Assembly (NCBI RefSeq): GCF_963675165.1
Contig: NC_087386.1
Location: 1,662,931 to 1,726,930 of the forward strand
DNA length: 64,000 bases
Source: Halichondria panicea
Taxonomy: Eukaryota; Porifera; Demospongiae; Suberitida; Halichondriidae
Direction of reading: 5' to 3'
The notes beneath the pieces are model-generated. The model was not told the DNA's origin. It was given only the letters and a program-made list of their open reading frames with translations, and made no database searches. How positions within the stretch are numbered: position 1 is the stretch's first letter; every line of letters starts with the position of its first letter. Positions 1 through 64,000 of the stretch are shown here, one piece after another. A program made the translations under genes and the position numbers.

Positions 1-2908
1 TTGCAGAAACCATATAGTGTTAGTTCTGTAGGAGTCACTGAGATGCTTGCCAACCTTGCATTCCCTCAACTGCATAGAGACATTGAGATCATCAATGTTG
101 ATAATGCACTTGTTTTTACCATTGAAAAGTTTCCCTCCTTTGTAGAGGTCACAACAGAGAGACAGACTGCAGCTGTCCCCTACCACACTCACCAGACCTG
201 ACATCACAGCCCACTGTGTAATGGAGTCTGTGTTAACAGGCATACAAAAAAGACAGCTACAACCAAATAACATACCTGACAGTTGGTTAATTTATCAATG
301 CTCACTCCACGAACAGAAATTAATGTGGTTCCTAATAATAATTATACAAAAGATAGTATGAAGGAATTCAGGATGTGAGAAAATCACCAGTTGAATCCTT
401 AGCATGGACAGTCACATCTTGACATGTATCTTTGAATGATGTAATCTCTAATAGCATGACTGCGTTAATGATGTTAGGTACAATATCAGCAATCATTAGT
501 CTGTGAGGGTAGGTCAGATAGTCTAGTTTACCCTGCGTGTGTGTGTATGTGGAGGGGGCGGTGGATGACTGTGTGTGTGTGTGTGGGAGGGGGACGTACT
601 TGGTCAGTTTTGACCACCAGTACTGGTGCTCTGTCCGAGGGATACTGGCTTGGCACAATTTCCTATGGAAAAAGTTGCAATTCAAATTGAGGGCACAAAA
701 TACACATATCTATTTATATTGCCTCTTTTTACAGGGACGTTATACAATTTCAATACTTTATTAAACAGAGAATCTCTGTTAATTAAAGGAATTTTCTAGA
801 AACTCAAAGGGCTTGTTGTAGAATCCCGAACACAGTGAGGGTTCTCTCAGCCCTAGGGCTTCTAAACGGTGAGAAACGTAAACAAGTGTCAAAGAATTTT
901 AGAACATTCTAGCCAATCAGAGTTGACTGTTCTTACCTGACTTTGAGATAACACTACCTCTATGATTTATAGCATTTCTATGTTAAAAATCGACCTATGG
1001 CATAATTATTACATAATTATATACTATGACACCATGTATGATAATCGTATTGTCACACAGTAAAACATGAGGGAATGCTGTGACACAAAAGCGTGCAACG
1101 TTGTGACCACATTCGAGGTTTTTCTCAATGTAAATATTATGCTTCTGGCATGCTATGGATAGGAAATGAGACTGTACCAAATGCATGTACAATAAAAGCA
1201 GTAGCAATTCCCAATTCAGCAAAGCTCACCTCTTGTGGTCTGTAGGGAGCCAAGTAGATAATTGTCCCTGGGGCATACTCCAGACAGCACTGACCAGAGG
1301 AGGAGGGTTTGGCATACGGCCTTTCAATGAACAATGTGTCTCCCTGTAGGTACAATGAAGTAGTGATAGTGAGCAGATGAGATTAAAGAATGTGAGTAAG
1401 GAAAGTAAGACACGATGGCCAGGCATATTAACGTGTTCTTTGAACTAAAGGCAACAGCAATATACGTATAGGCAAGTGATTTTACTGTGAATGAGTGTAG
1501 AACATTACAACATTTTATAGGTATATTGTCGCCAGCAACCTGACTCAGTAGTCTGGTGAGAGATGTGTAGGTATCCCATAGTACCAGCGGAGTGGAACTA
1601 GTACCTTCGTCATTGGACAGCTGGAGGGTCATCTGTTGGGGGGGGGGGGTGTATTTAGCGAATTAATATATTAGAACTTTTTTAAATGGCTATAGCTTTA
1701 GTTCCGTTGGTCCAATAACATTTATGATTTACTGAAAGCTTAGAGAGAGACATTTTCAAATGATGTGTTAAGGCCTGAACGTTGGCTAAGAACAATTGAC
1801 TGCATTAATTTATTAGTTCACTTACTCTCCTAAAGACATTTCCATCAGAAGTTGTAATCACGTCTTCTTTCCCAATATCTACAACCTAAAATGAAAAGAA
1901 ATTTATGCAGCTTAATTCTGACATACAATTCACATTACATTAGCGAACAGGTTTTCACAATATGTTTGCTCGTGAATGTCAGCTGTTGCGTCCGACAAGC
2001 TTAGAAACCGTCCCGACTGTTTAAACTCTGTCTCCTCTGATGGGGTTAACAGTACAGCCAAGTGCTCCGTTGGCAGTAGGTGGAGTTTGGACTTTGGACT
2101 CGTTCTTGATACAAGTCGGCAGCATGTCAAACGTAGGGTATGAGTCTACGGTGAATACGACAAATTTGCACAACGTTAGTCATTTCGTACTTACAGTGAG
2201 AACATCCAGTATATGGTAGAACTTCTTGTGAAGGTACATTTCAAGATGACCTTTACCCTCACTGCCCAACTGGATAACCTCTGTGAGAGATAGATTAAAA
2301 CGTAAAATGGCACTTGCATGGGTGCTTGTTTTTAAAAGAGCTCTATCAATAACCTTATACCACTGTGTACTATGACTGTGAAAATATGTTGCAATAATCG
2401 CTAAGAGACACATGCATTTATACTACTTCTATTGTGCACTGCTTCCATAGCAACACTGATCATGACAGTGACGCACTAGTGGTAGTGTTGGGTACAGTGT
2501 AGACAGTGGACACAGCTGTCTCCAATACTGACTCATATGCCACCGACTTGGACTCCAGAATATCACCCACTGCACAGCCTGCAAGTGAGAAAATGAACAG
2601 AAACCGAAAACTGTTTTGTTTACTGTAATGTGCTTAGCTGGCTATAACGCTGAGCTCACTTGTGCAACTGTGAGAGTGTGTGGTTAGTTTCCCTCCAGTT
2701 TTTTCAGCCTATAAAATGACAGCAGTGATAGCATGGTAGTCGCTAATAAGCAACCACTGCAGCGTACCTCGTTGTGCAGCTCTGATAAGATAATAGCCTT
2801 GGTAACACCAGAGGGATAGCTGGTAAATAACAGCACGTAATCATTATAACATTATTGGGAGGACGTTACTTTGACAGTAACTTGAGCAGCTTGAGACATA
2901 TCCATGAC
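1..2908 (-). CDS. multi-exon protein with OB-fold-like segments, 3' part cut by window edge
   Basis: Exons on the minus strand that join in frame with GT...AG borders: 2870-2908, 2768-2819, 2477-2578, 2195-2280, 1939-2145, 1826-1885, 1540-1632, 1230-1343, 600-662; then less certain pieces near 390-498 and 1-199. The ten-exon frame holds over about 270 codons, so the gene is real. The stretch VVDIGKEDVITTSDG, then TLQLSNDEGTSSTPLVLWD, then GDTLFIERPYAKP reads like the strands of a nucleic-acid-binding OB fold (strand, glycine turn, 'LWD', 'GD.L'). The last piece (199 to 1) is cysteine-rich (SLSLCCDLYKGGK). A shieldin-2 (SHLD2/FAM35A) or other RPA-like OB protein is my best guess, but I cannot confirm the family. 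The junction between 600 and 498 does not keep phase as I read it, so an exon there is missed or misplaced. The start may be the ATG at 2905 or an upstream exon. Confidence 0.55.
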
Positions 2909-3144
2909 CTGCATGTGTGTGTGTGTGTGTGTGCGTGTGTGTGTGTGTAGATTTTGTTATTTTCAAGACACGTGCCAAAAAAGTGATCTCTGTCTCTATA
3001 GACACTTAAAATCAAAATTATTTTAGTAAGGGGCATTTCTCAAAATTAGCCATCAGCAGAGAAAATTGTCATAAACACGTTACAGCTGGTTGAGCATGCA
3101 ATGTAAAGCATACAGGCATAGATTGCATGCTAGATCTAGTTCTA

Positions 3145-3228
3145 CCAGGAGAGCTTGATTGCAGTGTACTGTTGCAGCTTGGTTTGCAGGCTGTCCACCA
3201 GCTTCAAGAACTTCTCAAGCTCAGCCAT
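3145..3228 (-). CDS. possible first coding exon of the minus-strand OB-fold-like gene
   Basis: From an ATG at 3228 the minus strand reads MAELEKFLKLVDSLQTKLQQ and a few more residues, an amphipathic helix-like stretch, up to a donor (CTG|gtagaa) just before a stop. The exon ends in phase 2 and does not join in phase to the exon at 2908, so either another exon lies between or this is a separate short reading frame. Its upstream edge is 122 bp from the start codon of receptor A1 on the other strand. Copies of this sequence lie upstream of receptors A2 (about 12650) and A3 (about 16375), where the reading frame is not preserved. Confidence 0.35.
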
Positions 3229-3350
3229 TGATTTTACTTTCCTGGTAAAGATCACTGGGAACAAAAAAGCAAATCTATGGGGTTGCACAACAACGACACT
3301 TCTATAGTTTATAATAGCTATCAAATTAGTAGCTATAATTCACCTAATCA
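3229..3350. promoter_or_regulatory. candidate bidirectional promoter between the minus-strand gene and receptor A1
   Basis: Only 122 bp separate the candidate ATG at 3228 (minus) from the A1 start at 3351 (plus). The same block, recognised by 'attttactttcctg.taaag' and 'aaaaaagcaaat', is repeated before A2 (12652-12758) and A3 (16374-16485). It therefore travelled with the receptor when it was duplicated, as expected if it holds the promoter. No TATA box was assigned. Confidence 0.4.
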
Positions 3351-5629
3351 ATGGCAGCTTGTTGTGGATGGCCTATGATTTTTATTGTTCTGTTCTCATT
3401 GTCAGCCATCACTGAACATTGCAATGCTCAGTTATGCAGCCAAACAGGTGACCACTAGATCTATAGAATAGACTTCTACATTCTAGTTTGTTGCATTTTA
3501 AAATGATAATGTTGTATACAGTAACACTATGCGTATGTAGAACTAAGTCAATGTGTTCCTTATATACAGTGTCTCCAACAAAGTACATTGCTTTTCCAAC
3601 TCTCTACAATGGCGTAGTTGTCCTCAGCCCTTCAATTTGTGAAACAGTGTTAAGTGGTACCCTCTTTCGCTGTGACTATGCTCACGTTCTAGGAGATGGA
3701 GCAATGGTTCCCTCTACTCCTGATCTCAGCAACTCAATGTATTTGGGGCAATTTGTTGCTTGGGAAAGAGGTTCTGCGACCCCTTATATTGACTTTGACC
3801 TCACTACAGCAACGACTGGAATTACGACTATTGAGCTCAGTTTCTTGAACAGTCCGTCCAGTAGAATCAGTTTGCCAGACATTGAACTATCGAGAGTAAC
3901 ATATGTACTACCATCTTTTGCTACAGACACAGAATCTTCTATTGCCAGCAGAGTTTTGAACAATCAAAATTTAGCTCTAACAGATAATCAAGTCAGAACT
4001 GTTTTTGTTCGACCAGTGTTCACACAAGCTTCTCTCAACCTCCGAATCAGTTTTCAGTTCGATACCCATGATTTTGACTGGCTCCTACTCAATGAAGTAC
4101 GATTTTGTACAGATCCACAACCAAGTTTCAGGCCAGTTGTTATGTTCCTAGCACCGTTGTCCAATGTTATCCAACCTAGTGCAGAGGACCTGACAAGAGG
4201 ATCAACAGAGTTAGTGTGCACTGTTTCCAGTGAAGGATCGTACACATGGCAGTGGGAGAGAGATAATGTTATGATAGGGAATAATGGCGACTACACAATC
4301 ACCATTGGAGACGGAAGTAGAACAACTAAGCTGATGATCAGTAATCTAGACTTTAGTGATGCTGCTGAATATGAATGTACGGGAACAATAGTGGATTTAT
4401 CGAACGTACTGTCTACAAATTCATCAATACAAGACCTTCGATTTCCAGGTATAACAAACCATGCATGGTACACCAAAGATCAAAGACTTCACTTGTACCA
4501 ATACACTATAGCCCTTGGCAGGAGCCCATAAATAAGAGAAGAAGCGGCTAACTTCAACGTACACTCAGGGATCACGTTTTGTAATTACCTGTTTCCTTTT
4601 ATGGAAGCGACTAAGTGCTTGCAAACCGCAGCCCTGTATACGTGTAAGGATTCAACCACTTAGTGACTCTGCATATATAGAAATGCGATCATAGCCACTT
4701 ACAAAACGTGATCCCCATAGTCAGCCGCTCTTTCTCTTAATTATGGGCTCTGCCCTTGGTATGGCTGATGCCAGTGGTAGAGCCATATATGCGGTGGTAA
4801 CAGCAATTTATGGACAGAAACATTTATTTACACACCACAATTACAATTGTCACTGATAATTTCTCTATTCCCCACAGAGCGTGTGATCACTGCACCTAAT
4901 GTCAGAGGATATCTACAGACTAGAGAGGTTACTCTGACCTGTGAGCTCCATGGTTACCAGTCATCACCCTCTCCTCCTGTGTGGTTCGACTCGGGTGGCA
5001 GTGAAATAAATACCACTACAAAATACACCATCACTTCTGGTGACGGAGAGAACATAATTGTCCTTGAGAATGGCACTGCTATCCCTAGTGTGATTGTTAG
5101 CCTTACAATTCATTGTCTTTCATCAGCTGATGAAGGTACCTACACATGTCGTGGTGTCAGAGGAGAGAGTATCACTCAACTTGTGATTATAAATGGTACA
5201 GCCCCTTCTACTACTCCACCCCCTACAACGATAAACGGAGGTGAGTTTAGTAATAGTTATACTATCATACTCTTCCCATCACACTATCCACCATCACAGG
5301 TAACAGTTATCATTTTTACAGATGACGAGCAACCTACTTCAACCACTGTTATTGTTCTGCTACCTGCTGGTACTGTTTACGCTTTAGTGGCAGTCATAAT
5401 CGTATTATTGATAGCTTTGGTTGCTTTCATCATTTTGATTTTGTACCTTCTTTGGAAGATTAAGATTCTCTCAGCTCGTTTATCAGCGCCCATTCAAACA
5501 GACATTCCACTATCAGCTCCAATGCAAGACAGGGAACACACTTCACCTTCTGGGAATGTGACGTATGAAGAGATTGCTGAAAGAACTGAAATGAAGTTAA
5601 AAACTAACGAAAGTTATGTAGTTATGTAG
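3351..5629 (+). CDS. receptor A1: discoidin-like + 2 Ig, single-pass, ITIM-like tail, no kinase
   Basis: Four exons, 3351-3447, 3570-4448, 4878-5240 and 5322-5629, all joined in phase 1, give an intact 548-residue protein. Residues 1-27 are a signal peptide (MAACCGWPMIFIVLFSLSA). Residues 33-210 form a galactose-binding/discoidin-like domain ending in DFDWLLLNEVRFC. Two Ig domains follow: about 215-325, with LVCTV...Y.W.W...DAAEYECTG, and about 326-430, with LTCEL...DEGTYTCRG. A Thr/Pro stalk leads to a TM segment at about 463-490 (VAVIIVLLIALVAFIILILY). The 58-residue tail has VTYEEI (Tyr528), which fits the ITIM pattern [SIVL]xYxx[IVL], and ends in YVVM (Tyr545), a YxxM motif of the kind bound by PI3K p85. 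No kinase domain is present. The ectodomain is nearly identical to A2, A3 and the receptor kinase at 46141-51693. Role as an inhibitory or decoy partner is inference. Confidence 0.85.
4511..4760. repeat. foldback (MITE-like) element in intron 2 of receptor A1
   Basis: Two arms face each other. The left arm begins near 4517 (ggcaggagcccataaataag) and continues through 'ggatcacgttttgtaa'. The right arm begins near 4695 with 'ttacaaaacgtgatcc' and ends near 4753 with 'gggctctgccc'. They are imperfect reverse complements of about 60 bp. No reading frame inside. The target-site duplication was not clear. The other A-type genes lack it in this intron, which explains the longer A1 intron. Confidence 0.65.
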
Positions 5630-5982
5630 TTATGTTATGTCTATGTGTGCAGACATCTCAAGATGTTATTGAAAGTTCTCAGTACGAGCTCGAGATCGTT
5701 GGTTTAGCCTAAGTAAACATAGACATGCAGTTGTTAAACTTATATGTTTTTAGTAGACTACATGACTACAAGTGAGGGAAAAAATGTGACTGCACTACTA
5801 GATTTAGAGATTGAAAAGGACAACAAGAAGAGCTCAACACTTCACTCTCTTTTAGGTTTTAGGCTTAACGACCATTAATTTGGGAACCCATTTACAGGGA
5901 TTTGAGGTGTTCTTGCAACTGTAATGTCGAGAGCGGAAGTATGAGGTGCCGTTTGTGTCAAAACTATGTAAAAGTGAGACAT

Positions 5983-6960
5983 ATATATATGTCCATGGGT
6001 ATTTATAAATGTCCATGGATATTTATATATATCCACGGGTATTTATAAATACCCGTAGACATTTATAAATGTCCACAGGTATTTATAAATACCCATAGAC
6101 ATTTATATATGTCCATGGGTATTTATATATGTCCACACTGTAAAAAATGATTGAAAAAAAGTGCGGTGGACACACTAAAACCGTCGCATATAGCACGCTT
6201 TTTTGAAAAAGTGTGCTATATGCGACGGTTTTAGTGTGCTCACCGCACTTTTTTTTTTACAGTGCATGGGTATTTATATATGTCCATGGGTATATATAAA
6301 TGTCCATGGGTATTTATAAATGTCCATGGGTATTTATATATGTCCATGGGTATTTATAAATGTCCATGGGTATATATAAATGTCCATGGGTATTTATAAA
6401 TGTCCATGGGTATTTATAAATGTCCATGGGTATTTATTATATGTCCATGGGTATTTATAAATGTCCATGTGTATTTATAAATGTCAATGGGTATTTATAA
6501 ATGTCCATGGGTATTTATAAATACCCGTAGACATTTATAAATGTCCACAGGTATTTATAAATACCCATAGACATTTATATATGTCCATGGGTATTTATAT
6601 ATGTCAATGGGTATTTATAAATGTCCATGGGTATTTATAAATGTCCATGGGTATATATAAATGTCCATGGGTATATATAAATGTCCATGTGTATTTATAA
6701 ATGTCAATGGGTATTTATAAATGTCCATGGGTATTTATAAATACCCGTAGACATTTATAAATGTCCACAGGTATTTATAAATACCCATAGACATTTATAT
6801 ATGTCCATGGGTATTTATATATGTCCATGGGTATTTATAAATGTCCATGGGTATATATAAATGTCCATGGGTATTTATAAATGTCCATGGGTATATATAA
6901 ATGTCCATGTGTATTTATAAATGTCAATGGGTATTTATAAATGTCAATGGGTATTTATAA
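5983..6960. repeat. palindrome-rich 20-bp minisatellite, left arm of the transposon
   Basis: Many tandem copies of a unit close to atgtccatgggtatttataa, with variants (tatata for tataaa, caatgg for ccatgg). Some units are inverted (tataaatacccgtagacatt), so the array can fold on itself. The block at 6480-6600 is repeated at 6700-6810, showing higher-order duplication. It is interrupted at 6136-6264 by a small foldback element. Confidence 0.9.
6136..6264. repeat. 129-bp MITE inside the minisatellite
   Basis: A near-perfect hairpin. It starts cactgtaaaaaa and ends ttttttttacagtg, with inner arms cacactaaaaccgtcgcata and tatgcgacggttttagtgtg around a short centre. The minisatellite unit is cut at atgtcca|catgggt, leaving a possible 2-bp CA duplication. 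No coding capacity. Confidence 0.85.
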
Positions 6961-6964
6961 ATGT

Positions 6965-7156
6965 CAGTGGAGGATGTGTGCTTTTCAGGGTGTGGTTTTG
7001 TTACATTACAAGTGGTAGTCACATGATAACCTGCCACATGGTCCACAAGAATGGCTGAAGCAGTGGAGGATGTGTGCTTTTCAGGGTGTGGTTTTGTTAC
7101 ATTACAAGTGGTAGTCACATGATAACCTGCCACATGGTCCACAAGAATGGCTGAAG
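6965..7156. repeat. 96-bp direct tandem duplication at the start of the transposase gene
   Basis: 6965-7060 and 7061-7156 are essentially identical, each ending in atggctgaag. The right end of the transposon has a single matching copy in the opposite orientation (about 11427-11525). The frame opened by the first ATG (7051) closes quickly. The second ATG (7147) opens the coding frame. Confidence 0.85.
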
Positions 7157-8526
7157 GTGTGAATGTTGGAGTGTTGTCTAGTGCCCTGGCTGTTTCAATT
7201 CAGCAAGCAGTTAGCAGTGGTCAGTTACAGTTACCTCAAGTGCCAATAAGTGGTGCCAACCAGAGTCCCATTAGTGACAGGTCAGTGACAGACTCTAGCA
7301 GAAAGTTTACCATACCGGCGGTATTACCATTACCCTATGGTAAACACCACGTACTTCAGTTTCCATAATTATACACGGGCAAGTCCCTTGTCACGAGGTC
7401 CACTGTTACCATTGACGAAATACTGGAAATACGATCACTTCATTACAAATGGAATAAAATTGCGTCTATCTTGGGAATATCAAGAGCAACTTTGTACAGA
7501 CGATTAGAAGAAAATGGAAGATCCTCACAGGATGGGTCGATGTTGGATGATAATGAGCTAGATGATGTGATCAGTGGTATAAAAAGAGATCACCCGAATG
7601 ATGGGGAACGACTTGTCTGCGGCCACTTAAGAGCAAGGGGATTAAAAGTTCCTCGGCAAGCTGTCAGGGATTCCATTCATTGAACTGATCACGAAAATGT
7701 CATTGCGCGTCGCTGTACTGTTGTTAGACGCCGTGTGTACAGTGCCCCTCACCCAAATTATGTGTGGCACATTGATGGCCATCATAAACTTATAAGGTGG
7801 CGTTTTGTGATCCATGGTTCAATTGACGGCTTCTCCCGCACTATCATTTATGTGGCATGCACCGACAACAATCGTTCAGAAACTGTTCTCCAGCTCTTCA
7901 CTGACAGTATCAGGCACTATGGTGTCCCTAACCATGTGAGATCAGATCACGGTGGAGAAAATGTGGAGGTATGGCGGTACATGATTGCTGCACACAATAA
8001 TGATTACAGTTGTGTAATCACCGGGAGTTCTGTGCACAATGAAAGAATTGAGAGACTCTGGCGTGACGTTCATAGATGTGTTGGTTCCGTGTTTTCCCAA
8101 ATCTTCCGATCTTTAGAAAGTGATGGACTTCTTGACCCCTTAAATGAAGTGGATCTTTACTGTTTGCATCTGATCTTCCTGCCACGAATAAACAAATGTA
8201 TTTCAGGTTTCGTAGATAGTTGGAATCATCATCCTTTATCTACTGAAGGCAATCGAACTCCATACCAACTTTTTTTTGAAGGTATGCTGCAAACAAGCGA
8301 GCAAGAACTTGGTACTACAGCTAATGTGGACACTTCTGATGTTGAAGGAGAACGTGTATCAGTGCCAAGAATTAAGTTTATACCATGCTCAATTTTAAAA
8401 CAAAGTTTCCAAACTATAAATCCCCTTGAAGAAGCAGAAGATAATGGTAGAGGACTCTTTGTCGACGTACTTCATACTACAGGACAGTATCTTAATGCTA
8501 CTTGCTCACAATGTATTTGGATGTAA
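7147..8526 (+). pseudogene. integrase-type DDE transposase of the 6 kb DNA transposon (broken)
   Basis: The reading runs in separate open stretches: 7147-7368 (N-terminal piece shared with the HECT gene), 7471-7683 (helix-turn-helix-like, MGISRATLYRRLEENGRSS) and 7735-8526 (catalytic part). The catalytic part has the integrase-core pattern: Asp in YVWHIDGHHKLIRWRF, Asp in HVRSDHGGENVEVW and Glu in HNERIERLWRDVHR, followed by FLPRINKCISGFVDSWNHHP. These resemble the integrase-like transposases common in cnidarian and fish genomes. Some gaps could be introns, but at least one break between the helix-turn-helix and catalytic parts is an in-frame stop, so I call the copy broken. Confidence 0.7.
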
Positions 8527-8675
8527 TATTCAATTATTATAATTATGATAAGAATGAATGAAAGAATGAATAAATAAATGAAAAAGGAATGAATAATGTG
8601 ATGATGAATGAATGAATGAACACAATGAAGTAATACAGCAGCTAAAATGTCAAAGTTGGAACTGTTATATACTAA
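8527..8675. other. gap between the convergent transposase and HECT genes
   Basis: An A-rich stretch of imperfect repeats of 'aatgaatgaa' type (8550-8630). It separates the two stop codons by about 150 bp. No other feature seen. Confidence 0.6.
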
Positions 8676-11446
8676 CTACGGACCACCACCAAAACCAGCA
8701 GAATCCAAAACGCTCATATCCATTTTTTTCTTAAACATCTCATATGGCAGCTCGTCAAAAGATCTTGGAAAGGTGATGCTTACGTCACATGTTGAAGTCT
8801 TAGGGAGAATCTTTTCATTTGTGAAGTGGACACTAGGGATACAAGGAAACCCAGCTGCTGGAAGCCTCCTAGAGCCAGAGATAAATTGTAGAATGTCACC
8901 AATCGACACACCTGATTCATCACCATCTGTGTTGGGATAAATGCTGTAATGTGTAACTGACAAACGATAAATGCTTAGTATGTACATATACAGTGCTGTA
9001 TAAATGTGTGTAACTGACCAGAGCAATCCATGACATAGTTGCTCCACATGAGGTAAACAGCCTCCTCTGACTTTCTTTTGTTGCTTCCTCTTTCCGAGTA
9101 GCTAGCCACAAACCAGTCTAAGAGGTCACCACCATCAACATCAAACGCAATTGAGGTGGCAAGGAACGAATGCATGTCATCAGGGTATTGGACCATCAAA
9201 ATTTCCAGCTGGAGGGTCTCCCTCAATCCCTTCCTTAGCTGTTGCAGCTCAGCAAGAGGGAGGAAATACACAAAATGGAGCCACACTGTCTTCAGGATCT
9301 CCTCCTTATCTGAGATCTGCAGCGAGCTGGTTGGTTTCTGGTAGCCACACTCAAAGCGAAGCTCAAGGTGCTCATCAGTGAATGACCTGAGTTCCTCAAC
9401 ATTCACAATAGTTAGCATCTGTAGAAATGTAGTAAAAACAGGCACAGGCACACACACGTACACACGCAACCTTCTCAAGATTCTGCCGAACTTCGAAGTC
9501 AGGTATATCTTGAAGGTCTGGAGAACTCCTCACTTCGTCAAACACAATATAGTCTGCAACAGCACGGCTGAAGCACACTGGGGGTGGCCCACCTTGTACT
9601 AAGCTGGTTGCAACGATCTTTCCAGTGATGTAGAACTTATTTTCAGCTAAGGCATGAACATTGTGCACTGGTACAGCATTCTCAGGCCAGCCTGTGAAAA
9701 GGCCACTCTTGTCAAAGAGCTCCCTCATGAGTACACTGAACAGCTCTCGCCTGGGACCTCCATAATCCACTGAAATCTCCCCAATGAAGGTCACCTTCAA
9801 CATCTTTGAGGTGTGAAAGGAAGGTTTGGCGAAAGCACACAATGCATCTTGTACAATGTGACTACGGCGTACACATATCCGTTGTCGATCTTCCTCATCA
9901 GCTGCACCAGTTAGTACTCTCAACTGATGTTGGAGAACTACGTGCTTGGATACAATTGGATTTGTTTTGCGAACCCCCTAGAAGATAATAAATGAAACAC
10001 GGTCATGTTTCAAATTTAGTCAATACCTTTCTTCCAAATCACGTTGAGGTGCAAGAGAAAACTCCACTTTGGGAAGCTCATCGTCAGTGCCGCTACCTGA
10101 CATATCGTCGGGAGACTCTTGTGTCAAATCGATAAGGCTTCTGTAAACATCGTAAGACCTACACAGAAAAATAAGTGTTATCATGCATGCAGCATGCACA
10201 ACATAAAGTAATACCTGTGTGCACTTTCTTCCTTAGGTGTTTTTTTGATAGACTGAGGACGAGGTTTCTTACTGGTGTTTGAGACAGACGTAGGAGGTGT
10301 TTCCTCAGATTTGCGAGAGCCATCCTTTCCTGCATGTTCCCAATCATCGCCTGACTCCAAATCTGAGTCCTATTGTACACACATAAATCATGTGCATGGT
10401 ACAAGGTCTCTTACCTCAACATCTGGCAATGTAAGCTCATCTTGGGCCAAGATATAAATTGGATTCTTGTTAGTTCCTAGCTTTGCAACTTGTTGTGGTG
10501 TCCACATAAAAGTTGCAGATTTTGAGGGAATAGTGAGTGATTTTGATCCAGCTCCAGTGCATTGAAGAAAGACGAAGGGAAAGTCCTCTCGGCTTCGCAT
10601 CTGGCGACTAAACACAGATCGTACCTCCATCTCCATCTCATTTTCTGTCATTAAGGAAGTAAGGCGTATTTTGCCCATCAAACCCTTAGAAGCTAGTTTA
10701 GCACGGGACTTGCCACGGGGAAATGATATTGGGGATTCACCATCTTTCTTTGGAATGCACACAATGTCTCGATCCCACACTTGCAGAGTGCTTTCTTTGG
10801 ATTTCGATTTCTTCTGTCCTGAGCCTCCTTCACTTCCTCTCTTCCTTTTTAGATAAGATGGTAAAATCACCCGTGCAGATGAAGGACCTCTGCTGTATGC
10901 ATGATGGCATGGTCCATAACAAACAGCAACTTTTCAATGTAAAAACATACCTAAGGTAAAAACATTTACGCCTACAAATTTAACCGCAAAAATCTCATTC
11001 CGCGCCTAATCAGAAGCGGCGGATGTTTCCCAGCTAATCCAACAACCGACATCAGCATAAAGCATAAAGCATAAAGCATAAACTCAAACTCTGCCAAGAT
11101 TTAATTGTGAAGAGCTACTAAGCTACTAGTATTAATATGGCTTCCACATGCTTGAGGCTACCATTTGAGAGCGGCCTCTGGTCAAGTATACACTGCTATA
11201 TCAAGTGTCACCCTGCTAAATTATTGTGGGCTGATGCATGATCAAATGCTGCCTATATCTGAAACTTTCATGGGTCTGTACACTACATTTGTACCTTTGA
11301 CTGGAAGTGTGCTGACTTTGATTGGCAGGGACTTGAGGTGACTGTGACTGTCCACTGCTAGCTGCTTGCTGAATTGCAACAGCCAGGGCACTAGACAACA
11401 CTCCAACATTCACACTTATTGAGCCTTCAGCCATTGTTGTGACCAT
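8676..11446 (-). CDS. transposon-borne HECT-domain E3 ubiquitin ligase
   Basis: Seven exons can be read on the minus strand: 11295-11446, 10415-10889, 10215-10369, 10027-10158, 9471-9977, 9019-9418 and 8676-8943. The N-terminus is low-complexity and basic. Acidic/serine linkers follow. From 9977 on it is a HECT domain: N-lobe with ISVDYGGPRRELFSVLMREL and ENKFYITGKIVATSLVQGGP, C-lobe with GVSIGDILQFISGSRRLPAA and KILPKTSTCDVSITFP. The Cys in STC sits where the catalytic cysteine of HECT ligases lies. The protein ends GFGGGP, near the usual HECT C-terminus. One junction (10027/9977) does not keep phase as I read it. The gene lies wholly within the transposon and starts in its inverted repeat, so it is element cargo rather than a host gene. 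Confidence 0.75.
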
Positions 11447-11526
11447 GTGGCAGGTTATGTAACAGTCATGTGACTATCACTTGTAATGTAACAAAACCAC
11501 ATCCTGAAAAGCACACATCCTCCACT

Positions 11527-11965
11527 GACATTTATAAATACCCATGGACATTTATAAATACCCATTGACATTTATAAATACCCATGGACATTTATAAATA
11601 CACATGGACATTTATAAATACCCATTGACATTTATAAATACACATGGACATTTATAAATACCCATGGACATATAATAAATACCCATGGACATTTATAAAT
11701 ACCCATGGACATATAATAAATACCCATGGACATTTATATATACCCATGGACATTTATATATACCCATGGACATTTATATATACCCATGGACATTTATAAA
11801 TACCCATGGACATATATAAATACCCATGGACATATATAAATGTCTATGGGTATTTATAAATACCTGTGGACATTTATAAATGTCTACGGGTATTTATAAA
11901 TACCCGTGGATATATATAAATACCCATGGACATTTATAAATACCCATGGACATATATATATGTCT
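11527..11965. repeat. 20-bp minisatellite, right arm of the transposon
   Basis: Tandem copies of catttataaatacccatgga, the reverse complement of the left array, about 440 bp long. It contains inverted units at 11840-11900. It is about half the size of the left array, so the two arms have changed length independently. Confidence 0.9.
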
Positions 11966-12519
11966 CACTTTTACATAGTTTTGACACAAACGGCACCTCA
12001 TACGGAAGTACCTGTCATGTGAACCTTGGTAAAGAGATTCATTTCAAACCAATTTTTCTCCAATAGAGCCTATTCATTTTTGTTAAACTGGGAAAACATC
12101 GACTTACATCAGAAAGCTAAGAGCCTTTGGAAAGGCTTTGCACCACAGCAGGTTGTCAGCTGAAGCTATCCTTGAGATTCTATTAGTTTTGTGAGCTACT
12201 ACTTGCCCCAGCCTGCGCCTGCCCGTAAGCTGTTGAAAGTGTATCACTAGTCTCAGTAAAATCTCTCTTAGGCTAGCTCCAGCTGGATACACAGTTTGTG
12301 TGACAGACTAATAGTAGTAGCTCACGATTGGGCTCAAGGATAGCTTTAGCTGTGGTGCAAAGGCTTGCAGATAATTATATGCAGAGCAAAGCCTCCTGTA
12401 TAGGTCGATTTTCCCCTAAAATAAACAGGCCTAAAGGCTTTATTGGAGAAAAATTGGTTTGAAATGAGCCATAATTACGTAACTGTTCACGTGACAGGTA
12501 CTTCCGCTCTCGACATTAC

Positions 12520-12556
<37 letters not shown>

Positions 12557-12758
12557 GTTTGATGCAGAGGAAGCATACAGGATATGACAAGGTAGCTAAA
12601 TGAAGCTAATAATGAAGTTGCAAGAACTCCTCAAATCCCTGTAGGAGATAATTGATTTTACTTTCCTGATAAAGATCCCTGGAATAAAAAAGCAAATTTG
12701 AGATGATAATTTGAATATCTGGTTGCACAATGATTTAGGCTAGATTATTATTGAATCA

Positions 12759-15566
12759 ATGGCAGCTTGTTGTGGATGGTCTATGATTTTTACTGTTCTA
12801 TTCTCATTGTCAGCCATCACTGAACATTGTAATGCTCAGTTATGCAGCCAAACAGGTGACCACTAGAATATACCTCTAGCTGGTACATTGTAGCTTGTTG
12901 CATTTTAAAATGATAATGTTGTATACACCTTATGCGTAAACCTTGTATGTAGAACTAAGTCAATGTGCTTACTTATATACAGTGTCTCCATTGAACTACC
13001 TTGCTTTTCCAACTCTCTACAATAACGTAGTTGTCCTCAGCCCTTCAATTTGTGAATTTGTGTCAAGTGGTACCCTCTTTCGCTGTGACTATGCTCACGT
13101 TCTAGGAGATGGAGCAATGGTTCCCTCTACTCCTGACCTCAGCAACTCAATGTATTTGGGGCAATTTGTCGCTTGGGAAAGAGATTCTATGTCCCCTTAT
13201 ATTGACTTTGACCTCACTACAGCAACGACTGGGATTACTGCTATTGAAATCAGTTTCCTAAACAGTCCGTCCAGTAGAATCAGTTTGCCAGACATTGAAA
13301 TTTCAAGAGTAACGTATGGTTCATCTTTTGCTACAGACACAGTAAATTCTTTCCAAGCAGACTTGTTGACAATCAAGATTTAGCTCAAATGGATAATCAA
13401 GTCAGAACTGTTTTTGTTCGACCAGCGTTCGCACAAGCCTTTCTCAACCTCCGAATCAGTTTTCAGTTCAACAGCTTCCATGATTTTGACTGGCTCCTAC
13501 TCAATGAAGTACGATTTTGTACAGATCCACAACCAAGATTCAGGCCAGTTGTTATGTTCCTAGCACCGTTGTCCAATGTTATCCAACCTAGTGCGGCTGA
13601 CCTGACAAGAGGATCAACAGAGTTAGTGTGCACTGTTTCCAGTGAAGGATCGTACACATGGCAGTGGGAGAGAGACAATGTTATGATAGACAATAATAGG
13701 GACTACACAATCACCATTGGAGACGGAAGCAGAACAACTAAGTTGATGATCAATAATCTAGACTTTAGTGATGCTGCTGAATATGAATGTACAGGAACAA
13801 CAGTGGATTTATCGAACGTACCGTCTACAAACTCATCAATACAAGACCTTCAATTTCCAGGTAAGTAGATATTATTGTAAAACTTGTTTATTGTAAATCA
13901 TTTCTCTATTCGGTTTCCCCGCAGAGTTTATCTCTGCGCCTGATGTCAGTGAATATCTACAGACTGGAGAGGTTACCCTGACCTGTGAGCTCCATGGTTA
14001 CCAGTCATCACTCTCTCCTCCTGTGTGGCTGGACTTGGGTGGCAGTGAAATAACTACCACTACAAAATACACCATCACTTCTGATGAAGGATCGAAAACA
14101 ATTGTCTTTGAGAATGGCACTGCTATCCCTAGTGTGATTATCAGCCTTACAATTCGAAATCTATCATTAGCTGATGGAGGTACCTACACGTGTCGTGGTG
14201 TCAGAGGAGGGGAGAGTGTCACTCAACTTGTGATTGCAGAACAGACAGCCCCTCCCACTACACAGCCCACCACTCCCTCAATAAACGAAGGTGAGTTCAA
14301 TTAATTATCTACATAATTGCCTCACACGAAATCAACTTTCATGAGATCAACTCCCACGAGATCAATTCTTACCAGAGCAACTATCGTGATAAGCGCCACT
14401 GAACTGATCAACCTGTTAAACTACTATAATTTATGGTATGTAATGAATCTCGTGCCAACTATGTAATCCTATAGGCCCTCTAATAACCAACACCCACTCA
14501 AGTCAATGGCCCACACTTTAAAGGTGCTGTTTCAAATTCTTACCCATGCAGCCGTACAGCCTGTAGTACCGAACAGCAGTATAATGGCAGCTGCAAAAAT
14601 TCAACCAACAGGCATCCGGATTGAGTACATCCAACCAAAACAAAGATTCAGAGCTACATGCATGTTTGTAGCTACATCTCGGCCATAGAGACGCAGAATA
14701 AAAGAAAAGAATCCATACAAATACTGTTTGACTGCTTCAACACATGAGGCATGACTCTGAAGAGTATATTTATTTTACCAACCATCAAGCATCTTAACTG
14801 TAAAATTTGTAAGTGTAACGTTTTTTTGTAAAACTGAGTTAATTGATTATAATTATCTTATGAAAAGTTGACTCTATGAGAGTTGATCTACTAACAGTTG
14901 ACCTCATGCAAAGTTGCTCTGGTAAGAATTGATCTCGTGGGAGTTGATCTCATGAAAGTTGATCTCGTGTGCACCTACATCTACGTAATAGTGAAGCGTA
15001 ACATTTTGCGAGTATTTATTGCAATCCTCAATTTGGTAGATGATAAATAGCTATTGTTGTCCATGTCACTCTGTACTGCATGTACATTCTCTATTGCCCA
15101 TGCAGGAACTAACACACTCAGTACTGGCACAGGTGGGGAACAGACTACTGGAGACAATACTGGAGTGATTGCCGCTGCCGTGGTTGTGGTCCTCTTCATT
15201 GTTATCATACTAGTGGCCATTCTTGTCATTGCTTTATTTGTTTATATCCGATTTCGAGACAACAAAAATAATCATACTGATGATCCTATGTACGACTACC
15301 CAGATGAGCTTCCACCTCCTCCACTACCACAACCCAGGACCAATCAGATTCAAGTAACTACCATTTATGAGACAATAATGGATACTACCAACCCAGCATA
15401 TGGTCTAACACTATCAGCAAGTGCAGGCATCTCTGTTGATACCAATAATGCCTATGGTATGGTTAAAGACACTCGTACTACAGCTACTAATTCAACTCAG
15501 CAACAAAATGAAACACCTCCTGCTACCAACCCAACCTTTAGTGACTTTGAAGTTGCCTATATATAA
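12759..15566 (+). CDS. receptor A2: discoidin-like + 2 Ig, ITSM/NPxY tail, no kinase (one frameshift)
   Basis: Exons 12759-12855, 12983-13860, 13925-14290 and 15106-15566, same borders and phases as A1. Signal peptide MAACCGWSMIFTVLFSLSA, discoidin-like domain, two Ig domains (AEYECTG and GGTYTCRG). Exon 2 is one base short: a T run near 13350-13352 has three Ts where the kinase copy has four. This shifts the frame in the discoidin domain, and a sequencing slip or a real mutation are both possible. The last exon is not the A1 type. Its stalk and TM (VIAAAVVVVLFIVIILVAIL) match RTK-A almost exactly, followed by a unique 85-residue tail. The tail has PMYDYPDELPPPPLP, TIYETI (TxYxx[VI], ITSM-like), NPAYGL (NPxY) and ends VAYI. 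No kinase. Confidence 0.7.
14319..14972. mobile_element. foldback DNA element in intron 3 of receptor A2
   Basis: Arms: left 14325-14378 (cacacgaaatcaactttcat...) and right 14912-14970 (...gaaagttgatctcgtgtg), about 55 bp and nearly complementary, including 'gaattgatctcgtgggagtt' and its mirror. Each arm contains an internal short repeat (gatcaact). The roughly 530-bp centre has no open frame that I recognise. A clear target duplication was not found. It accounts for the enlarged intron compared with the other A genes. Confidence 0.75.
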
Positions 15567-16485
15567 ATAATTGTCCACATGTGATGTACATGTGTACTAA
15601 TGTGCTTATGTGTACTAATGTGCTTATGTGGTCTGCCTCGCACTCCCACTGTCTTGTCTATGTTGTCACTTACAAATTGTTCCCTCTTTAACCATTAATT
15701 GTGCCTTGTGTTGAATTGCTCACTTATGCTAGTGATTAGTTTTGTGTACTGATACTCACCCAACATACAAACAGGGCGTATAATTCTTTATTGAGTGTGT
15801 ATATATAGACTACCTTATTTTTACAATGTGCTATCTTCGGAATTAAATACCGCCTGGCACCTACAGTCTTACTTGCACCAGTATAGTAATGGTATTGTTC
15901 TGTTATACCTGTATAATACCGTTAATATGCTTTAGTGGCAGTCATAATCATTGATAGCTTTGGCTGATTGTGTACCTTCTTAGGATTATAATTCGTTCAT
16001 CATCACCCACTCAAGCAGACATGCCACTATCAGCTCCAATGCAAGACAGGGAACACACTTCACCTTCTGAGAATGTGACGTATGCATGAAGAGATTGCTG
16101 AAAGAACTGAAATGGTGTTGAAGCATAATTAGGATCTTACTCGTGTGTTCTAGTACTTTACTCTAAAACATCATAAGCTTTATAAGTACACACCCATTAA
16201 CCTATGTCTCTGTTTTACTTAGCTAATGTAAACGAACAATTAAGCTCAACTGAGCATTTCCATAAAAAGGTGTCAGCAAACACGTACATGTACTTGAGAA
16301 GGCTATTAGTGTGACTGCGCACGCGCATTAGAGATTGAAAAGGACAACAAGAAGATTTCATCACTTTCTCAGTCATGATTTTACTTTCCTGGTAAAGATC
16401 CCTGGAACAAAAAAGCAAATTTGAGATGATAGTAGATAAGTTGCATACCTGGTTGCATGATTTAGGCTAGATCATTATTGAATCA
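15567..16485. other. spacer between A2 and A3 with a relict A1-type TM/tail exon
   Basis: At about 15930-16135 the plus strand matches the last exon of A1: gctttagtggcagtcataat, then pieces of the TM, then tcagctccaatgcaagacag and the ITIM-coding region (gaatgtgacgtatg). Small deletions have destroyed the TM frame. It lies 365 bp after the A2 stop, exactly where A2's own original last exon would be if the RTK-type exon had been added upstream. The rest of the spacer holds the duplicated A-type promoter block (about 16330-16485). Confidence 0.7.
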
Positions 16486-18437
16486 ATGGCAGCTTGTTGT
16501 GGATGGTCTATGATTTTTATTGTTCTGTTCTCCTTGTCAACCATCACTGAACATTGCAATGCTCAGTTATGTAGCCAAACAGGTGACCACTAGAAATAGA
16601 CCTCTAGCTGGTGCATTGTATTGTTGCATTTTAAAATGAAGATGTTGTATACACCTTATGCGTAAACCTTGTATGTACAATTAAGTTAATGTGTTTTTAC
16701 TTATTTTAGTGTTTTTACTTATTTACGTTACTCTTGATTACGTTTACGTATTTACGTTACTCTTATTATAGTGTCTCCAATGAACTACATCGCATTTCCA
16801 AGTATCTACAACAGTGCAGTTGTCCTCAGACCACTTATTTGTGAAACAGTGTTAAGTGGTACCCTCTTTCGCTGTGACTATGCTCATGTTCTAGGAGATG
16901 GAGCAATGGTTCCCTCTACTCCTGATCTCAGCAACTCAATGTATTTGGGGCAATTTGTTGCTTGGGAAAGAGGTTCTGCGACCCCTTATATTGACTTTGA
17001 CCTCACTACAGCAACGACTGGGATTACGGCTATTGAGCTCAGTTTCTGGAACAGTCCTTCCAATAGAATCAGTTTTACCAGACATTGAACTCTCAAGAGT
17101 AACGTATGATCCATCTTTTGCTACAGACACAGAATCTTCTATTGCCAGCAGAGTTTTGAACAATCAAAATTTAGCTCTAACAGATAATCAAGTCAGAACT
17201 GTTTTTGTTCGATCAGGTTTTGCACAAGCTTCTCTCAACCTCCGAATCAGTTTTCAGTTCAATAGATTCCATGATTTTTACTGGCTCCTACTCAATGAAG
17301 TGCGATTTTGTACAGACACACAGCCATTTTTCAGGCCAGTTGTTATGTTCCTAGTACCGTTGTCCAATGTTATCCAACCTAGTGCGGGTGATCTGAGAAG
17401 AGGATCAACAGAGTTAGTGTGCACTGTTTCCAGTGAAGGATCGTACACATGGCAGTGGGAGAGAGATAATGTTATGATAGGGAATAATGGCGACTACACA
17501 GTCACCATTGGAGACGGAAGTAGAACAACTAAGTTGACGATCAACAAACTAGACTTTAATGATACTGCTGAATATGAATGTACGGGAACAACAGTGGATT
17601 TATCGAACATAATGTATATACATTTTTTCATCCAAGACCTTCAATTTCCAGGTATGTGGATAATAATTTGTTCTTTGTAAATCATTCTATGCCCCACAGA
17701 AATTATTATTACTGCACCTGATGCTAATAGATATCTACGTTACTCTGACCTGTGAGCTCCATGGTTACCAGTCATCACTCTCTCCTCCTGTGTGGTTGGA
17801 CTTGGGTGGCAGTGAAATAACCGCATCTACAAAATACATGTACACCATCACTTCTGGTGAAGGAGGGAACACAATTGTCTTTGAGAATGGCACTGCTATC
17901 CCTAGTGTGATTGTCAGCCTTACAATTCGAGATCTATCGTTAGATGATGGAGGGAACTACACGTGTCGTGGTGTCAGAAGAGGAGAGAGTGTCACTCAAC
18001 TTGTGATCAAAGGTAGTACAGCCTCTCCCACTACACATCCCCCTACCACTCCCTCAATAAACGGAGGTGTACTTAGTATTGTTATGGTGGAGTAAAATAG
18101 ACTTTCCATCACACCATCTCCTGAAAGTAACCCATAATAATATCAAAACCACAATTATCAGTTTTTCATACCTACAGATGGCGAGCAACCTACTTCAACC
18201 TCTGATATTGTTCTGCTACCTGTTGGTACTGTGTATGCTTTAGTGGCAGTCATAATCGTATTATTGATAGCTTTGGTTGCTTACAGCATCTCGGTCCTGT
18301 ACCTTCTTTGGAAGATCAAGATTCTCTCAGCTCGTTTATCAGCGCCCACTCAAGCAAACATACCACTATTTGCTCCAATGCAGGACAGGGAACATACTTC
18401 ATCTTCTGTGAATGAAGACACCTCAAGATGTTATTGA
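16486..18437 (+). pseudogene. receptor A3: decayed kinase-less copy of A1
   Basis: Exons 16486-16582, 16772-17651, 17700-18066 and 18178-18437 match A1. Exon 2 has one extra base near 17074. Exon 3 lacks 11 bases near 17738 (the 'agactggagag' present in the others), so the second Ig domain is out of frame and meets a stop. The donor after exon 3 is gtgtac rather than gtgagt. A conserved aspartate in the discoidin motif is changed (FYWLLLNEVRF instead of FDWLLL). In the last exon the TM is intact (VAVIIVLLIALVAY), but a deletion removes the ITIM and YxxM region, leaving a tail that ends DTSRCY. With two frame disruptions plus the tail deletion it is most likely not functional. Confidence 0.8.
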
Positions 18438-19197
18438 AAGTTCTCAGTACGAGAACGTTGATTTAAATTAGCTAAGTAAACAGTGACAGTTTTTAATATG
18501 TGTGTTTGTTGCATTTTGAGTGGGCAGATCAAATTAAGGAAACACTGTGCCAATATCTGCCATATGGCACACATCAAGCCTGTTGCATTTTGAGTGGGCA
18601 GATCAAAGGAAACATTGTGCCAATATCTGCCATATGGCACATGTCAAGCCTTGAACTGTGCCACTATCTAGATACTGGCATAGTATGGCTGAAGTTAGCT
18701 AAGTAAACAGTGACAGTTTTTAATAATCATGTGTGTTTGTTGTTGCATTTTGAGTGGGCAGATCAAAGGAAACACTGTGCCAATATCTGCCATATGGCAC
18801 AGGAAGCCTTGAACTGTGCCACTATCTAGCATAGTATGGCTGAAGTTACCTAAAGCCCACCCTCCACCCAGTAACCTGAAAGGGTCCCTTTTATAGTAAA
18901 CGTTTTTCATGTGTCTGGTGCATTCCACAGCCGACCACAAGTAGTTGAAACTAGTTGTCCTATAAAACGAGTGACGTGTACATGTACACGGAAAGGAATG
19001 CCACAAGGAGAATCACAGCTCACTCATGCGCACATTGCCCTGGAGACCACTAGTACAAGAGCTCAACACCCACACACACTTCACTTTTAGGTTTTAGACA
19101 TAACGACCATTAATTTGGAACAAGCTAATTTCTAGCTTGATAAAACTGGAAGTAAAGCGAGTTTCTCTAGCGCTCTAAGCAAGTCATAACCCAAGAA
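18438..19197. repeat. spacer with a degenerate tandem repeat and A-type downstream sequence
   Basis: Three copies of a block containing gcattttgagtgggcagatc and ccaatatctgccatatggca lie at about 18500-18580, 18585-18650 and 18735-18815. 'Gttagctaagtaaacagtga' also recurs. The stretch 19070-19120 (ttaggttttag.cataacgaccattaattt) matches sequence after A1 at about 5860-5885, marking the ends of the duplicated unit. No gene seen. Confidence 0.7.
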
Positions 19198-21455
19198 ATG
19201 AGTGAAGAATCATCAACCCAGCCACAAGGCTCTGGAGAGCAGATATTCAACCAATTTTGTGACTCAAACAATTTCAGAGAGATACTGCAACTGTTTAATA
19301 CCCTCTGCTCTGAACTAAAAGTAGACCCCAGCCAATATGAAGGGTTCTACCCCTCACTAAAGAGCTGTCTCACCTCTTGGAAGGCAACGTCCCTCTTCCA
19401 GTTGCTGGATGATCGATCATCTCAGCCGGAGTACGAGGGAGGGAGTGTGTGTGCTGGTAGGAGAGTGCTGGTGGTGGGGGCAGGTCCAGTGGGTCTCCGT
19501 GGAGCCATCGAGTTAGCAATGCTCGGAGCAAAGGTCGACCTCGTGGAGAAGAGGCCTGATTTCCAGCGAAACAACTCACTGCATTTATGGCCGTTTCTAA
19601 TTACCGATCTTCGTAACCTAGGAGCTAAGAAGTTCTACGGGAGATTTGCCTCTGGCTCCATTGAACACATCTGTGAGTTAAATAACCAACCACCCACTTC
19701 ACTTTCAGTGTAAGAATATAAATTCAGTGCTGCACATTGAAACCTCTATAATTATATTTTAATGGTCATTGTCATATGGCTTGAGCATCAACTAACTGTC
19801 TAAATAAAGCAATTCCCTACTGTTTATATAACAGTGTCCCAAATGTCCCCTGGAAGTCCCAGTGCACTTATTGTTGTTAGTGACAGCCAAAATGTGGTAC
19901 ATGTTACAGTGTGGTCTATATAACACTATTCATGTCGTGCGTGTGCGTAGCTGCCAACACGGACTGTGAATATTGTGCCAAATGATAGACCACCATGTTA
20001 GGGCATGCCAGCTCTAGACCAGTGCAAGTCATTCTGCACAGTTGACTGACTCATTCCCCCCTAGCTATTGCTCTTTACAATTCCCATAAATGGTTAAGTG
20101 TTGGTGCCTCTGTGGACGATGATGATGCAGCACTCTCCTGCATAAATCATCTTTGTGTATCACGGTGCTAAGTTTCTTAATTCTAGGTATGATGTTGTCA
20201 TGGTTTTGCTTTCTGTACTTTTAATCTAGTAAGCCACTATTCAACCTCCTTATTTTATTTATTTTTATTCAGGTATCCGAATTCTGCAAGCTATTCTACT
20301 CAAGATATGTCTGCTACTGGGGGTCAAAGTCCATGCCGGGGTCACTTTCAATGGTATCATCGAACCCAAAGACGCCCACACCGGATGGAGGGTCGAGACC
20401 ACACCCACATCCATAGCCTCTAACGACTATGATGTCATACTAGCCGCCGATGGAAAACAACAAAGTTTGTCTGGATTCCGTGCAAAAGAATTTCGGGCAA
20501 AATTGGCCCTCGCTATCACTGTGAATTTCGTCAACCATAACACACAGGCGGAGAATTCTGTGCCGGAGATAGGGGGTGTGGCCTTTGTGTATCGGCAGGA
20601 GTTCTTCAACAGCTTGGCCAAGACTCACGATATAGAGCTGGAGAATATAGTTTATTATAAGGATGAGACCCACTACCTTGTGATGACCGTGAGGAAGCAG
20701 AGTCTGCTGAGGAAGGGAGTACTCAAGAAGGTGTGTGTGTGGGGGGGTGGTGGTGTGGGTGGGGTGGAGGGTGTGTGTGTGGGTGGGGTGGAGGGTGTGT
20801 GACCGTGAGGAAGCAGAGTCTGCTGAGGAAGGGAGTGCTCAAGAAGGTGGGTGGGTGTATGGGTGGGGTGGTGGGTGTGTGTGTGTGTGGGGGTGGTGGT
20901 GTGGGTGGGTGGGTGTGGGTGGGGTGGAGGGTGTGTGACCGTGAGGAAGCAGAGTCTGCTGAGGAAGGGAGTGCTCAAGAAGGTGTGTGTGTGGGGGGGT
21001 GGTGTGGGTGGGGTGGAGGGTGTGTGTGTGGGGGGGGTGGGGTGTGTAGTGGAGGTTGTCTCTATTGTAAAGCAGGCCACCCTCTATAATACAGCCAGGT
21101 TAATGGGCCCCAAAGTCTCCATAGCATGTGTTTGGACCTGTGTTAGCAGGCCACCTCTTTATTACAGCCAGTGTTGAGGTGATCACTATAATTATAGTCA
21201 CTGTATAATAAGTGTAGGACATTCCCTCATTGGTGGCTGGAAGTACATACATGTATCTTATACTATAATTATGATGGAGCTGTGTACGCTGTGTATGTGG
21301 CAATGTAAACATACCACATATTTGTTAGTGTGAATGCACGCTATCATTTACTGCTTGTTCATTTTCATTAAGGAACATACGTACGCACTTTGCCATGGTA
21401 ACCTTTGTGCTTAGGAACGTCATCTGCTGTAGACTCATATCCATATAACCCCCCT

Positions 21456-21515
<60 letters not shown>

Positions 21516-24500
21516 CAGGACCTCAGTGACCCCAAACAGCTGCTCTCGAAGGCCAACACTGATCGTGGTTGCCTGGAGCAGTTTGCCCTGGAGGCGACGA
21601 GCTTTGCCACCGAGGGAGGACTGGGAGAAGTGGAGTTTGAGAAGAACCATCGCGGAGAGAAGGACGTCGCACTGTTTGACTTCACCTCGTTGTTTGCTGC
21701 CGAGAATGCAGCACGCATTATTGAGAGAAAGGGGCGGAGATTGCTGCTCTGTCTGGCAGGGGACAGTCTCATTGAGGTGAGTGTATCAATTATAACTTGT
21801 GCCTTATACAGCAAGCTTCATAATGAGGTCATTTAAATAGCCATAATAAATGAATGTTGATTGATTGGCAAGCTTCAGTAGATCAACAATTAGGCCAATT
21901 TTACTGTAGACAGACAAGCTGCTATTTGTGGCTACATGTACATGTGTGCTTCACAGCCCACCCCCCTCACCCTACCACACCCCTTTGCAGCCGTTCTGGC
22001 CAACTGGCTCTGGTTGTGCCCGAGGGTTTCTCGGTGTGTTTGACAATGCCTGGATGATCAAGAGGTTCTGCTTGGAGAATGCCACGCCCCTTGAGCTCAT
22101 CGAGGAGAGAGAGGCCATCCTCTACCTCCTCCCACAGACCACGCCTCGGAGACTCAGTGGGAACTTCAGCTCCTACACCATCGACCCCAAGACAAGGTGA
22201 GACCAACAGCTAGCATGGAGTGTTGGAAGAATCCATCGAAACAATCATTACTATTGAGTATTTTTCTCTCTTATTGACATTTCTTAGCCAAAAAAAGTTA
22301 GAGCCTTAGGGTTTAGAGAATAAGCACAAGTTGCTAGTAAATCACGCAGCTGTTGCTCTGCCCCTCCACGATGCAGGTATCTGAACCTGAGTGAGCTGGT
22401 TCCCCCTGGAGACGTGAGTCACTTGTATGACACAGACAATAAGAACACTGCAGCTGCTGTCAGTAAGAGCAGGACCTCCGTACAGCCACCCAGCCAGGAC
22501 AAGCCTAAACCTGGTGAGTGGAGGGAAGTTACAATGGCTGTCCCGAATGTTCTAATACCTACTGTAAAGTGTGTAGTGCCTTAGGGCTATCGTAGATGAT
22601 TCCCTCAGTTGCATACATGTATTGGATATTTTTAGCTGTTGAATTTTCACAACAGTATAGTTTTTACAATTTTTTAGTAGACTTGTCCCTACAAAGTACA
22701 CACACAAACACACACCCACACACACAGCTGTTGAACAGACTACTGTGGAGCCGACAATAAAGCGATCCAAGTCATCTGAAGTTCTCTCCTCTGATGCTCG
22801 TTCAGCCACACCCTCACACGATAATGCCCATACACCCTCACATCCTCACGAGCAAACCTCCGAGCCGTCTATAGCCACCGTGAAGAGTATTTGGCAGAAG
22901 AGAATGTCCGTAAAGAGTGACAAAACACCAACAAAACAAGACCCATCCCCTCAAACAGATACGAAACATACCCCCAAAGACATGAAAAGTGCCACAGTGA
23001 AGGCTACTGCTACAAAAATGGCCCCCAAAGATGCCAAATCTAGCCCCAAATCGACGCTCAAAGATGCAAAGCAGACTCATAAGGATGAGAGCAAGTCAAA
23101 GCCAAGTGCTCAGATAACAGCCTCTAAAACTGTCCGTACCAGAACACCACCACCCCCCACTAGGGGGCGAGACAGAACACCACCACCCTCCATTAGGGGG
23201 CGAGAATCACCTGTCAGTGAACTAGCCAGGCTCACACCAGTCAAGCAACAACAATCCCCCTCCCACAAGACCAACGCTAAACCACCCCCTGGCCACGCTT
23301 CTCCAAAACCTAAGAGAACTGACAAAACAGTAAAGACCGTAAAGAAAGATACAGAGAAGCCACCCAGCTCTCCAAAATGGTCCCGATTTTCCAAATTTCG
23401 AGCGAGATCTGAAAGCCCAGAACCTAGTCCCAAACAGGGGAAGAGATCGCTTGATAAGGACTCGAAATCAGCGAAGAAACATCCATTACAAACTTCCCGT
23501 AGTCTGCAAAACTTGAACGAGGAGGCAGCTATCGATGAAACGACAATAAACGTTCAGGACATTGTGAAGAAGTACGACTTGAGGGCTGGGTCTGTCACTC
23601 AAAGTGGAGCCAAGCAATCAGCGAGTGTGGTGACGCCTAGCGACAAGGGAGGCAGCAAAGGTAAACACTCTCCCAAAACAAAGGAGAAAAAATCGAAATC
23701 GAAAAAAGACAAGGATACCAAAGAAAGTAAAGGAGGATTTTTCTCTCTCTTAAAAAGTCGGAAGCTGTATGACGTATCAGCTGTTTCTTCTAAAGACAAG
23801 AAATCATCAGCTGTGAAGCCATTAAATGAACAAAATGAGCAGCCAATCGTGCGGAGGAGGATCAAACAGTTTGGTCACATGACTGATGGAATTGAAGATA
23901 CTGATTGTGGTGTTGTACTAATGGGTGTGGCCCCGCTAGTGGAGGACGGTAACGACGAGGAGATAATCACATTCGAGAGCCCAACACAAAGCGAAACTGA
24001 AGACTCAAACGATTTGTCACCTGAGATGGCTAGTATGGAGAAAGAAGATGGCTCTAGTTCAGAGGACAGTACTGGAGACATTCCAAGCCCAGAGGGGAAT
24101 TCCCCAGTGCCTGAGGACAGTACAAGTGGGGAGATTCCCTCTGTTGAGGGAAACTCCCCTGAAGGCCAATGTGATGGTGCTGAGCGTGTCAAGAAGTTGA
24201 AGGAAGTGTTTTCTTCAAAGCCAGCAGCTCAACCACTCTCCAGGCATTCCAGCTACAACAAAAGGTATGTGTACACATACATGTACTTGTATTAACATGT
24301 GAAAAGTAGCATTATGTACAGGATACATAATTATACATGTCCGCATGCTAGCTGTGTGTATTTTTATCATAATGCTTTTTTTATTTGTGTACAGATCAAA
24401 AGAGATTGATTTATCAGATATCCTCAACCAGAAATCCAAGGTAACAAACTCTTATCCCTCCCCCCCCCCCTCCCCCAATAAAGACATCCTCTCAGTACAC

Positions 24501-27500
24501 ACACTGCCCCTCCCCCCCGTGCAGCCGGCCAGCTCCCACCCCCTGTGGCTAGCGAGGGTCACTCAAGGTCTCAACAAGACTCTCGAGCGTCTGAGGAGAG
24601 AGAATGAGATGATGGCCACCAAGACAGCTCTGGAGATACTTAACACCATCTTGAGGTTAGTAGTGTAGCTAGTTAGCTCAGACAAATTAATGCAACAGAA
24701 ATATTCTGTTCAAGTTCTGCCATAGAGTTAGTGAGCATTTAGTCTGAGGACTAATCTTCCTGGATTGACAATTCACCTGTAAAAAGCAACCCAGCAACAG
24801 AAAGGTTCTGCCTTATTTGACTGATAGTTGACAACATATTATTTTTAACCTCCCCCACCACACACACCCACCCACACACACCACACACACACACACTCAC
24901 ACACACACACACACTCACACACACACACACACTCACACACACACACACACTCAAACACACGCAGCAATGTTCAGGCACACCCAGAGAGCGATGTGTACCG
25001 ACGAGTGAGGGTGAGCAGTGAGAGCTTCTCCCTCAAGGTCTGGCAGTTACCACACGCCAGTCAGTTCATGGCCAGAGCTGGCTGGGTAGAGGTAAGAGAG
25101 GGGAAACCCCAACACCACCACCACTTGTAGCTATTGCCATTATGAACCACTGTGCCTCCTGCAGATTGACGAGTTTATTATCCTGCCAATGGATGCCAGA
25201 GTTGACAATGCCAAGAGAGTTCTTGACAAGCATTTGAAGTAACTATTTTTGCCATTTATATTTCAGTCTGTGTGTTTTTATCTTCACCTCCTTGTAGCAT
25301 AGTGAACCAGATGCTTTGGTCTCGACAGCTTGAGCTACCCCCCACAGGGGTAGTGGAAAGACCCCCCAGGGATAGGGGGAGAGCAGCCACACTCACAAAG
25401 AGAATGTCTTATGCAACAAGGTACGGACGGTTAGAATAGCTAGTGCCCTCACAGCATCACAAACCACACTTCTCAGGCATACCTACACTGTATCCCCACA
25501 CACCCACCCCACACACAGACTCGTGGATGAGAGCCTCAAGAGAATCGAAGAAGACCCCATTCTCACAGCTCACCGTGACGACACGGATCACCATGGTAAC
25601 AGTGAGAACACAGCCCCACCACCGAGCGAGGATAGTGACACCTTGCAACAGAGTATGGCAGAGCCTAATGTAAGTACATGTACCAGTTGAAGGCTTCAAA
25701 ATAATTATAATTATAACTATATGCCTGTCCATTGAGTGTATCTATGATTAATTATGAGATCATCTTTGAATGGCCATAACTTTAGTTTCGTTGGCCGAAA
25801 GTTAAGTTTATGATATGATTTTTTTTGTGCAGTGAGTTTATTTTACTATCAGAGCATACACAAGCGCAGCGCATCCCCCCACACACACCCACCCACACAC
25901 ACACACCCACACACACACACACACACACACGTCTGTTCTTGCAGCTGGACCTTGAGAAGATTGGTGGGGAGGAGGAGCTGACAATGAAAGCAGCGTCTTT
26001 GGCTCGGAATATCTGGAAACAGAGGAGTGATCAACAAGGTACCCCATCCTAACTGTAGCTGAGTCATACCTTAGTTGCTGTTATCCATGGAATTGGGTAT
26101 GCTAAACGTGTTTCAGCTAATTTGGTGATTCAAAGAGAGCTCAATCACAACATGCATCTGTTACAACAATGGGGTACTGGGAAGGGAGATGTTTCATTGT
26201 GATAATGCATGTAGGCTAGCCACATAGCCATGGTGAACTAGCTCTATCATGACTACAGTAGCATAAGAACATTAATTTTAGTGATCGACATGTACTGTGT
26301 CCTACTGTGTGTGTCACAGTGGCTTGATGTGTACTGTTGCTATGTGTGTGTGCAGTGAGAGTGCCTAAGGAGAAGGAATGTGTGCTCATCACAGACACAG
26401 AGCTGTATGACCTCCCACACTCAAGTCATCGTGGACACAAAGTGAGAACAGCTCTCACAGTATAGTAGTACGGGCACTCCTGGTTACTCTGTTAGACTGT
26501 CTTGCTTGCAGTATTCAAAAAGAGCTTAGCATTACATTAAGTTGGGCCTTACTCTATGTAGTACTAGTACTGAAGGAATTCTGTCCTTTTGATGTAATTA
26601 AAGTACTTACTGTCAAAAAAGTTGACATGACATACAGATCCTGTTGTTCCCCTACAGGCCGGTGGACTAGTGGCTGATGTGCCTGTTAGTGTCGAGGGTG
26701 GTGGTCTACACACACGCTCGTGTGGGGAGGTGGACGTACGACTACTCAAGCTCAACCAATCAGCAAGCAAACGATCGTCTCTCAACAGCACTGGGGGTCA
26801 GAGGTCACTTGAGGGGATTAACGAACAAGCCAGCACTGTAGTTGATAACGAGAGACAAAATGAAAGCAAAGAAGACATTGCAGCATGCTCTGGTTCTCCT
26901 GTACATGTACGTGATTTGGTGCAAACACATCTACATGTATGCGAGATTCAACGTAGAGTAGAGTAGATAAATTGGAAAATCTTAGCTGCTATTCCCGGCC
27001 AACAGAACACCCTAACTTTTGGCAGACCATGCTTATTATAGTAATCAGACCTTACACTAGCTTTCTAATGCATGTAGCCTTAGGCCTTTGTTCCAAAATA
27101 TACGGGCAGTCAAAAATGATGGCCGAAATTTTGCCCACTATTTATCTTTGTTACTGTGCATTTACCAATACATTCTGTTACTTGTATTACGTATATCCAA
27201 CAGTCTACAGGAGGGGACCCCCCACGATCAGACACCCCACAGAGCTCATCCTCTCCTCAAGAGCGCCCCCTGACAGTATCTCCAAGTGGCTCTGCACCAC
27301 GAGGGGACCAGCTGAGGCAGCTGCTGGGGACAGGCTCGCTAGTGGAGGAGGCAAAGAACGAAGTGGACGATATACCCAAACAAGCTACTGATGCACAGGT
27401 AATCGAGAGGGTGGTACCACTAGCCGAGGGAAACACAACACGAGAGTATATGTACACATGTTGGGATAATGTGCTTCTAGAAAGCATGTAACTCTTACTG

Positions 27501-28009
27501 TCCTGGAACCATGTCCCTAACATGCTCTCGTTTAAAATCAATGGTTGGTTCGGGCTCTTTTCAGATGCCCTAACTTTAAATGATTTTCTGGTTTTCTTAA
27601 AACTTAGAAAGAGACCTTTCAATGTCAACGATTGATCTATAGGTTTGCTTCTTCTTGTAGCATTCTACGGTGCATTCCATTCTGAGTGAGCGTATGGAGT
27701 ATGGGAACCTGACCATGGAGGTGGCGGCCCAGACCAGACAGAGGTGGAAGGAGACAGAAGGTATAGTCAACTCCATTACCATGCACAGCTACAAGTCATG
27801 TAATGGTCCCAATTTGTATTAGAGTATTAATTTTCTGGGGGGGGTTAATATTATTATCTTTGTTGAGGGCTCTCCCCATACATGTACATGTAGCTATACC
27901 GTTCTTCCTCATGGCTATAAGCCTTCTCTCTCTTGACTGTACAGAAGCGTCACTGAAGGCAACAAAAGACAAAGAAACTACCCAGGCCAAGACTACGAAC
28001 ACTAACTGA
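19198..28009 (+). CDS. MICAL-type flavin monooxygenase fused to a PUB domain
   Basis: Seventeen exons with consistent phase give about 1529 residues: 19198-19672, 20273-20730, 21519-21776, 21991-22196, 22377-22513, 22728-24264, 24395-24655, 24965-25091, 25165-25238, 25298-25420, 25519-25669, 25945-26038, 26356-26441, 26658-26900, 27204-27398, 27661-27760 and 27945-28009. Residues 1-490 are a MICAL monooxygenase domain: FAD-binding VVGAGPVGLRGAIELAMLGA, LHLWPF, LGAKKFYGRF, LENIVYYKDETHY, FDFTSLFAAE and the GD motif CLAGDSLIEPFWPTGSG. In animals this domain oxidises actin methionines and disassembles filaments. Residues 512-1040, mostly one exon, are a Lys/Ser/Pro-rich disordered linker. Residues about 1090-1185 (ENEMMATKTALEILNTIL, VYRRVRVSSESFSLKVW, EFIILPMDARVDNAKRVL) look like a PUB domain, the p97/VCP-binding fold of PNGase and UBXD1. 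No CH, LIM or bMERB domain was seen. The fusion is supported by phase, not by transcripts. Confidence 0.85.
20688..20985 (+). repeat. triplicated exon end with splice donor, in GT/GGGTGG-rich DNA
   Basis: The last 45 bases of MICAL-PUB exon 2 (gtgaggaagcagagtctgct ... caagaaggtg) appear three times: 20688-20732, 20806-20848 and 20938-20982. Each copy keeps the donor and is separated by GTGTGG-rich sequence. The extra copies lie in the intron. They lack an obvious acceptor, so they probably do not act as exons. Confidence 0.85.
21461..21512. repeat. (AC)n microsatellite directly before a MICAL-PUB splice acceptor
   Basis: About 26 AC units end at acatgcag|GACCTC, so the repeat takes the place of the pyrimidine tract of this acceptor. 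Other CA runs occur at 24857-24960 and 25880-25930, each also just before an acceptor of the same gene. Confidence 0.85.
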
Positions 28010-28204
28010 ACGTTATGTTTTGATCGCTCATTATTATTTGATGTCATTATATATGTATCACTGTAATATCTCCATAATATTAGAAACCCAATACAGAGAT
28101 AGTTCATTGCAATATTTTTACAACCATTCTTTATTTTGTCATAAAAATTTTCTACGAAAGTTCATAAAAAGTCAGTTCAAATTGATTATAATTATTGCGT
28201 GAGT

Positions 28205-31357
<3,153 letters not shown>

Positions 31358-34300
31358 TGTGCTAGTCTGCTAGAGCTGGCCACGTGGGTCTTGACCTCAA
31401 AGAGAAAAGGGGGAGGGGCTGGATGAATTAGCCTCGATTGTAGCATTTTTATTGCGGCCTGGAATCGAGGCTACCCCCTCTAATTGATAAAAGGGGCGGG
31501 GTTTGTATTGCATAATTAATTTATGCTGCGGATGTGTTTAGTGCGAGTGTCTCTTCTGTCACCATAGTATTAAAGTTTGCAGTGCTGCTACACGGTACAC
31601 GACAGGAACAAGCTCGACTACAGCTGCAAGTACATCAGAGACAACACACCTAAACACTGGACTCACGAAGGACAGGCTTCTACTAAATAGTTTTGCTGCA
31701 AAAAGAGCTGTGAGCTAAACAAGCTTGTTTCTCAACAAACAGCAAAGAAACCTACCAAAGGTATGAATTCTCTAACTATTGTTTCAGCAAGGTTATGTGC
31801 TATAAGCATCCCTACTAAAATTTAGTAGCTCAATTGGCTTAGAATTATAGGCTAGTAGTAGTTGTTGCTCCATGTAGCTGGCTAAGGTGGAGTAGACTAA
31901 AGCTATTTGTGTGTGTTTATGTACTAGACAATGGTTCCCTCGTCAGCTGCATAACTTTAGTCTGTCTGGCTTGTCCATAACTAGGCAGGACTTGTTCGTT
32001 AAGAGGGACAGAGTGGGTGTACATTGCTGTAACTTGGCTTGCACTGTACGATTAGCCATGTGTATTTTCTTGTTTGCTTTTAATCTCCTTCATTTTTAGA
32101 GTTTAGCTCAAAATCAACAACTGTAATTTGAGGCACTTTAATTAAGTGTGTGCTTACGAAAGTTACTGATATAAAACTATGGTTAAAGCCTGCATTACGT
32201 GGTAACACTAATTTACGACTTTCTTTTCTAGTTCTACCCTAGCAATTTGTAGTCCCGTACTTTCTGACTAAGGATCAAACCACTTTGTGTGCATTAACCA
32301 GTGTTCCCTCTAACCATAATCTGCTTATCATTTCAATTTAGAAGTTGTGTAAAGTCACAAGAATGTATTGTTTATTTAATGAATGTGCTGTATGATTAAA
32401 CCTGAATTATTCCCCTATAGGCATATTTAGTTGGGATCCACCCTAGAGCAGGATTATTAGTCACAGCTGCAATATTTTGTCTCCTGACTAGGTGGGAGTT
32501 GAAGAGTGAAATGACTGCCAAATTCCTAGTGCAATACAGGTGTATGTATACCCAGTGTCAACAATGCTGACATTGAGAGATAATTATAGGCAGGCAGTGT
32601 GCACAGGTGTGTGTGTGTGCACACAGTGACACCCCTACAGTTTCTAGTTCATGCTAAGTGTTGAGATAGCTGTCATTGCCTTTGTTTGTGGTCTAAGGCA
32701 GGGAGTTTTGCACACTCGGTGTGGTTTGGATATCTTGCTGGCTGCGCAATTTGGTCGAGGAATTTCAGGGTCTGGGATTGTTTTGCTTTAGAGCTCAGCA
32801 CTTTAAATACACCCTAATAGGAAACCTTAGCGACTGGATTCTACTGGTGTCTGTTGTGTGAATGTTTGCATATTATGTGTTCACTTTCCAAACTCTCCAT
32901 GGTGAACTTCCTTCCCCCTTAGCAACAGTGTCAGTCATTCTTTTATCAGCTGGCTTTATCTATTCATCCTGCTATCTGTGGCCGGCTCTCCATAGATACT
33001 GGACACCTCATTTTGAGACCACCTCTGTTTGCGAGATTTCGACAGACACTTATGTCTCAAGCTTCAACAGTTAGTCTCTCTTTCAGCACTAGAGACTTTT
33101 CCTAGAAAAAATTAATATTGACGAAACAAACATACAAGATATTTTAATTCATGCAATGGAGTTTCCTTCTAACTTACCTAGAAAGTGACATTCCCAAGGC
33201 TGTCTTGTACATATCCTTTTACCTAATTATGTTATCACCTACTGTGTAAGAGGTCATGCTGCCATGGCTATATCCTTAGTTACTTCCTTTTGTTGTACTG
33301 GGTTGTTTTGGTCAGTTAGTTACTGTCATTTGAGATATCACACAATGTCATGGTGTATAACTAGTATGTAATCGCCTCCTACACTAGTAGCTTCCAGCTA
33401 GGGGCTATGACCTCATCATAAGAATGTTCTCGGTAGTGAGTGACTCTCCCCTTTAATGATTATAATCATCTTTCCTTCTATGTTGTGAAAAACTCCCCCC
33501 ACCCCCCACATACACATACATTTTAAAGAATAGAACTGCCTCCCCCATTCAACATTCAGTCTACTGTCTAGTGGAAGAAACCTTTTCATTGAATTAAGTG
33601 AATCCCTGTGCATACAAGTCCCTACTGAAGAATATGTACTTGTGGTAGTGTATGCTTTACATCAACTAAAGCTTACGATGAAATAGTTTGCGTTTATGCT
33701 TGCTAATTACAAACGCATTGGGTCCAAAGGTCAGACTGTATCTATAGCACCATGCCTACACATGTTACAGAACAGTTCGTTTGTAAGCAATTTATCTTGA
33801 AAGCTACATAATTGGGTACACTATAAAGTACAAATTCCTAATTAACCATTGTTTTACATGCATTACTTATATGTAACTTCCTACTAAGTACTGTCCTGAT
33901 AACATTTATAAATACTTTGCCAAGTCACAGCCGTTTGACTTTAGTTAGTCCCGGAACCACACTTTCTATATCGTACCTACCTACTAAGTACTGTTCTGAT
34001 AATATTTATAAATTCTTTGCCAAGTCGCAATCGTTTGACCGTATGATAGTAAGTTAGTCTCGGTACCACACCTTCTATAGCTAGTCCATACCAATTTGTT
34101 TATATACACAATTCTATACCCTGTGGTAATTCAGCAATAGCCACCAGTCTGCCCCACAAGGCAGAGCACTGGGCCTTAGCTTTGTTATGGCTGTTTGGGT
34201 TTAGTGGTATGTAACTTGATAGGCTGTAATGGTATTTGATCCCCCTTTGTAAGGAGTAGGTCTCTAGCAGGTGTGTTAGTCTGTGTGGGCTGAATCATTG

Positions 34301-36011
34301 TGCTAACATGATCAATTGAAGGACAGGTGTTTTACTGTGAATGAGTGTGTTTATAGATGCTTGCTTCCTACAATTATAACGTGTCTATCTTTTTAGGGAC
34401 ATTTACAGCACCCAATATTACATAAGCATCATTCTGTAGAACTTGAACCTGCAACCTCTCACTTACAAGGTAAATGCTCTACTAGTTTTCGCTACAGAGA
34501 CTACATGTATATTGATAGCTAAGTACAGAGTACCGAGAGAATGTCATCAGTAGGATAATAATTATAAGTGTGTGCAGTGCAGTACACACTCTCTTGGAAA
34601 AACATAGCAGAGAGGTTTTGTTGAAAGTCGCCAGAGATGTTGTAATTCTGAGCCTGCCTGGCTAGTAGAGAGCTGCTGATATATTGTGGTTAAGTATAGA
34701 GGGTCACCTCCAGAGTGTTCAAAGGGACCTCTGCTCCTCAAGAATGCAATCCCTCTCCACTTACAAATAACGTTGAAACAACATCTTTTACGATAAGGGA
34801 ATCTTGTGTTGTGGTTGTATAATCAATCTACACTTGAGAAGTTGTTGAGTTGCTTAGCAGCATCCCCCACAATACAGCAACCCTGTAGGGAATTCATGGT
34901 ATGTGGCTGTACAATGGTGAGCATTGTTGCAACAAATTTTATGATGTGGCAATTAGCCTTTGAATTTTGGTAAAGAGATTGTATTTGGCTGGCCCTTGTT
35001 GTATGAGTATATCCACTCCCTGTATTTGGTGGCCCACCTCTAGCCACGGAACGATTGTTTATACCATTGGTGCAGTGAGTGTCCTCAATGCTTTGTTTAG
35101 TAACAATACCTTAATAAGTCTAGTTGATTGTACAAATACGAGGCTTTACTATAGTTTGAGTGGTGAGGTGTGTGAATTGTACCGTAGAGCAGGTATATTT
35201 CGAGAGTACAATATTTTCGCTGATTAAGCATGTACCGCGAACATTTTATATCCATGAATTTAATATTGTATGCGTGCATACTGCAAAATGGCTGCTATTC
35301 ATATTAGTGTGGTCATGAGGTATTATTTTTTAGTTATAATTTTCCACGAAAGTTTATATCCTCGAAATAAATTATACCCGATATACGCCGTAACGGTATT
35401 CAAACATGTTGATTTCCCAGTATAAAGCTGTTGTGTTCTAAGTCTCCACTGTGTGCGGGTGTGGTGAGTTGTTAGCCTGACAGGTATAAACACTGGTCCT
35501 GTGATGATATGTGTTATTGGATATTGGTGTGTGTTCTCCTGCTCAATTACACATCTCACAGTCACAATAATTGCCTAATCTAGTGAAATGAGCAGTCAAG
35601 CTGTGATAGCTGACTCTGATGACATCAGAGCTGATTAATGTGTGTACTGTATCCATCAAGTTATAGCTTGGGTTATACACACAGGTATTTTTTGTTTCCT
35701 GTAAACAGCAGTGTTGATTGCATTGTGGTCAATTAGCTAATTAAGCATGCATCCACTGTTGGGGATACCTCTGACCACACTAATATGAATAGCACAATGT
35801 GAGTATTGTTGTGTTAACCTATGTTTACCAGATTTAACAACGTAAAGTTTTCAGCGAAAACCTTCTCTTTTTTTGGCAATCTCATGTTGACCCGCCTGTA
35901 ATGTCATTGTACAGTACCACTTATTTACAAGCTTTTATGATAATGCCAGATTTATGCGTATAAAATGTACTAGGGTCTAAACCTGACTCACTAGTAATTG
36001 TTCCTGTACAG
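31358..36011. other. 4.65 kb between DHPS and RTK-B1: probable 5'UTR exon, long intron, repeats
   Basis: RTK-B1's first coding exon starts directly after an acceptor (ctgtacag|ATG, 36012), so an upstream noncoding exon is expected. A candidate ends at 31760 (accaaag|gtatga). The interval also holds a two-copy tandem repeat at 33885-34080 (cctactaagtactgt.ctgat) and one foldback MITE (35180-35393). 31380-31560 is the divergent promoter region shared with DHPS. No other convincing coding sequence. Confidence 0.5.
35180..35393. repeat. foldback MITE, copy 1 of 4 in the RTK array
   Basis: Starts taccgtagagcaggtatatt and ends in the mirror sequence (ctcgaaataaattataccc then gatatacg). The centre has gctgattaagcatgtaccgc and aatttaatattg..tgcgtgcat, shared with the copies at 37659, 43877 and 56850. 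Confidence 0.75.
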
Positions 36012-39000
36012 ATGGGCTGGTTATGGAGATGCTCCCACCTCCTGATTCTCTGTGTACTGCTCATCTTCCAACTAACAACTCTGAGCAATTCTCTGTGTAG
36101 TCCAACTGGTGAGTGGATTCTTGTGTGTGTATTGCACTAAATGACACTGTGTGCATTTCTTTCTTCAGATAGGAGATGGTCACAGTACACGATTACCCCA
36201 CCCCCCAGTGACTTTGAGGGACAGAGCACAGCAGGTGATTGTACTGGCATGCCTACTGCCACATGTATAGGACCATTGTTTGGAGGTCGTGATAGAATAG
36301 CTAATGGAGACGTGGGCCTACCAGCTCTTGATGATGGTACCTTTGTTGGCCATGCTTGGGATCAGACTGTCAGTATCACATTCACTCTTGTTCCTATGGA
36401 CACTGCATACGTGGAGGGACTCAATCTCTACTTCTACAACATTCCCTCTCGAAGAATTGGACTACCTTACAATATCAGAATAACCTCACCATCTAGACCT
36501 AGTGACCATCCATATCAACTAGAGGGTAATGATGACTTGACCCTGGATGATAATGGACTACGAAGTGTCACCCTTATCCCAGAATCACTCTCTTTTACTT
36601 CTTCCATGAATACCATCACAATTATGTTTGAATTCACTAACACTGAACAGATCGACTGGCTTCTCTTGACTGAGGTGGAGATCTGCACATCAGAGTCAGG
36701 TACAGGCAATATACAATGAATGTTCAAGACTGTATACCTTACAAATTTCCACCCCTCTAGCCATAACCCTCCCCAACCCTCCTTCCATCACCTTCACCCC
36801 GGACACTGTGGGGACCATCTCCCCACCCACCATCAACTCCTCACTCAGCCTGACCTGCTCTGTCACTGAGGGGCGGTTTGACTGGACCTGGACTCGGCTT
36901 ACTGGTGACACCCTCCCTCCAGCACGAGTACTCAATGCTGGGAGGACTAGTGTTCTGGAGCTATCACAACTCAGCAGTAATGATGCCGATACCTACCGAT
37001 GTCTGGCCACTCACACAGTCGGAACATTTGGAACACCGGTGTCAAATAGCGTTGATATCACCCTCTTACTTCCAGGTAATTATGATAGAGGGCTATATCA
37101 CTAAGCTTTCTATTAAAAGTACAGCATAGAGCAACATACTGATTGTGTGGTATTATGTGATGTGCACTGTGTTTAATGTCTCCTATCTTTGCTGCAGGTA
37201 CTATACAAGCTGAGAATGGAATGATTCAAGTTACAGCCAGTGATGACAGTGCGGTGCTGAGGTGCTTTCTCTCTGGCTACCTTCCTTCAATGGCTGTTCC
37301 TTCAATAATTTGGCGACTATCTAACAATGAACTATCCAATGACTTAGTTAATACCATCACGTCCGAGCAAGGAGACATGTTTATTCAGAATGGAAGTGCA
37401 CAACCTATACCAAGTTTGACCAGCACACTGACTGTGAATCTGACAAGAGATCCACTTACGACTAGCACCCGAATTTACAATTGTATATCGAGCAGCCAGA
37501 CGGTCACCCCCCTCGTGCAAACAATTGTCTTGAGTGAGTGCAGCATACTGTATCCACATGTAGTTGTATACTGGGGTCAGAGCATTTGTCTGATGGTACC
37601 TACTTCAATGTAATAATAGCCCATGGGAAGCTGATATTTTTGGTGGCTAGATTACATGTACCGTATAGCCTGTAAAATTAAAGCTTCACGAAAATGCTTT
37701 TGGAACAGTTTTTGCGAATTTAATTTTTGCGAAATAGCAGCATGCATGCGATATTAAATTCGTGGGTATAAAATGTTCGCGGTATATGCTTAATCAGCGA
37801 AAACCACAAACATTTGTACCCTCGAAATATACCCGCTATATATACAGTGTATTCTCTGCACATCCACTCAATTTTTACTTATATGTATCTACACATAGTT
37901 TTCACTCTCATAATATTATTATTGTCCTCTCCCCACACATACAGCCTCTGATGTTATCAATCCTCCTCCTGTTGTCAATCCTCCTGTCAATACTACTACC
38001 CCATCTCCCAACCCTCCTATCACTCCTGAGTCAAGCCAAGGGTTGATTATCGGAGTCATTGTTACCGTCATTATACTCTTGATCATCATCATTGCCTTTG
38101 TCATTGTTATCATTATTTTCGTTAAAAGGAGAGGTCAAAGATCAGATGCGTTTGTGGAAGACTATGACTATGACAACAAGGGGGGACCACTCTATCAGGA
38201 AGTGATATTGAAACCCCGCCCTCCCCCATTGCCTGCACATTTCCCACCGTCCCCCCCAGCCTCAGTAATCGGACCATACGCTGTCACCGAAAATGGTGTG
38301 GACTCGGGAAATTTTGAACTGACACAAATAAATGGAGGAGATCGTAATTCCTGCTACGCTGAGATAGGCAACCCAAAACCACGACGACTCAAAAATGAAC
38401 CGAAATTTCTACAAGACAATCCCCTGTATGCTTCGGCCGATAATCTAGATAGAAGTCTCGATGCTCCTAATTTGCCTCACAGACGATTTGCTAGTGTCAG
38501 TTCAATGGACGATGTCTCCAACAGCACTCATGGCAGTATACTCAATATATACGCTACACCGTTTAAAATTGCACCCCCTGTCCCGCAAAGACCACCCACT
38601 CCGCAACTATTTGATGGCAATGTGTACAGCGAAGCTCTCTCACCATCCATGATGGTAACAGACAAGAGATACTCTACACCTCCTGGGTTGGGCACTGAAG
38701 AGTCTTGTCCTGCTTCATCCATTTACGCTGATCCACAACCATTGTTGAGATCCGAGGGCCCAATCGAGGTAGCCCCTTCGCAAGTTCGAGAGATTCGAGG
38801 GCTTGGTGTCGGGCAATTTGGACAAGTTGTGTTGGCTGAGACTGTGGGTTTGAGTTTGAAGGATTTGAAATTAAGCGAACACAACAATGATCGAAATATC
38901 ACCATCCAAGTGGCCATCAAGAGACTAAAACCTGATGCTGACGAAGGAATCAAAGAGGCTTTCGAGAAAGAGATCAAATTCATGTCTCGTTTAAACCATA

Positions 39001-39644
39001 AAAATGTTGTGCGGCTACTTGGTATTTGCCCGTATGGAACTGCCTTTATCCTTATGGAATATATGGAGAATGGAGATCTCAATCAATACCTTCACAAACA
39101 CTCTGAAGAAGATAATGAGAAGCCACTATCGAAAGAAGCGCTGGTCTACATAGCCACTCAGATCTCGGGTGGAATGATGTATCTCGCCACTCTCAAGTTT
39201 ATCCATCGTGACCTGGCCACGAGAAATTGTCTGGTAGGTAGCAACAACGAGGTCAAAATTGCTGATTTTGGTATGAGCAGAAGTCTGTATTCTTCCTACT
39301 ACTATCGCATTCGTGGTAGAGCTATGTTACCTATTCGCTGGATGGCCAACGAGTGCTTTTACGGACGATTCTCAGAGAAAACTGACATATGGGCTTTCGG
39401 AGTCGCCATGTGGGAGATATTCACTTTCTGTAGTCAGCAACCGTACGATGAAATGACCGATCAAGAGGTCATCGACGATGCCATTCGAGGGGCAGAACGA
39501 ACACTTTTGGAGCGACCGGATTATTGTCCCCCTGAGGTATACGAAGTGATGCTGCGATGCTGGGAGGACGATCCCGAGTCAAGAGCTAACTTTGAAGAAG
39601 TACATTCTTCTCTGAACGCTATATATGAGCAAAGTGATCTCTGA
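36012..39644 (+). CDS. RTK-B1: DDR-like receptor tyrosine kinase with discoidin-like + 2 Ig ectodomain
   Basis: Exons 36012-36108, 36169-36699, 36761-37075, 37198-37533 and 37945-39644, all phase 1, give 992 residues. Signal peptide MGWLWRCSHLLILCVLLIF. Galactose-binding/discoidin-like domain about 33-210, ending IDWLLLTEVEIC. Ig 1 about 211-315 (LTCSV...DADTYRCLA), Ig-like 2 about 316-425. TM about 460-487. The juxtamembrane region of about 215 residues holds many tyrosines (NPLYASADN, IYATPF, VYSEAL). Kinase about 705-985: GVGQFGQVVLA, VAIKRLK (Lys), HRDLATRN, DFGMSRSLY, activation loop YYYRIRGRAMLPIRWMANE. The closest known family is discoidin-domain receptors (DDR1/2): same HRDLATRNCLVG, FGMSR, YYR..GRA.LPIRWM and a spacer before the VAIK lysine. 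DDRs bind collagen. The ligand here is unknown. Confidence 0.93.
37659..37851. repeat. foldback MITE, copy 2 of 4, intron 4 of RTK-B1
   Basis: Begins taccgtatagcctgtaaaat and ends acccgctatatatacagtgta. The inner part has tgcatgcgatattaaattcg and cttaatcagcgaaaacca. Copy 3 sits at the same place in RTK-B2, so this insertion predates the B1/B2 duplication. Confidence 0.8.
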
Positions 39645-42249
39645 TGTGTGTGTATGTATGTAAAGCTGTTAGGAAGTATAAAGTATACGTATATAATGTG
39701 CTGTATTTTTTTTATTAGTCCAGTGGTGTGCTTCCATTTATTTTCCATGGATCAAGCTATATTGTGTATGTTCAATATGATACTGCATTTTATTGTTGTA
39801 AAAAACATTTGCATTGTTATTTGGTATTAATGGCCTTGGCAATTAGTCAGGAAATGTACACATAACAAATGATGGCATTACCACACAATCCTGAGCTAGC
39901 TAGCTGGGGCTTAACTAAACTACTAGCCGGCACATGTACAGAAACTCAGTTATGGTGAGTATAGGGGGGGGGCTATAGAATTGAGAACAATTATTATTGT
40001 ACTGCTAACTGTGAATAAATTGACTGAATAGCTCTGTTCCATGTTGTATTGTATATAATTATTGTATACTGAGCAATAAGTATTAACCATTGTGTGTGTA
40101 TTGTATTGAGTCTACTCCGAGTATGTTGAGAGTTGTAGGAATCAAGAGCATGTCCTATGTTTAGTGTGTGCATGCAGTGTACGTATACAATCTAGTTATC
40201 TGTATAATCACAATAATTATGAATACAGACGATATCAAGCTAGTCAGTCATTCCGCCAGGGTGCAGCTCACGTGAAATTTATTTGCACAATGACCATCAT
40301 TTGTTATGAAGAATCTGGGCAGAGACAGCGAACAATAGTAGCAAAAGTTATACTCCTTTTTCTCACTAATTCTAACTTTTTTACTTGCTGTCTGTTGTTG
40401 AAATGTACTGTCTATCATAAAAGAACATGGATTTGAAGTCTTAATTAATGGTAAAATTCGTGTTGGCTAAGTGGCTGTGATCCCAAACAGCCCCAGATCA
40501 AGGTTGAACAAGAGGGTATTGTCTTACACTGACCCAACACTGAGCGATAACCATGATCTGGAACAACTTCAATTCTAGGTATGTTGTACATATAATTTAT
40601 TATTGTTGTGCAAGTATGCGAATAGGTGAATGTTGTGAAAAAAGTTTATACTTGTACAAATAGGAATGTGTATTAGCTTAGTGGTTTAATATACCACTTT
40701 CTACATATGTAGCTATTAAAATAGAAAATCTTAGTCCTCTGTGTCGAGTAGCTTGATAATGGAGTAGCTTAATTGATAACTGTTCAACTTTTTCATTGAG
40801 ACTAGGCCCAAACACCCAATCCATTAGTTCGTCCACCTCTTCGCCTTCCATTGTAACACTCTTCAAGACTTACTTCCATGCAACATTACGTCATCTGTGA
40901 CTGCACTTGCTGTGTTTGTTGTATGTTTTTTATTTCGTTAAAATTAAAGGGAGCCATCCATTTTTCTTCTAAATTTTTCCGATTTCTAAACTGTTAAATT
41001 CCTCAATTGTACGTAGTAGTGTTAACACTATTGGGTTCTCTATGGAGTGGCTCTAGGACACTAAGTTTTCTTTGTTCCCGTAGCAGCCTACTTATAGCTA
41101 GAACAAAGTTAGTGTTAGGCCTAAGGGTGCCGTACTTCTTAACTTTGCAACTGTACATATGACCTAATTGTGAACTAATGGCCTAAAAGACACATGGCAA
41201 TGGTTAGCTCCGTTGTTTGTGAAAGTGAAACACAAACACTCAAGTCTATCTCTACTCTGTTGGATGCAAGCAGAATATAATAATTATATCGTGAACTGTA
41301 GAGAGTGAGGGTCACCTCGTTTCTCAGAAATTACAGTTTTAATCACGGCATTGTTCACATACAATATTAACAATACTCTACAATTCTTTATCCTCATTGG
41401 AGTTGATTAACGTCACAATGTTTTTGTCTGTGCTCGTTACTTTTTGTTGGTGTAAGATTGACAAATGAAATTTGTAGCAACTCATGTAAACCTTGTCTGT
41501 ATCCTTACTATTACCGTCAAATCCAGTTTTGTCAGTGAGGTGTTCAATTTCAAAGGGGTTAGGGCAAGACCTAGCATTTATACGTTTAATGGACACATTA
41601 CATGATACACAATTTGTTTGCGTTGGTGAAGAGTAGTGATAGAGCATGAAGTAATGGTGCTTGCAGAGTGGTATGGGATTGTTAATAATATTGTCAGCGG
41701 CATTGAGTCCAGTTGTGTGGCTAGTGCTGATCGAAATATTTCCATTGATATCGGTTTGCTTGATGCAAATGCTTTAGCTTTGCATTCATGTATTACACAT
41801 TCTCCTCTTTACCTTTCACTTTCTCCCATCTAGGTGTGAAATCGGGGTCAGATCCAACTCGTCCAATGTCTCGTCTAGATGCCTGGCAAACGGGTGCATC
41901 TGGAGCTATCAGTAGAGATGTGGTGATTACAAGTGTAGAAAAAAGAGCATGAATATATAATGAGCAAAACCACAAACCACAAACAATTAAGACAGGAAGT
42001 TCATCTTCCTTTGCAAATAAAATACTGATAGGCATCCGGTCACGCTGGCGGAATGACTGTAGTGTCACAGTATATACACTGTTGAATACTCATCTCATTG
42101 CTTTCACTATTAGCACCTTGTCCTATGTTGACCCTCCATTATATCATAGCATTCCAATAAAGCCCTGTCAGTCTGATAATTATAACCTTTGCCAGATTCA
42201 TTATGCGTATAAAATGCTTGTCCCTTAAACCTGACTCACGACTATACAG
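39645..42249. other. spacer and first intron of RTK-B2, with unassigned minus-strand reading frames
   Basis: Starts with B1's 3' flank and the ATG exon at 39952. On the minus strand three coding-looking pieces occur: about 41830-41910 (APDAPVCQASRRDIGRV, with GT and AG borders), 41395-41720 (cysteine/histidine-rich: CKHHYFMLYHYSS, CVSCNV, VYMSCYKFHLSIL) and 40690-40866 (MEGEEVDELMDWVFGPSLNE). I do not recognise the family. The Cys/His pattern suggests a zinc-binding, possibly transposon-derived protein. They are not joined into one frame with confidence. Confidence 0.35.
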
Positions 42250-45200
42250 ATAGACTGGCTATGGAGATGCTCCCACCTCCTGACTCTCTCTCTACTGCTC
42301 ATCCTCCAACTAACAACTCCGGGCAATTCTATGTGTAGTCCAACTGGTGAGCGTACGCTTATGTGTGTATTGCACTGTGACACTATGCATTTTCTTTCTA
42401 CAGACAGGAGATGGACACAGTACTTGGTTAGCCCACTCCCCAGTGACTTTGGGGGACAGAGTACACTGGGTGATTGTACATTAAATGGACGGTGTCTTGG
42501 ACCATTGTTTGGACTAGCTAGAGATAGACTAGGTGATGGAGACTTGGGCCCACCAACGCTTGATGATGGTACTTTTGTTGGCCATGCTTGGGATCAGACT
42601 GTCAGTATCATATTTACTCTTACTACTACGGACACTGCATACGTGGAGGGACTCAATCTCTACTTCTACAACATTCCCTCTCGAAGAATTGGACTACCTT
42701 ACAATATCAGAATAACCTCACCATCTGGTGACCATCCATATCAACTGGAGGGTAATGATAACTTGACCCTGGATGATAATGGACGACGAAGTGTCACCCT
42801 TATCCCAGAATCACTCTCTTTGACTCCTACCAGTAATACCTTCACAATCATATTCGAATTTTCAGACACTGAACAGATCGACTGGCTTCTCTTGACTGAG
42901 GTGGAGATATGCACATCAGTATCAGGTACAGGCAATATACATAACTGTTAACAATGTACCTTACACATATTTCCACCCCTCCAGTTGTACTCCTCCCCAA
43001 CCCTCCTCCCATCAACTTCACCCCGGACACTGTGGGGACCATCTCCCCACCCACCATCAACTCCTCATTCAGCCTGACCTGCTCTGTCCCTGAGGGGCGG
43101 TTTGACTGGACCTGGACTCGGCTTACTGGTGACACCCTCCCTCCAGCACGAGTACTCAATGCTGGGAGGACTAGTGTTCTGGAGCTATCACAACTCAGCA
43201 GTAATGATGCCGATACCTACCGATGTCTGGCCACTCACACATTCGGAACATTTGAAACACCGGTGTCAAATAGCGTTGATATCACCCTCTTACTTCCAGG
43301 TAATTATGATAGAGGGACAGCATAGAGCAACAGCTATAATGATTGTGTGGTATTATGTGATGTGCAATGTGTTTAATGTCTCCTGCAGGTACTCTACAAG
43401 CTGAGAATGGAACGATTCAAGTTACAGCCAGTGATGACAGTGCATGCAGTGCTGAGGTGCTCTCTCTATGGCTACCTTTCTTCAATGGCTGTTCCTTCAA
43501 TTACTTGGCAATTATCTAACAATGAACTACTATCCGATGACTCCGTTAATACCATCACGTCCGAGCAAGGAGACATGTTTATTCAGAATGGAGGGGCACA
43601 ACCTATACCAAGTTTGATCAGCACACTGACTGTAAATCTGACAAGAGATCCACTTATGACTAGCCGATTTTACGGTTGTATCTCGAGCAGCCAGATGATC
43701 AAACTCCTCTTCCAAGTAATTGTTCTGAGTGAGTGCAGTATACTGTATCATGTATACTGGGATCAGAGCATTTGTCTGAATAATTATGATGGTAGCCTAC
43801 TTGGAAAACTCCAATGTAATAGCCCATGGGAAACTATAGTGACTAGATTTTCGGCCTCCATTAGATGTAGAGCAGTTACTATAACGGGTATATTTCGAGG
43901 GTATAAAGTTTCGCGTAAATGCCTTTAGAAAGGTTTTTGCAGATAGGAATAGCAGCCTTTTTGCAGCATGCATGCATGCGATATTAAATTCATGTTCACG
44001 GTACATGCTTAATCAGCGACAACCATGAACATTTGTACCCTCGAAATATGCCCGCTATATATACGGTGTATTCTCTGCATATCTTTATTTAGATGTATCT
44101 ACACATAGTTTTCACTCTCATATTATTGTCCTCTCTCCCCACACATACAGCCACTGATGTTGTTGATCCTACTGTTGTTGATCCTGAAGATCCTGGTATC
44201 ACTACTACCCCATCTTCCGACCCTCCTTCTCCCACTCTTGAGACTGGAGCACCCCTCGGGTTGATTATTGGAGTCATTGTTGCCCTCAATATTATAATTT
44301 TGATCGTCATCATTGCCATTGTCAGTGTTATCGTTAAAAGGAGAGGTCAAAGATCAGATGCGTTTGTGGAAAAGCCTGCACATTTCTCACCGTCTCCCCC
44401 AGCCTCAGTAATCGGACCAGACGCTGTCATCGAAAATGGTGTGGACTCGGTAAATTTCGAACTCACACAAATGTATGAAGATAGCAATTCCTACTACGCT
44501 GATATAGACAACCCAAAATCACAACGACTCAAAAATGCACCGAAATTTCTACAAGACAATTCCCTGTATGCCTCGGCCAATAATCTCGATAGAAGTCTCG
44601 ATGCTCCTAATTTGCCTCACAGACAATTTGCTAGTGTCAGTTCAATGGACGATGTCTCCAACAGCACTCATGGCAGTATACTCCATATATACGCTACACC
44701 GTTTAAAATTGCACCCCCTGTCCCGCAAAGACCACCCACTCCGCAACTATTTGATGGCAATGTGAACAGTGAAGCTCTCTCACCATCCATGATGGTAACA
44801 GACAAGAGATACTCTACACCTCCTGGACTGGGCACTAAAGAGTTTTGTCCTGCCTCATCCATTTACGCTGATCCACAACCGTTGTTGAGATCCGAGGGCC
44901 CAATCGAGGTAGCCCCTTCGCAAGTTCGTGAAATTCGAGGGCTTGGTGTCGGGCAATTTGGACAAGTTGTGTTGGCTGAGACTGTGGATTTGAGCTTGAA
45001 GGATTTGAAATTAAGCGAACATAACAATGATCGAAATATCACCATCCAAGTGGCCATCAAGAAACTAAAACCTGATGCTGACGAAGGAATCAAAGAGGCG
45101 TTCGAGAAAGAGATTAAATTCATGTCTCGTCTAAACCACAAAAATGTTGTGCGGCTACTTGGTATTTGCCCGTATGGAACTGCCTTTATCCTTATGGAAT

Positions 45201-45784
45201 ACATGGAGAATGGAGATCTCAATCAACACCTTCACAAACACTCTGAAGAAAAAAATGAGAAGCCACTGTCAAAAGAAGCGCTGGTCTACATAGCCACTCA
45301 GATCTCGGGTGGAATGATGTATCTCGCCACTTTTGAGTTCATCCATCGTGACCTAGCCACAAGAAATTGTCTGATAGGTAGCAACAACGAGGTCAAAATT
45401 GCTGATTTAGGTATGAGCAGAAGTCTGTATTCTTCCTACTACTATCGCATTCGTGGCAGAGCTATGTTACCTATTCGCTGGATGGCCAACGAGTGCTTTT
45501 ATAAACGATTTTCAGAGAAAACTGACATATGGGCTTTCGGAGTCACCATGTGGGAAATATTCACTTTCTGTAGTCAGCAACCGTACGATGAAATGACTGA
45601 TCAGGAGGTTATCGACGATGCCATTCGAGGGGCAGAACGAACACTTTTGGAGCGACCGGATTATTGTCCCCCCGAGGTGTACAAAGTGATGCTGCGATGC
45701 TGGGAGGACGATCCCGAGTCTAGAGCTAACTTTGAAGATGTACATTCTTCTCTGAATGCTATATATGAGCAAAGTGATCTCTGA
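39952..45784 (+). CDS. RTK-B2: tandem duplicate of RTK-B1, start codon in a separate exon, Ig 2 exon altered
   Basis: The copy of B1's signal exon (42250-42346) begins ATA instead of ATG. An upstream exon ending ATG|gtgagt (39952-39954) restores the start in phase 0: M+IDWLWRCSHLLTLSLLL. Further exons are 42404-42925, 42985-43299, 43389-43728 and 44151-45784. The Ig 2 exon is 4 bases longer than B1's, out of frame from about 43445, unless splicing uses the new acceptor tgcatgcag (43449), which re-enters frame as VLRCSLYGY. The kinase frame is open and complete with VAIKKLK and HRDLATRN, but has DLG for DFG (KIADLGMSR) and YKRFSEK for YGRFSEK. The juxtamembrane is shorter than in B1. It may be a functional variant or an early pseudogene. 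I lean to impaired. Confidence 0.7.
43877..44070. repeat. foldback MITE, copy 3 of 4, intron 4 of RTK-B2
   Basis: Starts near 'actataacgggtatatttcg', ends 'cccgctatatatacggtgta'. Same position and inner sequence as copy 2 in RTK-B1, with extra gcatgcatgcatgc in the centre. Confidence 0.8.
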
Positions 45785-48291
45785 TGTGTGTGTATGTACA
45801 TAATAGCTGTTAGGAAGTATAAAGTGTACGTATATAATGTGCTGTATTTTTTTATTAGTCCAGTGGTGTGCTTCCATTTATTTTCCATGGATCAAGCTAT
45901 ATCGTTTATCATGTTCAATATGCTGCTTTTACTGTTGTAAAAACATCGTTGTTATGGTATTAATGGCCTTGGCAATTAGTCAGTAATTAATTAATGATCC
46001 GGAAGGAAATGTACCCACATAACAAGAATGATGGCAATTAGTTATAAATGCATGTACCACACAATCCTGAGCTAGCTACAGCCAAGCCTATCACTAAATA
46101 GTACTGTACTGGTGGACCTAGCCGGCACTGAAACTCAGTTATGGTGAGTATGGGGGGGGGGGGGGGGGGGGGGGCTATAGGACTGAGATATTGTACTGCA
46201 ATATACTGCATGTGAATGTATTGATTGATATTTATAGCATAATAATGTTCATGTTGTGTATATTAACTGTATACTGAGCAATCATTGGCTATACTGTATC
46301 GTATATTGAGCCTACTCCGAGTATGTTGAGAGTTATAAATTGATTTGGGAATCAAGAGCATATCCTAATGCTTAGTGTGTGCATGCAGTGTACCAAGAGA
46401 ATAGATAAGAGTAAGAGTGTTGAACTGCTAGTGTATACAATCTAGTTATCACAGACGATATCAAGTGTCACACGTACAGTATAACAATTATTCATTCCCC
46501 TGATTCTGTTGAATACTCATCTAGCTCCTTGCTTTTACTATTAGCACCTTGTGCATCACTCATTGTGATGTGCTCTCGTGTGCATACCGGCATGCATGTG
46601 TGTGTACGTGTCAGGTGCATTGGCAACTATACAGTGTTCTCCTTACACAGTGAATTGAATTATGACCCAACAATAGAGTTTACCTAGTGTTACTACGTGT
46701 TCGTTGTGTTTTGATCTAAAAGGCAGTTGATTCTTCATAGTCTTATAGTGAGTATGCGTTCAGTTTGTATAGCTGCATTTCATTTTTAGGATATATCTCA
46801 TGCACTGCTAGTTTATTTTGGAAGTAAACATGCTTACATTACTTGATAGCAAACAAGTTAAACCGAGCATGAGCTAAGAATGCACTGGCAAGGCTTGGAC
46901 ATGTTGGGTGTGTGTTAAGTGCTAGCATTTGTATGTGGCTGTGGTATACGTCTATAGAGAGAGTGGGCGATTGTGATGAACTCAGTTTGACTGTATATGG
47001 TAGCAGAACTATGGGAGTCCTGTCGTGTGGTGGATATTTAGTCTTTGGAGATGTCATGTACGTAAGACAAACTTCCCCTGAGGCTTCAATGACTAAATGT
47101 GGTGTCCTTATAAACTAAACTTTACCCTATATGACATTTGCTACATCTCAACTCAGTATGTTTCCTAGGTTACACCAGTTTTGAGAAAGATTACCTGCGT
47201 AATAATAAGCTGTCTGTCCCAGGGTCTCATTGCACTGTTCCCACAAATGTGTAACTGACTACGTTAGCTTGATTGAATTAATAACTCATCTCTCTGAAAA
47301 CAAGCATATTAAGTCAAACTTGATGTGACAGCAATATCATTCCAGTTGTTAGGTTGAGTGTGCTTGGTGAACAATGTCCCCCCAAGTAACATGTGAATCC
47401 CAACTGGTCCATTCGTTGTCTGGTATCTGTTATTAGCAGGTCATCAATGAACTACGTGTCAGTGTTGTGCTAAGAAGCCACTGGTGTTCTGTCAACATCT
47501 TGTACACGTAGTTCCTATACCTATGCCATGCACTCATGTAGTCATGTATACTCCTGGTATTACGTAGTTGGACTATATTATGCATTAGACTATATGCACT
47601 CTGTTATATAGTAAACACCTGATGGTGGTTGCGTGTTGAAAGCGATAACAAGTTGTTACTGAGTGGTTTTTAGGCGGCTTAAACCAATATCGCTACTTCC
47701 AGTCCGTCATAATTAGTTTGAAAGTGAGGCTACCATAGGATATTTACCACATTTGATTTGATTATGCTGAAGTAAAGAGCATATAAAGACATGACATTTC
47801 TTGTTAATATGCAAGCCATCGATTTTACCAAAGTACTCTGTAGACAGGCTACTTTCTTGAAGTCATAACGGCATGCACTGAATAGCATATGCGTAATATT
47901 GTGCAACAGTTTTTGATTAGCTGTGAATTTGCAAGCATACTGGAAACTCAATAATCCATCACCAATACTCCATAAGCAGTCACAGTCAAACACAAGTCAA
48001 TGGGCCAGATAAACTTCACTCTGCCTACCCTCCACATTATCCTACACCTTAAACAGCTCTACATTTATTGTCCTTGACCAAATAGGAAGTACACAGCGTG
48101 TTGTTTTTTTTGGCTTTGTTAAATTATTGGCTTGTAACATAAGTAGTTGAGTGTGGTTGTTGCTAGGATACTGACAAGCTCTTGTTTCTATCACAGAACA
48201 GTTTTGTGGGCCTATCATAATTAATAATTATAACTGTTGTTGTGATTTGTTTTGCACTTGTGTGATATGACCACTTTTTCTTTCAACACAG
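45785..48291. other. B2 3' flank, RTK-A first exon and 2.1 kb intron
   Basis: The first 350 bases repeat B1's 3' flank (cttccatttattttccatgg) and end in the RTK-A ATG exon. A run of about 22 G lies just after the donor (46153-46174). The remaining intron shows no recognisable coding sequence. Confidence 0.6.
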
Positions 48292-51200
48292 GAGCAGAGA
48301 CATTGCACTTTCGTGTTGAGTGGTCTATTGGTGGTCTCTCTGTTCTCTTGCACATCAGCACAACGATGCACTCAAACTGGTAAGCAAATCACAATCACAG
48401 AAGTATAACTGCAGTACCTATTATATAATATTTCTTGTACTTTGCTTACAGTGTCTCCAACAAAGTACATTGCTTTTCCAACTGTCTACAATAACGTACT
48501 TGTCCTCAGACCTTCAATTTGTGAACCAGTGTTAAGTGGTACCCTCTTTCGCTGTGACTATGCTCACGTTCTAGGAGATGGAGCAATGGTTCCCTCTACT
48601 CCTGATCTCAGCAACTCAATGTATTTGGGGCAATTTGTCGCTTGGGAAAGAGGTTCTGCGTCCCCTTATATTGACTTTGACCTCACTACAGTAACGACTG
48701 GTGTTACGGCTATTGAGCTCAGTTTCTTGAACAGTCCTTCCAGTAGAATCAGTTTGCCAGACATTGAACTCTCGAGAGTAACATATGTACTACCATCTTT
48801 TGCTACAAACACAGTAAATTCTTTTCCAAGCAGACTTGTTGACAATCAAGATTTGGCCCAAACAGATAATCATGTCAGAACTGTTTTTATTCGACCACTT
48901 CTCTCACAAGCTTCTCTCAACCTTAGGATCAGTTTTCAGTTCGATACCTTCCATGATTTTGACTGGCTCCTACTCAATGAAGTACGATTCTGTACAGATC
49001 AACAACCAAGTTTCAGGCCAGTTGTTATGTTCCTAGCACCATTGTCCAATGTTATCCAACCTAGTGCGGCTGACCTGACAAGAGGATCAACAGAGTTAGT
49101 GTGCACTGTTTCCAGTGATGGACCGTACACATGGGAGTGGGAGAGAGACAATGTTACGATACAAAATAATGGGGACTACACAATCACCATTGGAGACGGA
49201 AGCAGAACAACTAAGTTGACAATCAACAATCTAGACTTTAGTGATGCTGCTGAATATAAATGTACGGGAACAACAGTGGATTTATCGATCGTACTGTCTA
49301 CAAACTCATCAATACAAGACCTTCAATTTCCTGGTAAGCAGATACTTATTGTAACGTGTTCTTTGTGAATCTCTTTCTTTCCCACAGAGTTTATCACTGC
49401 ACCTGATGTCAGTGGGTATCTACAGACTGGAGAGGTTACCCTGACTTGTGAGCTCCATGGTTACCAGTCATCACTCTCTCCTCCTATGTGGCTAGACTTT
49501 GGTGGCAGTGAAATAACTACCACTACAAAATACACCATCACTTCTGATGAAGGGTTGAAGACAATTGTCTTTGAGGATGGCACTACTAACCCTAGTGTGA
49601 TTGTCAGCCTTACAATTCGAGACCTATCGTTAGATGATGGAGGGAACTACACGTGTCGTGGTGTCAGAGGAGGAGAGAGTGTCACTCAACTTGTGATCAA
49701 AGGTGGTACAGCCCCTCCCACTACACTACCCCCCACTACACAGCCCCCCACCACTCCCTCAATAAACGGAGGTGAGCTCAATTAATGTCTAGTGGTGGAG
49801 CATTGTGAGCATATTTATTGCATTCCTTATTTTGCGAATATTATTATTCAATCCTCATTTTAGTATAGACGGTAAGTATATCAATTCCTATTGTTTTCCA
49901 TTCACTGTATTGATTGAAATGAACCTTTCTCTATTGCCCATGCAGGAACTAACACACTCAGTACTGGCACAGGTGGGGAAAAGTCTACTGGAGACAATAC
50001 TGGAGTGATTGCCGCTGCCGTGGTTGTGGTCCTCTTCATTGTCATCATACTAGTGGCCATTCTTGTCATTGTTTTATTTGTTTATATTCGAATTCGAGAC
50101 AAGAAGACAAACATTAGTCCTACGCCGCACGGTAACTCATACATAGAGGTGAATCCAAAGAGACGATTAACAAAAAATGACATTCAATGGCGGCTATCTG
50201 CAAGAGAGACAGAAGATTCTGATACGGCTCATATTTACAGTCTGATTGATAAAAACCGAGAAGAATCGTTGCCTCCAGTTCCCTCTCAGGATTTCGACGA
50301 GACAGATTTCAATCATATGGGATTTGAAAACGAGGACATCGAGGCAGTTGAGTACAATGAAATAGACCCGCAACCTGGACTAAAGGTCCCCAAGAGAAGA
50401 CCCACAAATTCTACCAAGCCCAAACTCGCAAAAATCACTAAAGTGGACTCCCAGAGCGCTTTGGACCATAATCCGATATACGAATCAACGTCTATTATTG
50501 GTAAAGCAGCCAAAATGAATGGGACCCTTGATACGAACCCGACGTATGCCCAACCTGATAGCTATCGTAACAGTTTCACGACAGTCAGTTCCACAAGTGA
50601 TGCAGAACCTCTGTATAGTGAAGCGATTGGACCCTCTCATTTCCTTAGCAGTAGCAGTCTCAAGAGCAGTACTGAGCCCGTGTACAGCGAAGCTTTGAAT
50701 CCAACCAATTTCAAACAAGACAAGTCGGAAAAGAGTGATAAAAATCTCCTACCGTACGGACCAGTTTATGCGTTGCCATTACAAGTGACGAAAGTGGACG
50801 AACCTCCTAGGATCACTCCTGATAATATTCACGAGACGAGCGAACTTGGCGTTGGTCAATTTGGAGAAGTAGTGTTAGCGGAAACTGTGGGCTTGAGTGA
50901 GAAAGACCTAAAGCTTGGTAGCAGCACTGACAAGAATGCACGGATCCTAGTAGCAGTGAAGAAGCTGAAAGATCAGGCCGATAGCTCCATGAAGGAATCG
51001 TTTGAGAAAGAGATTAAGTTCATGTCCGGTCTCTCCGATGAGAACATTGTTAGACTGTTGGCTGTGTGTGATAAGGAGCCAAAGTTTATTGTGATTGAGT
51101 ACATGGAAAACGGAGATATGTACCAGTATTTGAATCAACACGAACTTGCCCCTTCAATTGACGAAATGCAAGAAAACCAAATACCAGTTTCGATACTTCT

Positions 51201-51693
51201 GTATATGGGTGTTCAGATAGCCAGTGGAATGCGATATCTTGCTTCTCTTAAATACGTGCACAGAGATTTGGCTTCTAGAAACTGCCTTGTGGGCAAAAAC
51301 TTCATGGTGAAAATTTCCGATTTTGGCATGAGTCGCAGTCTGTACGAGTCAGTGTACTATCGAGTAAGAGGGAGAGCTATGCTTCCTATTCGCTGGATGG
51401 CTATGGAAAGTTTCTTTGGGAGATTCTCTGAGAAGACAGACGTCTGGTCATTTGGTATCACACTGTGGGAGATATTCACTATGGGGAGATTCCAACCTTA
51501 CGAGGAACTGGATGATCAGGATATCATACAGGATGCAGTTCGAAACAAGCAACGTAAACTACTACCGAAGCCCGAGGCATGCCCTGAGGATGTGTACCGT
51601 GTGATGCTTAGATGCTGGGAGTACAAACTTGAAAATCGAGCTACATTCGCAGAAATCTTTAACTCTTTGTCAGAAATTCAACAAAACATGTAG
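46141..51693 (+). CDS. RTK-A: DDR-like receptor kinase with the same ectodomain as A1-A3
   Basis: Exon 1 ends with the start codon itself (46141-46143, ATG|gtgagt). It joins in phase 0 to the signal exon 48292-48379, giving MEQRHCTFVLSGLLVVSLFS. Then 48452-49333, 49388-49771 and 49946-51693, all phase 1, for a total of 1034 residues, intact. The discoidin-like domain (DFDWLLLNEVRFC) and two Ig domains (AAEYKCTG, GGNYTCRG) are nearly the same as A1-A3, while signal peptide and tail differ. TM about 472-500 matches A2. The juxtamembrane has NPIYES, NPTYAQ, LYSEAI and VYSEAL. Kinase about 745-1030: GVGQFGEVVLA, VAVKKLK, HRDLASRN, DFGMSRSLYESVYYRVRGRA, LPIRWMAMES. It is the kinase-bearing member of the A set and lies about 30 kb from the kinase-less ones. 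Confidence 0.9.
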
Positions 51694-52798
51694 CTATAGA
51701 TTCATGATTTTGATTCATGATTTTGTGTGTGTGCATACTTAATGCTTTATAGCTAGATTGAGTTTGTGGGTAATTATTCATTGAGTTTTTTTTTATTCCT
51801 GTTTTGCTGTGTTTACTAATTCTTCCTGTCCAAATGTGTTTGTGTGCAGTTTAATATTGAATGCACAGACTAGACAATATTATGTCAACAAGAATCTAGT
51901 CTCTGTATGAATTGAAAGAGGAAACGGAAATGACATCAGAATAGCAAACACTGTAGAGTGCCCTGAGGGGAGTGACCAACCCAAAGCTATAAACATCGAT
52001 AGAGTTTCATGAGATCAGCGCAGCAGGCAGAGAGGTCTGAAGCTAAAGCAATACAGTATCAATTCTAGTAGGTGAGTGCGGAATATACGATAGCAAACAG
52101 TGTGACAGAAGGTACCCCATTCAAGTGAGCACACTTGAGGGCATCTAACCAGTATAGAATCTGTGCTGCATACTGCAGGAGCCTACCTGAGGTGTCTAGC
52201 TATCAGTTGCCTATAAATGCTTTTAGCTCAATGTGTTGTTATACGATAGTTATCTAACGCTGACCTTAAGAGTTTCAACATTGAAATCATAGTCCCGAGG
52301 CATGAATATAGCAACTTACAGCCCACGGTTTATACGCCAGGGTGTATGTGTGTAGCCAGCTCTGTGGGTTTAACGTCACACGCACACGTGTTTACACATT
52401 TTCATTATTCAGTGTAAACACTTCCCATAAACCTACAGTTAGTATATACTCATGTAATCAATATGTCGGTTAATGTTGTTCTTTTCTCAGGTGAGTTTTA
52501 GTGAGTTTGATTAGAACTAATCTGCAGTCCAACTGCAACATTGTAACAATTATAAATATCAGTAGGACACTCTCAACTTCCTTGTTGCCCGAAAGTTGGT
52601 CCCCACATGTAACCTTAACTAATCATGCATAATATATACGGACCCTTTCCTTTAGCTTCCCCAAAATTGGAATGTATGTGTAATTACCACGTCACAGCCC
52701 ACACTGTTTATACTAGCTACACCTAACAGGGACTGAAATCTCCCCCTACATTGTACACGAGGAATTGATGTAACAGTGTCTGTTCTATTATGCAGACA
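51694..52798. other. RTK-A 3' flank and probable 5'UTR exon of RTK-C
   Basis: A strong donor (ctagtag|gtgagt) at 52072 lies 378 bp after the RTK-A stop. The acceptor tattatgcag|ACAATGG at 52795 precedes the RTK-C start. The two fit as a noncoding first exon and a 0.7 kb intron. Nothing else seen. Confidence 0.45.
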
Positions 52799-55700
52799 AT
52801 GGCCACAGCTGTGTGTGTGACACTCCTTGCATTGGTTGCAATCTCGGCTGCACAGAGTGGTGAGTTGCATGCATGCATGGTTGTTCATTCCTCACTTGAT
52901 AGATAGCAGATTCCCGGTAGCCACAGTATAGCATATCATGATTGGATGAACTAATGCATGTGTCTTGTGAGTGTTATACAACATGAATATAATAGGAATT
53001 TCTGATTGTATAGCAACCAATGTTTTCTGTTGTTTTACAGCTTTCTCCATTTATAGTAGATTATCTAAATGTTGGTTTTTGGGAATTTACTTCTCCCACC
53101 CTTCTATAAATATTGAGAGGGTCAGGTTTCCCCTCTTAGTGGATGCCAACCTGTGTCTGTTTTATAACAGCCTGTGTTTTGATTGCCACTGTACGTACAT
53201 GTAGTAACAGAAGCCTAGTTAACCTTTGTGAGCTTTCAATCCAAGTCCCCTATTTACATTGTATCAGTAGAATTATACAGGTGTGTGTATACATGCACTC
53301 ATTGTGGATATAATACATGTGATAGTGCTACACACAAATCACTATTATATTAGCCGGTTGGTCGATGTTGCTAAGGGTAATTACTATTTACCAAACATGG
53401 GTACGTTTATGGATGTATAGTTAGGGATAATTTTAATGGTCAGATTGGAATGCTGTGGTTGTGTCTGTGTGAGACCTCTGTATGCACCCTGCTGCACTAG
53501 CAGAGCCTGACCATGTAATGTGTGCTCTTAGCATATGTGACAATTACTGTAGACCACACACACTTTTATTTGAATTAAGATGGTAATGTGTTTTAAGCGC
53601 ATCAGTTGCATAGTTTAGTTGATGTGTTTCTTAATTCGGTTCTCGTTAGGTGTGTCCATCAGGTTCATGGGGAAGGAACTGACCAATATCAGTCGAGTTT
53701 GTCTGAGTGATATTGGAGAGCAGCTGCCAGGAGCTAATGCAATGGTGGGAGTACCAGACACTGTGGAGGGTCCTACCCTGGTGTGTGTTACTAACAACCC
53801 CAACTGTTGTAGGCCAGTGGACAATCCTAATGGCGGGGAAGTCGGAGATTGGAGAATAAATGCATTTCCTAATGTTCCTGGTATGAATGGAGGCCCACCA
53901 GCTCCTCTCCTCTATAGGAATCGAGGTACTGGTCTGGTTCGAATCAATGCTCGACCTGGCGTTGAAAATGCTGTGGGAGTGATTGGACAATACTGCTGCA
54001 TGATACCTGATATGAGCGGTGTCTTCCAGACACTCTGTGTTTATGTCACACTTGGTGAGCTAACCTTAAGCAGATCAATGAGAACATTTACTCACTCTCC
54101 CCTCGTTCCTTACATGTAGATGAATCAGTCTGCAACTCAAGTGTTAATACTACTACTGTCCGACCCCCGCCTGCTACCACCGCAAATGATGGTAAGTCTA
54201 ATCAATATCAATACTTTCCCCTGTCCCATCCCTGACTATATACTTAGGGCTACCTTAATATTAGCTCTCAGTTCTCAGTTGCTAGTTGGCATGCACCTCG
54301 TGCTCTGCATTAAATTAAAAACTCCTTTATCCCAGGTACGACCACACTCATTACCACTGGCCCTCCAGATACGACCACACTTATTGTCAATTCCACCACA
54401 GATGGTCAGTCTAATACCAGTGCTAATACCGGTGCTGTGGTTGGAGGGATTATTGGAGCCCTTCTCGCTATCATTCTGGTCGTGGTGATCGTAATCGTAC
54501 TCGTGTGTTTGCTGACTAAACGAAAGAAGACAAATGTCACTGAAGTAGAAACTTTTCAGACTGCCATGTTACAAACTGAAAACAAACAAACTGTGTCCGG
54601 CGTGTATTACACAACAATTGGTGAATCCTCAATCACTGATGGAGCGGTGTACGCTGAAATTGACAAAAGCCACAAAACAAAACGTGATACTAAAAGTAGG
54701 AGTCCAGCTGTGAATGGATCTGCTACTGATGTAGATTTGGCTGATATGTACGCTGTTCCTGATAAGAAGCCTTATGTGAACCAGCCACCCAAGAGTGTTG
54801 CACCACAAGCAGATGCTGAGTATGCTGAGATTGATAAAAAAGATGCCATTCCTCAAGTGCCCAAGAAAAGTGAACAACTAAAAGAGTATTTGGAGACGAA
54901 ACCAATTGATCAGTTCGTTCAACCCAACAGTGGTTACAGTGAGATCGGAGCACTTCAACATCGACCCAAAGCAAATACACTACAGTCTCTGAGCAAACCA
55001 CTCGACAGTACTGAGATGAGGGAAAATCCCCTCTATGATGTCACAGCTGTGGTTCGATCTAATACCATCTCCGGCCCTAATGCAGTAGTATTCTCTGACA
55101 ATGTGTACGCTGACCCCAATGAACCCGCTCCGAAGGCTAGCAATACCGAAAGTGAAAATATCTACGAGACCATCTACAGTGAAGCGATTCAACCATCCAA
55201 TTTTAAGACGCCAGCACCGCTAGCCACACCTCAATCTACGCAACAAGAGGAGGACTTGTGTCCTTATTCATCCATCTACACTCTCCCTGCCGCTCCCCTC
55301 ACTGCTGATGAGAAACCACTGATTGTAACCAATGACAACATACAGCAAGTGCAGAATCTTGGAACTGGAAATTTCGGTAAAGTTGTTCTCGCTAAAACGG
55401 TTGGCCTGAGTTTAAAGCAGCTGAAAATGAATAAAATCGATACTGATACAAACGTGAAAGTGTATGTTGCCGTGAAGATGCTCAAAGAGAAACCGTCGAG
55501 TTCCATTAAAGAAGCGTTTGAGAAAGAGTGCAAGTTTATGTCACGACTGAATCATCCCAGCGTGATACGATTGCTGGGAGTGTGCACGGAGGACACCCCT
55601 TTCATTATGATGGAGTACATGGAGAAAGGTGACCTCAATCAATACTTGAAGAACTTTAACACAATCACATCGGAATCAGTCGCCAGTGGAAAGGTCATCA

Positions 55701-56221
55701 CAGTTGCCAATCTTGTGTACATATCCACACAAATTGCTAGTGGGATGGAATATTTGGCCCGCCAGAACTTTGTTCACAGAGATTTGGCCACTCGAAATTG
55801 CCTCGTTGGACAAAACAACACTGTCAAAATTGCCGATTTTGGGATGAGTCGAAATCTCTACGAGTCTCACTATTACATAATCCAAGGCCACGCAATTCTC
55901 CCGATTCGCTGGATGGCTTCCGAGTGTTTCTACGGAACATTTTCGGCCAAATCCGACGTCTGGGCGTATGGAGTCACAATGTGGGAGGTCTTCACGCTTG
56001 CTAAAGACGAGCCGTACAGCGAGATGACGGATGGGGAGCTGGTGGAGGATGCAGCATCGAGGGGCTCTGGACGTAAGCTACTGCAACGACCCGAGGCATG
56101 CCCTGTGGACGTGTTCCGTGTAATGGAGGAGTGCTGGGTGCACGAGCCGAAAGAGAGAGATACGTTTGAGGACATTTTTGCCCATTTATCGTCTCTGAAC
56201 TTTAAGTATAGCTCTCACTAA
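52799..56221 (+). CDS. RTK-C: DDR-like receptor tyrosine kinase with a short one-Ig-like ectodomain
   Basis: Exons 52799-52859, 53650-54054, 54120-54191 and 54336-56221, all phase 1, give 807 residues. Signal peptide MATAVCVTLLALVAISAAQS. Residues 21-155 form one Ig-like domain with extra cysteines (NNPNCCRPVD, GQYCCMIPD). Thr-rich stalk, TM about 212-240. The juxtamembrane of about 270 residues has many tyrosine motifs (VYAEID, MYAVPD, EYAEID, NPLYDV, VYADPN, TIYSEAI). Kinase about 510-800: GTGNFGKVVLAKT, VAVKMLK, HRDLATRN, DFGMSRNLYESHYYIIQGHA, LPIRWMASE. The catalytic residues are complete. The ectodomain lacks the discoidin-like module of its neighbours. Intron 1 is 790 bp. Confidence 0.92.
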
Positions 56222-57498
56222 CAATGGGCGTGGTTTTATTTTACATATTCATTACATATGTATGGTTTTATTGTGTGTGTATTTTCCCTTGATTTATAAT
56301 TACAAGTTTTAGCAAAAAAGAATTTTCAGCCATTCTTAATTCTACGCATGCGCAATTTGAGCAAGATTGCATGAGCAGCCACTCCCCTTAATTTGTGAGA
56401 GCTCGCTTGTTTTGATACACCCCATTTCCTGCACGTAGTAGATCTATGACTCGGTCTGCCAGCCTACGAAGCATACACAGTTATACCATATACTGTAGTT
56501 CAAGGTCTGTAGCAGCCAGGTGCCCAAAACAGCTCAAGTATATCAGCAGTGTAAACACTAAGAGCCACACAACTGGAACAGCAATGGTATGCTAGCTGGA
56601 GTTTACTACAGTATGACAATATGTACGTATATTATAGCTAGTTTACCAGGTTGTAGCTGCAACAGAATTATAAGTTGTGTATATTTTGTTCAGCTATAGC
56701 TATAGCTTGCAATTAATTTGATTAGCAAATGCTTGTACTGTTACGAGGTGTCTACAAGCAAATGCATGTACCAGTACAAGCTATCTACAAGCCCCACCTA
56801 CGCTCTAGGAAGCCATAAGGTGTTGTAGCCAGTGCTGGTATCGGTTGGATACCGTACAGCGGGTATATTTTGAGGATTAAATGTTCATTGTTTTCGCTGA
56901 TAAAGTATGTATCGCAAACAATTATGCCCATAAATTTAATATCACATGTTTTATATGCGTGCTGCAACTGCTATGAACGGTCTTTCCGCGAAAGTTTATA
57001 CCCTCGAATTATACCCGCTATATACGGTATAATTGTAAAGATATTGATCAATACTTTACTTTCAATTGATTAATGTTTGTAGAATGTTTCCCAGTAGTCT
57101 ATAAACAATAAATGCATTCCATAACACAATCGCTGGTCCGTGACTGTGCGCATTTGGGCCATCAATTTCAGTCAAGCTTCACTGATTTAGTCCCAGTCAA
57201 CATAGCCCCAGGCCTCCCCACATAAAACCAATCTTATTAATGCAACCAACCAAGCGTTGCAAGGCAGACATGTATGCAACTGGTGTAGCTGGTGTTACAT
57301 ACTTCACAGCATGGATTGACTATCTTCAGTTTGTCTTGGAATGTGTAACATCAACACAGTCATTGTGTAGGGATGACAATTGCTGTAGTACCACAGTACT
57401 CAGATATTTACTGTGATTGTCAACTGTTACTATACTGCTCTGTGTACTCTACTCCCGTGAATTGACTACTACTGTTTGTCTTGTCTTTCTGTGTGCAG
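56222..57498. other. RTK-C 3' flank, RTK-D start exon and first intron
   Basis: The RTK-D start codon (56584-56586, ATG|gtatgc) lies 363 bp after the RTK-C stop. Its intron contains foldback MITE copy 4 (56850-57030). No other coding sequence seen. Confidence 0.55.
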
Positions 57499-60400
57499 GG
57501 TCTTGTCAGGTATCCACTCGGCACATTACTGCTCTTGTTCATCTTAGGATGCAAAGCTCAAGGTAAGGGTACTGCATTTGTGTGTGATGTGGTTTTTATG
57601 ACTTCAATAGTGTTTTTTCACGTAATAATTATACTTTTTCATTGCAGGAGAATTTACTCGTCCTTTAAGACATACTCTACCAAATGGTCTAACGTCACTG
57701 AATGGGTCTGATGCTAATGGAGGCTGCCCTCAAGACTGTGTGGATAATGTGAATAACCTTTGTCAATGTTCTGATGGTGTACCCTTTACTTCAACTCTCA
57801 TCGATGGGGTGTGTCCTACAAGTGTGGACACCACTGAGCCAACTTGGGCGAGAGATTTCTTTACTATCAATAGAAATGTGGAGACTCAAGTAATAATTGG
57901 ATTTAACTGGAATACTGGATTCGCACTCAGAGGAGTTGAACTGAAACTGTTTGACTGTGCAACACTAAATACTGACATTCGTACCATCAATGTGTGGGAG
58001 TCCATCAACTACCCAACCTTCAATCCTACAGTTGCAACACAAATAGGAAGTTATGTAACAGATGGAGACGATCTGAACTGTAATTCTGTGACAACAATTG
58101 TTATTCAACCAAATGCAAATGCAAATTTCAGAGCCTATTACATTGAGTTTAAATTCGAGCAAGGAGACAGTAACACTGACATCTACATAGCTGAGGCTAG
58201 ATTCAGTGACACAACTATTACCATCCCCAATGAAGTCACTTCATCTCCTCCATCACCAGCTGTCACCTCAACCCCTCAACAACCCTCACCATCCTCAATA
58301 ATTATCTCAACATTTGTTCCAATGATGTCATCTATGGACACTACCCTAATCAGCTCACCTGTTGCGACTGTAACGACTGCCCCAATTCAAAAAACCAGTT
58401 CATCGAATCGATTTTCATCAACAATGCAACTAATACTAATGCCCACACCTACACCTTTAGGCTTATCCCCCTCCACTGACCCCTCTACTGACACCGTGCC
58501 CACCACAACTGACCCCCTGACTAACCCTCCCACAACTGACACCTCACCTGCATCAAGTGACCCCCTACCTGGATCAAGTGACTCGCTGGGTGCAATCGCT
58601 GGCTCGCTAGCAGGAGTGATTATTGTCCTCATCATCATAATAGTGACAGGTGTGATCATTTTAGTATTCTGCTTGAACAAGAACAGAAGGAAAGTCGATC
58701 TCCAAAACTTACAAGGAGCTATTTCAGAAACCAACGGTCGAAACCACCAAATGAACAGGCAGTCGTTTGCCAACAACCAGTATTACGAGGAGGCCCTCCA
58801 CGGCAGAGGTGGTACTATGAACGTGGATGGCTACTTTGACGTCAACATCAACGATAGCAGCACAGAGCCTCTCTACCACACTGTGAGCGAGAGTAAAATA
58901 CTTCATGCGGAGACCATAGCCAACGAACAGGCAGCTGTTTACTATGACAACATTAAAGAGACTGTTAAAGTTCCTCCATACTCGAAACTCGCCGTTAAAG
59001 AGCCACCGCTAGTTCCCAAGAAGACACCTGAACTTTACCGAGACCTCAATATTCAAGACGAACTGAAAAAAAGTACAGACTCACTCGTATTACCGCCTGT
59101 GGTCGTGTTTAACGAGCATGGATCGGAAGTGGAGACAGTGGAAAACTTTGGGGATGATGAAAATACCTACCAAGGTTTGTCAGACAGTGCAAGTGTTCAT
59201 TCGTTTCTGACTGTTCTCACAAAACCCGTATTGAGTATGGACTCTAATCCAACGTACGAGTCACCTGACGCAATTGAACCTTCAAAAGTGGACCTTTCCG
59301 ACGAGATGTATGCAAATCCAGATGCTATTGACCGAGATTCAAAACCTGATAGCATATACACGGACACTGTAGCCCCTCCCAAACCACCTCGGTCGCACAA
59401 TGCGTCACTAACGGAAGCAGATGAGATTTACACTGACATTGACAAAGATTCAGCACTATCCGCCACAGGGCAGAATGCAGGAAGAATACATCATGCTCCA
59501 CTGAACACAACTGTTGAAGATATATACACGAATCACGACTTGCCCACCCCCAGAGGAGAGAATATGGAGGTTATATATTCAGATGCTGATACCCTACCCC
59601 CAGCGGAGGTTATATACTCAGATGCTGACACCCTACCCCCCGCGGAGGTTATATACTCAGATGCTGACACCCTACTCCCAACAACCCTACCCCCTGCGGA
59701 GGTTATATACTCAGACGCTGACACCTTACCCCCAACAAATATTGCACTAACGCACGATGGGATATATAGTATGTCAGAGGATGACCCTAACGCTATCTAC
59801 ATTGACCCTGATGCAAGAAAGACTTGTTTGGACCACCTCCCTGCAATTTACGATACTATTCATCAAGAATCCACAGTTGCCTCGATTTTCGACCCCGATT
59901 CCAATCCTGTGTACGAGAACACTATCAGTGATGAAAATCTATTCCCATATGCTCCGATATACATCGACACAGCTGCTGCGTCCGAAGTAAAGACATTGGA
60001 ACTGACCCCGGACAATATTCGCAAGGGGAAGACGTTGGGATCGGGATGTTTTGGACTTGTTGTGCTCGCAGAAACTGTCGGACTTAGTCTGAAGGATCTT
60101 AGAATGAGCGATACAGATGATGACGATACAAAGTCCACTCAGGTGGCCGTGAAGACGCTCAAAGCATCTGCTTCTTCGTCAACTCGAGAATCGTTTGAGA
60201 AAGAATGTAAATTCATGTCACGGTTGAATCATCCTCATGTGATACGTTTCTTGGGTGTGTGCAAGACAGACTCCCCATACATCATGATGGAGTACCTCAA
60301 ATATGGTGACCTCAACAACTATCTGCAGAAATTCGATGCCATAGTCAATTTTGAGACCCGAAATCCTGTTGAGATTTCCGTGGCAACGCTAATCAGAATG

Positions 60401-60904
60401 TGCACCCAGATTGCAGACGCCATGGACTACCTTGCTTCGCATAACTACATTCATCGCGATCTAGCCACACGAAACTGTTTGGTGGGAGATTCAAATATTG
60501 TTAAGCTGTCCGATTTTGGAATGAGTCGAAGTTTGTACGAATCCCATTATTACATCATCAAGGGTAGGGCCATTTTGCCGGTACGTTGGATGGCTAGCGA
60601 ATGCTTTTACGGCAAATTCTCTGTGAATTCTGACATCTGGGCCTTCGGAGTAACTATGTGGGAGGTGTTCGTGCTCTCCAAGGAGCTCCCCTACAAAGAT
60701 TTATCTGATAGCGAAGTTGCCATGGATGCATTGAAGGGAGCAAAGCGTCGATCTTTGCCTAGGCCGGAATCTTGCCCACAAGAAGTGTTCGATATTATGT
60801 TACAGTGTTTGACACATCTACCGAAAGCGAGAGCTACTTTCGATCAACTTTTCAAAGAACTGTCATCACTAATTGAAAACACTGATAATGACGAGTGTGT
60901 ATGA
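56584..60904 (+). CDS. RTK-D: DDR-like receptor tyrosine kinase, almost entirely in one exon
   Basis: The start codon is alone at the end of exon 1 (56584-56586). It joins in phase 0 to 57499-57562 to give MGLVRYPLGTLLLLFILGC, then in phase 1 to a 3257-bp exon (57648-60904), for a total of 1107 residues. Residues 23-220 are cysteine-containing (CPQDCVDNVNNLCQC) and then galactose-binding-like, ending YYIEFKFEQG...IYIAEARF, which resembles the last strands of the neighbours' domain. A long Ser/Thr/Pro stalk leads to a TM at about 335-365. The 440-residue juxtamembrane is the longest here, with a repeat of AEVIYSDADTLPP (about four units) and at least a dozen more tyrosines in acidic context. 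Kinase about 809-1100: GSGCFGLVVLAET, VAVKTLK, HRDLATRN, DFGMSRSLYESHYYIIKGRA, LPVRWMASE. Catalytic residues are complete. Confidence 0.9.
56850..57030. repeat. foldback MITE, copy 4 of 4, intron 1 of RTK-D
   Basis: Starts taccgtacagcgggtatatt and ends ttatacccgctatatacggta, with arms of about 30 bp. The inner sequence (cgctgataaagtatgtatcg) matches the other copies. Confidence 0.85.
59565..59740 (+). repeat. in-frame 13-residue tyrosine repeat in RTK-D
   Basis: Four units of about 39 bp encode (A/M)EVIYSDADTLPP. The third unit has an extra LLPTT. The unit keeps frame, so copy number can change without breaking the protein. Each unit places one Tyr in an acidic context. Confidence 0.9.
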
Positions 60905-61820
60905 ATATTACTTATCATAGCAAGGATTGTTTTTTAAAATTCACTATAAGCAGAAATATTTTTGTAGCAACAGTAATGGTAGATCAATGAGTTATCACGA
61001 CACAATATGTTTGCATTGCAAAATGTGTGTATAATAATTTTTATATGAAATTTTAACACTGGTTGATCCAAACATTCAATTTACTTCGTTACGTCCTCTT
61101 TATTGCAGTGCATAGTCAGGTACTTCGGGATAAAAAATACACCGTTTAAAAAGTAAGCTTTCAGAAAACCATAAAATCGTTGAAATTGGTTTTAGAATTC
61201 AACTTATGGCGGCTGAAAGAGTCCCCGAGCCATTGATTAAACGGTGCGGGGGGAGATATTGTGGTGGAACATCTTTCAACAGCTGTTTAGTACCATTCAT
61301 CTAATGTAACATTTTGATGTGTTTCGATCCAAAATTTCCTTGGACCATTATCCATGCCACAATTTCTTGACTAGTTAGTAGCTTTGCACTGCATATAACT
61401 TGTCCACTTAGATTGGTCCCATTGGAAGTACCTATACAGGAATAGCATCTCCTCCAATAGTGTGGCAGCACTGTACGTGGCACATGAGAAAGATATTGAT
61501 CATGTATTTAATCTGTTTTGTTTTATTTGTAGCTTGTGCAAACTTAAATTCATAGGTCTGAGCAGGCAATGCATTTATGTATAAGGGAATAAGTAAACAA
61601 AATATTGGCAATCTAAACAACATCATCACATAATTATCCCATACCGTAATGGCTGACATCCCATAATCACACTGGCAGAATTAGAGTGCTTTGTCTGCAG
61701 CTAAAGAGTAACTCATCACACCCAGTAAATAAATCATGACAAAATTTACAGCAATCAACAAAACTATAATTATGCGCAGAAATCATACAACAAAAAATGT
61801 GATCAGTTGACTAAAATAAG
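60905..61820. other. spacer between RTK-D and the convergent two-Ig gene
   Basis: AT-rich 3' regions of both genes. I see no open frame with homology, tRNA-like structure or repeat here. Confidence 0.6.
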
Positions 61821-63935
61821 TTAAATCTTTCTCTCTAGACTTAGTCCGTCCAGTACGCACCCACGAACGTTTACAGCTGGTGTAACTCCGATCGTCCTGA
61901 CCTCTTCACTCACACTGTCCAGAGATGTCATCTTGTTCATTCGCTTCCGTTGCCATAGTTTCAACCATAAACAAACCACAAGAACAGTCAATAAGACGGA
62001 GACCAACATGGTAGCAATGAAAGTTACCCAAACTGTTATGGAAACTATTCGAGACTGCTGCACTTGACACTCGTTCAGTAAGATGGTGGCAGCTGCTGCA
62101 GTCTCGGGATCAGTGGTGAAGAGAGGAGGTCTCTCTGTCAAAGAACGAGTCGTTGTTTGAACATCTTGGAACACCGTGGAATCTATTGGCTCTGCAAGGG
62201 AGTAATCAACAATAATTTAATCAGCTGATAATATTATTGTATGATATTATAGACGCAATTCTGCCCATATAAGGAGGCGTGTCCTTTGATGTGGTAGATA
62301 GGTAACAACCATATCTTGTATTGTACAGGGGAGGGATATGTTGAACATGTTGTGGTATGTGACAATCAAACAAAACAATTATGTTGTCAAATAAAAAAAC
62401 AAATTTAATCAATTGTGCATGTCCTCACTAACACTGTGCCGTGTGTAGTGTACGCATGGTTGGCTCACGATTAAGAAGACAAATACGCACTGTTAAGATA
62501 ATCAAATATTGTTCATGTCACCAAACACAGGGTGTGTACACTGTACGCATGGTTGGCTCACCTCCAGTGGTTTGAATGGTAGTAGTGTCTTCCTCGACAG
62601 ACAGTCTGACAACTGCAGACACGTCTTTGTTTCGAACTCTGCATACATATTCACCAGCATCAGCCAAAACAGAAGAGGAAATCTCCAGCATAGATACCCG
62701 ACTAGCCACCGTTTTTGGACCTCCATTTTGTGCCGAGCCAGCAGTTCCATTTGAGTAAGATATGAAAAATCGATCTCTGTTGTGAATGACCATCTGATCT
62801 TTGTACCATAAGAGGTCTTCGTCAGGGTGAATGTAGCCACTCATTTCACAGTGAAGAAAAGCGGTTGTTCCCACGGTGACCACTACCTCCTCCACAAAGG
62901 CCTGCACATACACTACAGAGGGGAAACAAAGATAACATCAGTTCATCAGTACATCATGGTTCAAATGCAATATTATCCAACACTTAGTTCTTACATAGGG
63001 GAGAGAATGGAGGATATATAGTCTGGAATGGTGGGGAATAGAATCCAAAGCTTTATGTATGCTACTAACCCTACTAGAAGTAGGTCACCTTAACACCTAA
63101 GCCATCGGAGTCAGCAAACCGACCAATTTGTGTATCTTACGGTGGCACCCATCGTATTCTGTAGACACTACTTCCAACATTTATTTATATACTGAAGTGA
63201 ACCTGCTTAGGTTAAACTGTTACGACATGCGTTTGAATTATGAGTGTTCTTGCTTACCTTGCAGTATGAGCTCAACAGTTGCAGAAGTCGGAAATCCGTC
63301 ACAGTCACATGACAACACACTCCCTCCTCTCTCCACCACCTCACAAGTGTACGCCCCCGCATCTTCATACGACAGACTCTCCACTGCCAGGACAGTACCC
63401 ATGCCCTGAGAGGTCACCAGCCCTTGAATGAGACTGTATTGATCGATGGAACCGGTAATAATTTGCCCTCCAGGCGTAATCCACCGACTGCTAAACGACG
63501 CGTTGGATGGTTGAATGGAGCACGATAGAACAGCCAATGAGCTTACGGTTTCGACATTGGAACTAGGCTGTATTATAACTTCATTTTCAGCTTGCACTGA
63601 AATGACAACTGGATGGAAAAGAGTACAATCAATATAAGGAATTAATTTAATAGCTAGCTAAAATTAATGAGTCAGTAATGAATAATGAATCTATAGCATC
63701 CCACACAATGCTATATATAGCTAGGGGTGCTTGTCAACGAACAAGAGTTTGTAGTGGGTACAAGATTGGTTATAACCATGGATGCATGCAGACCGCTAGT
63801 AGCTACCTATAGCTGAAGTTAACACACATGCATGCGCAGTACACATGCACTGACGTACATACCTGCTTTAACTTGCAAGCTGCAGAGCTCAACCAAGAGC
63901 ATCAGAGCCAGGAAAAGGGTAGATTTCACAAGCAT
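61821..63935 (-). CDS. two-Ig single-pass membrane protein with tyrosine-free tail
   Basis: Exons 63863-63935, 63258-63596, 62562-62912 and 61821-62191, all joined in phase 1, give an intact 377-residue protein. Signal peptide MLVKSTLFLALMLLVELCS. Ig 1 about 25-137 (AVLSCSI...WITPGG...DAGAYTCEV), Ig 2 about 138-254 (AFLHCEM...LLWYKDQ...DAGEYVCRV), Thr-rich stalk, TM about 300-325 (VTFIATMLVSVLLTVLVVCL). The 50-residue tail is basic next to the membrane (KLWQRKRMNK), ends SLERKI and has no tyrosine. It therefore cannot use ITIM-type signalling directly. It shares phase-1 exon structure with the array but has different Ig sequences and no discoidin-like domain. It may be an adhesion protein, a co-receptor or a decoy. 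Confidence 0.88.
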
Positions 63936-64000
63936 TTCAACTGCTGCAGACTGTGTATATATAAATTAAGCACTTCAAAATTTTGAAAATGCACAACTAA
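63936..64000. promoter_or_regulatory. 5' flank of the two-Ig gene
   Basis: The 65 bases before the start codon at 63935 are cut by the window edge. 'Tgtatatataaatt' at about 63955-63968 reads as a TATA-like stretch on the minus strand. This is weak evidence only. Confidence 0.25.

Follow-up and report, generated by a model that had tools for sequence, protein, structure and literature searches.

Linked receptors with and without a DDR-like kinase in Halichondria panicea: a candidate kinase-armed paired-receptor complex

In and around a stretch of 64,000 nucleotides from the sponge Halichondria panicea (contig NC_087386.1, positions 1,662,931 to 1,726,930 of the forward strand; in the following, the window), several receptor ectodomain types occur in two forms on one chromosome. 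In one form the ectodomain is followed by a DDR-like tyrosine kinase, in the other by a transmembrane segment (TM) and a short tail with tyrosine motifs, the kinase-less form being present in one or many copies per type. Based on these features, the locus probably represents a kinase-armed paired-receptor complex.

Four genes of the window share the ectodomain designated type A:

A1, window 3351..5629, plus strand, intact kinase-less receptor of 548 aa in 4 exons
A2, window 12983..15566, plus strand, exons 2-4 of a kinase-less copy, with exon 1 just upstream
A3, window 16501..18437, plus strand, kinase-less pseudogene
RTK-A, window 48452..51693, plus strand, A1-type ectodomain with DDR-like tyrosine kinase (coordinates start at exon 2)

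A1 (exons 3351-3447, 3570-4448, 4878-5240, and 5322-5629) encodes a signal peptide, a discoidin-like domain, two Ig domains, a TM, and a short tail (VTYEEI...NESYVVM), while exons 2-4 of RTK-A are located at 48452-49333, 49388-49771, and 49946-51693. In type A, exon 2 encodes the first ectodomain domain together with Ig1. The shared ectodomain peptides quoted in the initial annotation are present in the sequence, and the near identity of the A1 and RTK-A ectodomains was confirmed, with 87% identity over 294 residues of exon 2 (E 1.2e-169). At the DNA level, the two genes are similar in exons 2 and 3 only. Exons 1 and 4 and the introns gave no alignment, so that a single recent duplication of the whole RTK-A gene was ruled out. 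The tails are likewise unlike each other, a short YEEI tail in A1 versus a tyrosine kinase in RTK-A.

In A2, the discoidin-like exon lacks 1 nt (window ~13351), and the gene is a mosaic, since its similarity to RTK-A continues through the TM to window ~15265 and its tail is similar to a neighbouring Ig-Ig receptor family from window ~15260 on. In A3, a 1-nt insertion (~17075) and an 11-nt deletion in the Ig2 exon were identified, and a deletion in the tail takes out both tyrosine motifs. Due to the frameshifts in A2 and A3, A1 is the sole intact kinase-less gene of the three in this assembly, and a set of three working kinase-less receptors was ruled out. Different tails had also been proposed for all four genes, which holds for A1 versus RTK-A and for the deletion in A3, while the tail of A2 is borrowed from the Ig-Ig family and is not an independent invention.

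The window harbors four further kinase receptors with other ectodomains:

RTK-B1, window 36141..39644, plus strand, B-type ectodomain with kinase
RTK-B2, window 42235..45784, plus strand, second B-type kinase receptor
RTK-C, window 53619..56221, plus strand, C-type ectodomain with kinase
RTK-D, window 57629..60904, plus strand, D-type ectodomain with kinase, single ORF of 1091 aa

Ectodomains without a kinase match were found in three further copies for type B (C10:1.56-1.615 Mb, outside the window), ten copies for type C (C10:1.312-1.346 Mb), and four copies for type D (C10:1.317-1.345 Mb). For types B, C, and D, one kinase-less tail per type was read, assigned to its gene by position (types B and C) or by a shared frame (type D). 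Altogether, for each of the five RTK ectodomain types tested (A-E), the same chromosome carries a partner that lacks a kinase match, and the linkage of like ectodomains to different tails extends much further than first claimed. A sixth RTK is located at C10:1.7319-1.7339 Mb. Types A, B, and E are located inside C10:1.56-1.94 Mb and the partners of types C and D at C10:1.31-1.35 Mb; type-A outliers lie off the cluster at C10:196 kb and C6:6.15 Mb.

Regarding domain identity, the kinase domain of RTK-A matched DDR2 and DDR1 best in the PDB (E 3.3e-84), on which its assignment as DDR-like is based. The discoidin label of the N-terminal domain is unproven: comparison with Pfam and PDB, including profile versus PDB, revealed no significant match for this domain, and PF21114 (DDR1-2_DS-like) gave weak matches, with E values of 0.07 at best, to two of the ten members compared. 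An AlphaFold model of A1 exon 2, using an alignment of eight window sequences as input, reached a mean pLDDT of only 43, and therefore no fold was assigned. The Ig1-Ig2 region of array copy k22 was aligned end to end by phmmer to PDB entry 8ovq ('Cell recognition molecule, long form', E 3.5e-16) and also matched 8qpx (E 4.8e-16), with titin scoring equally (E 2.6e-16, summed over several stretches). For the Ig-Ig family, 8ovq and 8qpx were the best two PDB matches (E 7.9e-15 and 7.4e-14), and for Ig1, antibody chains were among the close-scoring matches. 8qpx and 8ovq are the RTK and the long form of the adhesion molecule SAM of Geodia cydonium, respectively. With other Ig proteins scoring close by, a family link of the Ig domains to these sponge receptors is likely, though not proven.

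Outside the window, the type-A ectodomain was detected in 36 more copies without and 8 copies with a kinase, resulting, together with A1-A3 and RTK-A, in a set of 48 copies. The pattern of like ectodomains and different tails in type A is beyond chance and extends beyond the window. In an exon-2 tree comprising 23 of the 48 copies, kinase and kinase-less forms are interspersed, the starred branches force at least four changes between the forms, and an RTK clade was rejected (AU p 9.5e-06 for all 7 RTKs, 7.4e-76 for the 6 array RTKs). RTK44 shares 94-96% identity with RTK45, RTK46, RTK48, and RTK51 in the kinase, versus 66-68% in the discoidin-like domain (disc), in which it is 92% identical to kinase-less k23. 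Copy k23 itself is a doubtful one, and RTK50 is truncated, with a kinase 73% identical to that of RTK44. Alignments of k12, k19, and k28 to RTK46/51 all stop at one junction within the TM. The exons for the ectodomain of the disc-Ig-Ig family behave like an exchangeable cassette before either tail.

On the kinase-less side, the signature YEEI...NxxY revealed 35 matches in 454,890 codon positions versus 1 in 9.1 million shuffled ones, and all 35 fall in tails of the type-A family. From 37 extracted type-A tails, 34 were aligned, 33 of which retained the motifs; across the array, pN/pS was 0.19 and 0.04 for the motifs versus 0.77 for the remainder. A related signature was found again on or near other ectodomains, the recurrent element across families being YEE[IVL] plus NxxY. 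Among the five array RTKs RTK44, 45, 46, 48, and 51, dN/dS was 0.15 for the kinase and stayed below 1 in the ectodomain, too (disc 0.60, Ig1 0.49, Ig2 0.44). A home-made per-codon analysis, which ignores recombination, indicated positive selection (P >= 0.9) at 6 of 190 disc, 3 of 118 Ig1, and 6 of 132 Ig2 codons, and negative selection at 24, 28, and 24 codons, respectively. Two of the nine type-A RTKs are broken, in addition to the truncation of RTK50.

Part of this pattern would be expected if the set were a by-product of tandem RTK duplication, with kinase-less genes as degenerating or decoy copies minus the kinase exon and gene conversion explaining the shared ectodomains. For 26 of the 39 kinase-less type-A copies, no intact gene model was obtained, A2 and A3 are broken, and over the cytoplasmic tail as a whole, intact copies show the same dN/dS (0.56, n=12) as broken ones (0.54, n=21). 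Nevertheless, we regard this explanation as quite unlikely for the set as a whole, as the tail motifs are retained and constrained, a related signature recurs beside other ectodomains, and the same split is seen in five separate ectodomain types. A1 in particular escapes a reading as very recent duplication with relaxed selection, which had been named as an objection to all kinase-less copies, given its unalignable introns and exons 1 and 4 and the low pN/pS of the motifs in the array; the lack of intact models suggests that this reading may hold for many of the others. Alternatively, a DDR-like or sponge adhesion molecule-like family of matrix or adhesion receptors might have diversified for non-immune reasons, the kinase-less forms being adhesion molecules that have a matrix ligand in common with the RTKs. 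The kinase nearest to DDR2/DDR1 in the PDB and the full-length match of k22 to 8ovq, with titin as good, would agree with this. A collagen-binding discoidin domain, however, was not detected in the ectodomain by the Pfam and PDB comparisons, and tandem arrays with tens of divergent copies and a high turnover of pseudogenes, as found here, are more typical of recognition repertoires, so that we consider this explanation somewhat unlikely.

A true inhibitory/activating pairing, in which the tails act as ITIMs and recruit an SHP-like phosphatase in direct opposition to the RTK arm, is conceivable but doubtful. The A1 motif VTYEEI satisfies the regular expression for ITIMs ([SIVL]xYxx[IVL]), its narrower form [VILS]xYEE[IL] was found in 31 of the 34 aligned type-A tails, and the C-type and D-type tails read end in LVYEEI and VVYEEI. 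Moreover, SH2, phosphatase, and kinase matches align as candidate genes for a tandem-SH2 phosphatase and a tandem-SH2 kinase, with SH2 and phosphatase matches of the SHP-like candidate in line at C3:8404573-8406287. On the other hand, the motifs in the C1, C6, and B-type tails read lack the ITIM residue at -2 or +3, pYEEI is also a ligand of Src-type SH2 domains, and YEE[IVL] plus NxxY suits SH2 and PTB docking equally well. The description of the tails as ITIM-like is thus justified only partly, and their 'opposite' nature, including an inhibitory sign of the kinase-less tail, is something we infer. A kinase array at C1:15.5-17.4 Mb was dropped as a partner of the C1 receptors, since two copies read resemble, by eye, cytosolic death-domain kinases. 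In the frames shown for these two copies, a receptor part is absent.

For the paired-receptor complex, which we prefer, the two forms would recognize identical or overlapping ligands, presented by an adjacent cell or by a microbe. Whereas the kinase form would signal on its own, the kinase-less form, phosphorylated by either the RTK or a Src-type kinase in a shared cluster, would then recruit SH2/PTB proteins (Src-like, Syk-like, or SHP-like), which might modulate or oppose the kinase signal, so that the cell's response would be set by the balance of the two forms. Judged from sequence, the likeliest use would be self/non-self or microbial recognition, with allorecognition as a specific role being a possibility and not a result. 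Only tentatively do we suggest that the five types with kinase-less partners, traded cassettes, and YEE[IVL]/NxxY tails (as read for types A, B, C, and D) form the self/non-self recognition complex of the animal.

Among the closest known systems, the Geodia RTK and SAM long form likewise show two homologous Ig domains each; kinase and kinase-less forms exist here and, judging by the PDB names, also in Geodia. The present set differs by an extra N-terminal domain in type A, a mapped multigene complex, exchange of the ectodomain cassette, and tyrosine motifs conserved in the tails of the kinase-less members. DDR1/DDR2 resemble RTK-A in the kinase, while here the ectodomain is unrecognised as discoidin, Ig domains are present, and the genes form a multicopy array. 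Upregulation of sponge RTKs and Ig-like-domain adhesion molecules after grafting is described in an excerpt of PMC2248247. The Hydractinia allorecognition complex is a clustered Ig-superfamily family with 41 Alr members (excerpt of PMC11999971), for which ITIM/ITAM-like motifs were reported (excerpt of PMC12065747). In these excerpts a kinase arm is unmentioned, whereas an RTK is half of the pair here, and the sponge locus is known from one assembly. The fester co-receptors of the Botryllus fuhc locus are linked in one locus and bear ITIM, hemITAM, or core tyrosine motifs (excerpt of PMC12065747), with different domains; a search for 'tyrosine kinase' in the text of that source gave 0 matches. 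Vertebrate paired receptors of the FcR/KIR type combine similar extracellular regions with differing signalling parts, evolved by birth-and-death and domain shuffling, and couple via a TM module to the FcR-gamma subunit (excerpts of PMC2413239), while here one arm has its own kinase. Among titles and abstract openings of open-licence PMC papers, we found no description of a comparable cluster of paired receptors or RTKs in a sponge.

Mechanisms of invertebrate allorecognition have been called 'a complete mystery', and the candidate proteins of sponges, cnidarians, and ascidians are noted not to be conserved between these groups (excerpts of PMC12065747). A linked, fast-turnover receptor set with kinase and kinase-less forms is a concrete and testable candidate, and it would show that paired receptors can follow their logic with receptor tyrosine kinases in place of receptors coupled to adaptors.

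Gene A1 revealed a clean model of four exons encoding 548 residues, in the order of a signal peptide, a discoidin-like domain (disc, about 180 residues), two Ig domains (Ig1 and Ig2), a transmembrane segment (TM), and a short tail. Its ectodomain (A type) is matched by that of RTK-A, modelled from exons 2–4 with the first exon outside the model, which adds a DDR-like kinase; the catalytic motifs to be expected of such an enzyme can be read in its sequence (VAVKKL, HRDLASRN, DFGMSR). The initial annotation had described A1, A2, A3, and RTK-A as one set of like ectodomains with differing tails; this held for the intact A1 and RTK-A, but the first ectodomain exon carries a frameshift in both A2 and A3, and in A3 a further deletion shifts the frame of Ig2 and the tail motifs are gone. 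Since the lesions are small and come from one assembly, a sequencing error may explain that of A2; small frame lesions of this kind are frequent across the wider A-type family. Structure prediction and searches against Pfam and PDB yielded no fold for the N-terminal domain of the A-type ectodomain. Other features noted among these genes were:

Window 4450-4790: short insert with inverted ends in intron 2 of A1 (by eye)
Window 7369-8526: transposon-like ORFs between A1 and A2, with matches to an integrase core (PF24764, E 4.1e-79) and a helix-turn-helix
Window 19171-19713: exon of an unrelated, presumably MICAL-like gene, with FAD-binding matches; the gene separates A1–A3 from the RTK genes

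A search of the genome (131.5 Mb, 39 contigs) with A1 exon 2 resulted in 69 matches, 68 of them on contig C10 (NC_087386.1), of which the window covers 1662931-1726930. The linked set proposed earlier extends into two C10 arrays outside the window, and a further copy lies on C6; the counts derive from the stretches fetched and depend on similarity thresholds:

C10:1.786-1.873 Mb: 36 kinase-less A-type copies besides A1–A3, one without a tail match
C10:1.912-1.940 Mb: 8 kinase-bearing A-type copies besides RTK-A
C6:6153333-6162300: a disc-Ig copy off C10 (56% to A1); both TM-tail frames downstream of it read DYEVI...N[RQ]SY

Gene models, built from one assembly with a purpose-written splice-aware script, were intact in 13 of 39 kinase-less copies, the remaining 26 being frameshifted, stopped, truncated, or unspliceable by the script, and exons 2–4 were open in seven of nine A-type RTKs. 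Without the kinase-less k23 (extra base in the TM exon, doubtful) and RTK50 (truncated kinase), 12/39 and 6/9 are intact. The signal-peptide exon is near-identical among many genes of both arrays.

The initial annotation had suggested looking for gene conversion among the ectodomains; exchange of ectodomains between the two forms is indicated by several lines of evidence. At the DNA level, A1 and RTK-A are 92.4% identical in exon 2 and 83.7% in exon 3, with no alignment between them in exon 1, the introns, or exon 4, and A2 tracks RTK-A through the TM up to about window 15265, its likeness to the tail of the neighbouring Ig-Ig receptor family beginning at about 15260. This exon-limited alignment and the switch in A2 reflect cassette exchange rather than a simple recent duplication. 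A tree of exon 2, comprising the 23 of 48 A-type copies in which it is open and near-complete (a few are broken elsewhere), intermixed kinase and kinase-less ectodomains; its starred branches force at least four tail-type changes, and a single RTK clade was rejected (p-AU 9.5e-06 for seven RTKs, 7.4e-76 for the six array RTKs). Tail labels clustered barely more than at random, with 75 and 83 of 500 permutations scoring as low. The clearest case of exchange between the two forms is RTK44. Its kinase is 94–96% identical to those of RTK45, 46, 48, and 51, and 73% to that of RTK50, which is truncated, but its disc and Ig1 reach only 66–68% and 62–68% to the first four versus 92% and 89% to k23. 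In addition, the kinase-less k12, k19, and k28 align with RTK46 or RTK51 at 84–86% from the signal exon to a single junction within the TM, and the alignments of k20 and k29 with these RTKs end after Ig2.

Of 37 A-type tails extracted, 34 were aligned and three left out; YEE and NE[AS]Y[VM] each occurred in 33/34 and [VILS]xYEE[IL] in 31/34. The pattern YE[EV][IV]-x7-L-x2-N-x2-Y, composed after the tails had been seen, matched 35 times across the six frames of the C10 sequence examined (454,890 codon positions), always in A-type family tails, versus once in 9,097,680 positions of codon-shuffled controls; given this order, the controls gauge how rare the pattern is and do not count as a blind test. 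The signature, with its tyrosines 17 residues apart, was found again in the two C6 TM-tail frames, kilobases from the A-type ectodomain, and in C1 receptors whose ectodomain is of another kind (Ig-, FN3-, or Sushi-like); the first C1 exon had no Pfam match. A TM plus VYEEV...NQAY tail gave at least 150 matches (best 150 of 306 candidates), one on C7 and, judged from this list, all others at C1:11.25-14.93 Mb, where the loci read carry FN3- and Sushi-like exons; the region appears to hold a megabase-scale kinase-less receptor repertoire sharing the signature. As to the ITIM-like tail of the initial annotation, the first half of the signature fits the ITIM formula in 31/34 A-type tails, whereas the C1 and C6 tails depart from it, and the second half is NxxY, so that the ITIM label is tentative.

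Across one set of five array RTKs, the kinase had a dN/dS of 0.15, compared with 0.60 in disc, 0.49 in Ig1, and 0.44 in Ig2. A home-made per-codon grid analysis, which ignores recombination, gave weak evidence for positively selected sites at P >= 0.9 (disc 6/190, Ig1 3/118, Ig2 6/132), with 24, 28, and 24 codons, respectively, under negative selection. Between A1 and RTK-A, the synonymous versus nonsynonymous comparison suggested in the initial annotation gave dN/dS values of 0.65 (disc), 0.38 (Ig1), and 0.77 (Ig2), from a number of changes too small to demonstrate that A1 by itself is constrained. In kinase-less tails (33 tabulated; ratios from 32 array tails, A3 excluded), pN/pS was 0.19 and 0.04 at the two tyrosine motifs versus 0.77 in the remaining tail. 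Over the whole tail, the 12 array copies whose models are intact gave a dN/dS of 0.56, and 21 broken copies (A3 included) gave 0.54; thus, breakage is probably recent, or the contrast is invisible at such depth.

Kinase-less partners also exist for the other ectodomain types, listed here with their RTKs:

E (Ig-Ig), C10:1.635-1.663 Mb: 8 kinase-less loci (partial models), in one of which a stop and a break interrupt the Ig exon
E, C10:1.7286-1.7313 Mb: one RTK
B, window: RTK-B1 and RTK-B2
B, C10:1.5618, 1.5732, and 1.6148 Mb: 3 further ectodomain copies
C, window: RTK-C; C10:1.312-1.346 Mb: 10 ectodomain copies
D, window: RTK-D; C10:1.317-1.345 Mb: 4 ectodomain copies

With the A type, this makes five of five types tested, a count that leaves out a sixth RTK (C10:1.7319-1.7339 Mb). 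No kinase appeared in the partner stretches among the matches listed (best 129 of 1749 candidates, down to weak ones). E-type tails showed NPAY in 7/8 frames read and YET motifs in place of YEE. Two B copies have a nearby B-type TM match in a short open frame (145 or 167 residues), and the single B-type tail read contains NSNEAY, VYEEP, and DYEEL. Against 1091 residues in RTK-D, the open frames of the D copies span 438, 356, 447, and 179, the shortest of them containing a stop; one C and one D tail, attributed to genes by position and frame, both carry KTNQAY and NPSY and end in [LV]VYEEI. At C10:1.312-1.346 Mb, C and D kinase-less genes are interspersed, every D right after a C, and RTK-C and RTK-D likewise adjoin in the window, which suggests that the pairs arose by block duplication. 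At C4:0.33-0.48 Mb, Ig-like domains with 31–43% identity to the RTK-C ectodomain alternate with domains of tyrosine phosphatases that lie 2–4 kb downstream, so that receptor phosphatases may bear an ectodomain of this kind as well.

Candidate downstream genes, each with model matches in order on one strand, were an SHP-like gene (C3:8404573-8406287, two SH2 and one phosphatase) and a Syk-like gene (C9:5255365-5259157, two SH2 and a kinase). At C1:15.5-17.4 Mb, at least 26 kinase matches were among those listed; the two read look by eye like cytosolic death-domain kinases rather than receptors.

Ig domains of the RTK of the sponge Geodia are polymorphic, and Geodia adhesion molecules have them too. 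The Ig1-Ig2 pairs studied here resemble 8ovq ('Cell recognition molecule, long form') and 8qpx ('Receptor tyrosine kinase (Fragment)'), presumably both from Geodia cydonium, which are among their best or near-best solved relatives; titin equals their score in one of the searches. Altogether, ectodomains are shared and exchanged between receptors with two kinds of tail, tyrosine motifs are conserved, and change is faster outside the cell than in the kinase. We propose that kinase and kinase-less forms would bind common ligands and co-cluster, that the kinase-less tail would become phosphorylated and recruit SH2/PTB proteins, and that the complex may serve recognition. According to a review (PMC2248247), sponge RTKs and adhesion molecules with Ig domains go up after grafting, and it is only through this response that the receptor complex may be linked, indirectly, to allorecognition.
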